From Aphrocallistes beatrix (lineage: Eukaryota > Porifera > Hexactinellida > Sceptrulophora > Aphrocallistidae): 64,000 nucleotides of DNA. The stretch lies in the NCBI GenBank assembly GCA_963281255.1, contig OY725495.1, positions 4,278,001 to 4,342,000 on the forward strand. The letters run 5' to 3'. The notes under the pieces were generated by a model. It was not told the DNA's origin, did no database searches, and was given only the letters and a program-made list of their open reading frames with translations. The translations under genes and the position numbers were made by a program. Below, one piece after another: positions 1 through 64,000 of this stretch. Every line of letters starts with the position of its first letter. The first letter of the stretch is position 1.

Positions 1-58
1 TTTAGTATTATTTGTTTGGGAAAGAATCAAGTGTTGAAATACTTTTGTCCGGTTGGTG
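1..58. mobile_element. Right end of a Tc1/mariner-like MITE (truncated by window edge)
   Basis: The end (ACTTTTGTCCGGTTGGTG then TA) matches the right ends of the elements at 33287-33758 and 35516-35974. Only about 58 bp lie in the window; the rest is beyond its left edge. Confidence 0.6.
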
Positions 59-149
59 TACATTATATCATAACTTGAATACAATGAAAATACGTTAGGA
101 ATAGTAGAAATACAAAAATGTAAACAAGAAACATTTTGGAAGCAAATAA

Positions 150-1460
150 TTAGAATATAATATTTTCGAGAATTCGTACTGTAACCTCCAACTCCAAACT
201 GTCTGATTCAATGAACTCTTTCAAATCTGTAGAGAGAGGAATTGAAGCTATTTCTTGACGATACAAGGGATATTGCTGTTTAGAAAAAGCTGTCAGAGGA
301 CTTTCGAAGATCAGAGAATTCTTGATGTCTCTATGACAAACCACTCGTGTGATAAAAATAGCTATGAAAGGCCATTCTAATGAATCATAATTATCTCCAC
401 TTATAGGACCGAATTCAATTATAAAATTATGAGCATCAGAATAATGAAGCAACGTAAATCTATAACAAGCGGCTGCATAGTAATATGAATAGCTATGACT
501 GAGATTAGGTTGAAACTTCTTAACAAATCCATTTATAGTCCACTTCACTTTACTTTCATGTCTGACCAGCACATATTTTATCAATGATTGGATTTCGATG
601 TTTTTAATTTTCAGTTCATTTTCTAAAGATTTGACTTTTTTTTCAAGTAATTCATTCTTTTCCAAACTTTTCTTTTCCACTGATTCCACAACTTCAATTT
701 GTTTTTCAAGTAACTTAAACTTTTCTCCCAAATCAGTGAGTTTCAGTTCTGTGTGTAGTAGTCTATTCTCTTCCAAATGTTGCTTCAACTCTCGTCGTTT
801 TAACCCCACCACTTCACACCTGTACTTCTCATACGGACACACAACTGACTCTTCAGAACACTCACTCGAGAGATGAAACAAAATATTCTCGCGACGCACA
901 CGTGTCCCACATCCCAATTCACACAACACGAATACCTTCCCACACACCTTCACATGCTCTACCATCTCACACACCTTATGCACTCCCGAACAGTGCAAAC
1001 ACGCCCCTTCATGTAGGGAGCATTCCTCCCGCACGTGCCTTCCCATCTCATCACGTGTTATCACAACGCCACACAACAGCTGACACGACTCATACACGTG
1101 ACCACATGTAGTCAGGTGATTTTCCACACTCTCCAGCCTACCCAACCACTCACAGCCTCGCTTGGATAAGGGACAGGCACACTTCAATGATAGAATTGTG
1201 TTGTGTACATTTGCGTGTGGAAGAGATTTTTCTCTTTCTTTCAAACAGCAAAGACACGATTGTTCTCCAAGATTTCCAATTGAAGCATCTTTCATTATTC
1301 CATTACATCTCGTACATTTGTAGATAGCTGTTTCTCTCTCAGAAAGGTTTTCAGTTAGAATTTCACTTCTGTATCCTCCCAATGAACCTCCCTCTAGCTT
1401 AACTCGACATAACTCAGTCCCTGTCTCAGGTCCTAACGGTACACTTGTTCTTGTTGCCAT
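150..1460 (-). CDS. TRAF-like protein, copy T1 (zinc fingers, coiled coil, MATH)
   Basis: Single-exon ORF of 436 residues; the ATG at 1460 is the first in frame and opens the MATRTSVPL block shared by the array. Seen: N-terminal block (1-45); C-x2-C (49, 52) and C-x2-C (69, 72), which resemble half a RING; five TRAF-type C/H fingers (about 93-236); a heptad-rich coil (about 237-300); and a C-terminal domain (about 302-436) with the W-x-I-x-x-F start and a D-S-L-E-W-P-F motif, as in TRAF-C/MATH domains. Known TRAFs are cytoplasmic adaptors that trimerise through the coil and bind receptor tails with MATH; that role here is inferred. Odd: AAACYRF replaces the usual VVAGYRF, and LEWPFIA replaces LEWPFKA. 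Its half-RING loop (IGNLGEQSCLCC) is shared only with T10. Confidence 0.9.
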   Translation of the reverse strand: MATRTSVPLGPETGTELCRVKLEGGSLGGYRSEILTENLSERETAIYKCTRCNGIMKDASIGNLGEQSCLCCLKEREKSLPHANVHNTILSLKCACPLSKRGCEWLGRLESVENHLTTCGHVYESCQLLCGVVITRDEMGRHVREECSLHEGACLHCSGVHKVCEMVEHVKVCGKVFVLCELGCGTRVRRENILFHLSSECSEESVVCPYEKYRCEVVGLKRRELKQHLEENRLLHTELKLTDLGEKFKLLEKQIEVVESVEKKSLEKNELLEKKVKSLENELKIKNIEIQSLIKYVLVRHESKVKWTINGFVKKFQPNLSHSYSYYYAAACYRFTLLHYSDAHNFIIEFGPISGDNYDSLEWPFIAIFITRVVCHRDIKNSLIFESPLTAFSKQQYPLYRQEIASIPLSTDLKEFIESDSLELEVTVRILENIIF

Positions 1461-1503
1461 CAATATCAGTTCAATTACAAATCAATATCAATTCTCTAAA
1501 TGC

Positions 1504-1511
1504 TATTTATA
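1504..1511 (-). promoter_or_regulatory. TATA box of T1
   Basis: TATAAATA on the minus strand, 44 nt from the ATG of T1. A start about 30 nt downstream would leave a 5' leader of roughly 15-20 nt. Confidence 0.7.
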
Positions 1512-1670
1512 GAAAAACACATCATTTGAATACTTTCAAGAATATTTACTTGAAATTAGATATAAATAGAAGAGTGTAGATGAGCCTTATCACTTTTTAT
1601 AAACTTCCGACGGTAATGCTATTAAACAGACGTACCTAAACAAATTATTAAACTCTAGTACAGGGATATG

Positions 1671-1928
1671 ACTTCGCGAATTGGCAACCATTTTATGAGC
1701 AAAACTCGAGTTGCTAATAAGAAGTGAACTTCATTGTATTGTTTTTATTAATGAATTTAGGTCGATTGAGGGCATGGGAAAGTATATGAATATTTCTTTA
1801 AGTGTATATTCATCCTATAATATACTTTCCCATGCCCTCAATCGACCTAAATTCATTAAACAATACAATGAAGTTCACTTATTAGCAACTCGAGTTTTGC
1901 TCATAAAATGGTTGCCAATTCGCGAAGT
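1671..1928. repeat. Long hairpin-forming inverted repeat
   Basis: Left arm from 1671 to about 1785 (starting ACTTCGCGAATTGG) is repeated inverted at about 1817-1928, with a short AT-rich loop and a few indels. Only a single arm is present in the paralogous spacer at about 11345-11580, so the palindrome arose by inverted duplication of spacer DNA. A 79-residue ORF across it is a by-product of the palindrome. Confidence 0.75.
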
Positions 1929-2039
1929 TACTAATAAGGGAACAGAATGAACACAAGTCTCACCTGGACCTGATGATTGATTGCTAATAGAGCAATATTG
2001 TTAATAAGGGAGTTACTAATAAACAAATTACACTGTATT

Positions 2040-2310
2040 TATACTACCTTTCTAGTGCTATGAATATTGTAGGAAGGAGTGAACATCCGAGAAATTAGTT
2101 CCAGTGATTTAATGGACAAATCTAAGCTTAAAGTATAGGGAGTGTCACCGATAATGCATATTTGGCTCTATCTTATTTCTGGGTTAAGTTCCTGTAACAG
2201 CTCTGTATGCAGGAGCTAGATACTACGTCTATGTGCAAGCCTGAATATCTGTCACATTATTGGTGATGAATTTTGTGGGAATTTAATTGTGCCACAATTT
2301 GAATGTGTTA
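2040..2310. repeat. Duplicated spacer block A, copy 1
   Basis: Non-coding block (contains GTGTCACCGATAATGCATAT) shared with 6240-6466 and 11586-11860. It lies 3' of T2; the other copies lie 3' of T4 and T6. It travels with the TRAF-like genes rather than being a clear transposon. Confidence 0.65.
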
Positions 2311-2405
2311 ATGAACTTTCAAAGAATGAAAGTTCATTAGGAATAGTAGAAATACGAATACGCAAATGTAAACAGAAACATTTAAGAAGTAAATAATGTA
2401 CATAA

Positions 2406-3707
2406 CTAAGAAGAAATATTTTTGAGAATTCGAACTGTAACCTCCAACTCCAAACTGTCTGATTGAATGAACTCTTTCAAATCTGTAGAGAGAGGAATTG
2501 AAGCTATTTTGTGATATGAGGAGGCATATTGCTGTTTAGATAAAACTATCAGAGGACTTTTGAAGATCAGAGAATTCTTGATGTCTCTATGACAAACCAC
2601 TCGTGTGGTAAAAATAGCTTTGAAAGGCCATTCTAATGAATCATAATTATCTCCACTTCTAGGATCGAATTCAATTATAAAATTATGAGCATCAGAAAAA
2701 TGAGTCAACTTAAATCTATAACCTAAAACTACATATAAATCAGAACGAGATCTGGTAAAATGGGAGGAGACGAGTTTTGGCTTCACAAACATCTTAGTAA
2801 ATTCATTTATAGTCCACTTAACTTTTATTTCATGTCTGACCTGAACATCTTCTTTTAATGATTCGATTTCTCTGTCTTTAATTTTTAGTTTATTTTCCAA
2901 AAATTCGACTTTTTTTTCAAGTAATTCGTTCTTTTTCACAATCTTACCAAAACTTAATTGACTTTCTTCAAACTTGTCTTCTAATGCAGTGAGTTTCAGT
3001 TCTGTGTGTGTACGCCAATTCTCTTCCAAATGTTGCTCCAACTCTCGTCGTTTTAACCCCACCACTTTACACCTGTACTTCTCAAACGGACACACAACTG
3101 ACTCTTCAGAACACTCACTCTCGAGATGAAACAAAATACTCTCGACGAACACGTGTCCCACATCCCTATTCACACAACACGAATACCTTCCCACACACCT
3201 TCACATGCTCTACCATCTCACACACCTTATGCACTCCCGAACAGTGGAAACACGCCTCTTCACGTTGGGAGCATTCCTCCCGCACGTGCCTTCCCATCTC
3301 ATCACGTGTTGTCACAACGCCACACAACAGCTGACACGACTCATACACGTGACCACATGTAGTCAGGTGATTTTCCACAATCTCCAGCCTACCCAACCAC
3401 TCACAGCCTCGCTTGAATAATGGGCAGGCACACTTCAATGATCGAATTGTGTCGTTTATGAATTCATGTGGGTTAGTATTTTCATCTCGCTTACAACAGA
3501 CACATATTTGTTTTCCAGTATTTGAAATTGAGCATCTTTCATTATTCCATTACATTTCGTACATTTGAAGATAGCTCCTTCTCTCTCAGAAAGGTTTTCA
3601 GTTAGAATGTCACTTCTGTATCCTCCCAATGAACCTCCCTCTAGCTTAACTCGACATAACTCAGTCCCTGTCTCAGGTTCTAACGGTACACTTGTTCTTG
3701 TTGCCAT
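2406..3707 (-). pseudogene. TRAF-like pseudogene, copy T2
   Basis: Homologous to the array genes over the full length but broken three times. A one-base loss near 3527 shifts frame just after the first C-x2-C (GIMKDA). A Leu codon of the fourth zinc finger is TAG at 3166-3168. About 20 nt further on, two bases are missing (near 3145) from the motif that is RVRRESILFHL elsewhere. The remaining coil and MATH part (2406 to about 3140) is open and still has SLEWPFKA and LELEVTVRILKN. Closest relative by the half-RING loop (NPHE) and coil is T6. The upstream TATA position reads TATTAATA. A decayed copy is the simplest reading; assembly indels could explain the shifts but not the stop. Confidence 0.85.
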
Positions 3708-3750
3708 CAATATCAGTTCAATCTGAAATAAATATCAATTCTTTATATGC

Positions 3751-3758
3751 TATTAATA
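3751..3758 (-). promoter_or_regulatory. Degenerate TATA box of T2
   Basis: TATTAATA at the same 44-nt spacing from the ATG. It is less canonical than in the open copies, in line with decay of T2. Confidence 0.4.
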
Positions 3759-3849
3759 GAAAAACAAATCATTTTGAATACATAATACTTTCAAAGATAT
3801 TTAACTTGAAATCAGATATGGTAGATTACAAATGCTTAAATTAAATAAA

Positions 3850-4370
3850 CCAGTGGTTCTCAAACCTCTTACCATCTTTGCCGATATTTAAATAGCCACA
3901 AATAAACCACTAGCGTACCCCGACAGTCAAAATGGTGGTCCACAAACTGGGACGCTATCAGGAATTTCCTCCAGGGTGACAAAACACAAATCAGTGTTTA
4001 TGATGTAGGGCTCAGGCTGAAAGTATTTACTTCAAATATGCTCAGATTGCAAAATCTTAAAATTATATTTCTAAATCCTGATGAGAGTACAAAATACTAG
4101 AAACTACAGTTAAATCTTTGTCAGGATGTATTGCCCTGCATTGGCGTAGCCTGAGGTTACAGTTGGGTTACAAATTGTGCTGCAATTTTACACGAGAATA
4201 AAGATCGGAGGTTGACATACAATCTGTGAATAATGCGGTGTACGTCCCTGTAAACCATTTGAAAGCATATAAATAAACACTGTAATATTACAATAAATAG
4301 ACTATGACTGACATAAATAATATTCAAATTTTGATATATTTTTAATGTAAAATGAGAATCTTCCACGTAT
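3850..4370. repeat. Duplicated 5'-flank block with a hAT-like end, copy 1
   Basis: Starts near CAGTGGTTCTCAAAC, a sequence typical of hAT termini, and is shared with 10870-11120 (5' of T5) and 28410-28720 (5' of T10). No matching second terminus or target duplication could be fixed, so it is called a repeat. No coding sequence was seen. Confidence 0.5.
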
Positions 4371-4385
4371 CAGGGTTTGAAGGAA

Positions 4386-4519
4386 GTTTCAAACTCTGGT
4401 TGGTAAATGCTATCTGAGACATTTTATTGTTGGTTTTGGAGAGAGAAGAGAGGAGACAATCTTCTGAGTTCTATTTTTATAACGAAATTTTTAAAGAGTT
4501 CAAAGTGATACAATGCCAT
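4386..4519 (-). pseudogene. Fragment of MKS1 5' end
   Basis: About 134 bp match the first coding bases of the MKS1 gene at 53455-53596, from the ATG (4519) inwards, including the run encoding VIKIELRRLSPLFSLQNQQ, with an indel near 4490. It is cut off after roughly 45 codons and cannot encode MKS1. Sequence just upstream (about 4520-4632) recurs at 14236-14345. Confidence 0.8.
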
Positions 4520-4761
4520 GATACTAAAAGCTATATGCATTATTTGATGTAATAAGATCAATGATTCGTGCGTAATTAAATTTGAATATTCATGTCAAAA
4601 TTGTAGAAAAAGAAAAAGAGTAAAAATGTAAAATACAGGAAGAGAGGTATTCTAGAACTATTCAGAGTATAGTCTGTAAGATGCAATGAAAATGTATCAG
4701 GAATAGCAGAAATATGTAAATGTAAATAAGAAGCATTTATGAAGAAAATACAAAACTAGAA

Positions 4762-6168
4762 TTAAATATTTCTGAGAATTCGAACTGTAACCTCCAACTC
4801 CAAACTGTCTGATTTAATGAACTCTTTCAAGTCTGTAGAGAGAGGAATTGAAGCTATTTTGTGATACCAGAGGCCATATCGCTCTTTAGATATAACTATC
4901 AGAGGACTTTTGAAGATCAGATAATTCTTGATGTTTCTATGACAAACCACTCGTGTGATAAAAATAGCTTTGAAAGGCCATTCTAAAGAATCATAATTAT
5001 CTCCACTTCTCGAAACGAATCCAATTATAAAATTAAGATCATCAGAATAATGACCCAACTTAAATCTATAACCTGCAACTACATAGAAATCTGAACGATA
5101 TTCGTCAGAAAAGAGAGATCCGAGTTTTGGCTTAAATATCTTTGCAAATTTACTTATAGTCCACTTCATTTTACTTTCATGCCTGACCTGAACATCTTCT
5201 TCCAATAATTCGATTTCTCTGTCTTTCATTTTCATTTCATTTTCCAAAGATTCTACTTTTTTTTCGAGTAACTCATTCCTTTTTACAAGATTATCTAAAT
5301 CTAATTGACTTTTTTCAAACAGTACTTCAAATGCCATCCTCCATTTTAATTCCGTGTTCGTTTTAGATTCTAAACTTTCATTTTGTGTTTCCAGAAATGT
5401 AATCTTCTTATCATATTTGTCGAACCTTTCATCTATTACAGTGAGTTTCAATTCTGTGTGTAGTAGTCTATTCTCTTCCAAATGTTGTTTCAGCTCTCGT
5501 CGTTTTAACCCCACCACCTCACACCTGTACTTCTCATACGGACACACAACTGACTCTTCAGAACACTCACTCGAGAGATGAAACAAAATATTCTCGCGAC
5601 GCACACGTGTCCCACATCCCAATTCACACAACACGAATACCTTCCCACACACCTTCACATGCTCTACCATCTCACACACCTTATGCACTCCCGAACAGTG
5701 CAAACACGCCTCTTCACGTTGGGAGCATTCCTCCCGCACGTGCCTTCCCATCTCAGCACGTGTTGTCACAACGCCACACAATAGCTGACACGACTCATAC
5801 ACGTGACCACATGTAGTCAGGTGATTTTCCACATTCTCCAGCCTACCGAACCACTCACAGTCTCGCTTGGATAAGGGACAGGCACACTTCAATGATAGAA
5901 TTGTGTTATGTATGAATTCAGCGTGTGGAGTTACTAATTCATCTTCTCTTTTACAAAAAACACACAATTGTTCTCTATTGTTGGAAATTGAAGCATCTTT
6001 CATTATTCCATTACATCTCGTACATTTGTAGATAGCTACTTCTCTCTCAGAAAGGTTTTCGGTTAGAATATCACTTCTGTATCCTCCCAATGAACCTCCC
6101 TCTAGCTTAACTCGACATAACTCAGTCCCTGTCTCAGGTTCTAACGGTACATTTGTTCTTGTTGCCAT
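4762..6168 (-). CDS. TRAF-like protein, copy T3 (long coil)
   Basis: 468 residues, the longest copy; ATG at 6168, fully open. The N-terminal block, paired C-x2-C motifs and five fingers are as in the rest of the array. The coil is long (about 240-335): an extra segment with ESLESKTNTELKWRMAFEVL precedes the KNELLEKKVESLENE-type heptads found elsewhere. MATH is about 336-468, with VVAGYRFKLGHYSDD. The half-RING loop (SISNNREQLCVFCKRED, then HAEFIHNT) is shared with T5 and, in part, T9. Odd: the first finger reads KRDCEWFGRLENVE instead of KRGCEWLGRLEIVE. A trimerising adaptor role is inferred from domain order. Confidence 0.9.
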   Translation of the reverse strand: MATRTNVPLEPETGTELCRVKLEGGSLGGYRSDILTENLSEREVAIYKCTRCNGIMKDASISNNREQLCVFCKREDELVTPHAEFIHNTILSLKCACPLSKRDCEWFGRLENVENHLTTCGHVYESCQLLCGVVTTRAEMGRHVREECSQREEACLHCSGVHKVCEMVEHVKVCGKVFVLCELGCGTRVRRENILFHLSSECSEESVVCPYEKYRCEVVGLKRRELKQHLEENRLLHTELKLTVIDERFDKYDKKITFLETQNESLESKTNTELKWRMAFEVLFEKSQLDLDNLVKRNELLEKKVESLENEMKMKDREIELLEEDVQVRHESKMKWTISKFAKIFKPKLGSLFSDEYRSDFYVVAGYRFKLGHYSDDLNFIIGFVSRSGDNYDSLEWPFKAIFITRVVCHRNIKNYLIFKSPLIVISKERYGLWYHKIASIPLSTDLKEFIKSDSLELEVTVRILRNI

Positions 6169-6211
6169 CAATATCAGTTCAATTACAAATCAATATCTAT
6201 TCTCTAAATGC

Positions 6212-6219
6212 TATTTATA
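6212..6219 (-). promoter_or_regulatory. TATA box of T3
   Basis: TATAAATA, 44 nt upstream of the ATG at 6168. Confidence 0.65.
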
Positions 6220-6239
6220 GAAAATAGATTAGATACTAT

Positions 6240-6466
6240 ACATACTTTCAACCCAATATTTACTATCTTTCTAGTGCTATGAATATTTCAGGAAGGGGTG
6301 AGCATCCGAGAAATTAGTTCCAGTGATTTAATGGACAAGTCTAAGCTTAAAGTGTCACCGATAATGCATATTTGGCTCTATCTTATATCCGGGTTTTGTT
6401 ATTATAAGTTCCTGTAACAGCTCTATACACAGGAGCTAAATGCATCTATGTGCAAGTCTGAATATC
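6240..6466. repeat. Duplicated spacer block A, copy 2
   Basis: Matches 2040-2310 and 11586-11860, continues after the inserted element at 6724-6790, and thus supplies filled and empty versions of one site. Confidence 0.65.
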
Positions 6467-6723
6467 CAGGGTTTCATACAGGATTTTTTTCTGGGGGGAG
6501 GATTTTTTTTGAAACATTGACGCTTAAATATCGATTTACAACCATTCTTGTCATTTAACCTACACATTACATTATCAGCTATAGTGATTTCATGATTTAG
6601 AACAATAGTATCATATAGCCTGCCCTTTGTTGTAATCTCACATAATGTCAACATGTTCAAGATTGTTGATATTGTCCTGGGGGGGGAAATCCCAGGGCCA
6701 CCCCTCCTCTGTATGAAACCCTG
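6467..6723. mobile_element. 257-bp MITE with CAGGGTTTCATACAG termini
   Basis: Terminal inverted repeats CAGGGTTTCATACAG / CTGTATGAAACCCTG, flanked by ATATC on both sides (6462-6466, 6724-6728). The uninterrupted sequence exists in block A copy 1 (near 2245), which confirms insertion. G/T-rich and non-coding inside. The ends look hAT-like but the duplication seen is 5 bp, so the superfamily is open. Confidence 0.75.
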
Positions 6724-7084
6724 ATATCTGTTACATCATCGCCGATTTGTCAGATATTTTTGCGGGAATTTAATTGTGCCACAATTTGGGGTAGGATCCA
6801 CTTAGATTCTCCTGTAGCCACGGTTCACTGACCATTTATGATAGAATATTCAGATTCTAGGAGGTACGGAAATACCAAGAAAATATTAATGTCAACAAAA
6901 CATTCAAATGGATACATAATATAACAACAAAGGTACTACTCGGGACCAAGGAGAGGCAGTTGTTTCCCAACCAATGGGTGTATTTAAAATTTTAATCGTC
7001 ATATAAAGATGATTACGAAGATTACAATTTTCCAAATTTTGTGACAAAATTGAATTTATTTTGTCTTTACTGGATAATTACTGT

Positions 7085-7270
7085 TTGTATTAACTAATAA
7101 AGATCTGAGCTTATAATAAAACGAATGTTGTCTCCTCCCAGGGGCTTTACCCCTGGACTCTGCAGGGGCCGCACAACGACCTAAGATGGTGTTGTGCCTC
7201 GCCTACCACAAAGTCACAACTTCCCTTTATTTTCAAACTCTAGAGCTACCCTGTAAGATACAATGAAAAT
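7085..7270. repeat. Duplicated 3'-flank block B, copy 1 (3' of T4)
   Basis: GC-rich patch (CCAGGGGCTTTACCCCTGGA) shared with 12170-12335, 20390-20560 and 23390-23560, always 3' of a TRAF-like copy (T4, T6, T8, T9). No ORF. Confidence 0.6.
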
Positions 7271-7346
7271 ACATTAGGGAATAGTAGCTATGCATAAACG
7301 TAAACAAGAAACATTTAGAAAGCGAATAATGTAGGCAAATATGTAG

Positions 7347-8582
7347 TTAAATATTTCTGAGAATTCGAACTGTAAACTCCAACTTCAAAATGTATGACTC
7401 TTTCAAATCTGTAGAGAGAGGAATCGAAGCTATTTTATGAAAAGACAGGTAATATTCCTGTTTAGATATTATTATCAGAGGACCTTTGAAGATCAGAGAA
7501 TTCTTGATGTCTCTATGACAAACCACTCGTGTGATAAAAATAGCTCTGAAAGGCCATTCTAATGAATCATGATCAACTCCAACAGCAGAAGGAACAAACT
7601 CAATCGTAAAATTATGAGCATCTGAAAAATGAGCCAACCTAAATCTATAACCTGCAACATCATAGTAATCAATATATAAATCTGAAAACATACGAAAGGA
7701 TTTATGCTTAAGCACCGTAGTATATCCATTTATAGTCCACTTCACTCTACTTTCATGTCTGATCTGAATATCCATCAAGAATTCGATTTCTCTGTCTTTA
7801 ATTTTCAGTTCATTTTCCAAAGATTCGACCTTTTTTTCAAACTTTTCTTCCAAAGCAGTGAGTTTCAGTTCTGTGTGTAGTAGTCTATTCTCTTCCAAAT
7901 GCTGTTTCAATTCTCGTCGTTTTAACCCCACCACTTCACACCTGTACTTCTCATACGGACACACAACTGACTCTTCAGAACACTCACTCGAGAGATGAAG
8001 CAAAATACTCTCGCGACGCACACGTGTCCCACATCCCAATTCACACAACACGAATACCTTCCCACACACATTCACATGCTCTACCATCTCACACACCTTA
8101 TGCACTCCCGAACAGTGCAAACACGCCTCTTCACGTTGGGAGCATTCCTCCCTCACGTGCCTTCCCATCTCATCACGTGTTGTCACAACGCCACACAACA
8201 GCTGACACGACTCATATACGTAACCACATGTAGTCAGGTGATTTTCCACAATCTCCAGCCTACCCAACCACTCACAGCCTCGCTTGGATAAGGGACAGGC
8301 ACACTTCAATGATAGAATTGTGTTACGAACGTTAGCATTAGGACCGATTGATTCATCTCCTCGCTTACAGCTTAAACAAAATGACTCTCCAGTTGTATTA
8401 ATTGATGCATCTTTCATTATTCCTTTACATCTCAGACACTTTAGCATGCTATTTTCTCTCTCAGAAAGGTTTTCAGTTAGAATATCACTTCTGTATCCTC
8501 CCAATGAACCTCCCTCTAGCTTAACTCGACATAACTCAGTCCCTGTCTCAGGTTCTAACGCTACACTTGTTCTTGTTGCCAT
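7347..8582 (-). CDS. TRAF-like protein, copy T4 (short coil)
   Basis: 411 residues, the shortest open copy; ATG at 8582. The half-RING loop is unusual (INTTGESFCLSCKRGDE). The five fingers match the array consensus except HVNVC in finger 3. The coil is short (about 240-278). In MATH (about 280-411) an insertion gives VPSAVGVDHDSLEWPF, and the C-terminal helix/strand is shortened: DLKESYILKLEFTV replaces DLKEFIESDSLELEVTV, a loss of a few residues that keeps the frame. Nine-tenths of the protein is otherwise normal, so I treat it as a gene. Confidence 0.88.
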   Translation of the reverse strand: MATRTSVALEPETGTELCRVKLEGGSLGGYRSDILTENLSERENSMLKCLRCKGIMKDASINTTGESFCLSCKRGDESIGPNANVRNTILSLKCACPLSKRGCEWLGRLEIVENHLTTCGYVYESCQLLCGVVTTRDEMGRHVREECSQREEACLHCSGVHKVCEMVEHVNVCGKVFVLCELGCGTRVRRESILLHLSSECSEESVVCPYEKYRCEVVGLKRRELKQHLEENRLLHTELKLTALEEKFEKKVESLENELKIKDREIEFLMDIQIRHESRVKWTINGYTTVLKHKSFRMFSDLYIDYYDVAGYRFRLAHFSDAHNFTIEFVPSAVGVDHDSLEWPFRAIFITRVVCHRDIKNSLIFKGPLIIISKQEYYLSFHKIASIPLSTDLKESYILKLEFTVRILRNI

Positions 8583-8625
8583 CAATATCAGTTCAATTAG
8601 AAATCAATATCAATCCTCTAAAAGC

Positions 8626-8633
8626 TATTTATA
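8626..8633 (-). promoter_or_regulatory. TATA box of T4
   Basis: TATAAATA, 44 nt upstream of the ATG at 8582. The rest of the T4-T5 spacer up to about 9148 shows no gene; a patch near 8762 (GTGGTGGGCAATGCGGG) resembles a hAT end but has no partner. Confidence 0.65.
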
Positions 8634-9148
8634 GGAAAAAAAAACACATTTGAATACATATACTTTCATGGGTATTTAAAACTTGAAATTAGATATGATA
8701 GAGTTCTTAATGAGTAAAAGCTTTAAATTAACTAAACAATTTCTTTAACTTTCTAGTTTAGTGGTGGGCAATGCGGGAAATTTTGGGCCCGCGAGATTAA
8801 ATTTGATGTTATAATTTCCATAGGTTTCTAGTGAGCAGACTTACTTTAGTAACATAATGACCAATAAATGAAATGACTTTTTTCCTCCACATATCTCTCT
8901 TACCAAATATCTTATCAATTAACAATTTATATTTGTTATGGAAATAGCTTTTGACATTTATTGTTTTGAAGTGAGTTCTACGTTGTATATACTACCAAAA
9001 TCTGTCAGTTCTTGCTACTACCATTCTAGGGCATTGAAATTTGCCATTAATGGGGTACGCAGCAAGTACTTCCTAGTTAAATTCTATTGGAAATAATATC
9101 TAAACAAATTATTAAACATAAATACTGCTATTTTTGTACAGGATTTAC

Positions 9149-9310
9149 TGATGACTCTATGAGTCATGTCACGATAAAATGTTAAGACTCATCGAGTCAC
9201 TCACTCCCGTGAACATCTACTGACTCGTTTTAATCTTATTACTTAGCTATCACGTCTGTTCTGTTGTTGAATAAACTCACAGATCATAGAGTGACTCATT
9301 ATGACATTGA
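9149..9310. repeat. 3'-flank cassette C (TGACTC-rich), copy 1, 3' of T5
   Basis: About 160 bp that starts GATGACTCTATGAGTCA and ends CATAGAGTGACTCATTATGAC, so the ends are imperfect inverted repeats. Related copies lie 3' of T15, T16, T18 and T19 at nearly the same distance (about 90-140 bp) from the stop codon. Confidence 0.65.
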
Positions 9311-9434
9311 ATACTATCTACATATAGTATCAAAACATTACACCACAAATGAAAGTACATTAAGAAAAATAAATACGAATTATGTAAATGCAAAGAAGAA
9401 ACATTTAGGAATCAAATAATGTATGTTACTAAAA

Positions 9435-10733
9435 TTAAAGATTTTTGAGAATTCGAACTGTAACCTCCAACTCCAGACTGTCTGATTTAATGAACTCTTC
9501 CAAATCTGTAGAGAGAGGAATTGAAGCTATTTTAGGACATAACCATGAGTTGGAATATTCCTCTTTAGATAAAACTATCAGAGGACTTTTGAAGATCAGA
9601 GAATTCTTGATGTCTCTATGACAAACCACTCGTGTGATAAAAATAGCTTTGAAAGGCCATTCTAATGAAACATAATTATCTCCACTTCTAGGATTGAATC
9701 TAATCATAAAATTAAGAGCATCAGAAGAGTGGCTCAACTTAACTCTATAACCTACAACTACAAATGAATCAGAGCGAGAGGCTTCAGAATAAAGAGAGTC
9801 GATATTTGGCTTAAATTTCTTAGCAAATGCACTTATAGTCCATTTCATTTTACTTTCATGTCTGACCTGAACATCTTCTTTCAATGATTCGATTTCCATG
9901 TCCTTAATTTTGAGTTTATTTTCCAAAGATTCGACCTTTTTTTCGAGTAAGTCATTCTTTTTCACAATCTTACATAAACTTTCATCGAACTTTTCCTCAA
10001 AAGCAGTGAGTTTCAGTTCTGTGTGTGTACGCCAATTCTCTTCCAAATGTTGTTTCAACTCTCGTCGTTTTAACCCCACCACTTCACACCTGTACTTCTC
10101 ATACGGACACACAACTGACTCTTCAGAACACTCACTCTCGAGATGAAACAAAATACTCTCGCGACGCACACGTGTCCCACATCCCAATTCACACAACACT
10201 TCTACCTTCCCACACACCTTCACATGCTCTACCATCCCACACACCTTATGCACTCCCGAACAGTGCAAACACGCCTCTTCACGTTGGGAGCATTCCTCCC
10301 GCACGTGCCTTCCCATCTCATCACGTGTTGTCAAAACGCCACACAACAGCTGACACGACTCATACACGTGACCACATGTAGTCAGGTGATTTTCCACAAT
10401 CTCCAGCCTACCCAACCACTCACAGCCTCGCTTGGATAAGGGACAGGCACACTTCAATGATAGAATTGTGTTATGTATGAATTCAGCATGTGGAGTAATA
10501 CATTCATCTTCTCGTTTGCAAAAAACACACAATTGTTCTCTATTGTTGGAAATTGAAGCGTCTTTCATTATTCCATTACATTTCGTACATTTGTAGATAG
10601 CTACTTCTCTCTCAGAAAGGTTTTCGGTTAGAATATCACTTCTGTATCCTCCCAATGAACCTCCCTCTAGCTTAACTCGACATAACTCAGTCCCTGTCTC
10701 AGGTTCTAACGGTACACTTGTTCTTGTTGCCAT
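9435..10733 (-). CDS. TRAF-like protein, copy T5
   Basis: 432 residues; ATG at 10733. Half-RING loop as in T3. Finger 3 has VCGMVEH, and the linker before finger 4 is KVEVLCELGC rather than KVFVLCELGC. Coil about 240-300 (KKNDLLEKKVESLENKLKIK). MATH about 302-432, with the variable patch SLYSEASRSDSFVVVGYRVKL and a long second variable loop (KEEYSNSWLCPKIAS). Fully open and near-consensus at all Cys/His positions. Confidence 0.9.
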   Translation of the reverse strand: MATRTSVPLEPETGTELCRVKLEGGSLGGYRSDILTENLSEREVAIYKCTKCNGIMKDASISNNREQLCVFCKREDECITPHAEFIHNTILSLKCACPLSKRGCEWLGRLEIVENHLTTCGHVYESCQLLCGVLTTRDEMGRHVREECSQREEACLHCSGVHKVCGMVEHVKVCGKVEVLCELGCGTRVRRESILFHLESECSEESVVCPYEKYRCEVVGLKRRELKQHLEENWRTHTELKLTAFEEKFDESLCKIVKKNDLLEKKVESLENKLKIKDMEIESLKEDVQVRHESKMKWTISAFAKKFKPNIDSLYSEASRSDSFVVVGYRVKLSHSSDALNFMIRFNPRSGDNYVSLEWPFKAIFITRVVCHRDIKNSLIFKSPLIVLSKEEYSNSWLCPKIASIPLSTDLEEFIKSDSLELEVTVRILKNL

Positions 10734-10776
10734 CAATATCAGTTCTATTAGAAATGAATAGCAATTCTCTAAATGC

Positions 10777-10784
10777 TATTTATA
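10777..10784 (-). promoter_or_regulatory. TATA box of T5
   Basis: TATAAATA, 44 nt from the ATG at 10733. Confidence 0.65.
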
Positions 10785-10869
10785 GAAAAACATATCATTT
10801 TGAATACTTGTACTTTCAAGGATATTTAACTTGAAATTAGATATGGTAGAGTACAAATGCTTAAATTAA

Positions 10870-11120
10870 ATAAACCAGTGGTTCTCAAACCTCTTACATC
10901 ACAGGCATAATGATTAATATTTAAATACTCACAAAATAAACCACTGGCGTACCCCGACAGTTAAAATGCATTGGCGTAGCCTGAGGTTAAAGTTGGCTTA
11001 CAAACTTGTGCTGCTGCAATTTCACACAAGAATAAAGATCGGAAGGAGGTTCACATTCAACCTGTGAACAATGCGGTGTACGTACGTCCCTGCAAGCATT
11101 TGAAAGTACATAATACATGG
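10870..11120. repeat. Duplicated 5'-flank block with a hAT-like end, copy 2
   Basis: Shorter version of 3850-4370 (CAGTGGTTCTCAAACC to the TGCGGTGTACGT patch), 5' of T5. An internal deletion relative to copy 1 removes the ACTGGGACGC part. Confidence 0.5.
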
Positions 11121-11344
11121 AATTAGATATAAGTAGTCGAGTGTACTTATTCGTGACCATAGGAAGCGGTGCGGCTGGTAAGTCGATTGCTTACCATTTT
11201 TTATATAATTTAAAAAAATAATTCTATGGGTGACAAGGTGGTTGAGTCCTATCATTGGTTTATGAGCTTATGACGGTAATGCTATTAAACAGACACCTAA
11301 AATACATAAACAAATTATTAAAACTCCATCCAGTACAGGGATAT

Positions 11345-11580
11345 GAGTACACTTAAAGGAATATTCATCCTATAGTATACTTTTCCATGCCTTCAATCAA
11401 CCTAAATTCATTAAATCAATACAATGGAATTCGCTTATTACTCGAATTTTGATCATAAATGGTTCCTAATAAGGGAACAGAATTAATACAAAGTCTTCAC
11501 TTGGACCTAGATTGGGAAGGTTGGTTGCTAATAGAGTAATATTGTGAATAAGGGAGTTGCCAATAAGCATATTCCATTGT
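11345..11580. repeat. Single arm of the 1671-1928 palindrome
   Basis: Diverged match to one arm plus its flank (CCTAAATTCATTAAATCAAT, CTAATAAGGGAACAGAAT). Shows the pre-palindrome state of this spacer. Confidence 0.55.
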
Positions 11581-11585
11581 ATTTA

Positions 11586-11860
11586 TTCTATCTAGTGCTA
11601 TGAATATTGTAGGAAGGGGTGAGCATCCGAGAAATTAGTTCCTGATTTATTGGACAAGTCTAAGCTTAAAGCATAGGGAGTGTCACCGATAATGCATATT
11701 TGGCTCTATCTTATTTCTGGGTTATTAGGTTCCTGTAACAGCTCTGTATGCAGGAGCTAGATACGTCTATGTGCAAGCCTGAATATCTGTCTCATTATTG
11801 GTGATTTGTCAGGTGATTCATTTTGTGGGAGTTTAATTGTGCCACAATTTGGGGTGTGAC
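11586..11860. repeat. Duplicated spacer block A, copy 3
   Basis: Matches 2040-2310 and 6240-6466; 3' of T6. The 300 bp that follow (to about 12170) continue the same duplicated flank as after 6800. No gene seen. Confidence 0.6.
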
Positions 11861-12169
11861 ACACTTAGATCTCTTGTAGCCACTGTTCACAGATAATTTA
11901 TGATGGAAATTCATATTCTAGGAGGTATGGAAATACTTAGAAAGTGATGATGTCCACAAAACATGCAAATGAAACATACATAGCAACAAATGTACTAAGG
12001 AGCAAGGATAAGCAGTTGCCTCCCAACCTATAATATGGGTGCATTTGAGATTCTGATCGTCATTAAAGATTATGACTTTTGCATGCAAAGACGATATTTG
12101 CTAAATTTTGTGACATATTTTGATCTATTTAGTCTTTCTGCATAAGTACTATGTATAATATATACAAAC

Positions 12170-12335
12170 TTAGAATAAGAATCTGGGCATATAATTAACA
12201 AAAGCTATCTACTACCAGGGCTATACCCCTGAATTCCATTGGGAGATTACAGTGACCCCCAGCTGGTGTTGTGCCTCTGAACCACTACAACATCCCTCCT
12301 ACCTTTAAGAATCTAGAACTGTCCCTGTAAGATAC
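12170..12335. repeat. Duplicated 3'-flank block B, copy 2 (3' of T6)
   Basis: Diverged copy of 7085-7270 (CCAGGGCTATACCCCTGAAT). Confidence 0.55.
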
Positions 12336-12406
12336 AATCAAAATCCATTAGGAATAGTAGAAATACGTAAATGTAAACAAGAAACATTTAGGAAGAAAAT
12401 ATTGTA

Positions 12407-13714
12407 CTAAAAGAGTAAAGTATTTTTTAGAATTCGAACTGTAACCTCCAACTCCAAACTTTCTGATTTAATGAACTCTTTCAAATCTGTAGAGAGAGGA
12501 ATTGAAACTATTTTGTGATATGAGGAGGCATATTGCTCTCTAGATAAAACTATCAGAGGACTTTTGAAGATCAGAGAATTCTTGATGTCTCTATGACTAG
12601 CCACTCGTGTGATAAAAATAGCTTTGAAAGGCCATTCTAATGAAACAAAATTATCTCCACTTCTAGGATCGAATTCAATTATAAAATTATGAGCATCAGA
12701 AGAATGAGCCAACTTAAATCTATAACCTAAAACTACATATAAATCAGAACGAAATCTGGTAAAATAGGGGGAGCCGAACTTTGGCTTAAACATCTTAGTA
12801 AATTCATTTATAGTCCACTTAACTTTTATTTCATGTCTGACCTGAACATCTTCTTTTAATGATTCGATTTCTCTGTCTTTAATTTTTAGTTTATTCTCCA
12901 AAAAATCGACTTTTTTTTCAAGTAATTCATTCTTTTTCACGATCTTACCAAAACCTAATTGAATTTCTTCAAACTTATCTCCAAAATCCATGAGTTTCAG
13001 TTCTGTGTGTGTACGCCAATTCTCTTCCAAATGTAGTTTCAACTCTCGTCGTTTTAACCCCACCACTTCACACCTGTACTTCTCATACGGACACACAACT
13101 GACTCTTCAGAACATTCACTCTCGAGATGAAACAAAATACTCTCGCGACGCACACGTGTCCCACATCCCAATTCACACAACACGAATACCTTCCCACACA
13201 CCTTCACATGCTCTACCATCTCACACACCTTATTCACTCCCGAACAGTGCAAACACATCTCTTCACGTTGGGAGCATTCCTCCCGCACGTGCCTTCCCAT
13301 CTCATCACGTGTTGTCACAACGCCACACAACAGCTGACACAACTCATACACGTGATCACATGTAGTCAGGTGATTTTCCACAATCTCCAGCCTACCCAAC
13401 CACTCACAGCCTCGCTTGGATAAAGGACAGACACACTTCAATGATAGAATTGTATTGTTTATGGATTCATGTGGATTAGTATTTTCATCCTCTCGCTTGC
13501 AACAGACACATGTTTGTTTTCCAGTTTTTGAAATTGAAGCATCTTTCATTATTCCATTACATCTCGCACACTTGTAAAAAATTCCTTCTCTCTCAGAAAG
13601 GTTTTCGGTTAGAATATCACTTCTGTATCCTCCCAATGAACCTCCCTCTAGCTTAACTCGACATAACTCAGTCCCTGTCTCAGGTTCTAACGGTACACTT
13701 ATTCTTGTTGCCAT
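12407..13714 (-). CDS. TRAF-like protein, copy T6
   Basis: 435 residues from the array-conserved ATG at 13714. The frame is open ten codons further up, but those codons hold no ATG. N-terminus MATRISVPL. Half-RING loop TGKQTCVCCKREDE; first finger KCVCPLSK. Finger 3 carries MCLHCSGVNKVC, shared with T7. Coil about 240-303 with IQLGFGKIVKKNELL. MATH about 305-435 with FGSPYFTRFRSDLYVVLGYRF, close to pseudogene T2, so T2 and T6 are recent duplicates. RVASHRDIKNS replaces the usual RVVCHRDIKNS. Confidence 0.9.
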   Translation of the reverse strand: MATRISVPLEPETGTELCRVKLEGGSLGGYRSDILTENLSEREGIFYKCARCNGIMKDASISKTGKQTCVCCKREDENTNPHESINNTILSLKCVCPLSKRGCEWLGRLEIVENHLTTCDHVYELCQLLCGVVTTRDEMGRHVREECSQREEMCLHCSGVNKVCEMVEHVKVCGKVFVLCELGCGTRVRRESILFHLESECSEESVVCPYEKYRCEVVGLKRRELKLHLEENWRTHTELKLMDFGDKFEEIQLGFGKIVKKNELLEKKVDFLENKLKIKDREIESLKEDVQVRHEIKVKWTINEFTKMFKPKFGSPYFTRFRSDLYVVLGYRFKLAHSSDAHNFIIEFDPRSGDNFVSLEWPFKAIFITRVASHRDIKNSLIFKSPLIVLSREQYASSYHKIVSIPLSTDLKEFIKSESLELEVTVRILKNTLLF

Positions 13715-13756
13715 CAATATCAGTTCAATTAGAATGCATATCAATTCTCTAAATGC

Positions 13757-13764
13757 TAATTATA
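13757..13764 (-). promoter_or_regulatory. TATA-like box of T6
   Basis: TATAATTA, 43 nt from the ATG: one nt closer than the other copies, because one base is missing in the leader. Confidence 0.5.
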
Positions 13765-13878
13765 GAAAAACACATCATTTAAATAGATTTTCTTTAAACT
13801 TGAAATTAGATATGACAGAGAGTTAATACTTAAAATTAACCAATCAAATTCCTTATATTATACCATATCACTGTTTTA

Positions 13879-14104
13879 TTTACTGTAATTAACAGGGTCG
13901 TAGGAGCAGGTGCGGGACAAGTGCGACATAATATTTAAAATAATGAGTACAAATGTCTGGCATAAATATACCTGAATAATGAAGCAGCAGGTGCACCACC
14001 AATGCTACATCTGTACATACCTATACATACCTCGCACTAAACCACACTTAGCTAAGTCGTACTTGTCCCGCACCTGCTCCTACGACCCTGTTAATTACAG
14101 TAAA
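13879..14104. mobile_element. 226-bp TA-flanked MITE
   Basis: Terminal inverted repeats of about 49 bp (TTTACTGTAATTAACAGGGT... and its complement) flanked by TA on each side (13877-13878, 14105-14106), as expected for Tc1/mariner-type insertion. Non-coding. Confidence 0.8.
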
Positions 14105-14211
14105 TACTAAAGTTATTGAACTAAGCGGGATTTTAGGGTAAAAAAGCCTCCAATGTGTGGTGGGGAGGTTTTTAGCGCAAAACAAAAAATTCTCCACCAA
14201 AAGTGAGCTTT

Positions 14212-14400
14212 TTTCGTGAGTTTAAAGTAATACGATGCCATGTTACAAAAAGCATTATGTTTTATATGAAGTAATAAGATCAGACTATCTGTGCGTGGTA
14301 AAATTAGAATATTTATGTCAAAATTGTAGAAAAAGAGTAAAAATGTAAAATACAGGAAGAGAGGCATTCTAGAACTATTCAGAGTATAATCTGTAAGATA
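14212..14400. repeat. Spacer duplicate of 4499-4690 with a tiny MKS1 remnant
   Basis: The block begins with a remnant of the MKS1 start (GTTTAAAGTAATACGATGCCAT on the plus strand, split here as GTTTAAAGTAATACG + ATGCCAT) and continues with sequence also found upstream of the MKS1 fragment at 4386-4519. It lies 3' of T7. Confidence 0.6.
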
Positions 14401-14477
14401 GAATGAAAACGCATTAGGAATAGTAGAAATATGTAAATGTAAATAAGAAACATTAAGGAAAAAAATAATATACTTAA

Positions 14478-15731
14478 CTAAAATTCAATATTTTTCAGAA
14501 TTCGAACTGTAACCTCCAACTCCAAACTGTCTGATTCAATGAACTCTTTCAAATCTGTAGAGAGAGGAATTGAAGCTATTTCAGGACATGACTCGGTAAA
14601 ATGCCGCTGAGATACAATTATCAGAGGACTTTTGAAGATCAGCGAATTCTTGATGTCTCTCTGACAAATCACTCGTGTGATAAAACTAGCTTTGAAAGGC
14701 CATTCAAGCCCGATTGTAAGATCGAAATAAATAGTAAAATTCTGAGCATCACTAAATATTTTCAGCTGAAAGCTATAACCTGCAACTTCGTATAAATCAG
14801 AATAGCACCATACGGAATTCGGTTTAAATTTATCTGTTATTTTCCTTACAGTCCACTTCACTTTACTCTCATGTCTGATATGAAGACCTTTCAAGAATTC
14901 AATTTCTCTATTTTTAATGTCCATTTCCAGTTTAAATTCGGACTGTATTTCTTGTATTCGCCTTTCCAGTAACTCATTTTTTCTCAAATAATTCTCTTCC
15001 ATTACAGTGAGTTTCAGTTCTGTGTGTAGAGATCTATTCTCTTCCAAATGTTGTTTCAACTCTCGTCGTTTCAACCCCACCACTTCACACCTGTACTTCT
15101 CATACGGACACACAACTGACTCTTCAGAACACTCACTCGAGAGATGAAACAAAATACTCTCGCGACGCACACGTGTCGCACATCCCAATTCACACAACAC
15201 GAATACCTTCCCACACACCTTCACATGCTCTACCATCTCACACACCTTATTCACTCCCGAACAGTGCAAACACATCTCTTCACGTTGGGAGCATTCCTCC
15301 CGCACGTGCCTTCCCATCTCATCACGTGTTGTCACAATGCCACACAACAGCTGACACGACTCATACACGTGACCACATGTAGTCAGGTGATTTTCCACAT
15401 TATCCAGCCTACCCAACCACTCACAGCCTCGCTTGGATAAGGGACAGGCACACTTCAATGAGAGAATTGTGTTACGGACGTTTGCACTTGGATTCATCTG
15501 CTCATCTTCTCGCTTACAACAAATGCACAATTGTTCGCCATCGTTTGAAATGGAAGCATCTTTCATTATTCCTTCACATCTCAGACACGTTAGCATGCTA
15601 TTTTCTCTCTCAGAAAGGTTTTCGGTTAGAATGTCACTTCTGTATCCTCCCAATGAACCTCCCTCTAGCCTAACTCGACATAACTCAGTCCCTGTCTCAG
15701 GTTCTAACGGTAGATTTGTTCTTGTTGCCAT
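14478..15731 (-). CDS. TRAF-like protein, copy T7 (diverged MATH)
   Basis: 417 residues; ATG at 15731 (a frame-open extension of five codons has no ATG). N-terminus MATRTNLPLEPETG. Half-RING loop SISNDGEQLCICCKRED. Finger 4 has LGCATRVRR. The coil differs from its neighbours (ERRIQEIQSEFKLEMDIKN). MATH is the most divergent of the array: WTVRKITDKFKPNSVWCYSDLYEVAGYSFQL in two blocks, loss of the SGDNYDS turn before LEWPFKA, and CQRDIKNS. The 5' flank also differs and has no TATA box at the expected place (15775-15782 reads TTTTCTTA). It may be silent or use another promoter, although the frame is intact. Confidence 0.88.
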   Translation of the reverse strand: MATRTNLPLEPETGTELCRVRLEGGSLGGYRSDILTENLSERENSMLTCLRCEGIMKDASISNDGEQLCICCKREDEQMNPSANVRNTILSLKCACPLSKRGCEWLGRLDNVENHLTTCGHVYESCQLLCGIVTTRDEMGRHVREECSQREEMCLHCSGVNKVCEMVEHVKVCGKVFVLCELGCATRVRRESILFHLSSECSEESVVCPYEKYRCEVVGLKRRELKQHLEENRSLHTELKLTVMEENYLRKNELLERRIQEIQSEFKLEMDIKNREIEFLKGLHIRHESKVKWTVRKITDKFKPNSVWCYSDLYEVAGYSFQLKIFSDAQNFTIYFDLTIGLEWPFKASFITRVICQRDIKNSLIFKSPLIIVSQRHFTESCPEIASIPLSTDLKEFIESDSLELEVTVRILKNIEF

Positions 15732-15779
15732 CAATATCAGTAACAATAAGCGAATATCAATTCCATAAAAATGCTAAGA

Positions 15780-16063
15780 AAATATTTAAATTGGATATAC
15801 ATAAATATTTAGTTAATACAGGATATTTAAAAGTGTAAATCTTGAATTAAATCTGAAAATTTAAATGATAGGTTACGCCCATATTAAAATTCATCTTATG
15901 ACAGTTCAGAAATTCAGAAGATTGATTGGTTCGTAAAGATTCCAGATTTGTTTTTTTAATCAAACAATTGGTGCAGCACAACTCATTAGTTAACAACAGA
16001 CAGTACAGTCCAATACACACTCAGTTCATTCAGAAGTACAGTTAATAATTGCTTTACATTCCC
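15780..16063. other. Spacer between T7 and the PAIP1 homologue
   Basis: Holds the T7 5' flank and the 3' UTR of the PAIP1 homologue. ATTAAA on the minus strand (15955-15960), about 105 nt past the stop, is a possible polyadenylation signal. Nothing else seen. Confidence 0.4.
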
Positions 16064-19000
16064 TCACTGAACTTTAAAATTTTCATAATCTTGAACAACG
16101 GAAGGACTTAGAAGATCTTCTCCGGCTAAATACTGTCCGTCATCTGCATAAGCATACCCATTATTCGTACCATCATATCCCCCATCTTCAAACTCATCCC
16201 ATTCTCTCTCATTCCTCACTGCTAAGTCTCCACTGTCGTAGTAATCCAGTGGAACCTGTTCCGTGTCCAAGTTCTCTTGGATGTTCAGGTCTATCTTCCC
16301 TTCATTGTACTTTATATATTCCAGCAGTCTCAGTACCTAAATATAGCTCATTATTCCTGAATAAACTCCTGAGTGGTAATTGGCTGGGATTATAAATGTA
16401 GTTTTTAATGCATATTAAATACATACTTATTACCTCGAATAGTAACCCCCCTCGAATAAACTCTCCCCCTAAAGAGGTGGGAAAGTATTTTTGTTGTCCC
16501 TTTTGAATAAATATTAATGTTTGACTTCTTCCCTTCTACTATTTGTTGAATTATTCGTGTGGCATTCATCCTAAAAATCTCCTAAATCTGAATATCAATT
16601 TTTTCAGGTGACAAATTGAGCTAAAAATTAATAATCGCCCCAGGCTACTATTCGAGTATAAACAGTATTTTAAGTTAAAATCTAACTCCATAATTGAGAT
16701 ATTTTAAGCTTTGCATTCGTAAGTCTTGAGCAATTTTTTATAATTATTTATGAGATATTGATACTTTACAATGTAATGTGTTTATTATATTAATCACATT
16801 TACCGAAGCTCTGACTTCAAACTCCACTTGTGCGTTGAGACAAGTTTCTCTGAGTTTCTCTCTCAACACTTCAAACTTCTCTTTCATTTCACTTCCTTCT
16901 ACCTTCAATATCGTGCGACAAGCCATCTTGACTGCATCGCATAATATCTTGATGTTGTCTGCTGTGAATTTGTTCTTTAGAGTCTCTATCAACACCTAGA
17001 GATTAATAAACTTTCCTTTCTTGAATAGACACATTTTAGTAGTGACAAGCGCGCTTCGCTTGCTTGCGCTGCGCGGCTGGCGGACACTTTGTGTCTACCG
17101 GAGGCGCCCTTTGGGCGTCTGGGGTCATAAGATTAATTATAAGGGAAATAACATCTCTAAATACGCCTGTCTTACTGTTATAATCGATTACGCACGAAAA
17201 GTCACCAAATGTATCAATTTTTTAAATTTTGATGAGCAATGATGACGTCAAAACAAAGTGATGAGTCATCATTTTTTATGATAGTTGCATCATATGTGAG
17301 GTATGTTAGTATACATATTCTATTAATAGCCGTTCCTCAAATAATCCCCCTAAAGGTGTTAAAAATATTTGTGAGTAAGTGACAGAATTTTTTTTTTCCA
17401 TTTACCAATCATTTATGTGGTTATACTCGTATTCACTGGAAAGTCTCTGATATACACTTTGTATTAAATGTAAATTTGGATATTATTAAAATGCCGATTA
17501 TTCGAGGCTATGTCACAGAATGAAATACAGAGAGTGATGGAATACCTCAACCATTGCCAATCCCAGCTGTTCCACAGCGTTTCCCTGGTTCTTGAGTCGA
17601 GTGAGGTAGTCCGCTAGAGTAGCGGCGTATACGACTAACTCATCCACGTAGTTAGGAGAGTTCTGTTTCATCTCGAAAGAGACATACCTACGAGAATATA
17701 ACTTTCACTTGTTTTCATCATAAATTGAATATTTTAATACAATGGTTCCTAACCTAGGATCCATGACCTCTTAGTGCAGCGGTTTTCAACCTTTTTTGGC
17801 TATGGACCCCCTAAGGCAATTTTCCTACATTCTGTGGACCCCTCCCCATTAACCGTAATACAAAATTTTGAATCCTGTGGACTCCCTGATATCTTCTGTG
17901 GACCACTAAGGGTCCTGGGCCCCAGGTTGGGAACCACTGCCTTAGTGGTTCACGAAAGATATTAGAGGGTCCACAGGATTCGAATTTTTGCATCACGATA
18001 ATAGGAGGGGTCTATAGAATATAAGAATAATTACAATAGGAAGTCCACAGCCAAAAAGTTGAAAAAAACCCCCGCTGCTTTAATGGGCATGCCTAATTTA
18101 CGGGACTGTCCCGTCCCGTAAATTAGGCATGCCCTGCTTTAATTGAATACGCTATAGTACACTATGATTAGTGGCACCATACTCTCCACTATGGTTACTC
18201 AGAATCTACTCAGGTTAATATGTTCAGATCTGAGAATGTTAAACGCTTTCCGTAAAAAGACGTTTATGGAGAAAACCAGTGAGTCGCGATTTAACGAAAA
18301 AAAATCAAGCGAGCGTATTGTATTATCAATTCGTATTTCTATATATGGAGTGATGAATAAATAAATAAATAAATAAATGGCGATCACACCTTTCTTTCAA
18401 GTAATTCTGACTCAATTCCTGGCACTTCACGTAGTCAGCAGTGTGCTCCTGTAAGAACGAGTCCAGACTCAGACAGAGCCTAGCAGACTGATTCCTGTAC
18501 TCAGGCTCTATCATGGCCAACTCTATGTTCATCTTCACCAGCTCACAGAGAATAGGCTTAGTAAGCACGCCCTCTGGTAACTAAGAAATATAGATCTTGA
18601 ATATGTAATACAAGTATGTTCATACATAGTGTTAAGGTATTAGGATTGTGGTCCTACGATCGAATGAGGATAGGGGATCCTTTTTATTCTGAATTATGGG
18701 ATGGAAGATCGTTATCTTTAAGATCATTGTTAGAGATTGTATTGCCTTCTCTCCTCATCTTAATCATGAATTTATTCTATTTCTTCATGCTGTTACCAAT
18801 TTGAATTTTTCCCAGCACTAAATTGACAAAAATGATCGAGATCTTTCTTTTAACGATGGACCAATGCCCTACAACGGATAAGTATCAACTGTCTTTCTGA
18901 AAGGAAACTCATGAATTCTATTTTCACCAATATTGCAGGGATTTATGGCACTATATGGAGTTTCAAGTTCATAGCTTTGTCAATCTAAATATATAGTTAC

Positions 19001-19433
19001 ATCTCCTTTCGGTGTTTTCTGGAGTTGCATTATGTATTAACTGATTATTTATGCTAAAAATAGGTCGCCCTGGCTTTCCCTGCGAGATAAGTCAAGAAGA
19101 CAGGTGTGAATTGTCCCTCGGCACTGATAAGAATTATAGAAAACTCACTCCGAACAACCCTTCTCTGAGGCACTGGATCTGTTCTTCGAAGCAGTCTGGA
19201 TTGGCTGCGATGAAAATCAGAACTGACTTATAGAGCTCGACGAAATCCTGGATCGGTTTGGAGTCGAAATTCCTGGCCAACCCCTTGGCTATGTCGTCCA
19301 GGAGTGGGGGGGCTGGGAGGAAAATCGGCGGTTCCGTCAAGGTGATGTTCTGAGGTCTGAATTCGGCTGCGTCGGGATTCAGGATTCTGTCTATGGTCTC
19401 TTGCCTGGGAGGAGGAGGGAGGTCATTCGACAT
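16064..19433 (-). CDS. PAIP1: PAIP1 homologue (PAM2 motif + MIF4G), five exons
   Basis: Exons by GT-AG junctions and matching phase: 19433-19149, 18580-18390, 17687-17546, 16995-16804, 16336-16064; together 360 residues. Residues 18-27 (LNPDAAEFRP) are a textbook PAM2 motif, which binds the MLLE domain of poly(A)-binding protein. About 50-270 match the MIF4G fold of PAIP1 (for example YAATLADYLTRLKNQG and LIETLKNKFTADN), which contacts eIF4A/eIF3. The acidic C-terminus (DYYDSGDLAVRNEREWDEFEDGG in two parts, about 301-323) resembles the second PABP-binding region. PAIP1 is a cytoplasmic translation stimulator that couples mRNA ends. The family is about 480 residues in human, so this is a compact version. 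Introns carry several MITEs. The exact donor of exon 2 (AG|GTGTGA) is the least certain junction. Confidence 0.88.
16431..16659. mobile_element. MITE-like element in the last PAIP1 intron
   Basis: Ends TACCTCGAATAGTAACC and its near-complement GGCTACTATTCGAGTA, about 229 bp. No clean target duplication beyond TA. Confidence 0.5.
17039..17326 (+). repeat. Dispersed repeat D (CRE/AP-1 motifs), copy in PAIP1 intron 3
   Basis: Starts CAAGCGCGCTTCGCTTGC and carries one TGACGTCA ... GATGAGTC motif pair (near 17243-17265). It corresponds to the first two-thirds of the full copy at 32618-33085. Confidence 0.75.
17327..17510. mobile_element. MITE-like element abutting repeat D
   Basis: Ends TAGCCGTTCCTCAAATAATC / GATTATTCGAGGCTA, imperfect inverted repeats that begin and end in TA. 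About 184 bp, non-coding. Confidence 0.45.
17740..18077. mobile_element. Older hAT MITE, host of a nested copy
   Basis: Ends CAATGGTTCCTAACCTAGG and CAACTTTTTGGCTGTGG (complement strand, ...CCCCCGCTG) are diverged hAT-type termini. Flanks TTTTAATA and CTTTAATG are a decayed 8-bp duplication. The element at 17777-17939 sits inside it. Confidence 0.6.
17777..17939. mobile_element. 163-bp hAT MITE nested in an older relative
   Basis: Termini CAGCGGTTTTCAACC / GGTTGGGAACCACTG, with 8-bp flanks TCTTAGTG (17769-17776) and CCTTAGTG (17940-17947), one mismatch. It lies in PAIP1 intron 2. Confidence 0.75.
18085..18134. mobile_element. 50-bp palindromic micro-element with 9-bp target duplication
   Basis: Two perfect 22-bp arms (GGGCATGCCTAATTTACGGG...) around a 6-bp spacer, flanked by TGCTTTAAT on both sides (18076-18084 and 18135-18143). 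A relative is at 26744-26861. Confidence 0.85.
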
Positions 19434-19589
19434 TGTGATGGTAATAGCTAATGAACAGAAGGATGGAAGTATTCAGTGCATATTTAATCTATATAGTATC
19501 ACCATGGTGACCCAAACATGGATCAGGAATTTGAATAACGTATTAATTAGAAAGAGAAGAGGGGCCAAAAGGTCCCAATCTGGGAGGAA

Positions 19590-20645
19590 TATCAATTGTT
19601 TTAGTTCAGCAAAGGAAGCGAAATCAACATCGAATTCGTTTTTTGTTGTTGCTAGGCTAGCTTCTGTATAAATATTTCATGAGTATTAGTACTCCTAGCC
19701 TATGAAATCAATTGGATTAAAAAGATAGGCTTCAACTGTATTAAACAATTTCAGCACTGTGCTAGCTAGAATATGACTATCTAACTCCTAGCAGGTTGAA
19801 TAGGTAAAATAATGAGAATCCAGAAAAGAATAGTCTCTCTAATCAAAGCAATTCAAATTGGATGAATGAAAAATACAATAAAATATAATTTTGCATTCGG
19901 AGTTAACAGCATCATCATAAACTACTCATACTCAGAATCCAGTATAATCTTGCTATCGGTTGACTCAGTTTGAGTAATATTAAAGGGAATGAATAACTCA
20001 TTATTTAGCAATAACGGCACAGGCCAGACTCTTCATTCTCTCGTATCAGTCTAGGATGTCCCTGCTTCTCTCGGACACAATCGAAACCCGCAATGCTCGT
20101 ACAAACAAGAAATGTGAGAGAAGTAGATAGATGAGTCCATTAATCGCTAAAAATTAAATTATATATATTTACAAATCAGAAAGGACTGGTATTCTATCGA
20201 TAATGATCTCCATACAGAGACGTGAATGTAATTGTACTGTAAATTTCAGATATCTAATAGTGAATGTTTTTCGGCACACAAGCTGTAAATACTCGAATAA
20301 TAAAAGCGTGACATAAGGAGGGAAGGGAATCTAAGATCAGTGGATTTTGCGTTACGTACGTTTGAGATTGTCTTTGCTGGATAATTACTGTTAGACTAAC
20401 TTATAAGAATCTGAGCATATAATAAAACAAATGTTGTCTACTTCCAGGGGCTCCACCGCTGAACTCCGATGGGAGCACAGCGACCCCAAACTGGTGTTGC
20501 ACCTCCCAGCCCACAGTCACAACACCCTTCTTTTAAAATTCTAGATTCGTCCCTGTAAGAGAGAATGAAAATCCATTAGGAATAGTAAAAACAGGTAAAT
20601 GTAAACAAGAAACATTTAGGAAGAAAATAATGTACGTAATTAAAA
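19590..20645. repeat. Spacer segmental duplicate E1
   Basis: The run from GTTCAGCAAAGGAAGCGAAA through CGGTTGACTCAGTTTGAGTA to the 3' end of T8 is repeated at about 22315-23648, next to T9. The pair marks a duplication of gene plus 3' flank (T8/T9), partly overlapping the PAIP1 5' region. It includes block B at 20390-20560. No coding sequence found. Confidence 0.75.
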
Positions 20646-21911
20646 TTAAATATTTTTGAGAATTCGAACTGTAACCTCCAACTCCAAACTGTCTGATTCA
20701 ATGAACTCTTTCAAATCTGTAGAGAGAGGAATTGAAGCTATTTTGTCATACATATGAACACCTGTATATTGCAGTTTAGATAAAACTATCAGAGGACTTT
20801 TGAAGATCAGATAATTCTTGATGTCTCTATGACAAACCACTCGTGTGATAAAAATAGCTTTGAAAGGCCATTCTAATGAAGCATGATTATCTCCACTTCT
20901 AGAAACGAATCCAATTATAAAATCATGAGCATCAGAAGAATGAACCAACCTAAATCTATAACCTGCGACTACATAGCAATCTGAAAAGGTATTGCCGAGT
21001 TTAGGTTTAAACTTCTTAGCAAATTCATTTATAGTCCACTTCACTTTACCATAATTTCTGAGAGAAGGATCCTTCAAGATTTCTACTTCTTCAGTTAATG
21101 CGTGTATTTCTTTATTTTTAATCTCTTTATCATCTTTTAATTCTTTAACTTCGCTTTCAAATATTTCAAACTTTTCTTCCAAAGCAGTGAGTTTCAGTTC
21201 TGTGTGTGTACGCCAATTATTCTCTAAATGTTGTTTCAACTCTCGTCGTTTTAACCCCACCACTTCACACCTGTACTTCTCATACGGACACACAACTGAC
21301 TCTTCAGAACACTCACTCGAGAGATGAAACAAAATACTCTCGCGACACACACGTGTCCCACATCCCAATTCACACAACACGAATACCTTCCCACACACCT
21401 TCACATGCTCTACCATCTCACACACTTTATGCACTCCCGAACAGTGCAAACACGCCTCTTCACGTTGGGAGCATTCCTCCCGCACGTGCCTTCCCATCTC
21501 ATCACGTGTTGTCACAACGCCACACAACAGCTGACACGACTCATACACGTGACCACATGTAGTCAGGTGATTTTCCACAATCTCCAGCCTACCCAACCAC
21601 TCACAGCCTCGCTTGGATAAGGGACAGGCACACTTCAATGATAGAATTGTGTTACGGACGTTTTCATTTGGAATGATTTGTTCATCTTTTCGCTTACAAC
21701 AAACACACAACTGTTTCCCAATGTTTGAAATTGAAGCGTCTTTCATTATTCCATTACACTTCGTACATTTGTAGATAGCTACTTCTCTCTCAGAAAGGTT
21801 TTCGGTTAGAATATCACTTCTGTATCCTCCCAATGAACCTCCCTCTAGTTTAACTCGACATAACTCAGTCCCTGTCTCAGGTTCTAACGGTACACTTGTT
21901 CTTGTTGCCAT
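20646..21911 (-). CDS. TRAF-like protein, copy T8 (class B coil)
   Basis: 421 residues; ATG at 21911. Cys 49/52 and 69/72 form the half-RING pair; fingers lie at about 93-118, 126-147, 154-173, 180-201 and 208-236. The coil (about 242-292) is of a different class, IFESEVKELKDDKEIKNKE then ALTEEVEILKD, shared with T12 and T13 and unlike the KNELLEKKVESLENE class of most copies. MATH about 298-421 with NTFSDCYVVAGYRF and a long loop (KLQYTGVHMYDKIAS). Odd: GTRVCRES adds a Cys in finger 4, and ENNWRTH in the last finger linker. Confidence 0.9.
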   Translation of the reverse strand: MATRTSVPLEPETGTELCRVKLEGGSLGGYRSDILTENLSEREVAIYKCTKCNGIMKDASISNIGKQLCVCCKRKDEQIIPNENVRNTILSLKCACPLSKRGCEWLGRLEIVENHLTTCGHVYESCQLLCGVVTTRDEMGRHVREECSQREEACLHCSGVHKVCEMVEHVKVCGKVFVLCELGCGTRVCRESILFHLSSECSEESVVCPYEKYRCEVVGLKRRELKQHLENNWRTHTELKLTALEEKFEIFESEVKELKDDKEIKNKEIHALTEEVEILKDPSLRNYGKVKWTINEFAKKFKPKLGNTFSDCYVVAGYRFRLVHSSDAHDFIIGFVSRSGDNHASLEWPFKAIFITRVVCHRDIKNYLIFKSPLIVLSKLQYTGVHMYDKIASIPLSTDLKEFIESDSLELEVTVRILKNI

Positions 21912-21954
21912 CAATATCAGTTCAATTAGAAATGAATATCAATTCTCTAAATGC

Positions 21955-21962
21955 TATTTATA
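21955..21962 (-). promoter_or_regulatory. TATA box of T8
   Basis: TATAAATA, 44 nt from the ATG at 21911. Confidence 0.65.
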
Positions 21963-22078
21963 GCAAACACATCATTTAAATACATGTACTTTCAAGTATA
22001 TCAAATTTGAAATTAGATATGGTAGAGACTTAAAGGAATAACCATCATAGTATAATATTTTCCTATTCCCTTAATTAA

Positions 22079-22193
22079 TTAACCCTCGCCTGGCTAGGTC
22101 TCAAAAGTATAAATAGAGAAAACCCCACTTTCATTTTCACTTTCAATGTACTTTCATTTTCACTTTCAACATTCCTAGCCAGCCGCGGGTTAA
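22079..22193. mobile_element. 115-bp piggyBac-like MITE
   Basis: Bounded by TTAA on both sides (22079-22082, 22190-22193), with inverted ends CCCTCGCCTGGCTAGG / CCTAGCCAGCCGCGGG. TTAA target use is the piggyBac hallmark. The core is an imperfect tandem of CACTTTCA-rich sequence. Confidence 0.7.
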
Positions 22194-22201
22194 ACAATAT
22201 T

Positions 22202-22275
22202 ATTTAACAAGCGCGATTTGCGCATTTGAGCAGCGCGGCTTGTGAACACTTTGTGCTCGCAGAGTCGCCCTGTGT
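22202..22275 (+). repeat. Dispersed repeat D, 5' fragment
   Basis: Diverged match to the first 75 bp of repeat D (CAAGCGCGATTTGCGC ... GAGTCGCCCTGTG). Confidence 0.5.
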
Positions 22276-22285
22276 TTTGTTTCAG

Positions 22286-22340
22286 TTAATTTCGCTTCCT
22301 TTGCTGAATTGTTTCAGTTCAGCAAAGGAAGCGAAATTAA
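22286..22340. repeat. Short perfect inverted repeat
   Basis: Two 23-bp arms (TTAATTTCGCTTCCTTTGC...) around a 9-bp spacer. Only one arm occurs in the paralogous spacer near 19610, so the second arm was added locally. Confidence 0.7.
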
Positions 22341-23648
22341 TACATTCGAATTCGGTTTTGCTGTCGCTAGTCTCTGTAAACATTATTTATTAGTGATAGC
22401 AGTCGCTCTATTATAAAATAGTCAGGTCCTTTTGTCCTTCATTTTTTTGTCGCAGCCCAGTGTTTGCTTGCAAGGAGGCAATTTGGGATATCGAAATATT
22501 TAAGGGGGCAGGAACTGGATATCTCCTCATTTTGTATAACATTATATTTCTAGGTGAGCAAGTCCACCCCTCAGTGTTTCCCTCAGGATTATTGGAAAGC
22601 GCATTAATTTTTGCAATTTATTAAGTTATTCGACAAGCTAAACGCGCTAAACGCACTCGGCGGGAAACACTAGCCCCCTACTACCCTATGTGTGAAACCC
22701 TGGCCTAGTCGATAACATCAATTGGATGAAAGATATCGACTTCGATTGTATTAAACAATATCAGCACTGAGATAGCTAGAGATAGGACTATCTTACTAAC
22801 TTAAGGTTAAGTAGGTAAGAGAATGAGATTCCAGAAAAAAAGTCTCTTACCAAAGCGAGTAAAATGAATGAAAAATATAATAAAATTGAATTTTGTATCC
22901 GGAGTTAACAGCATCATCATAAACTACTCATACACAGAATCCAGTATAATCTTGCTATCGGTTGACTCAGTTTGAGTAATATTAAAGGGAATGAATAACT
23001 CATTATTTAGCAATAACGGCACAGGCCAGACTCTTCATTCTCTCTCGTATCAGTCTAGGATGTCCCTGGTTCTCTCGGACACAATCGAAACCCGAATGCT
23101 CGTACAAACAAGAAATGTGAGACAAGTAGATGAGTCCATTAATCGCTAAAAATTAAATTATAGTATATATTTACAATTCAGAAAGAAGGACTGGTATTCT
23201 ATCGATAATGATCTCATACAGAGACGTGAATGCAATTGTACTGTAAATTTCAGATATCTAATACGTAGTGAATGTTTTTCGGCACACAAGCTGTAAAACT
23301 CGAATAATAAAAGCGTGACATAAGGAGGGAAGGGAATCTAATCAGTGGATTTTGCGTTACGTAACGTTTGAAATTGTCTTTGCTGGATAATTACTGTTAG
23401 ACTAACTTAAGAATCTGAGCATATAATAAAACAAATGTTGTCTACTTCCAGGGGCTCCACCCCTGAATTCCGATGGGAGTACACAGCGACCCCAAACTGG
23501 TATTGCACCTCCCAACCCACAGTCACAACACCCTTCTTTTTAAAACTCTAGATTCGTCCCTGTAAGAGAGAATGAAAATGCATTAGGAATAGTAAAAACA
23601 CGCAAATGTAAACAACATTTAGGAAGAAAATAATGTACGTAATTAAAA
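22315..23648. repeat. Spacer segmental duplicate E2
   Basis: Counterpart of 19590-20645, 3' of T9. Compared with E1 it holds extra sequence at about 22400-22700, including a patch with AGTGTTTCCC and GGGAAACACT ends (22580-22670) that recurs in part at 58080-58250. Confidence 0.7.
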
Positions 23649-25045
23649 TTAAATATTTTTGAGAATTCGAACTGCAATCTCCAACTCCAAACTGTCCGAT
23701 TTAATGAACTCTTTCAAATCTGTAGAGAGAGGAATTGAAGCTATTTGATGAAAGAACGGATCATATCCCTCTTTAGATAAAACTATCAGAGGACTTTTGA
23801 AGATCAGAGAATTCTTGATGTCTCTATGACAAACCACTCGTGTGATAAAAATAGCTTTGAAAGGCCATTCTAATGAATCGTAATTATCTCCACTTCTAGG
23901 AATGAATTTAATTATAAAATTATGAGCATCAGAACAATGACCCAACTTAAATCTATAACCTGCAACCACATAGAAATCAGAACGATATTCGTCAAAATAG
24001 AAAGAGCCGAGTTTTGGCTTAAACATCTTTGCAAATGCACTTATAGTCCACTTCACTTTACTTTCATGTCTGACCTGAACATCTTTCAATAATTCGATTT
24101 CTTTAACGTTCATTTTCAGTTCATTTTCTAAAGATTCGACCTTTATTTCGAGTAACTCATTCATTTTAACAGTCTTATCAAAACATTCTTCAAACTTCTC
24201 TTCCAAAGCAATCCTCTTTTCCATTTCGATCCTCGTTTTAGACTCTGAACTTTCTTTCTGTATTTCTAGAAATTCAATCTTCTTAACAGAATTCTCGAAC
24301 TTTTCTTCCATTGTAATGAGTTTCATTTCTGTGTGTGTACGCCAGTTCTCTTCCAAATGTTGTTCCAACTCTCGTCGTTTTAAACCCACCACTTCACACC
24401 TGTACTTCTCATACGGACACACAACTGACTCTTCAGAACACTCACTCGAGAGATGAAACAAAATACTCTCGCGACGCACACGTGTCCCACATCCCAATTC
24501 ACACAACACGAATACCTTCCCACACACCTTCACATGCTCTACCATCTCACACACCTTATGCACTCCCGAACAGTGCAAACACGCCTCTTCACGTTGGGAG
24601 CATTCCTCTCGCACGTGCCTTCCCATCTCATCACGTGTTGTCACAACGCCACACAACAGCTGACACGACTCATACACGTGACCACATGTAGTCAGGTGAT
24701 TTTCCACAATCTCCAGCCTACCCAACCACTCACAGCCTCGCTTGGATAAAGGACAGGCACACTTCAATGATAGAATTGTGTTACGTATGAATTCAGCATG
24801 TGGAGAAACTAATTCATCTTCTCGCTTACACAAAACACACAATTGTGTTCTCCATTGTTGGAAATTGAAGCGTCTTTCATTATTCCTTCACATCTCAGAC
24901 ACTTTAGCATGCTATTTTCTCTCTCAGAAAGGTTTTCGGTTAGAATATCACTTCTGTATCCTCCCAATGAACCTCCCTCTAGCTTAACTCGACATAACTC
25001 AGTCCCTGTCTCAGGTTCTAACGGTACACTTGTTCTTGTTGCCAT
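23649..25045 (-). pseudogene. TRAF-like gene with frameshift, copy T9 (long coil)
   Basis: ATG at 25045. The first 70 codons are normal, then a two-base insertion near 24845 (in the GEQLCVFC region of the half-RING loop) shifts frame. From about 24842 to 23649 the other frame is completely open: remaining half-RING, all five fingers, a long coil (with ESSESKTRIEMEKRIALEEKF in part), and MATH ending LELEIAVRILKN. The coil is nearly that of T18. A single shift in an otherwise clean copy could be a recent mutation or an assembly error; as read, the product would end after about 78 residues. Confidence 0.8.
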
Positions 25046-25088
25046 CAATATCAGTTCAATTACAAATCAATATCAATTCTCTAAATGC

Positions 25089-25096
25089 TATTCATA
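25089..25096 (-). promoter_or_regulatory. TATA-like box of T9
   Basis: TATGAATA (one substitution), 44 nt from the ATG. Confidence 0.45.
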
Positions 25097-25099
25097 GAA

Positions 25100-25715
25100 A
25101 ATAGATTAGATACTATACATACTTACTTTTAAGATATAATTTGAAATTAGATATGTTGTAACCTGGATCTTCCTTACTAAAATGATAACTTCAATAAATT
25201 TCATAAATATACAACAAACGTCATTTTTTCGAAAGCAGCATTGAGCGATGAGATGGCTGGGCCTGCTTTGCTTTTAAATAACAATTTATTTTTTGAATTA
25301 ATATCTAGAAATTGAAACCCTAAAATGGTATAGTCAAATGAAGTTCATAAATAGTATCCACCCAGCTTTTATTTGTCCATTCATAAATTCTTGTCAAAAT
25401 ATACACTGGTGATTAGCAACCTTACATAATTAACCAAAGAATACGTACTGTCATAATTACGGTTAACTTTTGGCAGGTCTCGAATCAGAAGTAATTACCA
25501 GACATAATTTCATAGTAGTTCTGACATTTAAAGTTGGTTCAGCGTACCCCTCGAAAAACACCTGGCGTACCCCAGGTTGAGAACCCGCTCTAGAATGCTG
25601 TTGTAGTTGTTTCTTACAATAATTTTCTATAGTTTGTGGTTCACATATGGTGGGACTATTGAGGTTTCTTCCACTTATGAGTTATAAAATGATCATTTTG
25701 AGTATTAAAACATTT
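25100..25715. other. Spacer 5' of T9
   Basis: No gene. Near 25556-25590 (GGCGTACCCCAGGTTGAGAA) there is a sequence like the right end of a hAT MITE without a left partner. Confidence 0.35.
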
Positions 25716-25800
25716 GCTTGGTTTGCAAAACTTTCTCCATTCTCGCCTGAAACCAATTCTAAAGCTCCTGCCAAATCCAACTTACAAAATATCTCTCAAT
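25716..25800 (-). pseudogene. Internal fragment of MKS1
   Basis: Matches MKS1 codons around GAFELVSGEKEESFTNQAS (52670-52735) with substitutions, then a gap, then a few more matching bases (ATATCTCTC). It comes from the B9-domain part, unlike the 5'-end fragments at 4386 and 59994. Confidence 0.7.
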
Positions 25801-26059
25801 GATAACTTATTAGACATTCTATTGCATTTGATGATCCAATACATCTCGAATACCTTGAATTTATGTACAAATGGGATAATATCACTCAATGGAAAGTAGG
25901 CTGTTTCCTATCATACTAGTATATAATCAAATTTCAAAAATGCTGTTATGGTTTTCAAAATATAGCCTCAATTAATGAAAATGAACTCCCATAGCAATGC
26001 TGGAATGTAACAACATTCAATTGAAAATGCCATAATCTTTTGTATTAACTCTTTCACCT

Positions 26060-26599
26060 CATGGATTCCACCTAGTTTGGGTGCCACTGCCCTCTTGAGG
26101 TCTAGCGCATTTCGCTCCGCTGTCTCCATTGCCTGTGCCAGAACAAATGACTTTTGAAGGTGAGCTCAGTCTCTGAGAGGAATCGACGCGGTATCTCCCA
26201 TTGCTAATTCCACACACCACGTAACATGCCATTCAAGGTGTCACCGAAGCCATAATATGTGGAAAGTTTCCTGAGTCTCGGTACAAAGTTGGCTACCGAC
26301 TCTCCATCCATGCGAGGATCGCGAATGAAACGTAAATTAGAATTATTACAGAAGGTTTGGGTTCGACGTGATATTTAATCACTTGTACTATTTGAGCGTA
26401 ATCCTCATCGAGAGGCTTCTCAGGAGCTAGAAGGTTCTTGAGTAACTGGTAAGTACTCCCACCACCGATACTTAATAGGATTGCTTTCCATTTGGCGTCC
26501 GATTCGATATCGTTTGCTGTAAAGTAATGTTCAAGCCGTATAAGAACTCCATTCCTCATTATCGTCGAATTCACTTAAAATTCCATGATTCGTAGCCAT
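26060..26599 (-). pseudogene. Decayed Ty3/gypsy-type gag fragment
   Basis: From an ATG at 26599, a gag-like protein is readable across frameshifts. After about 22 codons the frame changes to a 93-codon open stretch (to 26293) with the LLAPEKP and HVEPKPS motifs typical of retroelement gag. Further on come a region resembling FGDTLN...MLR and a short VCGI, with more shifts and a stop. No polymerase, protease or LTR was found nearby, so this is an isolated fragment. Confidence 0.75.
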
Positions 26600-26743
26600 G
26601 AGGACTTCCCATCTTTGTCGCTAATGTACTATAACTGGTCTGAAACTTGGTTTTATGTAAAAATCATATGTTGTGTGGCTTAAAACAGGATAACTTAGAA
26701 AATTGCCAGAAATCGTCCTAAATGTAACAATTACGCAATAATA

Positions 26744-26861
26744 GGGCATGCCTAATTTCCGGGGCGGGACGGCATCCCGTCCCGGAAATTAGGTACCTTT
26801 TCTGTCCCATCCCGGAGATTAGGCATCTTGACTCGTCCCGTACCGGAAATTAGGCATGCCC
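26744..26861. mobile_element. 118-bp relative of the palindromic micro-element
   Basis: Ends GGGCATGCCTAATTTCCGG and its complement; perfect 9-bp duplication GCAATAATA at 26735-26743 and 26862-26870. Internally made of repeated CCCGGAAATTAGG-type units in both orientations. Confidence 0.85.
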
Positions 26862-27001
26862 GCAATAATATGACAATTAATCACAACTATTCTTGAAGTA
26901 TACAAAGTATAGTCTGCAATATAATACAAAAATATATTAGGGATAGTAGATACTATACAAACTGTAAACAAGAAATATTTAGGAAGCAAATAATGTACAC
27001 A

Positions 27002-28270
27002 CTAAAATTTTATATTTTTAAGAATTTGAACTGTAATCTCCAAATCCAAACAGTATGATTTAATAAACTCTTTCAAATCTGAAGAGAGAGGAATTGAAGC
27101 TATTTTATGAAAATAGATATTCGTATATTCGCCTTTAGATACAATTATCGGAGGACTTTTGAAAATCAGAGAATTTTTGATGTCTCTATGACTAACCACT
27201 CGTGTGATAAAAATAGCTTTGAAAGGCCACTCACAAGAATCATAATTATCTTCACTTCTAGGATTGAAATAAATCATAAAATCATGAGCATCAGAAGAAT
27301 GAACAAACTTCAATTTGTAACCTGCAACTACATAGTAATTAGAAAAGGTGGCGTCGAGTTTAGGCTTAAACTTCTTACCAAATTCACTTATAGTCCATTT
27401 CATTTTACTTTCATTTCTGACTTGAACATTTTTCAATGATTCGATTTCTTTGTCTTTAATTTTCAATTCATTTTCCAAACGTTCGACCTTCTTTTCAAGT
27501 AACTGAATCTTTCTCACAGAATTCTCAAATTTTTTATCGAAATCAATAAGTTTCAATTCTGTGTGTAGAGATCTATTCTCTTCCAAATGTTGCTTCAATT
27601 CTCGTCGTTTTAACCCCACCACTTCACACCTGTACTTCTCATACGGACACACAACTGACTCTTCAAAACATTCACTCTCGAGATGAAACAAAATACTCTC
27701 GCGACGCACACGTGTCCCACATCCCAATTCACACAACACGAATACCTTCCCACACACCTTCACATGCTCTACCATCTCACACACCTTATGCACTCCCGAA
27801 CAGTGCAAACACGCCTCTTCACGTTGGGAGCATTCCTCCCGCACGTGCCTTCCCATCCCATCACGTGTTGTCACAACGCCACATAACAGCTGACACGACT
27901 CATACACGTGACCACATGTAGTCAGGTGATTTTCCACAATCTCCAGCCTACCCAACCACTCACAGCCTCGCTTAGATAAGGGACAGGCACACTTCAATGA
28001 TAGAATTGTGTTATGTACGTTTGCGTGTGGGAGAGATTGTTCTCTTTCTTTCAGACAACAAAGACACGATTGTTCTCCGATATTTCCGATTGAAGCATCT
28101 TTCATTATTCCATTACATTTCGTACATTTGTAGATAGCTGTTTCTCTCTCAGAAAGGTTTTCGGTTAGAATATCGCTTCTGTATCCTCCCAATGAAACTC
28201 CCTCTAGCTTAACTCGACATAACTCAGTCCCTGTCTCAGGTTCTAACGGTACACTTGTTCTTGTTGCCAT
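27002..28270 (-). CDS. TRAF-like protein, copy T10
   Basis: 422 residues; ATG at 28270. Half-RING loop SIGNIGEQSCLCCLKERE, shared only with T1. N-terminal block has EGVSLGGYRS. Finger 2 reads TTRDGMGRHV; finger 4-5 linker has SECFEESVVCPYE. Short coil (about 242-288: FENSVRKIQLLEKKVERLENE). MATH about 290-422 with DATFSNYYVVAGYKLKF, MIYFNPRSEDNYDSCEWPFKA and RVVSHRDIKNS. The C-terminus is more divergent (LKEFIKSYCLDLEITVQILKN). Fully open. Confidence 0.9.
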   Translation of the reverse strand: MATRTSVPLEPETGTELCRVKLEGVSLGGYRSDILTENLSERETAIYKCTKCNGIMKDASIGNIGEQSCLCCLKEREQSLPHANVHNTILSLKCACPLSKRGCEWLGRLEIVENHLTTCGHVYESCQLLCGVVTTRDGMGRHVREECSQREEACLHCSGVHKVCEMVEHVKVCGKVFVLCELGCGTRVRRESILFHLESECFEESVVCPYEKYRCEVVGLKRRELKQHLEENRSLHTELKLIDFDKKFENSVRKIQLLEKKVERLENELKIKDKEIESLKNVQVRNESKMKWTISEFGKKFKPKLDATFSNYYVVAGYKLKFVHSSDAHDFMIYFNPRSEDNYDSCEWPFKAIFITRVVSHRDIKNSLIFKSPPIIVSKGEYTNIYFHKIASIPLSSDLKEFIKSYCLDLEITVQILKNIKF

Positions 28271-28313
28271 CAATATCAGTTCAATTACAAATCAATATCA
28301 ATTCTCTAAATTT

Positions 28314-28321
28314 TATTTATA
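28314..28321 (-). promoter_or_regulatory. TATA box of T10
   Basis: TATAAATAAAA context, 44 nt from the ATG at 28270. It lacks the GC that follows the box in other copies. Confidence 0.65.
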
Positions 28322-28409
28322 GAAAAAAACATCATTTTGAATACATATACGTCCAAGGATATTCAACTTGAAATCAGATATGATACAGAATATAAAACTA
28401 AAAATTAAA

Positions 28410-28720
28410 TAAACCAGTGGTTCTCAAACTTCATATTAGAATAACCAATACTTAAATACCTACAAATAAACCATTAGCGCACCTGTGAGTCAAAAGGGGT
28501 CCACAAACTGGGACGCTGCCAGGAATTTTCCTCTAGGGTGACAAAACACAAAATCAGTTTTTATGATAGAGACACCCCCAGTGGGGTTCAGGCTGACAGT
28601 ATTTACTTCAAAATATGCTTAATTTGCAAAACTTTTCAAAAATATATTTTTTTAATCTTGATGGTAATACAAAATACCAAAACTATGTAAATCTTTGTCG
28701 GGGGTGCATTGCATTTGCGT
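28410..28720. repeat. Duplicated 5'-flank block with a hAT-like end, copy 3
   Basis: Matches 3850-4130 (CAGTGGTTCTCAAACTT, ACAAACTGGGACGCTGCC, CTAGGGTGACAAAACACAAA). The remaining spacer to 29623 shows no gene; 29230-29400 is a worn relative of the 11345-11860 spacer. Confidence 0.55.
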
Positions 28721-29623
28721 TAGATATGGTAGATTTCTTATTTAACGAATGCTTAAAATTGCTAAACAAATTTTATTACTTTCTAGTTTGTACACTTGTA
28801 CAGAGAATAAGAGTATACTTAATTAGCTATTTAATTAAGGATAACATTCTGTGAAATAGGTCGATTCTGAATATTTCTAAAAAGCCTTGTTTAGGCGTGA
28901 ACTTTTTAAACTATCTTATTCTCCACCTCAAAACTCCAAAAGGACTCTGAGTGCTTTGGGAGTCTGAAAATCCTCACATTGACCAACAATCTACAAAGGA
29001 ATTTTTTTGCAGAGTTTCCAATCGCCATTACTTTCTAGAGCATAATTCAGTGAGTTTTCAAGCTATCTTGATTCTCTCGACATAAGTCAATAAACACAGA
29101 ATTGGTTCAGCTTTTACCTTAGCTATTTATAATAGAGATAGGAAATGGCGGGTCTTTTTAGGTAGGAAGTTTTTATCCAATTCATGAATTTTTAAAGTTT
29201 TAAGGATCGATTTCACTGAATATTATTATATACCTAAAGGAGTATTCATCACATAATAATATTTTCCCATTGCCTTAATCGACCTAAATTCATCAAACCA
29301 ATATTTCCACTACCTTTCTAGGGCTATGAAAATTGCCATTAGAAGGGGTGCACTTTCCGAGGAATTTTCGATAAATTTCATGGACAAGTCTAAGCTAAAA
29401 GTAGCTAAAAGTAAGTAAACCTCTATGATAGGATAAATATGAAAAGTGTCCTGTGCGATCAATTTTATTTGTTATCCTTTATAGGACATTGGCTATTCAA
29501 CGATCTTGAGGTTTCCTAGAGTTTGTTACGATAGATGAATGAATGAAAATGCATTAGGAATAGTAGAAATATGTAAATGTAAACAAGAAACATTGAGGAA
29601 GCAAATAATGTACGTTACTAAAA

Positions 29624-30874
29624 TCAATTATTTTTTAGAATTCGAAATGTAAACTCCAAATCCAAACAGTCTGATTTAATGAACTCTTTCAAATCTGTAG
29701 AGAGAGGAATTGAAGCTATTTCATGAAAGAACGGATCATATCGCTCTTTAGATAAAACTATCAGAGGACTTTTGAAAATCAGAGAATTCTTGATGTCTCT
29801 ATGACAAACCACTCGTGTGATAAAAATAGCTTTGAAAGGCCATTCTAATGAATCATAATTAGCTCCACTACTAGGACAAAGAGAAATCACAAAATTACGA
29901 GTATCAGAATGATGAAGGAAAATAAATTTATAACCTGCAATTACATAAAAATCAGAATGCCTATAGTCAATTTTAGGCTTGAACTTCGTAACAAATTCAC
30001 TTATAGTCCATTTCACCAAGCTTTTATGTCTGGCCTGAACATCTATCAATATTTCGATTTCTCTGTCTTTCATATTTATTTCATTTTCTAAAGATTCGAT
30101 TTTTTTTTCAAACTTTTTCATAGAATTTATAAACGTTTCCTCCAAATCAGTGAGTTTCAGTTCTGTGTGTAGACATATATTCTCTTCCAAATGTTGTTTC
30201 AACTCTCGTCGTTTCAACCCCACCACTTCGCACCTGTACTTCTCATACGGACACACAACTGACTCTTCAGAACACTCACTCGAGAGGTGAAACAAAATAC
30301 TCTCGCGAAGCACACGTGTCCCACATCCCAAGTCACACAACACGAATACCTTCCCACACACCTTCACATGCTCTACCATCTCACACACCTTATGCACTCC
30401 CGAACAGTGCAAACACGCCTCTTCACGTTGGGAGCATTCCTCCCGCACGTGCCTTCCCATATCATCACGTGTTGTCACAACGCCACACAACAGCTGACAC
30501 GACTCATACACGTGACCACATGTAGTCAGGTGATTTTCCACAATCTCCAGCCTACCCAACCACTCACAGCCTCGCTTGGATAAGGGACAGGCACACTTCA
30601 ATGGTAAAATAATATTTCTGAGGAATTCGACTGGGTTAGTATTTTCATCTTCTCGCTTACAAAAATTACACAATTGTTCTCCATTGTTGGAAATAGAAGC
30701 GTCTTTCATTATTCCATTACATCTCAGACACTTTAGCATGTTATTTTCTCTCTCAGAAAGCTTTTCGGTGAAAATGTCACTTCTGTATCCTCCCAATGAA
30801 CCTCCCTCTAGCTTAACTCGACATAACTCAGTCCCTGTCTCAGGTTCTAACGGTACACTTGTTCGTGTTGCCAT
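29624..30874 (-). CDS. TRAF-like protein, copy T11
   Basis: 416 residues; ATG at 30874. First of a right-hand subfamily (T11-T15) with EKLSEREN in the N-terminal block. Half-RING loop SISNNGEQLCNFCKREDENTNP then VEFLRNIILPLKCACP, shared with T12 and T13. Short coil (about 242-283: FINSMKKFEKKIESLENEINMK). MATH about 285-416 with RHSDFYVIAGYKFIF, SLCPSSGANYDSLEWPFKA and DCLDLEFTFRILKN. Finger 4 has LCDLGCGTRVLRES. Fully open. Confidence 0.9.
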   Translation of the reverse strand: MATRTSVPLEPETGTELCRVKLEGGSLGGYRSDIFTEKLSERENNMLKCLRCNGIMKDASISNNGEQLCNFCKREDENTNPVEFLRNIILPLKCACPLSKRGCEWLGRLEIVENHLTTCGHVYESCQLLCGVVTTRDDMGRHVREECSQREEACLHCSGVHKVCEMVEHVKVCGKVFVLCDLGCGTRVLRESILFHLSSECSEESVVCPYEKYRCEVVGLKRRELKQHLEENICLHTELKLTDLEETFINSMKKFEKKIESLENEINMKDREIEILIDVQARHKSLVKWTISEFVTKFKPKIDYRHSDFYVIAGYKFIFLHHSDTRNFVISLCPSSGANYDSLEWPFKAIFITRVVCHRDIKNSLIFKSPLIVLSKERYDPFFHEIASIPLSTDLKEFIKSDCLDLEFTFRILKNN

Positions 30875-30917
30875 CAATATCAGTTCAATTACAAATCAAT
30901 ATCAATTCTCTAAATAC

Positions 30918-30925
30918 TATTTATA
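30918..30925 (-). promoter_or_regulatory. TATA box of T11
   Basis: TATAAATA, 44 nt from the ATG at 30874. Confidence 0.65.
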
Positions 30926-30929
30926 GAAA

Positions 30930-31740
30930 AGCACATCATTTGAATGCATATACTTTCAAGGATAATTATTTTGAAATCAGATATGGTAGAGATAACTACG
31001 AGTATAATGAACAGATTACTTCTACATTTAAATTTTGAAAGTAACTCAGAGCAGAGTCTAAGTAGTTAAGTGACAATGGAAATGGGTTATGTAGTGTGAA
31101 AGAGTTTTGAACAAAAACTAAAATTTTGAACTAGTTATAACCCAATATAACCCAATATTACTAAAAATGACCTGTGTATTTTGAATTTAGATTCTTATTA
31201 TATATACTACTACATGTAGTACTCGTATGCGTGATACTGCAACATCGTTACGAAAGATAATTTGAATTCGATTTAAATACCTTTATTCAAATTTGTAAAT
31301 GTACTACATATCTCGCATGGTTCACTCTCTGAAGTGTGATTTTGACTGAGTTTGAGTCTAGAACTCGATATTTTTTTATAAAACTATATTACTGTTTGCC
31401 ACCGTACAAACTGAATAATTCAGTTAATATTTGATCCAATTTTGAAATCCTAACCGTTTATACAAACTTAAAATCCAAATATTTAGTAAATTGATAAAAA
31501 CAACTTCTATCGAAACGCTAGAATATAATAAAACATAAATTTTTAGATCAGCTCCTAGTATAGGAGATGCCGACGTCCGTCCATATACATACGCTCTCTC
31601 CTGGAAATTCTGTCAGACCAAATTCCACCGAATCTGGACCATATCTAGGGCGTAACTACCATTGAGGTAGAGCAGGCAGTGCCTCTTCACTACTTCTAGC
31701 AGCGGTCTCCAGGCCAAGGCCGAGACATAATAGTTAAGAC
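30930..31740. repeat. Spacer segmental duplicate F1 (5' flank of T11)
   Basis: Near-identical to 35260-36530 (5' of T12), apart from one MITE and small indels; the first 250 bp also match 40880-41470 (5' of T13). Marks recent duplication of T11, T12 and T13 with their 5' flanks. Sequence from 31740 to 32060 has no recognisable content. Confidence 0.8.
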
Positions 31741-32063
31741 ATCTGCCTCCTCACTTTGTAGATTCTAGATACCCCCGCATATATTCCTTATGGAGATTTG
31801 AACCTGAGTGCAAATTATGAAAAAATTTCATACCTTCTCATAAAAGGTGTCACAATGTATTAGCCGATGAGATTCGAGGAATTTAATATTACAATTGGTT
31901 TTGATTTGATTGATTAACTGGGATTATACCTAACTCGATCAGCATGTTAGAATCACTATCTAACTAATACAAGAATTATTAATTTTTTACACCTTCCCTC
32001 AAAAAGTGACAGATGTGCTGACAGTGGATCAGCTGATTCGTGTGTAATCAATTTGAATAAGCG

Positions 32064-32130
32064 CCTTCACTTGCTTGGGCTGCGTGGCTTGCGGGCATTG
32101 TGTGTCTGCAGAGTCGCCCTGTAGACGTAT
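32064..32130 (+). repeat. Dispersed repeat D, 5' fragment
   Basis: Diverged first 65 bp of repeat D (AAGCGCCTTCACTTGCTTGG ... GTCGCCCTGTAGACG). Confidence 0.5.
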
Positions 32131-32405
32131 GGTGATACTAATGAACGGTTGATTACTTTGTAATTCTCTAGCTAAAGATTTCATTTATTTAAGGTTAATC
32201 ATGAATTTAATAATCAGAAGAAAAATCAGACTGATGATAAAAGGAATTAGCTTGATTTTAAGCTAACTAATCCTGAATAAAATATGCATTTGAAACCACA
32301 TTGAAAATTCACATTTCTAAATTTTTTTTTTTTACTGACTCAAAAACTTCAGTTTAGTAAAGTTAACAACAATCAAAGTATGTGTTATACTCGTATACTA
32401 TAATC

Positions 32406-32593
32406 CAGGGGCCGGCACGCGAGCCTAAATTGATGGCACACTGAGTTGAAAATATATGTGGGTCGACAGACCGACATTTATGTCTATTCAGGGATCGGTT
32501 ACCCTAGGCAGGCATGCCACTAGTACTTAAGGTCATAATATATTTACATTATAGGTAAACGGGCACACTTCATTCAAAGGTTGACGGCCTCTG
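32406..32593. mobile_element. 188-bp hAT MITE
   Basis: Termini CAGGGGCCGGCA / TTGACGGCCTCTG; perfect 8-bp duplication CTATAATC at 32398-32405 and 32594-32601. Confidence 0.8.
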
Positions 32594-32617
32594 CTATAAT
32601 CAATCAGTTTTATCATC

Positions 32618-33085
32618 TACAAGCGCGCTTCGCTTGCTTGCACTGCGCGGCTGGCGGACACTTTGTGTCCACTGGAGGCGCCCTTTGGGCGCCTGGGGTC
32701 ACATTGATTTAATTATAAGGGAGATAACATCTCCAAATAGGTCTGTTCTACTGTTATAATCGATATCGAACGAAAAATCTCCAAATTTGTCAATTTTTTA
32801 AATTTTGATGCGTAATGATGACGCCATAACAGAGTGATGAGTTATCATTTTTTATGATAGTTGTATCATATGTGGGACATATTAATATACATATTATATT
32901 AAAATTTCAGCCTTCTATCTCCTATAATGGTGGAGTTATGCCCGAATAACTGTATTGCTTAACTTTAAAAAATGTGACAATGACGTCATAATTCCATGAT
33001 GAGTCGACATTTTCGTCTGAGCTCAGACCTTAGTGGAGCCATAGCAAAAATACTCCCACATGCCAAAAATCAGCTTTCTGCGCCT
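32618..33085 (+). repeat. Dispersed repeat D, fullest copy
   Basis: About 470 bp from CAAGCGCGCTTCGCTTGC to CATAGCAAAAATACTCCCAC. It holds two related units, each a CRE-like octamer (TGACGCCA here in the first, TGACGTCA in the second) followed 12-13 bp later by GATGAGT. Non-coding. Other copies: 17039, 36530/39094, 61656, 63900. Confidence 0.75.
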
Positions 33086-33113
33086 GACAGTTTCTTCAAT
33101 CAATTCGTTACAT

Positions 33114-33170
33114 ATATATATATATATATATAAACAAATAAACAAATAAATAAATATACATTAATCGAGT
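33114..33170. repeat. (TA)n microsatellite and AAAT-rich run
   Basis: (TA)9-10 at about 33112-33132, followed by AAACAAATAAACAAATAAAT. Confidence 0.85.
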
Positions 33171-33286
33171 TTTAATAGTAAGGATAACTGTTGTACAATC
33201 AAATAATAGACTCAAAATAGCAAAAAGTATGATTGTGGATTAGAAATTACACATTCGAATTAGTAATAGTTGAACAGGTTTGTATA

Positions 33287-33758
33287 CCAATCCGACAAAA
33301 GTATTTGACACTTGATTCTTTCCCATAAAATAATACTAAAAGGGGTCTATTCATGAGAGTTACTACTTCTAAACGGTATACAGTTAATCGGATTCCAGAT
33401 TCGAATAATATACAATCATTTTAGTCACAGGTTAGTTTTTCTAATTAATCACTCATTCCTAACTTTTTGTAATCATCAACCAGTGCCACCTTATGCCACA
33501 CACACCTATTTTGACTATTGTACATTATGGGAATGCATTACCTATGGTGGCTCAGGCTGACAAGAGTAATTTATTAGTTATGTTCAACTGTGATTAATTT
33601 GGATGTGTAGATTAAATCAGATTTTTAGTATCTCTTTGTTCGAATAATACATTCCCATTCCGGTTAGTCCACTTCTAATCTACTTCGTGAATAGACCCAT
33701 TTTAGTACAATTTGTATGTGAAATAATGAAGTGTTTAAATAATTTTGTCTCATTGGTG
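33287..33758. mobile_element. 472-bp TA-flanked MITE, Tc1/mariner-like
   Basis: Inverted ends CCAATCCGACAAAAGTATTT / ATTTTGTCTCATTGGTG, long subterminal similarity (GGGTCTATTC on both sides), flanked by TA. Same family as 35516-35974 and 1-58. Confidence 0.75.
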
Positions 33759-33906
33759 TATAAGATAATTAGGTCAAAGTTAAAAAAAGAGGCAAAAGGT
33801 AAAATACAGAAAGAAGTATAGTCTACAATGAAAATAAGTTATGAATAGTAAGATACGTAAAATAAACAACAAACATTGAGGAAGAAAATAATGTACAAAA
33901 CAAATG

Positions 33907-35196
33907 CTAAATATTTTTGAGAATTCGAACTGTAATCTCCAACTCCAAACTGTCTGATTCAATGAACTCTTTCAAATCTGTAGAGAGAGGAATTGAAGCT
34001 ATTTTAGGCATACTCGTACTCGTAAGGTAATATTGGTGATTAGGGAAAGCTATCAGTGGACTTTTGAAGATCAGAGAATTCTTGATGACGACTCTATGAC
34101 AAACCACTCGTGTTATAAAAATAGCTGTACAAGGCCATTTCAATGAATCGAATTTTCCTCCAGCTTTATTATTTAGTTCAATTATAAAATTACGAGCATC
34201 AGAGGAATGAATCAACTGAAATCTATAACCTGCAACTGTAAATAAATCAGAATAACTATTATAATTATGACAGAGATTAGGTTGAAACTTCTTAGCAAAT
34301 TCAGTTATAGTCCACCTTACTTTACCGTAATTTTCGAAAAAAGAATCTTTCAAGATTTCAACTTCCTCAGTTAAAGCGTTAATTTCCTTACTTTTAATCT
34401 TTATTTCATCTTTTAGCTCCTTAATCTCGCTTTCAAAGATTTCAACTTTTTTTAACTTTTCATCAAAAGCAGTGAGTTTCAGTTCTGTGTGTAGTAGTCT
34501 ATTCTCTTCCAAATGTTGTTTCAACTCTCGTCGTTTCAACCTCACCACTTCACACCTGTACTTCTCATACGGACACACAACTGACTCTTCAGAACACTCA
34601 CTCTCGAGATGAAACAAAATACTCTCGCGACGAACACGTGTCCCACATCCCAATTCACACAACCCTTCTACCTTCCCACACACCTTCACATGCTCTACCA
34701 TCTCACACACCTTATGCACTCCCGAACAGTGCAAACACGCCTCTTCACGTTGGGAGCATTCCTCCCGCATGTGCCTTCCCATCTCATCACGTGTTGTCAC
34801 AACGCCACACAACAGCTGACACGACTCATACACGTGACCACATGTAGTCAGGTGATTTTCCACAATCTCCAGCCTACCCAACCACTCACAGCCTCGCTTG
34901 GATAAGGGACAGGCACACTTCAATGGTAAAATAATATTTCTGAGGAATTCGACTGGGTTAGTATTTTCATCTTCTCGCTTACAAAAATTACACAATTGTT
35001 CTCCATTGTTAGAAATAGAAGCGTCTTTCATTATTCCTTTACATCTCAGACATGTTAGCATGCTATTTTCTCTCTCAGAAAGCTTTTCGGTTAGAATGTC
35101 ACTTCTGTATCCTCCCAATGAACCTCCCTCTAGCTTAACTCGACATAACTCAGTCCCTGTCTCAGGTTGTAGCGGTACACTTGTTCTTGTTGCCAT
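33907..35196 (-). CDS. TRAF-like protein, copy T12 (class B coil)
   Basis: 429 residues; ATG at 35196. N-terminal half is of the T11/T13 type (LSERENSMLTCLRCKG, NTNPVEFLRN), but the coil is class B as in T8 (FESEIKELKDEIKIKSKE, LTEEVEILKD), so the copy looks like a mosaic. Finger 3-4 linker KVEGLCELGC. MATH about 300-429 with CHNYNSYSDLFTVAGYRFQL, GGKFDSLKWPCTAIF (the usual LEWPFKA motif is altered) and an extra residue in CHRVVIKNS. The second loop is long (NHQYYLTSTSMPKIAS). Open; the altered W-P-F motif suggests a changed MATH core or binding face. Confidence 0.9.
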   Translation of the reverse strand: MATRTSVPLQPETGTELCRVKLEGGSLGGYRSDILTEKLSERENSMLTCLRCKGIMKDASISNNGEQLCNFCKREDENTNPVEFLRNIILPLKCACPLSKRGCEWLGRLEIVENHLTTCGHVYESCQLLCGVVTTRDEMGRHMREECSQREEACLHCSGVHKVCEMVEHVKVCGKVEGLCELGCGTRVRRESILFHLESECSEESVVCPYEKYRCEVVRLKRRELKQHLEENRLLHTELKLTAFDEKLKKVEIFESEIKELKDEIKIKSKEINALTEEVEILKDSFFENYGKVRWTITEFAKKFQPNLCHNYNSYSDLFTVAGYRFQLIHSSDARNFIIELNNKAGGKFDSLKWPCTAIFITRVVCHRVVIKNSLIFKSPLIAFPNHQYYLTSTSMPKIASIPLSTDLKEFIESDSLELEITVRILKNI

Positions 35197-35239
35197 CAAT
35201 ATCAGTTCAATTACAAATCAATATCAATTCTCTAAATGA

Positions 35240-35247
35240 TATTTATA
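35240..35247 (-). promoter_or_regulatory. TATA box of T12
   Basis: TATAAATA, 44 nt from the ATG at 35196. Confidence 0.65.
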
Positions 35248-35259
35248 GAAAAGCACATC

Positions 35260-36530
35260 ATTTGAATGCATATACTTTCAAGGATAATTATTTTGAAATC
35301 AGATATGGTAGAGATAACTATAATGAACAGATTACTTCTACATTTAAATTTTGAAAGTAACTCAGAGCAGAGTCTTTAAGTAGTTAAGTGACAATGGAAA
35401 TGGGTTATGTAGTGTGAAAGAGTTTTGAACAAAAACTAAAATTTTGAAGTAGTTGAAAGATAACCCAATATTACTAAAAATGACCTGTGTATTTTGAATT
35501 TAGATTATTATTATACACTTCCCAGACAAAAGTATTCGCACACTTCATTATCTCAAGTGCATTTAATACTGAAATGGGTCTATTCATGAAGATTAAAACT
35601 CCGAAACGGTAAGTGATAACTAACCAGGCTTCAAATTCGAAATCTTCGCATTCGAATTACTTATTGCATGTAATTTCAAATCAATTATTAATTCCCAATG
35701 TTTTCAAATTATCAATCACTGCCACTTTGTGCCATGTATGTCCCTTTTATCCACATACATGATTGTGTACTGTGCCACAGGTTGATATTTTTACTTTTTT
35801 CAATTTATTAGAAATCTTCAACTATTGCTAATTCGAATGTGAAGATTTCGAATCTTAAATCAGACTTTTAATAGCTCTTAGAGTTTGAATACTATTCCCT
35901 TCGTGAAAAGAGTCAATTTAGTACTATTTGTATGGAGAATAATATAGTGTACAAATACTTTTGTCCGGTTAGTGTATATAGTACTTATGCGTGATACTGC
36001 AATATCGTTATGAAATATAATTTGAATTAGATTCAAATACCTTTATTCAATTTTGTAAATGTACTACATATCTCGCATGGCTCACTCTCTGAAGTGTGAC
36101 TTTGACTGAGTTTGAGTCTAGAACTCGATATTTTTATAAAAAACTATATTACTGTTTGCCACCGTACAAACTGAATAATTCAATATTTAAACAATTTTGA
36201 AATCCTAACCGTTTATACAAACTTAAAAATTGATAAAAACGAACTTCTATTGAAACGCTAGAATATAAAAAAACATAAATTTTTAGTTCAGCTCCCAGTA
36301 TAGGAGATGCCTAGTGGTATGAGCGGCATGCGATGTCCGTCCATACATACGCTCTCTCCTGGAAATCTGTCAGACCAAATTCCACCGAATCTGGACCATA
36401 TCTAGGGCGTAACTACCATTGAGGTAGAGCAGGCAGTTGCCTCTTCGCTACTTCTAGCAGCGGTCTCCAGGCCAAGGCCGAGACATAACTTTAAGACATC
36501 TGCCTCCTCACCTAGCAGATTCTAGAGTCT
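35260..36530. repeat. Spacer segmental duplicate F2 (5' flank of T12)
   Basis: Counterpart of 30930-31740; carries the extra element at 35516-35974, absent from F1. Confidence 0.8.
35516..35974. mobile_element. 459-bp TA-flanked MITE with a paralogous empty site
   Basis: Ends CACTTCCCAGACAAAAGTATT / AATACTTTTGTCCGGTTAGTG, split by TA at 35514-35515 and 35975-35976. F1 near 31200-31215 (TCTTATTATATATACT) is the empty site. Confidence 0.85.
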
Positions 36531-36711
36531 TTTGGCTATGGCTCCACTAAGTTCTGAGCTCAGACGAAAATGTCACTCATCATGAAATTATGACGCCATT
36601 GTCATCTTTTTTATAATTAAAAATTTCATTTTTTCGACCATAACTCAGCCATTTTAGGTGATAGAAGGCTGAAATTATGATAGAATGTGTATATTAATAT
36701 ATCTCATACAT
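36530..36711 (-). repeat. Dispersed repeat D, reverse copy, part 1
   Basis: Reverse-oriented second half of repeat D (TTGGCTATGGCTCCACTAAG onward). It is interrupted at 36711 by the hAT element and resumes at 39094. Confidence 0.7.
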
Positions 36712-37689
36712 CAGGGGTGCTCAAACTTTTAAATATACGGGCCACTTTAAAAATTAGGCTCCGCCTTACGGGCCACAAAGCCTCTGGCTTTAGTTTAATC
36801 AATTTTCGAGCTATACTATTTGACCTCATATTGCATTAACAATGGATTCTACTTGTAAATTCAGGTTATTGACTTAAATTATAATCTTTTAAATGGATTC
36901 GAATCATTTGATGTCTCTTTTGGACTCAGCTTGTTTTTCAGCAAGTGGACAATAGTACTAAACCTAGATTTGGGGTATACTATGCAAGGCCGGCGAGAGG
37001 GGGGGGCAGGGGGGCAAAATACCCAGGCCCCGGGGCTTTGCAAGGGTCCGGCAAAGCGGGCCGCGTGCCCGTTGCGACTTCAGTCTTAGGGTGACTGGCG
37101 TAACTGCAATGCGGACCAATGAAATGTTGAAACCATTATGTGTACCTACGAAATACCTCTTATATTTGTCTGTGTGTTTCTCTCGCTTATTAGAGTATTA
37201 GCGCGCATTTGGCTGGCGAATGAAAGAATGGATTCTTACTATCATAATCGGGGAGCAAGAAGAGAAAGGAGAAGATTGTAAGGGAAAAAAGTGCCAAACG
37301 AGGGCAGAGATCATTTTCCAGATTTTTGATCTCAGGCGGAAAATGCTCTACTTGTGTTGATGATGCAGCTATGATTTCTGTAGAAAGTGATGCTGCTGAT
37401 GTTGACGATACGTATACTTCGCGATTTGATTGTGAGCTCACACTGGAACAATCTTGTTCTGACAGTAGTAGCTGTAGTAGTGCGGCATTGGAGGTTCAGC
37501 CGTCCCGAACTGTATCACCGAGATCCTCTGGCTCTATAGCTCCTACCGCTAAAAGTACAGTTGTAGAAAGTACTCCCTTGATATCGGTAGGGCAGCTGCA
37601 TAATTTTGACATCGGAATGCTCGACAACGAGACACCTTCCTCTATGTTGAAGTGGAGAACATAGATGGCCTTATCCGTGATCTGGAGAA

Positions 37690-37830
37690 CTTAAAGCAAA
37701 GTGGTCTTCAATTCTGGCGGAATGCAAAGCTGTGGCAAGAGGGTTGAACATTGAGATGTGAAACGAAAAAGGAGACGGAGGAGGTTTTTTGACGAATCGG
37801 ATGTGTCTGACGAAACCGTCGATGGATGAG
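37690..37830 (+). pseudogene. Remnant of a second hAT-type transposase (plus strand)
   Basis: Readable pieces LILAECKAVARGLNIEM and, after a stop and shift, KRKRRRRRFFDES, resembling the basic KRxRRRKxFDE motif of ZMYM1-like hAT proteins. Opposite strand to the BED remnant at 38435-38633, which implies nesting. Confidence 0.5.
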
Positions 37831-38434
37831 GACGATGACGACCCTTCTATATCAGTCGTTGCTAGACGAAGACACTGCTCCAAATGTGAATCAGTGATGG
37901 TTGATCTAATTGTGGATTTTGTATGCTTCATGCTGGAGAACATCTGCCACATAAATCAGGGATTTACTACATAAAAAGTAGTAAGTAAATTTCCTGGATT
38001 GCGAGCAAAAAAAAAGTAGCAAGTAAATTACCTGGACACCTTGATGAAATGGACATGGTTAAATTAAGAAAATTCTGATTCTGAAATACTCAAATATTCC
38101 TGTAAATCCCTCGATGCTCCCTCTTTTCGGTCATATATTGCACAATCAATAATTTCTTCTCCTCACGCCAACTAAATGTCGGTCAAAAAAGTAAAAAAAA
38201 AGCAGTGAGTAAAACTAAATCTAAAATGGAGGAAAAAATAAAATAGCAAGTAAGCGGTAGGAAAAAAAAAATCCGTAAAACTTTTTTTTTTTTCCAGTTC
38301 TGGAATCCCTGACATAAATATGTGTTTCCAAAGAGTAAAATATTTTTGCTGCGTGCGTTGTCAATTTGGGAAAATTTTCCGCTGATACACATGTTTTATA
38401 AAATTGTAGTTTGTTTGTCTGTGCGTGATTGACC

Positions 38435-38633
38435 TTAGAGACTAGAATACATGGCTGCATGTTTAGTATCGTAGTGTCTTTTTAAATTGTATTCCTTGAT
38501 GGCAGATATTGTTTCTCCGCATATTAAACAAACAGGCTTTCCATTACTCTCGACAAAAAATATAGATCTGTCCATTTTTCATTAAACTGCGAGATACTTC
38601 ACTGTAATCTCGTTTTCTGCTAGAACTCGCCAT
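38435..38633 (-). pseudogene. N-terminal remnant of hAT transposase with BED-type zinc finger
   Basis: From ATG at 38633, with one extra base in a T-run near 38555: MASSSRKRDY, then GKPVCLICGETISAIKEYN and LKRHYDTKH. C-x2-C plus H-x4-H spacing is that of the N-terminal finger of hAT/GTF2IRD2-like transposases. It stops at 38435. Confidence 0.7.
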
Positions 38634-39093
38634 TTCAATTTAGGTTCTGCCTCCTACGTTATAGCCCTTTGGGTCACCCGGCCCGAAGGCACCGGGCCGA
38701 TACATTCACGGTATAAATAAGTATCACACTCACAATTCACTAACATAACTAAAACTCTATAGAAATCTACTATCCTTTCTGCTTTCTCCGGTCGTCCGTC
38801 ATGATGTTGCATGTTTTAGTAGAGTTAAACTGCATGATACACAGTTCTAGGACTTTGGGAATGTATATGGTAAGCTTGTAGCCAGCCAGGTAGGCCCTCC
38901 TAGACTATGCGCCCCATAGCCGACGATGCCGGGTAGAGCAGGGCAGCCCCTCAGGGCCGCCCGGCCCATGCCGGGTAACCGGGTGGGTCCGACGCCTATG
39001 AATCTACTGTATATATATATGACTAATGAAAACAAGCGAATTATCCGCGGGCCACAGCGAATGGTCTCGCGGGTCACCGTTTGAGCACCCTTG

Positions 39094-39366
39094 TCATATA
39101 TGATGTAACTATCATCAAAAAATGATGACTCACCACTTTGTTATGACCTCATCATTACGCACCAAAAATCTTTAAAATTGAAAATTTTCATTTTTCGTGC
39201 GATATCGATTACTAAATTAGGACAAACGTATATTTAGAGATGATATCTCCCTTATAATTAATCAATTCAATCGTTTCTTAAATATTCCCAGGCATCCACA
39301 GGGCTACTCTACGGACACACAGTGTCCGCAAGCCAAGCAGCGCATGCAAGCAAAGTGCGCTTGATA
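39094..39366 (-). repeat. Dispersed repeat D, reverse copy, part 2
   Basis: Continuation of 36530-36711 after the hAT insertion, ending at the GC-rich end (CAAGCCAAGCAGCGCATGCA). A CRE-like octamer here is mutated (TGACCTCA). Confidence 0.7.
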
Positions 39367-39528
39367 ATTAAGTCAAGATTGTAAAAAAAGAGGTAAAAGG
39401 TAAATACAGGAAGAAGGATGTTCTAGAAGTATTCAAACATAGTCTACAATCAAAATACATTAGGAATAGTAGAAATAATTCAAGTAAACAACTAACATTT
39501 AAGAAGAAAATAATTTACGTAACTAGAG

Positions 39529-40809
39529 CTAAATATTTTGGAGAATTCGAACTGTAACCTCCAACTCCAAACTATCTGATTCAATGAACTCTTTAAAATC
39601 AGTAGAGAGAGGAATCGAAGCTATTTTAGGCCATGATATGGCATGCTGTTGGTTGGGTAAAACTATCAGAGGACTTTTAAAGATCAGAGAATTATTGATA
39701 TCTTTATGACAAACCACTCGTGTTATAAAAATAGCTTTGAAAATACATTCTAATGAATCATATTTTCCTCCAATTCTAGGATTGAATTCAATTACAAAAT
39801 TATGAGCATCAGAAGAATGAATCGACGTAAATCTATAACCTGCAACTATAAATGAATCAAAACTGCTACGGCCAAGGTTGGGCTGAAACTTCTTAACAAA
39901 TTGAGTTATAGTCCACTTCAATTGACTATAATTTTCGAAGGAACAATCTTCCAAGATTTCAACTTTCTTAGTTAAAGCGTTAATTTCCTTACTTTTAATC
40001 TCTATTTCATCTTTTAGCTCCTTAATCTCGCTTTCAAAGATTTCAATATTATTCACATATGTCTCAAACTTTTCATCAAAAGCAGTGAGTTTCAGCTCTG
40101 TGTGTAGACATCTATTCTCTTCCAAATGTTGTTCCAACTCTCGTCGTTTTAACCCCACCACTTCACACCTGTACTTCTCATACGGACACACAACTGACTC
40201 TTCAGAACACTCACTCGAGAGATGAAACAAAATACTCTCGCGATGCACACGTGTCCCACATCCCAATTCACACAACACTTCTACTTTCCCACACACCTTC
40301 ACATGCTCTACCATCTCACACACCTTATGCACTCCCGAACAGTGCAAACACGCCTCTTCACGTTGGGAGCATTCCTCCCGCATGTGCCTTCCCATCTCAT
40401 CACGTGTTGTCACAACGCCACACAACAGCTGACACGACTCATACACGTGACCACATGTAGTCAGGTGATTTTCCACATTCTCCAGCCTACCCAACCACTC
40501 ACAGCCTCGCTTGGATAAGGGACAGGCACACTTCAATGGTAAAATAATATTTCTGAGGAATTCGACTGGGTTAGTATTTTCATCTTCTCGCTTACAAAAA
40601 ATACACAACTGTTCTCCATTGTTAGAAATAGAAGCGTATTTCATTATTCCTTTACATCTCAGACACGTTAGCATACTATTTTCTCTCTCAGAAAGCTTTT
40701 CGGTTAGAATATCACTTCTGTATCCTCCCAATGAACCTCCCTCTGGTTTAACTCGACATAACTCAGTTCCTGTCTCAGGTTCCAACGGTACACTTGTTCT
40801 TGTTGCCAT
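39529..40809 (-). CDS. TRAF-like protein, copy T13 (class B coil)
   Basis: 426 residues; ATG at 40809. Sister of T12: same N-terminal type and class B coil (FESEIKELKDEIEIKSKE, LTKKVEILED). N-terminal VKPEGGSLGG and MKYASISNN are private changes. MATH about 297-426 with LGRSSFDSFIVAGYRF, GGKYDSLECIFKAIF (the W-P of LEWPFKA is lost, read as LECIFKA) and CHKDINNS. The W-P pair is a hallmark of TRAF-C cores, so this copy and T12 may have relaxed or shifted MATH function. The frame is fully open. Confidence 0.88.
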   Translation of the reverse strand: MATRTSVPLEPETGTELCRVKPEGGSLGGYRSDILTEKLSERENSMLTCLRCKGIMKYASISNNGEQLCIFCKREDENTNPVEFLRNIILPLKCACPLSKRGCEWLGRLENVENHLTTCGHVYESCQLLCGVVTTRDEMGRHMREECSQREEACLHCSGVHKVCEMVEHVKVCGKVEVLCELGCGTRVHRESILFHLSSECSEESVVCPYEKYRCEVVGLKRRELEQHLEENRCLHTELKLTAFDEKFETYVNNIEIFESEIKELKDEIEIKSKEINALTKKVEILEDCSFENYSQLKWTITQFVKKFQPNLGRSSFDSFIVAGYRFTSIHSSDAHNFVIEFNPRIGGKYDSLECIFKAIFITRVVCHKDINNSLIFKSPLIVLPNQQHAISWPKIASIPLSTDFKEFIESDSLELEVTVRILQNI

Positions 40810-40852
40810 CAATACCAGTTCAATTACAAATCAAAATCTATTCTCTAAATAC

Positions 40853-40860
40853 TATTTATA
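40853..40860 (-). promoter_or_regulatory. TATA box of T13
   Basis: TATAAATA, 44 nt from the ATG at 40809. Confidence 0.65.
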
Positions 40861-40931
40861 GAAAAGCACATCATTTGAATGCATATATTTTCAAGGATAT
40901 TTAATTTGAAATCAGATATGATAGAGATAAC

Positions 40932-41250
40932 CTAAGTTGACTAATTAATTAAAAAATGGCAAAGAAATATGAATTATTCAAATAATTCATAATTCAAGTA
41001 TGAATTAGTCAATCATGTGTAATAAAAAGGAAAGTAACAATTACTAACTAATAGAGATTATAGAAATTGTTCCAAACATTTTCTATAGCTTTGATCCATC
41101 AATCCTCGACAACAATATTTCCACTTCCTGAATTAAAATTATTCGAATAATTTATTCCTACAATTTATGACTTTTCTTTGCTAAAACTATATATTTTACC
41201 GGTTTAATGAATTATGAATTATTCATTAATTCACGAATTAGTCAACTTAG
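40932..41250. mobile_element. 319-bp MITE with 8-bp target duplication
   Basis: Perfect termini CTAAGTTGACTAATT / AATTAGTCAACTTAG; GAGATAAC on both sides (40924-40931, 41251-41258). The flanks of T11 and T12 (GTAGAGATAACTA near 30988 and 35308) are empty sites. 8 bp suggests hAT. Confidence 0.85.
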
Positions 41251-41546
41251 GAGATAACTATAATGAACAGATTACTTCTGCATTTACATTTTGAAAGTAA
41301 CTCAGAGCAGAGTCTTTAAGTAATTAAGTGACAACCATTAGAAATGGGTTATGTAGTGCCTGGTGTTGTTTTGTATGGGCATAGACCTCTCGAAAGAGTT
41401 TTCAACAAAAACTGTTGAACTAGTTAAAAGATAACCCAATGTTACTAAAAATAATCTGTGTATTTTGAATTTACGTAGATTCTTGTTTCTGGTAAACGGA
41501 CACTTCTTCGCACGAACATTTCGTGGCCAGACAGTCCTTTAAACAA

Positions 41547-41807
41547 TAGTTACCGGGCAATGTGTAGCGGAATTTTAGCCTCTGCTTCACGGGAATTTCG
41601 AATCATTAGAGACTAAAATAAACGGGTACTAATGTAAAAGGAACGGAAGTTGAGGCTTTTGAGTAGAATATGTTTGAATAAAAGGTCAAAATAAGGGCTT
41701 TTGATTGAGAAATAAGTAGATGCGAAAGGGGTAATTCAGGGAACGAAAATTCCGCGTGAAGAAAATGCCAGGGACGAAAGTTCCGCTACCAATTGTCCGG
41801 TAACTAA
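41547..41807. mobile_element. MITE-like inverted repeat element
   Basis: About 45-bp imperfect inverted ends (TAGTTACCGGGCAATGTGTA / CTACCAATTGTCCGGTAACTA). No target duplication could be fixed. Confidence 0.6.
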
Positions 41808-42040
41808 TTTTCAGAGGATGAAATTACAGACCGACTGGTGTATGAGGTTTTCTATTCAAGCTAAGAAATTTGAAATTTGTTACTATCAAATCGCGGTGGA
41901 GCGTGGGAAGATAATTCCCCCATCCCCCCGCTTCTGACGTCCCCAAATGTACAAGATACAATTAAAATGCATTATAAATAGTAGAAATACGTAAATGTTA
42001 ACAAGGAACTTTAGAAAGCAAATAATATACGTAATTAGAA

Positions 42041-43262
42041 TTAAATATTTTTGAGAATTCGAACTGTAATCTCCAAATTCAGACTGTCTGATTCGATGAA
42101 CTCTTTCAAATCTGTAGAGAGAGGAATTGAAGCTATATTATGACATGACCAGGTATATTCTTCTTTAGATAAAACTATCAGAGGACTTTTGAAGATCAGA
42201 GAATTCTTGATGTCTCCATGATAAACCACTCGTGTGATAAAAATAGCTTTGAAAGGCCATTCTAATAAATCATTACCTTTTGGAAAAAATTGAATTATAA
42301 AGTGATCATAACCAGAATAATGAGCCAATCTAAATGTATAATCTGTCAATATGTAATAATACGAAAATAAACTAGAGAAGAGGTTAGGCTTAAACTTTTC
42401 AATAAATCCACTTATAGTCCACTCTACTTTACTTTCGTGTCTGACCTGAACATGTTTCAATAATTCGATTTCTCTGTCTTTAATTTTCAGTTCATTTTCT
42501 AAAGATTCAATTCTTTTTCTAAAATTCTCTTCCATTACATTGAGCTTCAGTTCTGTGTGTAGACATCTATTCTCTTCCAAATGTTGTTCCAACTCTCGTC
42601 ATTTTAATCCGACCACTTCACACCTGTACTTCTCATACGGACACACAACTGACTCTTCAGAACACTCACTCGAGAGATGAAACAAAATACTCTCGCGACG
42701 CACACGTGTCCTACATCCCAATTCACACAACACTTCTACCTTTCCACACACCTTCACATGCTCTACCATCTCACACACCTTATGCACTCCCGAACAGTGC
42801 AAACACGCCTCTTCACGTTGGGAGCATTCCTCCTGCACGTGCCTTCCCATCTCATCACGTGTTGTCACAACGCCACACAACAGCTGACACGACTCATACA
42901 CGTAACCACATGTAGTCAGGTGATTTTCCACAATCTCCAGCCTACCCAACCACTCACAGCCTCGCTTGGATAAGGGACAGGCACACTTCAATGACAGAAT
43001 AATATTTCGGAGGAATACGACTGGGTTAATATTCTCATCTTTTCGCATACAAATAACGCACAATTGTTCTCTATTGTTGGAAATAGAAGCGTCTTTCATT
43101 ATCCCATTACATCTCAGACACGTTAGCATACTATTTTCTCTCTCAGAAAGTTTTTCGGTTAGAATATCACTTCTGTATCCTCCCAATGAACCTCCCTCTA
43201 GCTTAACTCGACATAACTGTCCCTGTCTCAGGTTCTAACGGTACACTTGTTCTTGTTGCCAT
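42041..43262 (-). pseudogene. TRAF-like pseudogene, copy T14
   Basis: ATG at 43262. Two bases are missing near 43219 (TELCR region), which shifts the N-terminal frame. Codon CGA of LKRRELEQ in the last finger is TGA (42601-42599). Between and after these lesions the frame is open: half-RING and fingers (43186-42602), then a short coil and MATH (42592-42041) with TDYTFRLAHYSGYDHFIIQF. Belongs to the EKLSEREN subfamily. Two independent lesions make a true pseudogene likely. Confidence 0.85.
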
Positions 43263-43305
43263 CAATATCAGTTCAATTAGAAATGGATATCTATTCTCTA
43301 AATGC

Positions 43306-43313
43306 TATTTATG
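43306..43313 (-). promoter_or_regulatory. TATA-like box of T14
   Basis: CATAAATA, 44 nt from the ATG at 43262; first base changed. Confidence 0.4.
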
Positions 43314-43319
43314 GGAAAC

Positions 43320-44734
43320 ACATAATTTTAATACTTTGATGGATATTTAACTTGAAATTGGATATGGTAAATGGACAGATTAACCAATTCCTGAAAGTAA
43401 CTCAAACTGACCCCGTTCAATTAAATTATCTCTCAAGAAGAGATAATTTAATAGAATAGTATATTGGCTCAGAGAGATTGTTCCGTACAATTTGTTCTAA
43501 ATTCAATCAGTATCCTAGAATGACTTGGTTTCCGCATTCCATAACAGATACTGACATCAATTAAATTGCGACTAGTGCAAGCCATTAACTCGTTAAACAA
43601 GGCATTACAAGATGATTTCTTCATGTACACAAAATATATCAAAACAGATATCCCAGTTTGCCTCTATATTTCCAATGTAATCAACATCCAGACATCCTCC
43701 AAAATTTCAAATGCGCCACGGCAACAAGTGAGTACAGTCTGGTGCACTGCTGCAGCTTATTGCGGAAATAAGTCCCAAAGTACTAGACAATACAAGAGGC
43801 GCATCGAATAGCGAAATTTCCTATCGGCCGGATAGTATTAATTATTACACACAAGACTTATTACATTAGAACTCGGATAAGACGCGTACCCCTTCAGGAA
43901 GAAATTATTAGTACGTGCTATCCGTATGTACTAACGTAGTTTACAGCGAAAAGATATTTTGTAGTGATGGCATAGTATTCGAAGAAAAGCGTAACGAATT
44001 GTTCCTCGAGAATGGGGAACGTTTTCTGTTTATTCAGAAAAATAAAACCATTGGATAACCGGCTGGACCGAATATCCAGTGCATCTCTAGACGAAATTCA
44101 CTATAATTATTTTGTTGGGCAATTTATCTACAAATTAAATTTAATCTCAAAAGTTAAATACAAACAAACAAAATATACACGAATTACAGTAATGGCAACT
44201 AACCTTCGAATGATCGGCATAGATCTTGGCAGATATCTGTTCGGATTAGTGAGGCATCCTGCACATGAAATTAAGTTTAACGCGATTTGGAGAAATGCGC
44301 GTTAATTTCCTATAATGGTATCTCTTGTCCCAAAATAGGTTTCCAGCCTTGATAGACATGGTATCCTCTCAAACCAGTCACGCATCAGAAAATATGTAAA
44401 TTAAATATGTAAAAAGTTTGCACATCATTGTACAAATTTGTAAATTTGTTAATTTAAGTATAAATTACAGGAAATTAACGCGATTTAGATAAATTCGCGT
44501 CAACTTCCTATAATTATTATAATATACTCATTTTGCAGAATTTAATAATTGAGTAATTAGAGTCAGAAAAATCACATTTTTAGCTCATCATATTTTGATC
44601 CAATCAGATATATGTATGGCCTTTGTAAATCTATAATATCTTAAATATTTAAAATAATATTTATGCCAACAGATGGTATTATAGGGTGGAACTATTACAA
44701 ATGGGGTTTCATCTGGTTAGTTCAAGATTTAGAC
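43320..44734. other. Gene-free spacer between T14 and T15
   Basis: Short ORFs here (for example 43566-43811 and 44012-44305, plus strand) have no recognisable domains. TTAACGCGATTTGGAGAAATGCGCGTTAA near 44275 (given here as a palindromic patch, TTAACGCG...CGCGTTAA) recurs in part at 44475-44505 and 58130. No element boundaries could be set. Confidence 0.4.
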
Positions 44735-44860
44735 CTGCTGAGACTAATCGAGTCGCTCAGTCTCGTGAACATCTACTAACTCGAGTAAATTCTTGCGCTA
44801 TCACGTCTGTCTGATGTTTCATTAACAAACTCATAGATTGGCTCATTATGACATTGAATA
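44735..44860. repeat. 3'-flank cassette C, copy 2, 3' of T15
   Basis: Matches 9180-9310 (GAGACTAATCGAGTCGCTCA ... GGCTCATTATGACATTGAAT). Confidence 0.6.
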
Positions 44861-44974
44861 TTATCTACATCACATCATAACTTGAATATACAAATGAAAA
44901 TACATTAGGAATAGTAGAAATAGGTAAATATGAACATGAAATATTTAAGATGAAAATAAAGTACGTAACTATAA

Positions 44975-46354
44975 TCAAATATTTTTGAAAATTCGAACTG
45001 TAACTTCCAACTCCAAACTGTCTGATTTGATGAACTCCTTCAAATCTGTAGAGAGAGGAATTGAAGCTATTTTGTGATATGACCAGTTATATTGCTCTTT
45101 AAACAAAAATATCAGAGCACTTTTGAATTTCAGAGAATTATTGATGTCTCTATGACAAACGACTCGTGTAGTAACAATAGCTCTGAAGGGCCATTCTAAT
45201 AATTCATAGTGATCTGCTCCTCTAGGGTTGAATCTAATTGTAAAATTATGAGTATCAGAAGAAAGAAAGAACTTAAATCTATAACCAGCGACCACATAGA
45301 AATCAGAATAACTATTGTAGATTTTAGGCATAAACTTCTTACCAAATTCAACAATAGTCCACTTCACCTTAGTTTCATGTCTGATCTGAACATCTTCTTT
45401 CAATGATTGGATTTCTCCGTCTTTAATTTTCAGTTTATTTTCTAAAGATTCGACTTTTTTTCCGAGCAATTCATTCCGTTCCATAATCTTACGAAAATTT
45501 AATCGACTGTCTATAAACTTCTCTTCTAAAGCTAGCCTTTCGATCCTCGTTTTAGTCTCTGAACTTTCTTTCTCTCTTTCTAGAAATTCAATCTTCTGAA
45601 GAGAATTCTCGAACTTTCCTTCCATTACAGTGAGTCTCAATTCTGTGTGTAGAGATCTATTCTCTTCCAAATGTTGTTCCAACTCTCGTCGTTTTAACCC
45701 CACCACTTCACACCTGTACTTCTCATACGGACACACAACTGACTCTTCAGAACACTCACTCGAGAGATGAAACAAAATACTCTCGCGACGCACACGTGTC
45801 CCACATCCCAATTCACAAAACTCTTCTACCTTCCCACACACCTTCACATGCTCTACCATCTCACACACCTTATGCACTCCCGAACAGTGCAAACACGCCT
45901 CTTCACGTTGGGAGCATTCCTCCTGCACGTGCCTTCCCATCTCATCACGTGTTGTCACAACGCCACACAACAGCTGACACGACTCATACACGTAACCACA
46001 TGTAGTCAGGTGATTTTCCACAATCTCCAGCCTACCCAACCACGCACAGCCTCGCTTGGATAAGGGACAGGCACACTTCAATGATAGAATATTATTTCTG
46101 AGGAATACGACTGGGTTAATATTCTCATCTTCTCGCTTACAAAAAACGCACAACTGTTCTCCATTGTTAGAAATAGAAGCGTCTTTCATTATTCCTTTAC
46201 ATCTCAGACACGTTAGCATGGTAGATTCTCTCTCAGAAAGTTTTTCGGTTAGAATATCACTTCTGTATCCTCCCAATGAACCTCCCTCTAGCTTAACTCG
46301 ACATAACTCAGTCCCTGTCTCAGGTTCTAACGGTACACTTGTTCTCGTTGCCAT
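44975..46354 (-). CDS. TRAF-like protein, copy T15 (long coil)
   Basis: 459 residues; ATG at 46354. EKLSEREST in the N-terminal block. Finger 1 has GCAWLGRLEIVE (Glu to Ala); finger 2 has HVQEEC, shared with T14; linker KVEEFCELGC. Long coil (about 240-325) with KIEFLEREKESSETKTRIE, related to T9 and T18. MATH about 328-459 with IYNSYSDFYVVAGYRFKF, GADHYELLEWPFRA, RVVCHRDINNSLKFKSAL. Open throughout. N-terminal half of one subfamily with a coil of another again suggests exchange between copies. Confidence 0.9.
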   Translation of the reverse strand: MATRTSVPLEPETGTELCRVKLEGGSLGGYRSDILTEKLSERESTMLTCLRCKGIMKDASISNNGEQLCVFCKREDENINPVVFLRNNILSLKCACPLSKRGCAWLGRLEIVENHLTTCGYVYESCQLLCGVVTTRDEMGRHVQEECSQREEACLHCSGVHKVCEMVEHVKVCGKVEEFCELGCGTRVRRESILFHLSSECSEESVVCPYEKYRCEVVGLKRRELEQHLEENRSLHTELRLTVMEGKFENSLQKIEFLEREKESSETKTRIERLALEEKFIDSRLNFRKIMERNELLGKKVESLENKLKIKDGEIQSLKEDVQIRHETKVKWTIVEFGKKFMPKIYNSYSDFYVVAGYRFKFFLSSDTHNFTIRFNPRGADHYELLEWPFRAIVTTRVVCHRDINNSLKFKSALIFLFKEQYNWSYHKIASIPLSTDLKEFIKSDSLELEVTVRIFKNI

Positions 46355-46397
46355 CAATATCAGTTCAATTACAAATCAATATCAATTCTCTAAATCC

Positions 46398-46405
46398 TAT
46401 ATATA
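46398..46405 (-). promoter_or_regulatory. TATA box of T15
   Basis: TATATATA, 44 nt from the ATG at 46354. Confidence 0.6.
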
Positions 46406-46439
46406 GAAAATAGATTAGATACATACATATTTACTTTCA

Positions 46440-47040
46440 AGGGAGTATTTGAAATTAGATATGGCAAGATTTATTGAATTAATTCCGTAAATGATTACAG
46501 CAAACTTTGGATTTAACCACATCGGCTTTAGCGACAAATCGATAATAATGACCTTTTTCTCTTGCCTATACATCTGCAGAAGTATTTTGTACACAGCATA
46601 CTTCGGGTATAACGACCTATAAGATAACGGCATTCCGAATTTGTCGACGTATTTTCAATGCCTGCTGCCTCCAAATCCCATCGGATACTACGACTTTGGG
46701 GCAGTCTGTACTGTGTACTGCAGAAATTCGCACCGCACAAGCCAGCAGTAACTAGTAAGATTAGTACGTTTGCATAATAATTGCATTTAGATTATGAATG
46801 CCTTGTCGACAACATGACTGTTCTACATAAAATGGAAAGCTTATTAACTGTTGCGTGGTATTTTGAGATATATCGTAGTATTCTGATATTTTGTTTCGCT
46901 TACTCAAATGGCCTTGTGGTTCAATCGGTTTCATCGTAACCTGATAACCACCGCCACCAAATTGTGGAACATGACACAAATTGATGGCACGCGACACAAT
47001 TTACTATGGTAGAACCCCATATGGACCATGGATAAAGGTT
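46440..47040. other. Gene-free spacer 5' of T15
   Basis: No protein motif recognised. The patch 46600-46650 (CTTCGGGTATAACGACCTAT) has the look of a pogo/Tigger-type end but no partner was found. Confidence 0.3.
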
Positions 47041-47616
47041 TCATTCACGAAACTTTTATTTATTTCGATGATCCAGAGACAAAACGGCAGAGTTCTCAGT
47101 GGAAACACACCAGCAGTCCTCCCCCGAAGAAGTTTAGAGTTGATAAATCGCAACAGAAGGTCATAGCGTCCGTATTCTAGGATATTCAAGGAGTTATACT
47201 AGTAGACTACTGCCAAAGGGACAAACTATCAACAGTGAATACATTATCAACATTTTAATAGAGAAATTACACCCTGCTATTAAAGAAAAACGGCGTGGAA
47301 AGATCAGGAAGGGGATTTTGCTCCACATAGATAATGCAAGACCACATACTGCACACAAGTCAATCACAAAGATTCATGAACTAGGCTATGAAACACTATC
47401 CCATCCACCATATTCACCTGATCTGGCACCTAGCGACTTCGCACTATTCACTACACTGAAAAAGAATTTGAAAGGAAACCATTATAGCTCTAGGTCTGCG
47501 ATTGGAAGTGCTGTTTATCAGTGGGTCCGCGGTACCCTCCAGAATGGTACGAAAGTTCATATGCAGGTTGGGTGGAACGCTGGAAAAAGTGTTTAGCAGT
47601 TAAGAGGATTGTGTGA
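47041..47616 (+). pseudogene. Mariner transposase remnant (C-terminal two-thirds)
   Basis: Readable with shifts: ETFIYFDDPETKRQSSQWKH, SPPPKKFRV, KVIASVF then a stop where Trp is usual, then after a shift GQTINSEYIINIL, KEKRRGKIRKGILLHIDNAR, and HPPYSPDLAPSDFALF, finishing WVERWKKCLAVKRIV. Two of the three catalytic Asp positions (IDN, PSD) are present; the first (usually in GDET) reads HET. No N-terminal HTH part was found and no inverted ends could be fixed. Confidence 0.85.
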
Positions 47617-47637
47617 AAAATTTTTGTGTGAAAATTT

Positions 47638-47770
47638 TAAGACTCATCGAGTCGCCCAGTATCGTGAAAATCTACTAACTCGTTTGAATTTTGAATACTC
47701 GAATTATCACGTCTGTTCTGATGTTTCAATAAACTCAGATCATAGAGTGACTCATAATGACATTGAATAT
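47638..47770. repeat. 3'-flank cassette C, copy 3, 3' of T16
   Basis: Matches 9185-9310 closely (AGACTCATCGAGTCGCCCAG ... ATAGAGTGACTCATAATGAC). The mariner remnant ends 22 bp before it. Confidence 0.65.
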
Positions 47771-47905
47771 TACTATAATTCTACATTATTCTACATACAA
47801 TTCTACATACAATCTACATACAATTTGGAATAAATCAAATACAATATGGATTAGGAATAGTAGAAATACGTAAATCGAAAAAAGATATAATGTACGTAAA
47901 TAAAA

Positions 47906-49107
47906 TTAAATATTTTTGAGAATTCGAACTATTATCTCCAAACTGTCTGATCTAATAAACTCTTTCAAATCTGTAGAGAGAGGAATTGAAGCTATTTCAT
48001 GAACATAAAAAGTATCCAGATATTCCTCTTTAGATAAAACTATCAGAGCACTTTTGAAGATCAGAGAATTCTTGATGCCTCTATGACAAACCACTCGTGT
48101 GATTTTGAAAGGCCATTCTAAAAAGCAATCAATTTCTCCACTTCTATGACCGAAATCAATTATAAAATTCTGAGCATCAGCAGAATAATGAATCAACTTA
48201 AATCTATAACCTGCGACTGCATAGTCACCTGAATAGCTACGGTCTATTTTGGGCTTAAAATTCTTAGCAAATTCATTTATAGTCCACTTCACTTTACTTT
48301 CACGTCTGACCTGAGCATCTTCTTTCAACGATTGGATTTCCTTGTCTTTCAATTTCAGTTCATTTTCTAAAAATTTTTTCAAACCTTTCCTCCAAATCAG
48401 TGAGTCTCAATTCTGTGTGTAGACATCGATTCTCCTCTAAATGTTGCTTCAACTCTCGTCGTTTTAACTCCACCACTTCACACCTGTGTTTCTCATACGG
48501 ACACACAACTGACTCTTCAGAACACTCACTCGAGAGATGAAACAAAATACTCTCGCGACGCACACGTGTCCCACATCCCAATTCACACAACACGAATACC
48601 TTCCCACACACCTTCACATGCTCTACCATCTCACACACCTTATGCACTCCCGAACAGTGCAAACACGCCTCTTCACGTTGGGAGCATTCCTCCCGCACGT
48701 GCCTTCCCATCTCATCACGTGTTGTCACAACGCCACACAACAGCTGACACGACTCATACACATGACCACATGTAGTCAGGTGATTTTCCACAATCTCCAG
48801 CCTACCCAACCACTCACAGCCTCGCTTGGATAAGGGACAGGCACACTTCAATGATAGAATTGTGTTACGGACGTTTTCATTTGGAATTATATGTTCAAAC
48901 GCACAACTGTTTTCCAATGTTAGAAATTGAAGCATATTTCATTATTCCATTACATTTCGTACATTTGTAGATAGCTTTTTCTCTCTCAGAAAGGTTTTCG
49001 GTTAGAATATCACTTCTGTATCCTCCCAATGAACCTCCCTCTAGCTTAACTCGACATAACTCAGTCCCTGTCTCAGGTTCTAACGGTACACTTGTTCTTG
49101 TTGCCAT
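47906..49107 (-). pseudogene. TRAF-like pseudogene, copy T16
   Basis: ATG at 49107. A deletion of about 17 bases near 48898 removes the second C-x2-C of the half-RING and shifts frame. A further deletion in the coil near 48375 shifts it again, fusing EERFEKIF to FLENELKLKD. Fingers (48935-48400) and MATH (48300-47906, with SYSGDYAVAGYRF) are otherwise near consensus, and the end is shortened (DSLEIIVRILKN). N-terminal type as T8 (NIGKQLCV, IIPNENVRNT). A 2.9-kb foldback element lies in its 5' flank, 26 bp beyond the TATA box. Confidence 0.85.
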
Positions 49108-49150
49108 CAATATCAGTTCAATTAAAAATGAATATCAATTCTCTAAATGC

Positions 49151-49158
49151 TATTTATA
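49151..49158 (-). promoter_or_regulatory. TATA box of T16
   Basis: TATAAATA, 44 nt from the ATG at 49107. The upstream part of the usual conserved flank is displaced to beyond 52051 by the foldback insertion. Confidence 0.6.
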
Positions 49159-49382
49159 GAAAATAAATTTGATATTACACATACCGTATTTCCCTGAATA
49201 AGCGCCGGTTTGAACAAGCCGGATCTAAAGGGTGAGTGAAATAAATAAGCGCCGGGGCTTGAATAAGCGTCGGACGCCGGGGCATTTTAGCTCTATGGAC
49301 ATCATATCAAACTAGTATTCTCAGTAGTTGCATAGATACAAGTGCTTTTTGAAACATTACATTATCCTTTTTTAATAGAACT

Positions 49383-49545
49383 GTCACTGGAAAATTGGTC
49401 CGCGAAAATTGGTCCCCCCCTGAAAATTTTGGTCCTACAATGGACCAATTTTCCATGGAATTTTGGTCCGGGGGGACCATTTTTTTCAGGGAATTTTGGT
49501 CCTGGGACCAATTTTCCATAAGGAATTTTGGTCCGCCATAACCAA
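49383..49545. repeat. GGTCC minisatellite, left arm
   Basis: Units built on GGAATTTTGGTCC and GGACCAATTTTCC, inverted relative to 51530-51850. Confidence 0.8.
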
Positions 49546-49984
49546 TATTTCAATGAAAAATGCATCACCATTTGGAAAGAATTTCAAAGCCCCAGTGGCG
49601 CTGCGGTAACTGTTATTAGGTTTAGTTATTATAGTTGGAATAGATAGGCACTCAATAGGATGAGAGTTCAGATTTTAGAGAACAGAAGAAATAAAATACA
49701 CTTCTTAGATTTGAGATTAGCTAAATATGTATCAGGGTTTCCGTGGGAATTAAATTTCAATTCACATTCCCATCCCATTCCCATAAAATTCCTGTGGGGA
49801 TCCCCATAGGAATCCTATGGGGATCCCCGCAGGGGGAAAAATCACTCCCATTCCCACAGCAACCCTGGTCTATTGGGACATGTCCAGTATTTTAGTTAAA
49901 ACGGGGGATATCCTGCAGCTGTCCCGTCCTGTCCCGATATTAGTAACAACCATTGTTTAAGTGTTGATATGACTAGAATGTCCA

Positions 49985-50230
49985 AGTAATTCGGAAACCT
50001 CGAGGACAAATTTGTCACTGGCGCCGGAAATCGGCCTCCCTGCTCTGGGCTTATCTTCTATCGACTCTCTTCCCTCACGAAAACGTCGGGTTCAGTCAAC
50101 TATCGTGGAATATGGAAGAGTTCTATCATTATAAACCTCAATCAAATCCTTGTGGATGTCGGTTGAAGAAACTTCTTATCTTTACATAGGCTCGCTGCTC
50201 AATTTTGAAATCTGCACTCTCGGAAGCCAT
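49985..50230 (-). pseudogene. Inverted N-terminal part of a mariner transposase
   Basis: From ATG at 50230: MASESADFKIEQRAYVKIRS, FFNRHPQGFD, then after a stop/shift TRRFREGRESIEDKPRAGRP and SGASDKFVLEVSELLG. This is the mariner HTH region. It lies on the minus strand, whereas the rest of the protein continues on the plus strand from 50493. Confidence 0.75.
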
Positions 50231-50398
50231 AATAAATGCCAGTATATAAAAATGCCAAGCTAAAAATAGCCACAGTATTAAAACCAAAGCTCAGAATTGA
50301 AAAAGTAAAGTATCATTTGAAAGAGCATCGGTAGGGTTACATTAGATATGCTAACCTAATTCTGAATCAAATGGAACAACCAAGATATATCGCAATAA

Positions 50399-50424
50399 CG
50401 ACAACTTATTGAACGCCCGTAGTA
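50399..50424. repeat. Mariner terminal repeat, flipped copy
   Basis: ACTTATTGAACGCCCGTAGT. Same orientation as the right end at 51357-51382, whereas an intact element would have it inverted. Confidence 0.65.
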
Positions 50425-50492
50425 CTTATCCCCAATTGCATACTAATACTGTATTGTTATGGATTTGTTATATCACAGTATGATACTAAGAA

Positions 50493-51263
50493 GTAACAGA
50501 AGACCCTTATATTTCATTGGTGGAGATAGCTAATGCAGTTGGGGTCTCAACGGGAACCGCTCATACCATTGTGCATGACAATTTGCATTTTAGGAAAATC
50601 TGCGCTCGGTGGGTCCCGCATGCACTAAAACAGGCCCAGAAAACTAAGAGGGTTCAATGTGCTCAAAAGTTGCTTTCTGACTTCGATAGAACCGACTCCA
50701 GGAGTCTATTCGAAATCGTGACTGGTGATGAGACTTGGGTGCGTTATAGCGAGCCTTTTTCAAAGGAAGCTAACAAAGTATGGGTAACTAAATGCCAGGA
50801 CCCACCAATGATCCCTCGACATGACTTCCGGAACCCCAAGGTTATGTACTGTATAATTTTTTCTTATGGTCCAGTGTGCCAGATTTGTGTCCCCAATAAT
50901 ATCACTATTACTGGATCATTTTACATGAGCGAGTGCCTATCTGAGGTTGAGAAATTCTACCACAATCGACGGCCAAGGACTGGGACTCGAGGATTGAGAT
51001 TATTGCATGATAATGCCCGACCCCACAAGACCAAGCTGGTAAGGGAAAAGTTGGAAAGTCTGAGAGTTGTAGAGCTAGGTCATCCTCCCTAATCACCAGA
51101 CCTCGCTCCTTGCGACTTTTGACTCTTCCCTAAGCTGAAGAAACACATGTCAGGGAGGGAATTCGAATGTCGAGCTCACCTAGGATCGGCGATTTTTCAG
51201 TATATGAAAGGTATACCGCGAGAAGACTTAAAAAAAGTTCTTTGGATTGGATTAAGAAGCTAA
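50493..51263 (+). pseudogene. Mariner transposase remnant (central and C-terminal parts)
   Basis: Begins VTEDPYISLVEIANAVGVST, with CARWVPHALKQAQKTKRVQ, the first catalytic Asp in VTGDETWVRY, the second in LLHDNARPH, and the third in SPDLAPCDF. Inactivated by TAA in place of Tyr just before SPDLAP (HPP-stop) and TGA in place of Trp after CDF. C-terminus REDLKKVLWIGLRS. The N-terminal part is found inverted at 49985-50230. Confidence 0.85.
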
Positions 51264-51356
51264 AACTAGTTATACAGCATCAAGAAGAGTATTTCGAGAA
51301 ATTGCAGCATTAATATTAATTATATTACTAATTTGGGGGAAAGTATACTATGATAA

Positions 51357-51382
51357 CGACTACTTATTGAATGCCCGTAGTA
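51357..51382. repeat. Mariner right terminal repeat
   Basis: ACTTATTGAATGCCCGTAGT; partner at 50399-50424 in direct orientation. Confidence 0.65.
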
Positions 51383-51529
51383 TATTCAGGAATTTTGAAT
51401 GCCTGAGTATTGTCCATCTAATGTATTGAATACTAAATATGAATTGTCAGTCGGGGTCAAACAACTTCGGCAATTAAAAGTATAAAAATCGAGGATGTCA
51501 AATGATTGATAGAATCTAATTTTCCATGA

Positions 51530-51850
51530 AAGAATTAGTCTCCCAGACATTTTTTTCTGAAAGAAATGGTCCTCCCGGACCAATATTCCCTGAAAAAAAT
51601 GGTCCCCCCGGACCAATTTTCCCTGAAAAAAATGGTCCCCCCCCGGACCAATTTTCCATGAAAAAAATGGTTCCCCCCGGACCAATTTTCCCTGAAAAAA
51701 ATGGTCCCCCCCCCGGACCAATTTTCCATGAAAAAAATGGTCTCCCCGGAACAAAATTCCATGGAAAATTGGTCCATAGTAGGACCAAAATTTTCAGGGG
51801 AGGACCAATTTGCCATGAAAATTTTGGTCACCCGGACCAAAATTTTCGTG
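51530..51850. repeat. GGTCC minisatellite, right arm
   Basis: About seven units of roughly 35-45 bp such as AAAAAAATGGTCCCCCCGGA followed by CCAATTTTCCC; open ORFs across it on both strands are repeat artefacts. Confidence 0.85.
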
Positions 51851-52211
51851 ACAGAACTAACATTCTCAGTTGTAGCGAAAATAAAATAAAAAAGCCAGGC
51901 AATGTAGTAAACAAAAAAGAGCGCCGGGTCAAAATAGCAAATGAAAAAAATAAACGCTGGGGCTTGAATAAACGCCGGTTTGAATTAGTACCGGGTCTAA
52001 AGGGTGTACAAAATAAATAAGCGCCCTGGCGCTTATTCAAAGCAAAACGGTACCTACTTTTAAGATATTTTTAGAAATTAGACTTATTGAATTAATTACA
52101 AAAATGATTATAATTAAGTCAGAAAAAAAAGTTCATTATTTAATAAATGAGTAATGAATAGGAAATGATGCTTGTTAGAATTTCTAATTTTGAGAATGGA
52201 ACTGTTCAGTT

Positions 52212-53596
52212 TCAGGATTCATTCTCGTGAATAGACTTCTGCACTATAACCTGAATTCTCATCTCGATGTGTCCAGATGTCTCAGATCTCCATCCTAGCT
52301 TACTCACCACTCCATCTTCAAATTCGAGTGGCAGTCCAACTCTGTCCAGCTTTCCTAACGCGGGGGAAACACCGACAAAATACTCACTCAACTCTTCCCA
52401 TTTGCTTCTAGGCGCCAAACGCCATGTGCTCACACTCTTAGTGGACATTCCAGGCGCCAGTTTCAGTGACAACCAACCGTAACCCAAACTCAAATGCCGG
52501 TTCCACCAATCCAAGCAATTCACTTCCAATAGAAGAATGGGATTGTGAGAGGTGTGAACTTCTGAACATTTCATTGGCGCCTTTAACTCATATTTGAATA
52601 AATGACCAATGTTAATTGGTGGGAGAGAATTAGGAGAGAAAATGGACCAAACACTGAATGGAGATGAAGCTTGGTTTGTAAAACTTTCTTCTTTCTCGCC
52701 TGAAACCAATTCAAAAGCTCCTGACAAATCCAACTTGTACCTCACATACAGAGATGATGTAGGGAAACCATGACAACAGGATATCTCTCCAAGAATGTGA
52801 TAAATGGCTTCATCACTCTCTAAGTCCGCTCTACCAAACATTCCATCTCCGACTGCCCTTGATAGAGATCTGTTTTGTCGCTCAAACAATTCATTCACGA
52901 TATGTTCCTCTCTCTCTCCACATCTCTCATGGTTGGAGGTGTGGAGTCATTGCTGATTCTGAACTCCCAATTGTCTCCCACTGAATTCTCCATTCGAACC
53001 CATCTCTCTGAGAAATCCGGGACCACTCTCACAACTCCTTCTTCCACGAGAGTAACGGTACACAGCACAGACTCGTCTGGTTTCGTAGCTTCCTTTCTCC
53101 TCAAATCGGACATTACGTACATTTTCATCTTTTCATCTTTCTCTTCTGTTTTTGTGGGTAGATTGGTGATTGGATTTGTATCTGGTTTGGAATGTGAAGT
53201 TGTTCTCCTCATTTTAGCCATTTTTCGTGTATTCAGTTTCTCATCTGTTAGAATATTCGAATTTACTCCCGTCACGTCATCAAAATAATCGACATCTGTG
53301 TAGGAGAATAGTCGACCGTTTGGTCTTGTTCCAGTCTCTCTCATTTCTACGATTCTAGCGTGATAGTTGTGAGCTAGAGGAGTGAAACAATATCTTTCAT
53401 CGCTATACAACTCCTCTTCATACTGACTGAACACCTTTTCTTGCCATTTGAAATGCCAAGTTTCAAACTCTGGTTGGTAAATGTTATCTGAGACATTTTG
53501 TTGTTGGTTTTGGAGAGAGAAGAGAGGAGACAATCTTCTGAGTTCTATTTTTATAACGAAATTTTTGAGATCTCCTTTGAAGTGATACAGTGCCAT
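52212..53596 (-). CDS. MKS1: MKS1 homologue (B9 domain), intronless, one apparent frameshift
   Basis: ATG at 53596. The first frame (53596-52895) aligns along its length with MKS1: ALYHFKGDLKNFVIKIELRR, WQEKVFSQYEEELYSDE, FSYTDVDYFDD, MYVMSDLRRKE, VLCTVTLVEEGVVRVVPDFS, ending ERERNIS. The second frame (52898-52212) continues without a gap (NELFERQNRSL) into the B9 domain (LYVRYKLDLSG, LLLEVNCLDWWNRHLSLGYG, VSTWRLAPRSKWEELSEYFVG, GWRSETSGHIEMRIQV). The shift equals two extra bases near 52900 (ATAT where AT would keep frame). MKS1 acts in the ciliary transition-zone MKS/B9 complex. The product would be about 460 residues, shorter at the C-terminus than human (559). Animal MKS1 genes usually have many introns; none here, so it may be a retrocopy. 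The frameshift may be an assembly error or decay. Confidence 0.85.
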
Positions 53597-54013
53597 ACTT
53601 AGCTAATGAATCTATGTGCAATGATTTTATAGAAAAGTATTGAAAATCTGCTGACACTGATTTGATTGATCTCAGTGCATTAATCCCGCCTAAGCCTAGG
53701 AATGTTGCTTAATTGTTTGTGGTTAATTTTAGGCGGGGAAGTTGCTATTATTAGAATATATCTCAAGGCTAACTGGGTCTTAAAAGGAATAATCCGGAAA
53801 TTAGGTATATTAAGAATATATTGAACCTTTGTGGATTTTATCACTAAATTGCTATTTGTAAAATTATCAGTATTTGCATGGATAATCCAATGTTTCATAT
53901 AACTCACATATTATAGACGATTTTTGGATTAGTGAAAATGCATTAGGAATAGTAGAATACCTAAATGTAAACAAAAAAAATTACGAAGTAAATACTAATG
54001 TAGGCAACTAAAA
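53597..54013. other. Spacer between MKS1 homologue and T17
   Basis: The first 70 bp (GTGCCATACTTAGCTAAT onward) recur at 61581-61655. The last 80 bp are the shared 3' flank of the TRAF-like genes (GCATTAGGAATAGTAGAA). Nothing else seen. Confidence 0.45.
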
Positions 54014-55318
54014 TTAAATGTTTCTAAGAATTCGAACTGTAACCTCCAACTCCAAACTGTCTGATTTAATGAACTCTTTCAAGTCTGTAGAGAGAGGAAT
54101 TGAAGCTATTTTGTGATACCAGCCATATTGCTGTTTAGATAAAACTATCAGAGGACTTTTGAAGATCAGAGAATTCTTGATGTCTCTATGACAAACCACT
54201 CGTGTGATAAAAATAGCTTTGAAAGGCCATTCTAATGAATCATAATTATCTCCTCTTCTAGGATCGAAATAAATTATAAAATTATGCTCATCAGAAGAAT
54301 GAGTCAACTTAAATCTATAGCCTGCAACTGTATAGTAATCTGAATAGATACAGTCGTGTTTTGGCTTAAACTTCTTAGCAAATTCAATTATAGTATACTT
54401 CACTTTACTTTCGTGTCTGACCTGAACATCCATCAATATTTCAATTTCGTTAACTTTCATTTTCAGTTCATTTTCCAAAGATTCGAATTTTTTTTCGAGT
54501 AACTCATTCTTTTTCAGAGAATCCTCAAACTTTTCCTCTAAAGCAGTGAGTTTCAGTTCTGTATGTAGTAGTCTATTCTCTTCCAAATGTTGTTTCAACT
54601 CTCGTCGTTTAAACCGCACCACTTCACACCTGTACTTCTCATACGGACACACAACTGACTCTTCAGAACACTCACTCGAGAGATGAAACAAAATACTCTC
54701 GCGACACACACGTGTCCCACATCCCAATTCACACAACACTTCAACCTTCACACACACCTTCACATGCTCTACCATCTCACACACCTTATGCACTCCCGAA
54801 CAGTGCAAACACACCTCTTCACGTTGGGAGCATTCCTCACGCAAGTGCCTTCCCATCTCATCACGTGTTGTCACAACGTCACACAACAACTGACACGACT
54901 CATACACGTGACCACATGTAGTCAGGTGATTTTCCACAATCTCCAGCCTACCTAACCACTCACAGCCTCGCTTGAATAAGGGACAGGAACACTTCAATGA
55001 TAGGATTGTGTTATGGACGTTTGCATTTGGATGAATTTGTTCATCTTCTCGCTTACAACAACCACACAATTGTTCTCCAATGTTAGAAAGTGAAGCATCT
55101 TTCATTATTCCATCACATCTCGTGCATTTGTAGATAGCTCCTTCTCTCTCAGAAAGGTTTTCGGTTGGAATATCACTTCTGTATCCTCCCAATGAACCTC
55201 CCTCTAGCTTAACTCGACATAACTCAGTCCCTGTCTCAGGTTCTAACGGTACACTTGTTCTTGTTGCCTTTGATTTTAGCTGTACTGTACACAAACCACT
55301 TTTCTCTAAAATATACAT
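54014..55318 (-). CDS. TRAF-like protein, copy T17 (replaced 5' end)
   Basis: 434 residues if started at the ATG at 55318. The array start codon is lost: the usual ATG-GCA-ACA reads AAG-GCA-ACA (KATRTSVPL), and the sequence upstream is unrelated to the other copies, so translation would begin 20 residues earlier (MYILEKSGLCTVQLKS). Alternatively GTACAGTACAG upstream is a splice acceptor and an exon lies further out. Loop SLSNIGEQLCGCCKREDE is shared with T18. KCSCPLFKRGC in finger 1; CDVVTTRDEMGRHLREEC in finger 2; KVCVKVEVLC before finger 4. Coil about 258-305; MATH about 305-434 with DCIYSDYYTVAGYRF. All domains are otherwise normal. Confidence 0.85.
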   Translation of the reverse strand: MYILEKSGLCTVQLKSKATRTSVPLEPETGTELCRVKLEGGSLGGYRSDIPTENLSEREGAIYKCTRCDGIMKDASLSNIGEQLCGCCKREDEQIHPNANVHNTILSLKCSCPLFKRGCEWLGRLEIVENHLTTCGHVYESCQLLCDVVTTRDEMGRHLREECSQREEVCLHCSGVHKVCEMVEHVKVCVKVEVLCELGCGTRVCRESILFHLSSECSEESVVCPYEKYRCEVVRFKRRELKQHLEENRLLHTELKLTALEEKFEDSLKKNELLEKKFESLENELKMKVNEIEILMDVQVRHESKVKYTIIEFAKKFKPKHDCIYSDYYTVAGYRFKLTHSSDEHNFIIYFDPRRGDNYDSLEWPFKAIFITRVVCHRDIKNSLIFKSPLIVLSKQQYGWYHKIASIPLSTDLKEFIKSDSLELEVTVRILRNI

Positions 55319-55801
55319 ACATATAAGTCATTCAAAATATCAAATATACTCAAAAAGGAATTATAACTTTGTTCAGTTCAAAAACGAAATTCCAAATGCT
55401 ATTTAGTATTTTAGAGTTAAGTTTTGATTAATTCATTGATAGTTCATGAATTAATTAACTGGTTTGAAACCATAAAGATTTAATAATTAGGATCAAAGGA
55501 GTTTGTTGCTAGGGCTTTTTATTAGTACAATAGTAAACACAAAAATGTTACAACAGTAATAATTAATAACTTCATTGGGTGAACATTGGATCTATGGGGT
55601 GCGCATGCACGAAATTGACAGGGATTAGTGTGTGCAATGTGCAACAATATCTTATACTACATTGTATTCGTGTTGAATTCTGGATCTACGATTGCAAATG
55701 TAACACAATATTATAAGAGTCCATTGTTTATTAGTAATTTGGGAAATATTAACTCACGAGTGCAATTGGTTGGCAGTACAATTTTGGTCCTAAATTCCTA
55801 C
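55319..55801. other. Spacer 5' of T17
   Basis: CTATTTAG at 55397-55404 inside AAATGCTATTTAG looks like the array TATA region moved about 80 bp away from the coding start and mutated. No other feature found. Confidence 0.35.
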
Positions 55802-57164
55802 CTGGACTCTTAACATCGCTGATGTTGCACACACTTTTCTGAGCATCACTCTTTATGTCTGTTTTTTGTATGCTTTTCTTTGCGACTGGCTTGGCGTATC
55901 CAGATGTGATGAGAACGTGAGCAATGTTGAGTCTGGTCTGAGGGTCAGACAGAGAGACGTAGTAGCTCCCATCCTCTGACTTGTTCAGGAAGGTACAGTG
56001 CAGCATTTTGTCGAAGGTCAATGTTTGGAATAGCTGGCAGGCTTCCATCGGCCAGTTCTCCTGATAAGAAATATTATTTCAAAAATTAACACAAGACAAT
56101 GAGATTAATGCAAATATTTGATAGGATATGATTGAGTATATGTATAGAAGACTGTTCTTGTGTAACGTATTTTGCAACGATTGTTGTCATCAGGTATAGC
56201 TTACAAGTGTCAATTGAGACTTACTTATAATGTACAATTGTTTGAATAAGCAACAGTTGTGACTAACCTTTCCCTTACGTACTCAAAAAATTAACAATTC
56301 CGATTACCGAGCAAAAGTTTCTGTACGTTTGTATCAATAATGGCTGCAGTATTAACTAATTACATCGATCCCTCGAGTTACTCACCTGAGAAGCAACCTC
56401 CACCAGGCTGCACTTGATAGCTTGTCCTGGTAGAGTAGATTGGTAGAAATCAGGACGCATTAGTTTGATGTCATTCATCGTTTTGGTTTCAGAATTCCCG
56501 TAGTCTACGTACTGGACTACCACTTCATTCTTTGACACGTCTACTACCTTGGCTCGGTACCACATGTTGTCGTCTGAGAATCGAGTGCAGCACACAGCAC
56601 CTACCAAAGAACAATTTCTAAATGCTCACTGGACGAGTTAGTGGTCCCTACATTTCATGGACAGATTGGCTCGTTGGGATACACAAGGCCTTTTAACCAA
56701 TAATTTAACTAGATCATGTGATGGTATGTGGCATATCGTGAGATAGTAGTGAGCAATGGTTCCATAACAGACGCACGACGAAATTGTGATAGCTGAGAAG
56801 CCCAATATTCCCCCACTCCATGAACAGAGATAATACTCACGATCATAGCCTACTCTCTATATATTGAGTAGGCTATGTCACGATCAAGCATTCTATTTGG
56901 TGGTGTGAGCTCAGTATAAAGTCTTGCTGATACAATGCTCACCTATGACTATGCTTGTGAGTGTAACCTTTTTGAGTTCCTTCTCGCTGAGACTGGAGTA
57001 GTGCTGGTTGATCTGTTCGCTTAGATTTTGTAGCTGAGCCTGAGAATTGTCAAACTGGACATAGAAGTTGCCAGGGTCATCTAGATGTGAGACCAAAACT
57101 TCCCTCGTGGTGTGAGGAGTGATGGCCATTTCGAATTCCGCTGGGATTTTGTCTTGAATCGAAA
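55802..57164 (-). CDS. Tudor-domain protein, three internal exons
   Basis: Exons with consistent phases: 57164-56943 (acceptor TTTCTAG), 56600-56386, and 56060 to 55802 (donor AG|GTAGGA) or to about 55756 (donor GTGAGT). Exon 1 gives REVLVSHLDDPGNFYVQF and INQHYSSLSEKELK; exon 2 the Tudor core GAVCCTRFSDDNMWYRAKVV, then VQYVDYGNSETK (the aromatic cage and D-Y-G-N signature); exon 3 the SN-like half, LHCTFLNKSEDGSYYVSLSD. Together they form one extended Tudor domain as in TDRD proteins, which bind dimethyl-arginine on PIWI proteins in the piRNA pathway; that role is by family. No first or last exon was found on either side before the next TRAF-like copies, so the gene is either truncated or has very long introns containing T17 or T18. 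Confidence 0.8.
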
Positions 57165-58251
57165 CTAGAAAGCGTTCTAGGAGTTCGAGTTATTAATGCT
57201 GATGGTTAAATAAGATTTGTTATTTGTACATCAGAAATATATTAGCGTTCATAGCTATATATAGATAAGCCCGAAACGATTGAGGTAGATATTGTAATAA
57301 CAATTGAGCAGACCAGACGCAATTTTTTCAAAAAATATCGATGGTGGAGGGGGGCAAATACGAGTTTAAATTCTTGAGCCTCCACGTGGGTTTGGAATTA
57401 TTGTCAAAATAATCATAACGAGTTTAAATGCTTTTGGAAAACTGTTTGTAAAGGATGGAAAGGTTAAATTGAATATTGAACTAAACTCATCCGACTAATT
57501 TTCCTTTTTTTAATAGAATATAAGCTAAATTAAAATTATTATTTATTTTATCTGCGATTAGAAGTAATATATTCCAATTGACGGGCTATTTATATGGGCT
57601 TACATTATTATAATATTTTGGGAGATATGCTCACAGAATTCGTCATCGAATCAGACGATTGCAATTGTTACAAATTACTTGATCAATCAGATAATTCGGA
57701 GACTGAAGTCAAACAGATTCTGAGTTACAACTCAATTCTGAAGTTCGTACCAAATCAACGCCTGCATTATTTCGCAAGATAGAAGTGTATTTAGAGATAC
57801 AACAGTTTTGCACCGAAGAGATTTGAGTCTAAGTAGCCAGCATGATATAAAGAAAAAAATAAAAACGTAAATCGTTTACATGTAACGTTGTTGTTATTTA
57901 CTGGGATAATAAATCAACAATTAATGAAATTTTAAAAATAGAACACCATGATAATGACTAATAAGTGATATTAGGAGCGGCACTAAAATATTTATGCTAG
58001 CAGATTAGAAAATAGGCTGTAACCATTACAAAAGGATATTGCATCAGGTATTTGATGGTCGTTATCCTACCATTTGTATTAGATTCTCCTTTTGTAAAAT
58101 ATAATGTTAATTCCCGCAGATCGCACTAATTAACGCGCTTAGCTTTTATCAAATAAGGTATTTTTGTTGTTAAATAATACAATTTAACCGAATAAACCGC
58201 ACAAATGCAAAATTAACGTGATTTCCAATAATCCTGAGGGAAATGCAGGCT
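57165..58251. other. Spacer between Tudor exons and T18
   Basis: A 62-codon ORF at 57594-57782 (plus) has no recognisable domain. 58080-58250 is a reverse relative of the 22560-22680 patch (CCTCAGGATTATTGGAAA in common). No gene supported. Confidence 0.4.
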
Positions 58252-58345
58252 ATGACTCATCGAGTTACTCAGTCCTGTGAGCATATACTAACTCGGTTGA
58301 AATCATGAATACTCGAGCTATCACATTGAACATTATCTATATCAT
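58252..58345. repeat. 3'-flank cassette C, copy 4, 3' of T18
   Basis: Truncated match to 9180-9300 (TGACTCATCGAGTTACTCAG ... GAGCTATCACATTGAACATT). Confidence 0.55.
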
Positions 58346-58436
58346 TTTATATCATAACTTGAATACAATAAAAATGCTTTAGAAATATAAATAAATACAA
58401 GAAACATTTAGGTAGCAAACAATGTACGTAACTAAA

Positions 58437-59830
58437 TTAAATATTTTTGAGAATTCGAACTGTAATCTCCAACTCCAAACTGTCTGATTCAATGAACTCT
58501 TTCAAATCTGTAGAGAGAGGAATTGAAGCTATTTTAGGATACCAGAGGTCATATTGCTCTCTAGATAAAACTATCGGAAGACTTTTGAAGATCAGAGAAT
58601 TCTTGATGTCTCTATGACAAACCACTCGTGTGATAAAAATAGCTTTGAAAGGCCATTCTAATGAATCATAATTATCTCCACTTCTGGGAACGAATCCAAT
58701 TATAAAATCATGAGCATCAGAACAATGACCCAACTTAAATTTATAACCTGCAACCACATAGAAATCAGAACGATGTCTGTCAGAATAGAAAGAGCCGAGT
58801 TTTGGCTTAAATATCTTTGCATATTTAATTATAGTCCACTTCACTTTACTTTCATGTCTGACCTGAACATCTTCTTTCAATAATTCGATTTCTTTAACGT
58901 TCATTCTCAGTTCATTTTCTAAAGATTCGACCTTCTTTTCGAGTAACTCATTCTTTTTAACAATCTTATCAAAACATTCTTCAAACTTCTCTTCCAAAGC
59001 AATCCTCTTTTCCATTTCGATCCTCGTTTTAAACTCTGAACTTTCCTTCTGTATTTCTAGAAATTCAATCTTCTTAACAGAATTCTCGAACTTTTCTTCC
59101 ATTGTAATGAGTCTCAATTCTGTGTGTAGACATCTATTCTCTTCCAAATGTTTCTTAAACTCTCGTCGTTTTAACCCAACAACTCCACACCTGTACTTCT
59201 CATACGGACCACACAACTGACTCTTCAGAACACTCACTCTCGAGATGAAACAAAATACTCTCGCGACGCACACGTGTCCCACATCCCAATTTACACAACC
59301 CTTCTACCTTCCCACACACCTTCACATGCTCTACCATCTCACACACCTTATGCACTCCCGAACAGTGCAAACACGCCTCTTCACGTTGGGAGCATTCCTC
59401 CCGCACGTGCCTTCCCATCTCATCACGTGTTGTCACAATGCCACACAACAGCTGACACGACTCATACACGTGACCACATGTAGTCAGGTGATTTTCCACA
59501 ATCTCCAGCCTACCCAACCACTCACAGCCTCGCTTGGATAAGGGACAGGCACACTTCAATGATGATTGTGTTACGGACGTTTACATTCGGACTCATCTGT
59601 TCATCTTCTCGCTTACAGCAATCACACAATTGCTCTCCAATGTTAGAAAGAGAAGCATCTTTCATTATTCCATTACATCTCGTACATTTGTAGATAGCTC
59701 TTTCTCTCTCAGAAAGGTTTTCGGTTAGAATATCACTTCTGTATCCTCCCAATGAACCTCCCTCTAGCTTAACTCGACATAACTCAGTCCCTGTCTCAGG
59801 TTCTAACGGTACACTTGTTCTTGTTGTCAT
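58437..59830 (-). pseudogene. TRAF-like pseudogene, copy T18 (long coil)
   Basis: ATG at 59830 (MTTRTSVPL). Two bases are missing near 59562, between half-RING and finger 1 (NTIL-SLKCACP region). One extra C near 59210 shifts the fifth finger (ESVVCPYEKYRC). Parts in between are clean: fingers 1-4 (59559-59215), then a long coil and MATH (59190-58437) with SFYSDRHRSDFYVVAGYKFKL. The coil is nearly that of T9, while the half-RING loop is that of T17. Two shifts, no stop substitutions: young pseudogene or assembly indels. Confidence 0.8.
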
Positions 59831-59873
59831 CAATATCAGTTCAATTACAAATGAATATCAGTTCTCTAAATGC

Positions 59874-59881
59874 TATTTATA
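59874..59881 (-). promoter_or_regulatory. TATA box of T18
   Basis: TATAAATA, 44 nt from the ATG at 59830. Confidence 0.6.
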
Positions 59882-59993
59882 GACAAACAGATGTTGACAA
59901 GTATTACACATACTTACTTTCAAGATAGAATTTGAAATTAGATATGCTAAGACTTATTGAATTAATTCATACTTACTTATTAAATCCCTGGAT

Positions 59994-60485
59994 ATCGGAC
60001 ATTACGTACATTTTCATCTTTTCATCTTTCTCTTCTGTTTTTGTGGGTAGATTGATGATTGGATTTGTATCTGGTTTGGAATGTGAAGTTGTTCTCCTCG
60101 TTTTAGACATTTTTCGTGTATTCAGTTTCTCATCTGTTAGAATATTTGAATTTACTCCCGTCACGTCATCAAAATAATCGACATCTGTGTAGGAGAATAG
60201 TCGACCGTTTGGTCTTGTTCCAGTCTCTCTCATTTCTACGATTCTAGCGTGATAGTTGTGAGCTAGAGGAGTGAAACAATATCTTTCATCGCTATACAAC
60301 TCCTCTTCATACTGACTGAACACCTTTTCTTGCCATTTGAAATGCCAAGTTTCAAACTCTGGTTGGTAAATGTTATCTGAGACATTTTGTTGTTGGTTTT
60401 GGAGAGAGAAGAGAGGAGACAATCTTCTGAGTTCTATTTTTATAACGAAATTTTTGAGATCTCCTTTGAAGTGATACAGTGCCAT
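59994..60485 (-). pseudogene. 5' fragment of MKS1, truncated duplicate
   Basis: Codons 1 to about 164 of MKS1 (matching 53105-53596 almost base for base; differences include MSKTRRTT for MAKMRRTT and NPIINLP for NPITNLP). It is cut off after MYVMSD and lacks the B9 domain. The foldback element at 60486-61580 is inserted directly at its ATG; the original upstream flank resumes at 61581. Confidence 0.9.
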
Positions 60486-61580
60486 CATGGCCTACTTAAT
60501 ACACGGCCTGCTAAGTGACCGAGAAAGCATGAAAATAGAAGGCCAGTTATAACACAGTCAAAATTTAATTAGACCGATACATCAAAAACCGTATACGATA
60601 GACCTTTGAACTGTATTATCACCATATACAAACATCATATCAGAGTATCCAATTCAGTTATCAAAAATTCGATATGTCATCATGTGATTGCGCAATAGGC
60701 TCGTTTTAGAGCGAAAAATGCTGTTGTTCTAGCTCATTTAAAATATAGTTACCTGCATTTTTAATGCTTGATTTTTTTTATAGAACAACGATAGGAAGGC
60801 CTTAATCCAAAAATTCTGAAAATTTTAATGGGAATGTCTATGCATTCCTCAGTTACTATGGAAACAAAAAATGGAATGTTTGAGCCATATCTCAAAATAT
60901 ATATATCGTAGACACTAAGAAATTATACCATTCAATCCGCAAACTATTACTTCTTATATGATAACAATACTATTCCCGTGTATATTTACAATATTTTCTG
61001 AGTTATCTAGGATTTTGTCACATCTCAATACTTCTCAATAGATCATGATAAAATCCTAGATAACTCGGATAATATTGAAAATAGACGCGGGAATAGTATT
61101 ATTATCATATAAGAAGTTATAGTTTGCGGATTGAATGGTATAATTTCTTAGTGTCTACGATATATATATTTTGAGATATGGCTCAAACATTCCATTTTTT
61201 GTTTCCATAGCAACTGAGGAATGCATAGACATTCCCATTAAAATTTTCAGAATTTTTGGATTAAGGCCTTCCTATCGTTGTTCTATAAAAAAATCAAGCA
61301 TTAAAAATGCAGATAACTATATTTTAAATGAGCTAGAACAACAGCATTTTTCGCTCTAAAACGAGCCTATTGCGCAATCACATGATGACATATCGAATTT
61401 TTGATAACTGAATTGGATACTCTGATATGATGTTTGTATATGGTAATAATACAGTTCAAAGGTCTATCGTATACGGTTTTTGATGTATCGGTCTAATTAA
61501 ATTTTGACTGTGTTATAACTGGCCTTCTATTTTTCATGCTTTCTCGGTCACTTAGCAGGCCGTGTATTAAGTAGGCCATG
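60486..61580. mobile_element. 1.1-kb foldback element
   Basis: Two 535-bp arms (60486-61020, 61046-61580) in near-perfect inverted orientation around a 25-bp loop; ends CATGGCCTACTTAATACACG and complement. Flanked by GTGCCAT on both sides (60479-60485, 61581-61587), a 7-bp duplication; the empty site is at the MKS1 start (53594). No coding capacity. Superfamily unassigned. Confidence 0.9.
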
Positions 61581-61655
61581 GTGCCATACTTAGCTAATAA
61601 ATCTATTTGCTAGTTAGAAAAGTATTGAAAATCTGCTGACACATAAAGTTGGTGA
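61581..61655. repeat. MKS1 upstream flank displaced by the foldback
   Basis: Matches the bases just upstream of the MKS1 ATG at 53597-53665 (ACTTAGCTAAT, AAAAGTATTGAAAATCTGCT), continuing the duplicate at 59994-60485. Confidence 0.8.
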
Positions 61656-61996
61656 TGATTCAGCTGATTTTTGGCATGTGGGAGTATTTTGGCTATGGCT
61701 CCAGTAAGTTCTGAGTTCAGACGAAAATGTCGACTCATCATGGAATTATGACGTCATTGTCACATTTTTAAAAGTTAAGCAACACAGTTATTCGGGCATA
61801 ACTCAGCCATCATAGGAGATAGAAGGCTGAAATTTTAACAGAATATGTATACTAACATACCTCACATATGATATGAACATATGAACTATCACCAAAAAAT
61901 GATGACTCATCACTTTGTTATGACGTCATCACTACACATCAAAAATTTTAAAATTGACAAATTTGGTGATTTTTCGAGTGATTTCGATTTAATCCT
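61656..61996 (-). repeat. Dispersed repeat D, reverse copy lacking the GC-rich end
   Basis: From GCTGATTTTTGGCATGTGGG to GATTTCGATT; has both TGACGTCA sites (61750 and 61922 regions), each beside GA(T/C)TCATC. It inserted at the edge of the MKS1 duplicate. Confidence 0.7.
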
Positions 61997-62007
61997 CATT
62001 TTGTTAT

Positions 62008-62165
62008 ACTTGATGACTCTATGAGTCAGTTCCACGTCACAATATAATATAGACTCATTGAATCGCTCAGTCTCATGAGCATCGAACGACTGAAATTTTG
62101 AATGTTCGAGCTATCATTTCTATTCCGATATTTCAATAATTATAGTGGCTCATGACATTGAAATA
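62008..62165. repeat. 3'-flank cassette C, copy 5, 3' of T19
   Basis: Starts GATGACTCTATGAGTCAG like 9149; ends GTGGCTCATGACATTGAAAT. Confidence 0.6.
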
Positions 62166-62272
62166 CACATAGTACATACATCGCATCATAATTTAACAAT
62201 GGAAATAGATTAAGAATAATAAAATACGAGAATTTAAACAAGAAACATTTAGGGAGCAAATAATCTACATAA

Positions 62273-63532
62273 CTAAAAGTAAATAATTTTGAGAAATCGA
62301 ACTGTAATCTCCAACTCCAAACTGTTTGATTCAATGAACTCTTTCAAATCTGTAGAGAGAGGAATTGAAGCTATTTCAGGACATGACTGGGCATATTGCT
62401 CTTTAGATAAAGCTATCAGAGGACTGTTGAAGATCAGAGAATTCTTGATGTCTCTATGACAAACCACCCGTGTGATGAAAATAGCTTTGAAAGGCCATTC
62501 TAACGAATCATAATTATCTCCTCTTATAGGATTGAATAGAATCATAAAACTATGAGAATCAGAAGAATGAAAGAAATTAAATCTATAACCTGCAACTACA
62601 CGTAAACCAGAAAAGCTATTAATGTTACGACTGCGTTGAGGTTGAAACTTCTTAACAAATCCACTTATAATCCACCTCTTCACTTTATTTTCATGTCTCA
62701 CCTGAACATTTTCTTCCAAAGATTCGATTTTTCTGTCTTTAATTTTCAGTTCATTTTTCAAAGATTTGACTTCTTTTTCAAGTAATTCAAACTTTTCATC
62801 GAAAGCAGTGAGTTTCAGTTCTGTATGTAATAGTCTATTCTCTTCCAAATGTTGTTTCAAACCTCGTCGTTTCAACCCCACCACTTCACACCTGTACTTC
62901 TCATACGGACACACAACTGACTCTTCAGAACACTCACTCTCGAGATGAAACAAAATATTCTCGCGAAGCATACGTGTCCCACATCCCAATTCACACAACA
63001 CGAATACCTTCCCACACACCTTCACATGCTCTACCATCTCACACACCTTATGCACTCCCGAACAGTGCAAACACGCCTCTTCACGTTGGGAGCATTCCTC
63101 CCGCACGTGCCTTCTCATCTCATCACGTGTTGTCACAACGCCACACAACATCTGACACGACTCATACACGTGACCACATGTAGTCAGGTGATTTTCCACA
63201 ATCTCCAGCCTACCCAACCACTCACAGCCTCGCTTGGATAAGGGACAGGCACACTTCAATGATAGAATTGTGTTATGGACGTTTTCATTTGGAATGGTTT
63301 GTTCATCTTCTCGCTTACAACAAACGCAAAACTGTCTTCCATTGCTGGAAATCGATGTGTCTTTCATTATTCCATTACATTTCGAACATTTGTAGATAGC
63401 TCCTTCTCTCTCAGAAAGGTTTTCGGTTAGAATTTCACTTCTGTATCCTCCCAATGAACCTCCCTCTAGCTTAACTCGACATAACTCAGTCCCTGTCTCA
63501 GGTTCTAACGGTACACTTGTTCTTGTTGCCAT
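62273..63532 (-). CDS. TRAF-like protein, copy T19
   Basis: 419 residues; ATG at 63532. Half-RING loop SISSNGRQFCVCCKREDE. Finger 2 region reads CQMLCGVVTTRDEMRRHV; finger 4 GTRMLREN; finger 5 LKRRGLKQHL. Short coil (about 240-288: LLEKEVKSLKNELKIKD). MATH about 290-419 begins KVKRWIISGFVKKFQPQ, one residue longer than others before Trp, with SGLRVVAGYRFNFFHSSDSHSF and LFNPIRGDNYDSLEWPFKA. C-terminus VRFLKIIYF differs from VRILKN. Fully open; last copy in the window, and the array may continue beyond 64000. Confidence 0.9.
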   Translation of the reverse strand: MATRTSVPLEPETGTELCRVKLEGGSLGGYRSEILTENLSEREGAIYKCSKCNGIMKDTSISSNGRQFCVCCKREDEQTIPNENVHNTILSLKCACPLSKRGCEWLGRLEIVENHLTTCGHVYESCQMLCGVVTTRDEMRRHVREECSQREEACLHCSGVHKVCEMVEHVKVCGKVFVLCELGCGTRMLRENILFHLESECSEESVVCPYEKYRCEVVGLKRRGLKQHLEENRLLHTELKLTAFDEKFELLEKEVKSLKNELKIKDRKIESLEENVQVRHENKVKRWIISGFVKKFQPQRSRNINSFSGLRVVAGYRFNFFHSSDSHSFMILFNPIRGDNYDSLEWPFKAIFITRVVCHRDIKNSLIFNSPLIALSKEQYAQSCPEIASIPLSTDLKEFIESNSLELEITVRFLKIIYF

Positions 63533-63575
63533 CAATATCAGTTCAATTACAAATGAAAATCAATTCTCTAAATGC

Positions 63576-63583
63576 TATTTATG
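63576..63583 (-). promoter_or_regulatory. TATA-like box of T19
   Basis: CATAAATA, 44 nt from the ATG at 63532. Confidence 0.5.
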
Positions 63584-63899
63584 GAAAATAGATTAGATAC
63601 TATACATACTTACTTTCAAGATAATTTGAAATTAGATATGGTAAGACTTATTGAATTAACTACATATTGAGTATGATTATAATTTGTCTAAACAAGTACC
63701 AGATATTGTTTATGACATCCCATGAATTTCATTAAAATGTTTAGGATTCCACGGACTAATAAATACAATTTTAATGCAATCTAACAGCATTGAAATGATA
63801 GCCCAAATCATTTATTCGAATTTAAAGTGGAAAAAATATAGTTGTGAATAAGTATGATGGTGAATAAGTATGATAGAAATCATTCAATCATATCCCAAA

Positions 63900-64000
63900 C
63901 AAGCGCGCTTCGCTTGCTTGCGCTGCGCGACCAGCGGACACATTGTGTCCGCTAGAGGCTCCCTTCGGTCGCCTAGGGTCACATTGGTTAATTATAAGGG
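63900..64000 (+). repeat. Dispersed repeat D, 5' part (cut by window edge)
   Basis: CAAGCGCGCTTCGCTTGCTT to AATTATAAGGG; continues past the window. The 300 bp before it (63600-63899) hold the T19 5' flank and nothing recognised. Confidence 0.65.

Follow-up and report, generated by a model that had tools for sequence, protein, structure and literature searches.

A tandem family of TRAF-like genes with a homogenised zinc-finger core and a diversified MATH face

Gene content of the array

The window analysed, a 64,000 nt stretch of contig OY725495.1, holds 19 TRAF-like copies, all on the minus strand, detected by tblastn with one copy as query against the window. Full-length open frames, 411-468 aa long, are present in 14 of them and were identified both as ORFs and by tblastn. 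They lie at 150-1460 (436 aa), 4762-6168 (468 aa, the longest of the 14), 7347-8582 (411 aa), 9435-10733 (432 aa), 12407-13714 (435 aa), 14478-15731 (417 aa), 20646-21911 (421 aa, the reference for residue numbering), 27002-28270 (422 aa), 29624-30874 (416 aa), 33907-35196 (429 aa), 39529-40809 (426 aa), 44975-46354 (459 aa), 54014-55318 (with AAG instead of the usual ATG, and an in-frame ATG upstream) and 62273-63532 (419 aa). The remaining five are broken: the tblastn matches at 2415-3707 (56% identical to the query and interrupted by several stops), 42044-43262, 47909-49107 and 58440-59830 (the last two with frame changes), and the copy at 23652-25045, also detected as an ORF, which has a frame change in the half-RING. 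With five of the 19 broken, the array may be redundant in part.

The copies were described as intronless in the first-pass annotation, and this agrees with their single long frames and with the TATA-like site that precedes the start by 42-43 nt in all but two of the 19. The putative promoter element, CTATAAATAG, occurs with at most one mismatch in these 17 copies, at 43 nt in 16 copies and at 42 nt in one; in the reference copy it occupies 21954-21963 (minus strand), 43 nt before the ATG. The same annotation spoke of a 19-copy array, a figure that holds for the window but falls well short of the whole family, which along this contig (C9) occupies at least 72 places. Of these, 63 are at 4.16-4.44 Mb and include, by our count, 46 open and 17 broken or partial places. 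The 43 open C9 copies considered below are 41 of those 46 together with L044 and L047, and the tree, PHI, selection-model, Mantel and linkage disequilibrium work used 39 of the 43, excluding L044, L045, L047 and L048.

As a separate observation, mitochondrial sequence reads AGR as Ser, avoids TGG, has an AT content of about 70.7% and a negative GC skew, and has nad3 adjoining cox1. These traits agree with A. vastus and glass sponges as described in PMC2267718 and indicate that the genome is most likely that of a glass sponge, although AGR read as Ser, taken alone, is also found in bilaterians.

Protein architecture

From the N- to the C-terminus, the encoded protein consists of a half-RING, five zinc fingers, a putative coil and a MATH domain, which is a TRAF-like layout. 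In the reference copy (minus strand throughout) these correspond to the half-RING at 21636-21791 (codons 41-92), the zinc-finger core at 21228-21635 (codons 93-228), the coiled coil at 21048-21227 (codons 229-288) and the MATH domain at 20649-21047 (codons 289-421). The zf-TRAF family was matched by Pfam in all 14 window proteins, and lay above the cut-off in all three whose scores were compared; MATH was below the cut-off in all three. Those zinc-finger ligands that were checked across 54 aligned relatives are conserved in 53 or 54 of them; for finger 5, the final ligand was checked within the 14 window proteins.

The half-RING cysteines C49, C52, C69 and C72 are present in 54 of 54 relatives and make up one zinc site. 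Across residues 52-93 of the same relatives no further conserved Cys or His was detected (C71 occurs in 32 of 54), and no complete two-site RING was found. C18 and C94 are also invariant among the 54, and may leave room for an unusual second zinc site. A half-RING with one zinc site and no second site seen suggests that the array protein is probably without E3 ligase activity on its own, and the family is filed as TRAF-like and not as a canonical RING TRAF.

AlphaFold2 modelling of the reference copy recovered a C-terminal MATH (TRAF-C) fold that matches the TRAF6, TRAF1 and TRAF2 structures, preceded by a single long helix (218-280), mostly with pLDDT below 50. Outside MATH the model is weak (mean pLDDT 43, with 35.5 for the N-terminal part), and neither of two AlphaFold2 predictions was usable for how the half-RING and zinc fingers fold.

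Homogenised and divergent zones

Silent divergence among array copies is uneven, with a dS of 0.05 in the core, 0.56 in the half-RING and 0.67 in the coil, so that dS shifts about tenfold, more than once, inside 1.3 kb of one gene. Across the array, homogenisation affects the zinc-finger core (at silent sites too), the N-terminus and the central part of MATH. The first-pass annotation had noted near-identical zinc fingers 1-5 beside a variable half-RING, coil and MATH patches. All of this is borne out, including the presence of five fingers: the half-RING varies through recurrent cassettes and the coil in both sequence and length, and an additional variable face (321-341) can be added.

Among dispersed relatives, the core has a dS of 1.38, and other regions are at 1.05 or above or saturated; these controls number eight, and include L058 (on C9, some 3.6 Mb away from the array) and L051 (from the C6 cluster). 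The difference in core dS between array and dispersed relatives argues that the core has been homogenised by non-allelic recombination, that is, gene conversion-like exchange, much as had been proposed at first pass. It is extremely improbable that purifying or DNA-level constraint on the zinc fingers made the core uniform without conversion. Such constraint would agree with the conserved zinc ligands and with a core omega of 0.22 among dispersed relatives; however, silent sites in these same codons are free to change, because the dispersed relatives have diverged there, and this silent divergence rules out DNA-level constraint on the core. Moreover, three peripheral copies, L045 (at the cluster edge), L044 (about 0.2 Mb off) and L047 (about 1.2 Mb off), match the array in the core (dS 0.06) but not in the coil (dS 1.39) or MATH 286-378 (dS 0.64-0.88).

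GC content at fourfold sites gives no clean signature of GC-biased conversion, and the homogenised codons 1-40 are GC-poor. The divergent half-RING pattern is not repeated in the C6 cluster. Another contig carries a second array of TRAF-like genes, in which the zinc-finger contrast, measured on 10 of 16 genes chosen for similar zinc fingers, is weaker when all 16 are used.

Reassortment of segments

Among the copies, segments of the half-RING, coil and MATH domain reappear in differing combinations. The copies starting at 29624 and 33907, for example, are 3% diverged in the half-RING and 30% diverged in MATH. Segment histories are discordant, and linkage between sites decays within about 150 nt. 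Within single zones, PHI was not significant (codons 1-95, p=0.48; half-RING, p=0.12; core, p=0.35), and some residual correlation between segments persists, e.g. between codons 1-40 and MATH 286-345 (r=0.28, p=0.012). Mantel correlation with genomic distance, which would reveal neighbour-biased exchange, was not significant in eight of nine segments, the sole exception being the core (r=0.11, p=0.044). The discordant histories show exchange of tracts between copies throughout the array, and the half-RING, coil and MATH-surface variants are divergent lineages recombined into new combinations.

Diversifying selection on the MATH domain

Significant diversifying selection was detected in MATH only, using segment tests with a recombination-aware null and a codon model implemented in our own code rather than PAML or HyPhy. 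The half-RING (omega 0.40) and coil (omega 0.56) are under purifying selection, and positive selection was not significant in the half-RING, coil or core, where 45, 80 and 38 of 100 simulations, respectively, reach the observed value; single sites with posterior above 0.8 number 3 of 52 in the half-RING and 6 of 136 in the core. The proposal of diversification at partner-choosing surfaces in the first-pass annotation survives for part of MATH, on one face, but is not supported for the half-RING and coil.

In the reference copy, predicted MATH strands 2-3 (codons 319-338, 20898-20957, minus strand) carry seven diversifying codons: 321, 323, 325, 332, 334, 336 and 338. All seven of the seven residues on one face of the two strands are selected, and none of the eight on the opposite face. 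With a joint coil and MATH tree the counts are six of seven and one of eight; 332 is lost, and a residue of the opposite face, 337, reaches a score of 0.82. On these strands, a pair test gave a pN/pS of about 1.9 for the selected face vs 0.44 for the opposite one, with pairs picked on coil silent distance and the face defined after the per-site results were seen. An earlier disjoint-pair test is biased upward because it used pairs of low MATH silent distance and patches that were already known. A second diversified patch, at codons 374-390 (20742-20792, minus strand; register uncertain by about 3 residues), spans the serine-tong and peptide-docking region of TRAF2 by alignment. The MATH beta1-beta2 loop (298-314) is variable as well, with a tree-free ratio of 0.80 [0.62-1.09].

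By alignment, the selected MATH face coincides with Arg393, Tyr395 and Phe410 of TRAF2, a match that rests on sequence anchors. In TRAF2 the contacts include Phe410 and Ser453 as well as main-chain docking at 466-468. L001, a full-RING paralogue, and L002, both TRAF-like proteins of the same genome, have Tyr at the positions of both Tyr395 and Phe410 in our alignment. In a Fisher test, selected sites make up 15 of 21 groove positions vs 17 of 110 elsewhere, with the groove set partly chosen after the sites were seen. We infer that MATH folds as in TRAF2 and TRAF6, and that the selected face is the partner-peptide groove.

Birth-and-death expansion under relaxed constraint, with MATH variation as drift and no repertoire function, would account for the broken or partial copies in the window and cluster, and also for a whole-MATH omega of about 0.9-1.0. 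However, relaxation would not yield such different ratios on opposite faces of the same strands, and it sits poorly with the conserved zinc positions and with the open frames at 46 of the 63 cluster places; drift is thus a decidedly unlikely account.

A possible adaptor repertoire

The explanation favoured here, with somewhat better than even confidence, is that the window samples part of an extensive tandem family of TRAF-like adaptors with a homogenised core, reshuffled segments and a selected MATH face, which together would provide a recognition repertoire at the adaptor level. Each copy would have its own TATA-like promoter element, and its product would be a coil-assembled adaptor, probably trimeric. 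The MATH domains of different copies may each select their own short motifs, either in the tails of receptors or in foreign proteins, and a shared downstream machinery would be reached by all copies through the zinc fingers. As selective agents, proteins of pathogens or symbionts, or receptor tails that evolve fast, are the most likely. By analogy, this diversified intracellular repertoire probably has an immune role, and an immune reading is plausible.

TRAFs are generally viewed as a few conserved hubs common to many receptors. If the adaptor repertoire is real, the groove face would evolve in the manner of an immune receptor, gene conversion would hold the hub constant, and recognition diversity would shift into the adaptor layer. 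The family would also offer a natural set of tens of variants on a single scaffold, with most of the differences in the half-RING, coil and groove, usable for work on TRAF specificity, and a clean single-gene example of homogenised zones beside non-homogenised ones. A broader reading, which is possible but on balance doubtful, treats the array as one recombining population of modules, with a combinatorial repertoire in each genome, a groove under arms-race selection and recognition diversity placed partly in the adaptor layer of a syncytial animal, as a general strategy of the lineage. It is the second TRAF-like array on another contig that suggests such generality.

High copy number and shuffled segments might also be expected of an allorecognition set, with copies that vary from one individual to the next and serve as self markers in a syncytial animal that fuses. 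This is very unlikely, as TRAF-like proteins act inside cells and no signal peptide or membrane segment is evident by eye in the N-termini of the window proteins. Even less credible is a dosage array, with many copies simply raising the amount of one adaptor: the conserved promoter-like element and uniform core would suit it, but the positively selected MATH face and divergent segment lineages would not.

Alternatively, the proteins may be substrate-recognition arms of ubiquitin ligases, a role that has been proposed for the MATH-BTB and F-box adaptors of nematodes. MATH would then bind proteins of the pathogen or the host, and a full-RING partner would be recruited by the zinc-finger/half-RING end. 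Against this, Pfam scans of the 14 window proteins (E up to 1, best 25 of 28 families) gave no BTB or F-box match, the half-RING lacks a visible second zinc site, and, according to PMC5392922 / PMC4063957, orthologous MATH genes of C. briggsae are not induced by its virus. Such a ligase role is unlikely, if a serious contender, and differs from the adaptor repertoire favoured above in output only.

Comparison with known systems

TRAF1-6 have a layout of RING, zinc fingers, coil and TRAF-C/MATH, with TRAF1 lacking the RING, and TRAFs assemble as trimers. In contrast, the array proteins have a half-RING with one zinc site, occur in dozens of tandem copies, and have a groove face (by alignment) that is diversified. 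No report of such a TRAF-like array family was found in the open-access PMC literature. The word 'traf' is absent from the main texts of two glass sponge genome papers, including PMC10282587, which describes a tandem block of AIG1-domain genes in the glass sponge A. vastus (50 genes, 38 of them single-exon) from an immune-type family; this is, however, a different protein family from the array.

In clustered protocadherins of teleosts, each tandem paralogue has one part that is homogenised by regional gene conversion, as argued from silent sites, and another that is divergent, and mammalian protocadherins show diversifying selection in EC2-EC3 (both from PMC1852091). The array is similar in having one region near-identical at silent sites beside divergent neighbours, with control loci divergent everywhere. 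However, protocadherins are cell-surface receptors, whereas the array encodes single-frame intracellular adaptors with several alternating zones and reassortment between them. The SpTransformer (Sp185/333) genes of sea urchins are likewise clustered near-copies with mosaic element patterns, with gene conversion among the likely processes (PMC8634487). Unlike the array, these genes are flanked by short tandem repeats, and their products bind and opsonise microbes and are not adaptors.

Finally, the nematode MATH-BTB (BATH) and F-box families are large, have positively selected substrate-binding sites and are tied to the response to virus and microsporidia, as given in PMC5392922 and PMC4063957. 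Positive selection in MATH is common to BATH proteins and the array, the binding surface in the array being assigned by alignment only. BATH and F-box proteins couple to cullins via BTB or F-box, whereas the array proteins have a half-RING, five zinc fingers and a putative coil.

Copies and genomic layout

A tblastn search of the 64-kb window with one copy as query confirms the 19 TRAF-like copies first counted there, all on the minus strand; 14 of the 19 have intact frames (411-468 aa) and five are broken. The family extends well beyond the window. The window itself is C9:4278001-4342000 in a genome of 100.5 Mb in 28 contigs. Searched as a whole, this genome has at least 72 family places on C9, all place counts being lower bounds. 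At least 63 of them, of mixed orientation (14 on the plus strand), fall at 4.16-4.44 Mb, 46 of the 63 being open by our own count; a further group of at least eight occupies 3.92-3.97 Mb, and a single place is at 2.93 Mb. Remoter relatives, with full-length identities of about 35-61%, are present on C11, C8, C6, C2, C4, C1, C20, C10 and C12 and at other C9 sites, and C13 and C19 contain additional partial matches.

Two pairs of loci at C9:4.20-4.26 Mb, each in opposite orientation, perhaps represent inverted duplication within the array: L036 and L037 share their class for the second part of the half-RING, the coil and MATH, and L011 and L012 have half-RING and coil classes in common, with MATH 16% different. 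The usual ATG is lost (AAG) in two copies about 13 kb apart, window 54014-55318 and L014, in both of which an in-frame upstream ATG would give a short N-terminal extension.

Other elements lie among the window copies. A B9-domain (ciliary basal body) gene flanked by array copies is found at 52212-52946 (-), possibly together with 52895-53602 (-). Mariner/Tc1-like transposase remnants, with Pfam scores under the cut-offs, are present at 50490-51092 (+) and 47147-47596 (+), and a tandem array with a 33/69-bp unit in which CCGGACC and AATTTTCC are abundant spans 51518-51775.

Contig C28 (18 kb) bears cox1, read with TGA as Trp and with AGA where Ser is usual, and TGG is absent from its cox1 and cox2; the A. 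vastus mitochondrial paper gives AGR as Ser and TGG as rare or absent in hexactinellids (PMC2267718). The 4.3-kb C28 locus read has an A+T content of 70.8% and a GC skew of -0.27, and nad3 immediately precedes cox1; the same paper reports 70.7%, -0.28 and an nad3 relocated beside cox1 (PMC2267718). The window GC content, 35-40%, is close to the 36% stated for the glass sponge Oopsacas minuta (PMC10280926). These features point to a probable glass sponge related closely to Aphrocallistes.

A uniform core between divergent segments

Codons are numbered after the copy at 20646-21911 (-). In 780 pairwise comparisons among 40 C9 copies, dS/dN is 0.07/0.03 in codons 1-40, 0.56/0.25 in the half-RING (41-92), 0.05/0.03 in the zinc-finger core (93-228) and 0.67/0.28 in the coil (229-288); within MATH it is 0.37/0.31 (286-345), 0.10/0.09 (346-378), 0.46/0.47 (379-392) and 0.16/0.08 (393-421). 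The edges of the core are sharp: in a scan by 9-codon windows, the silent difference falls from 0.25 (window start at codon 85) to 0.04 (start at 91) at the front edge, and rises from 0.13 (start at 217) to 0.33 (start at 223) at the rear. Among eight dispersed relatives (28 pairs; one, L058, is itself on C9, about 3.6 Mb off), core dS is 1.38, and core silent sites are therefore not constrained as such. The difference between 0.05 and 1.38 supports the first-pass annotation in its view that the core is kept uniform by conversion-like exchange. Three peripheral copies, L045 (cluster edge), L044 (about 0.2 Mb away) and L047 (about 1.2 Mb away), have the core in common with the array (dS 0.06), with dS of 1.39 in the coil and 0.64-0.88 in MATH 286-378. 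At fourfold sites, the GC content of the core is 0.58, versus about 0.14-0.33 in other array segments; since the core of dispersed relatives is also high (0.51), the elevation cannot simply be read as a trace of conversion.

The family's own four-gene cluster at C6:5.00-5.02 Mb (L051, L052, L054, L056) has the same contrast: its front half is the more uniform part (dS 0.20-0.28), and its coil and MATH have diverged. It departs from the C9 array, however, in that its half-RING is no less uniform than its core. A separate, different TRAF-like array occupies C6:4.43-4.67 Mb (L008, L060-L075), with dozens of PF21355 matches and genes encoding zinc fingers, a variable-length coil and a canonical MATH domain. 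In 10 of its 16 fetched genes, picked for similar zinc fingers, dS is 0.12 in the zinc fingers versus 0.91 in the coil and 0.64 in MATH; the contrast is weaker over all 16.

Reshuffling of segments

In 39 copies, the PHI test detects recombination over the whole gene (p=0.001) and in MATH (p=0.004), with no signal inside codons 1-95, the half-RING or the core. At 95% support, the half-RING tree conflicts with the coil tree in 17 of 110 split pairs and with the MATH 286-345 tree in 15 of 88, and AU tests reject all 20 combinations of segment data with another segment's tree. Distances are uncorrelated between the coil and the half-RING's second part (r=-0.08), barely correlated between the two half-RING parts (0.09, p=0.02) and slightly between coil and MATH (0.31); weak residual ties link the second half-RING part to MATH 346-373 (r=0.18, p=0.02) and codons 1-40 to MATH 286-345 (r=0.28, p=0.012). 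Segment distances do not depend significantly on genomic distance, apart from a weak effect on the core (r=0.11, p=0.044), and r2 between sites declines from 0.163 to about 0.03 past 150 nt. The window copy 29624 illustrates such swaps, differing from locus L021 by 4% in MATH and 29% in the half-RING, and from copy 33907 by 3% in the half-RING and 30% in MATH.

The half-RING start (codons 41-56) falls into two main classes, -AIYKC- (18 of 39 copies) and -NSML-C- (10 of 39), which occur with many different second halves.

Selection by segment

A site-mixture codon model, custom-written for this analysis, gives omega values of 0.40 (half-RING), 0.62 (core), 0.56 (coil), and 0.90 and 1.04 (two MATH parts). 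The null consisted of 100 simulations in which 20-codon blocks recombined and trees were re-inferred; none of them reached the signal of MATH 286-345 and four reached that of MATH 346-421, and no significant signal is seen in the half-RING (45/100), core (38/100) or coil (80/100). The proposed positive selection on half-RING and coil thus finds no support, and their variants are divergent alternatives, maintained by purifying selection and recombined.

Diversification of MATH, in contrast, is upheld, and on one face. Posteriors exceed 0.8 at all seven alternating residues of predicted strands 2 and 3 (321, 323, 325, 332, 334, 336, 338) and at none of their eight other-face neighbours (Fisher p=1.6e-4, with the alternation phase picked post hoc); a joint coil and MATH tree gives 6/7 versus 1/8, losing 332 and gaining 337 at 0.82. 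Tree-free pN/pS, from 18 disjoint pairs selected by coil silent distance, is 1.90 [1.48-2.58] on the selected face versus 0.44 [0.31-0.69] on the opposite one, with nearly equal silent divergence. In the same pairs, MATH 374-390 gives 1.24 [1.01-1.59], and the loop 298-314, at 0.80, is indistinguishable from neutral.

In a gap-free alignment with the GY and L-x-WP motifs as anchors, V323, S325 and G334 align, via TRAF3 and L002 (a TRAF-like protein of the same genome), with TRAF2 Arg393, Tyr395 and Phe410; Phe410 and Ser453 we take to be peptide contacts. The patch 374-390 covers the serine-tong and docking region, in a register uncertain by about three residues. One study lists TRAF2 Arg393, Tyr395, Ser454 and Ser455 as peptide contacts (PMC12457700). 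Strand alternation and alignment together would place the selected face at the surface.

Possible function and comparison with known systems

With a single evident zinc site in the half-RING, versus the full RING pattern of L001 from the same genome, the proteins of the array would more probably act as adaptors than as ligases. An immune role is plausible by analogy: the analogues are nematode MATH and F-box families, a glass sponge AIG1 family that is tandem and for the most part single-exon, and, as regards evolutionary pattern, protocadherins and SpTransformer.
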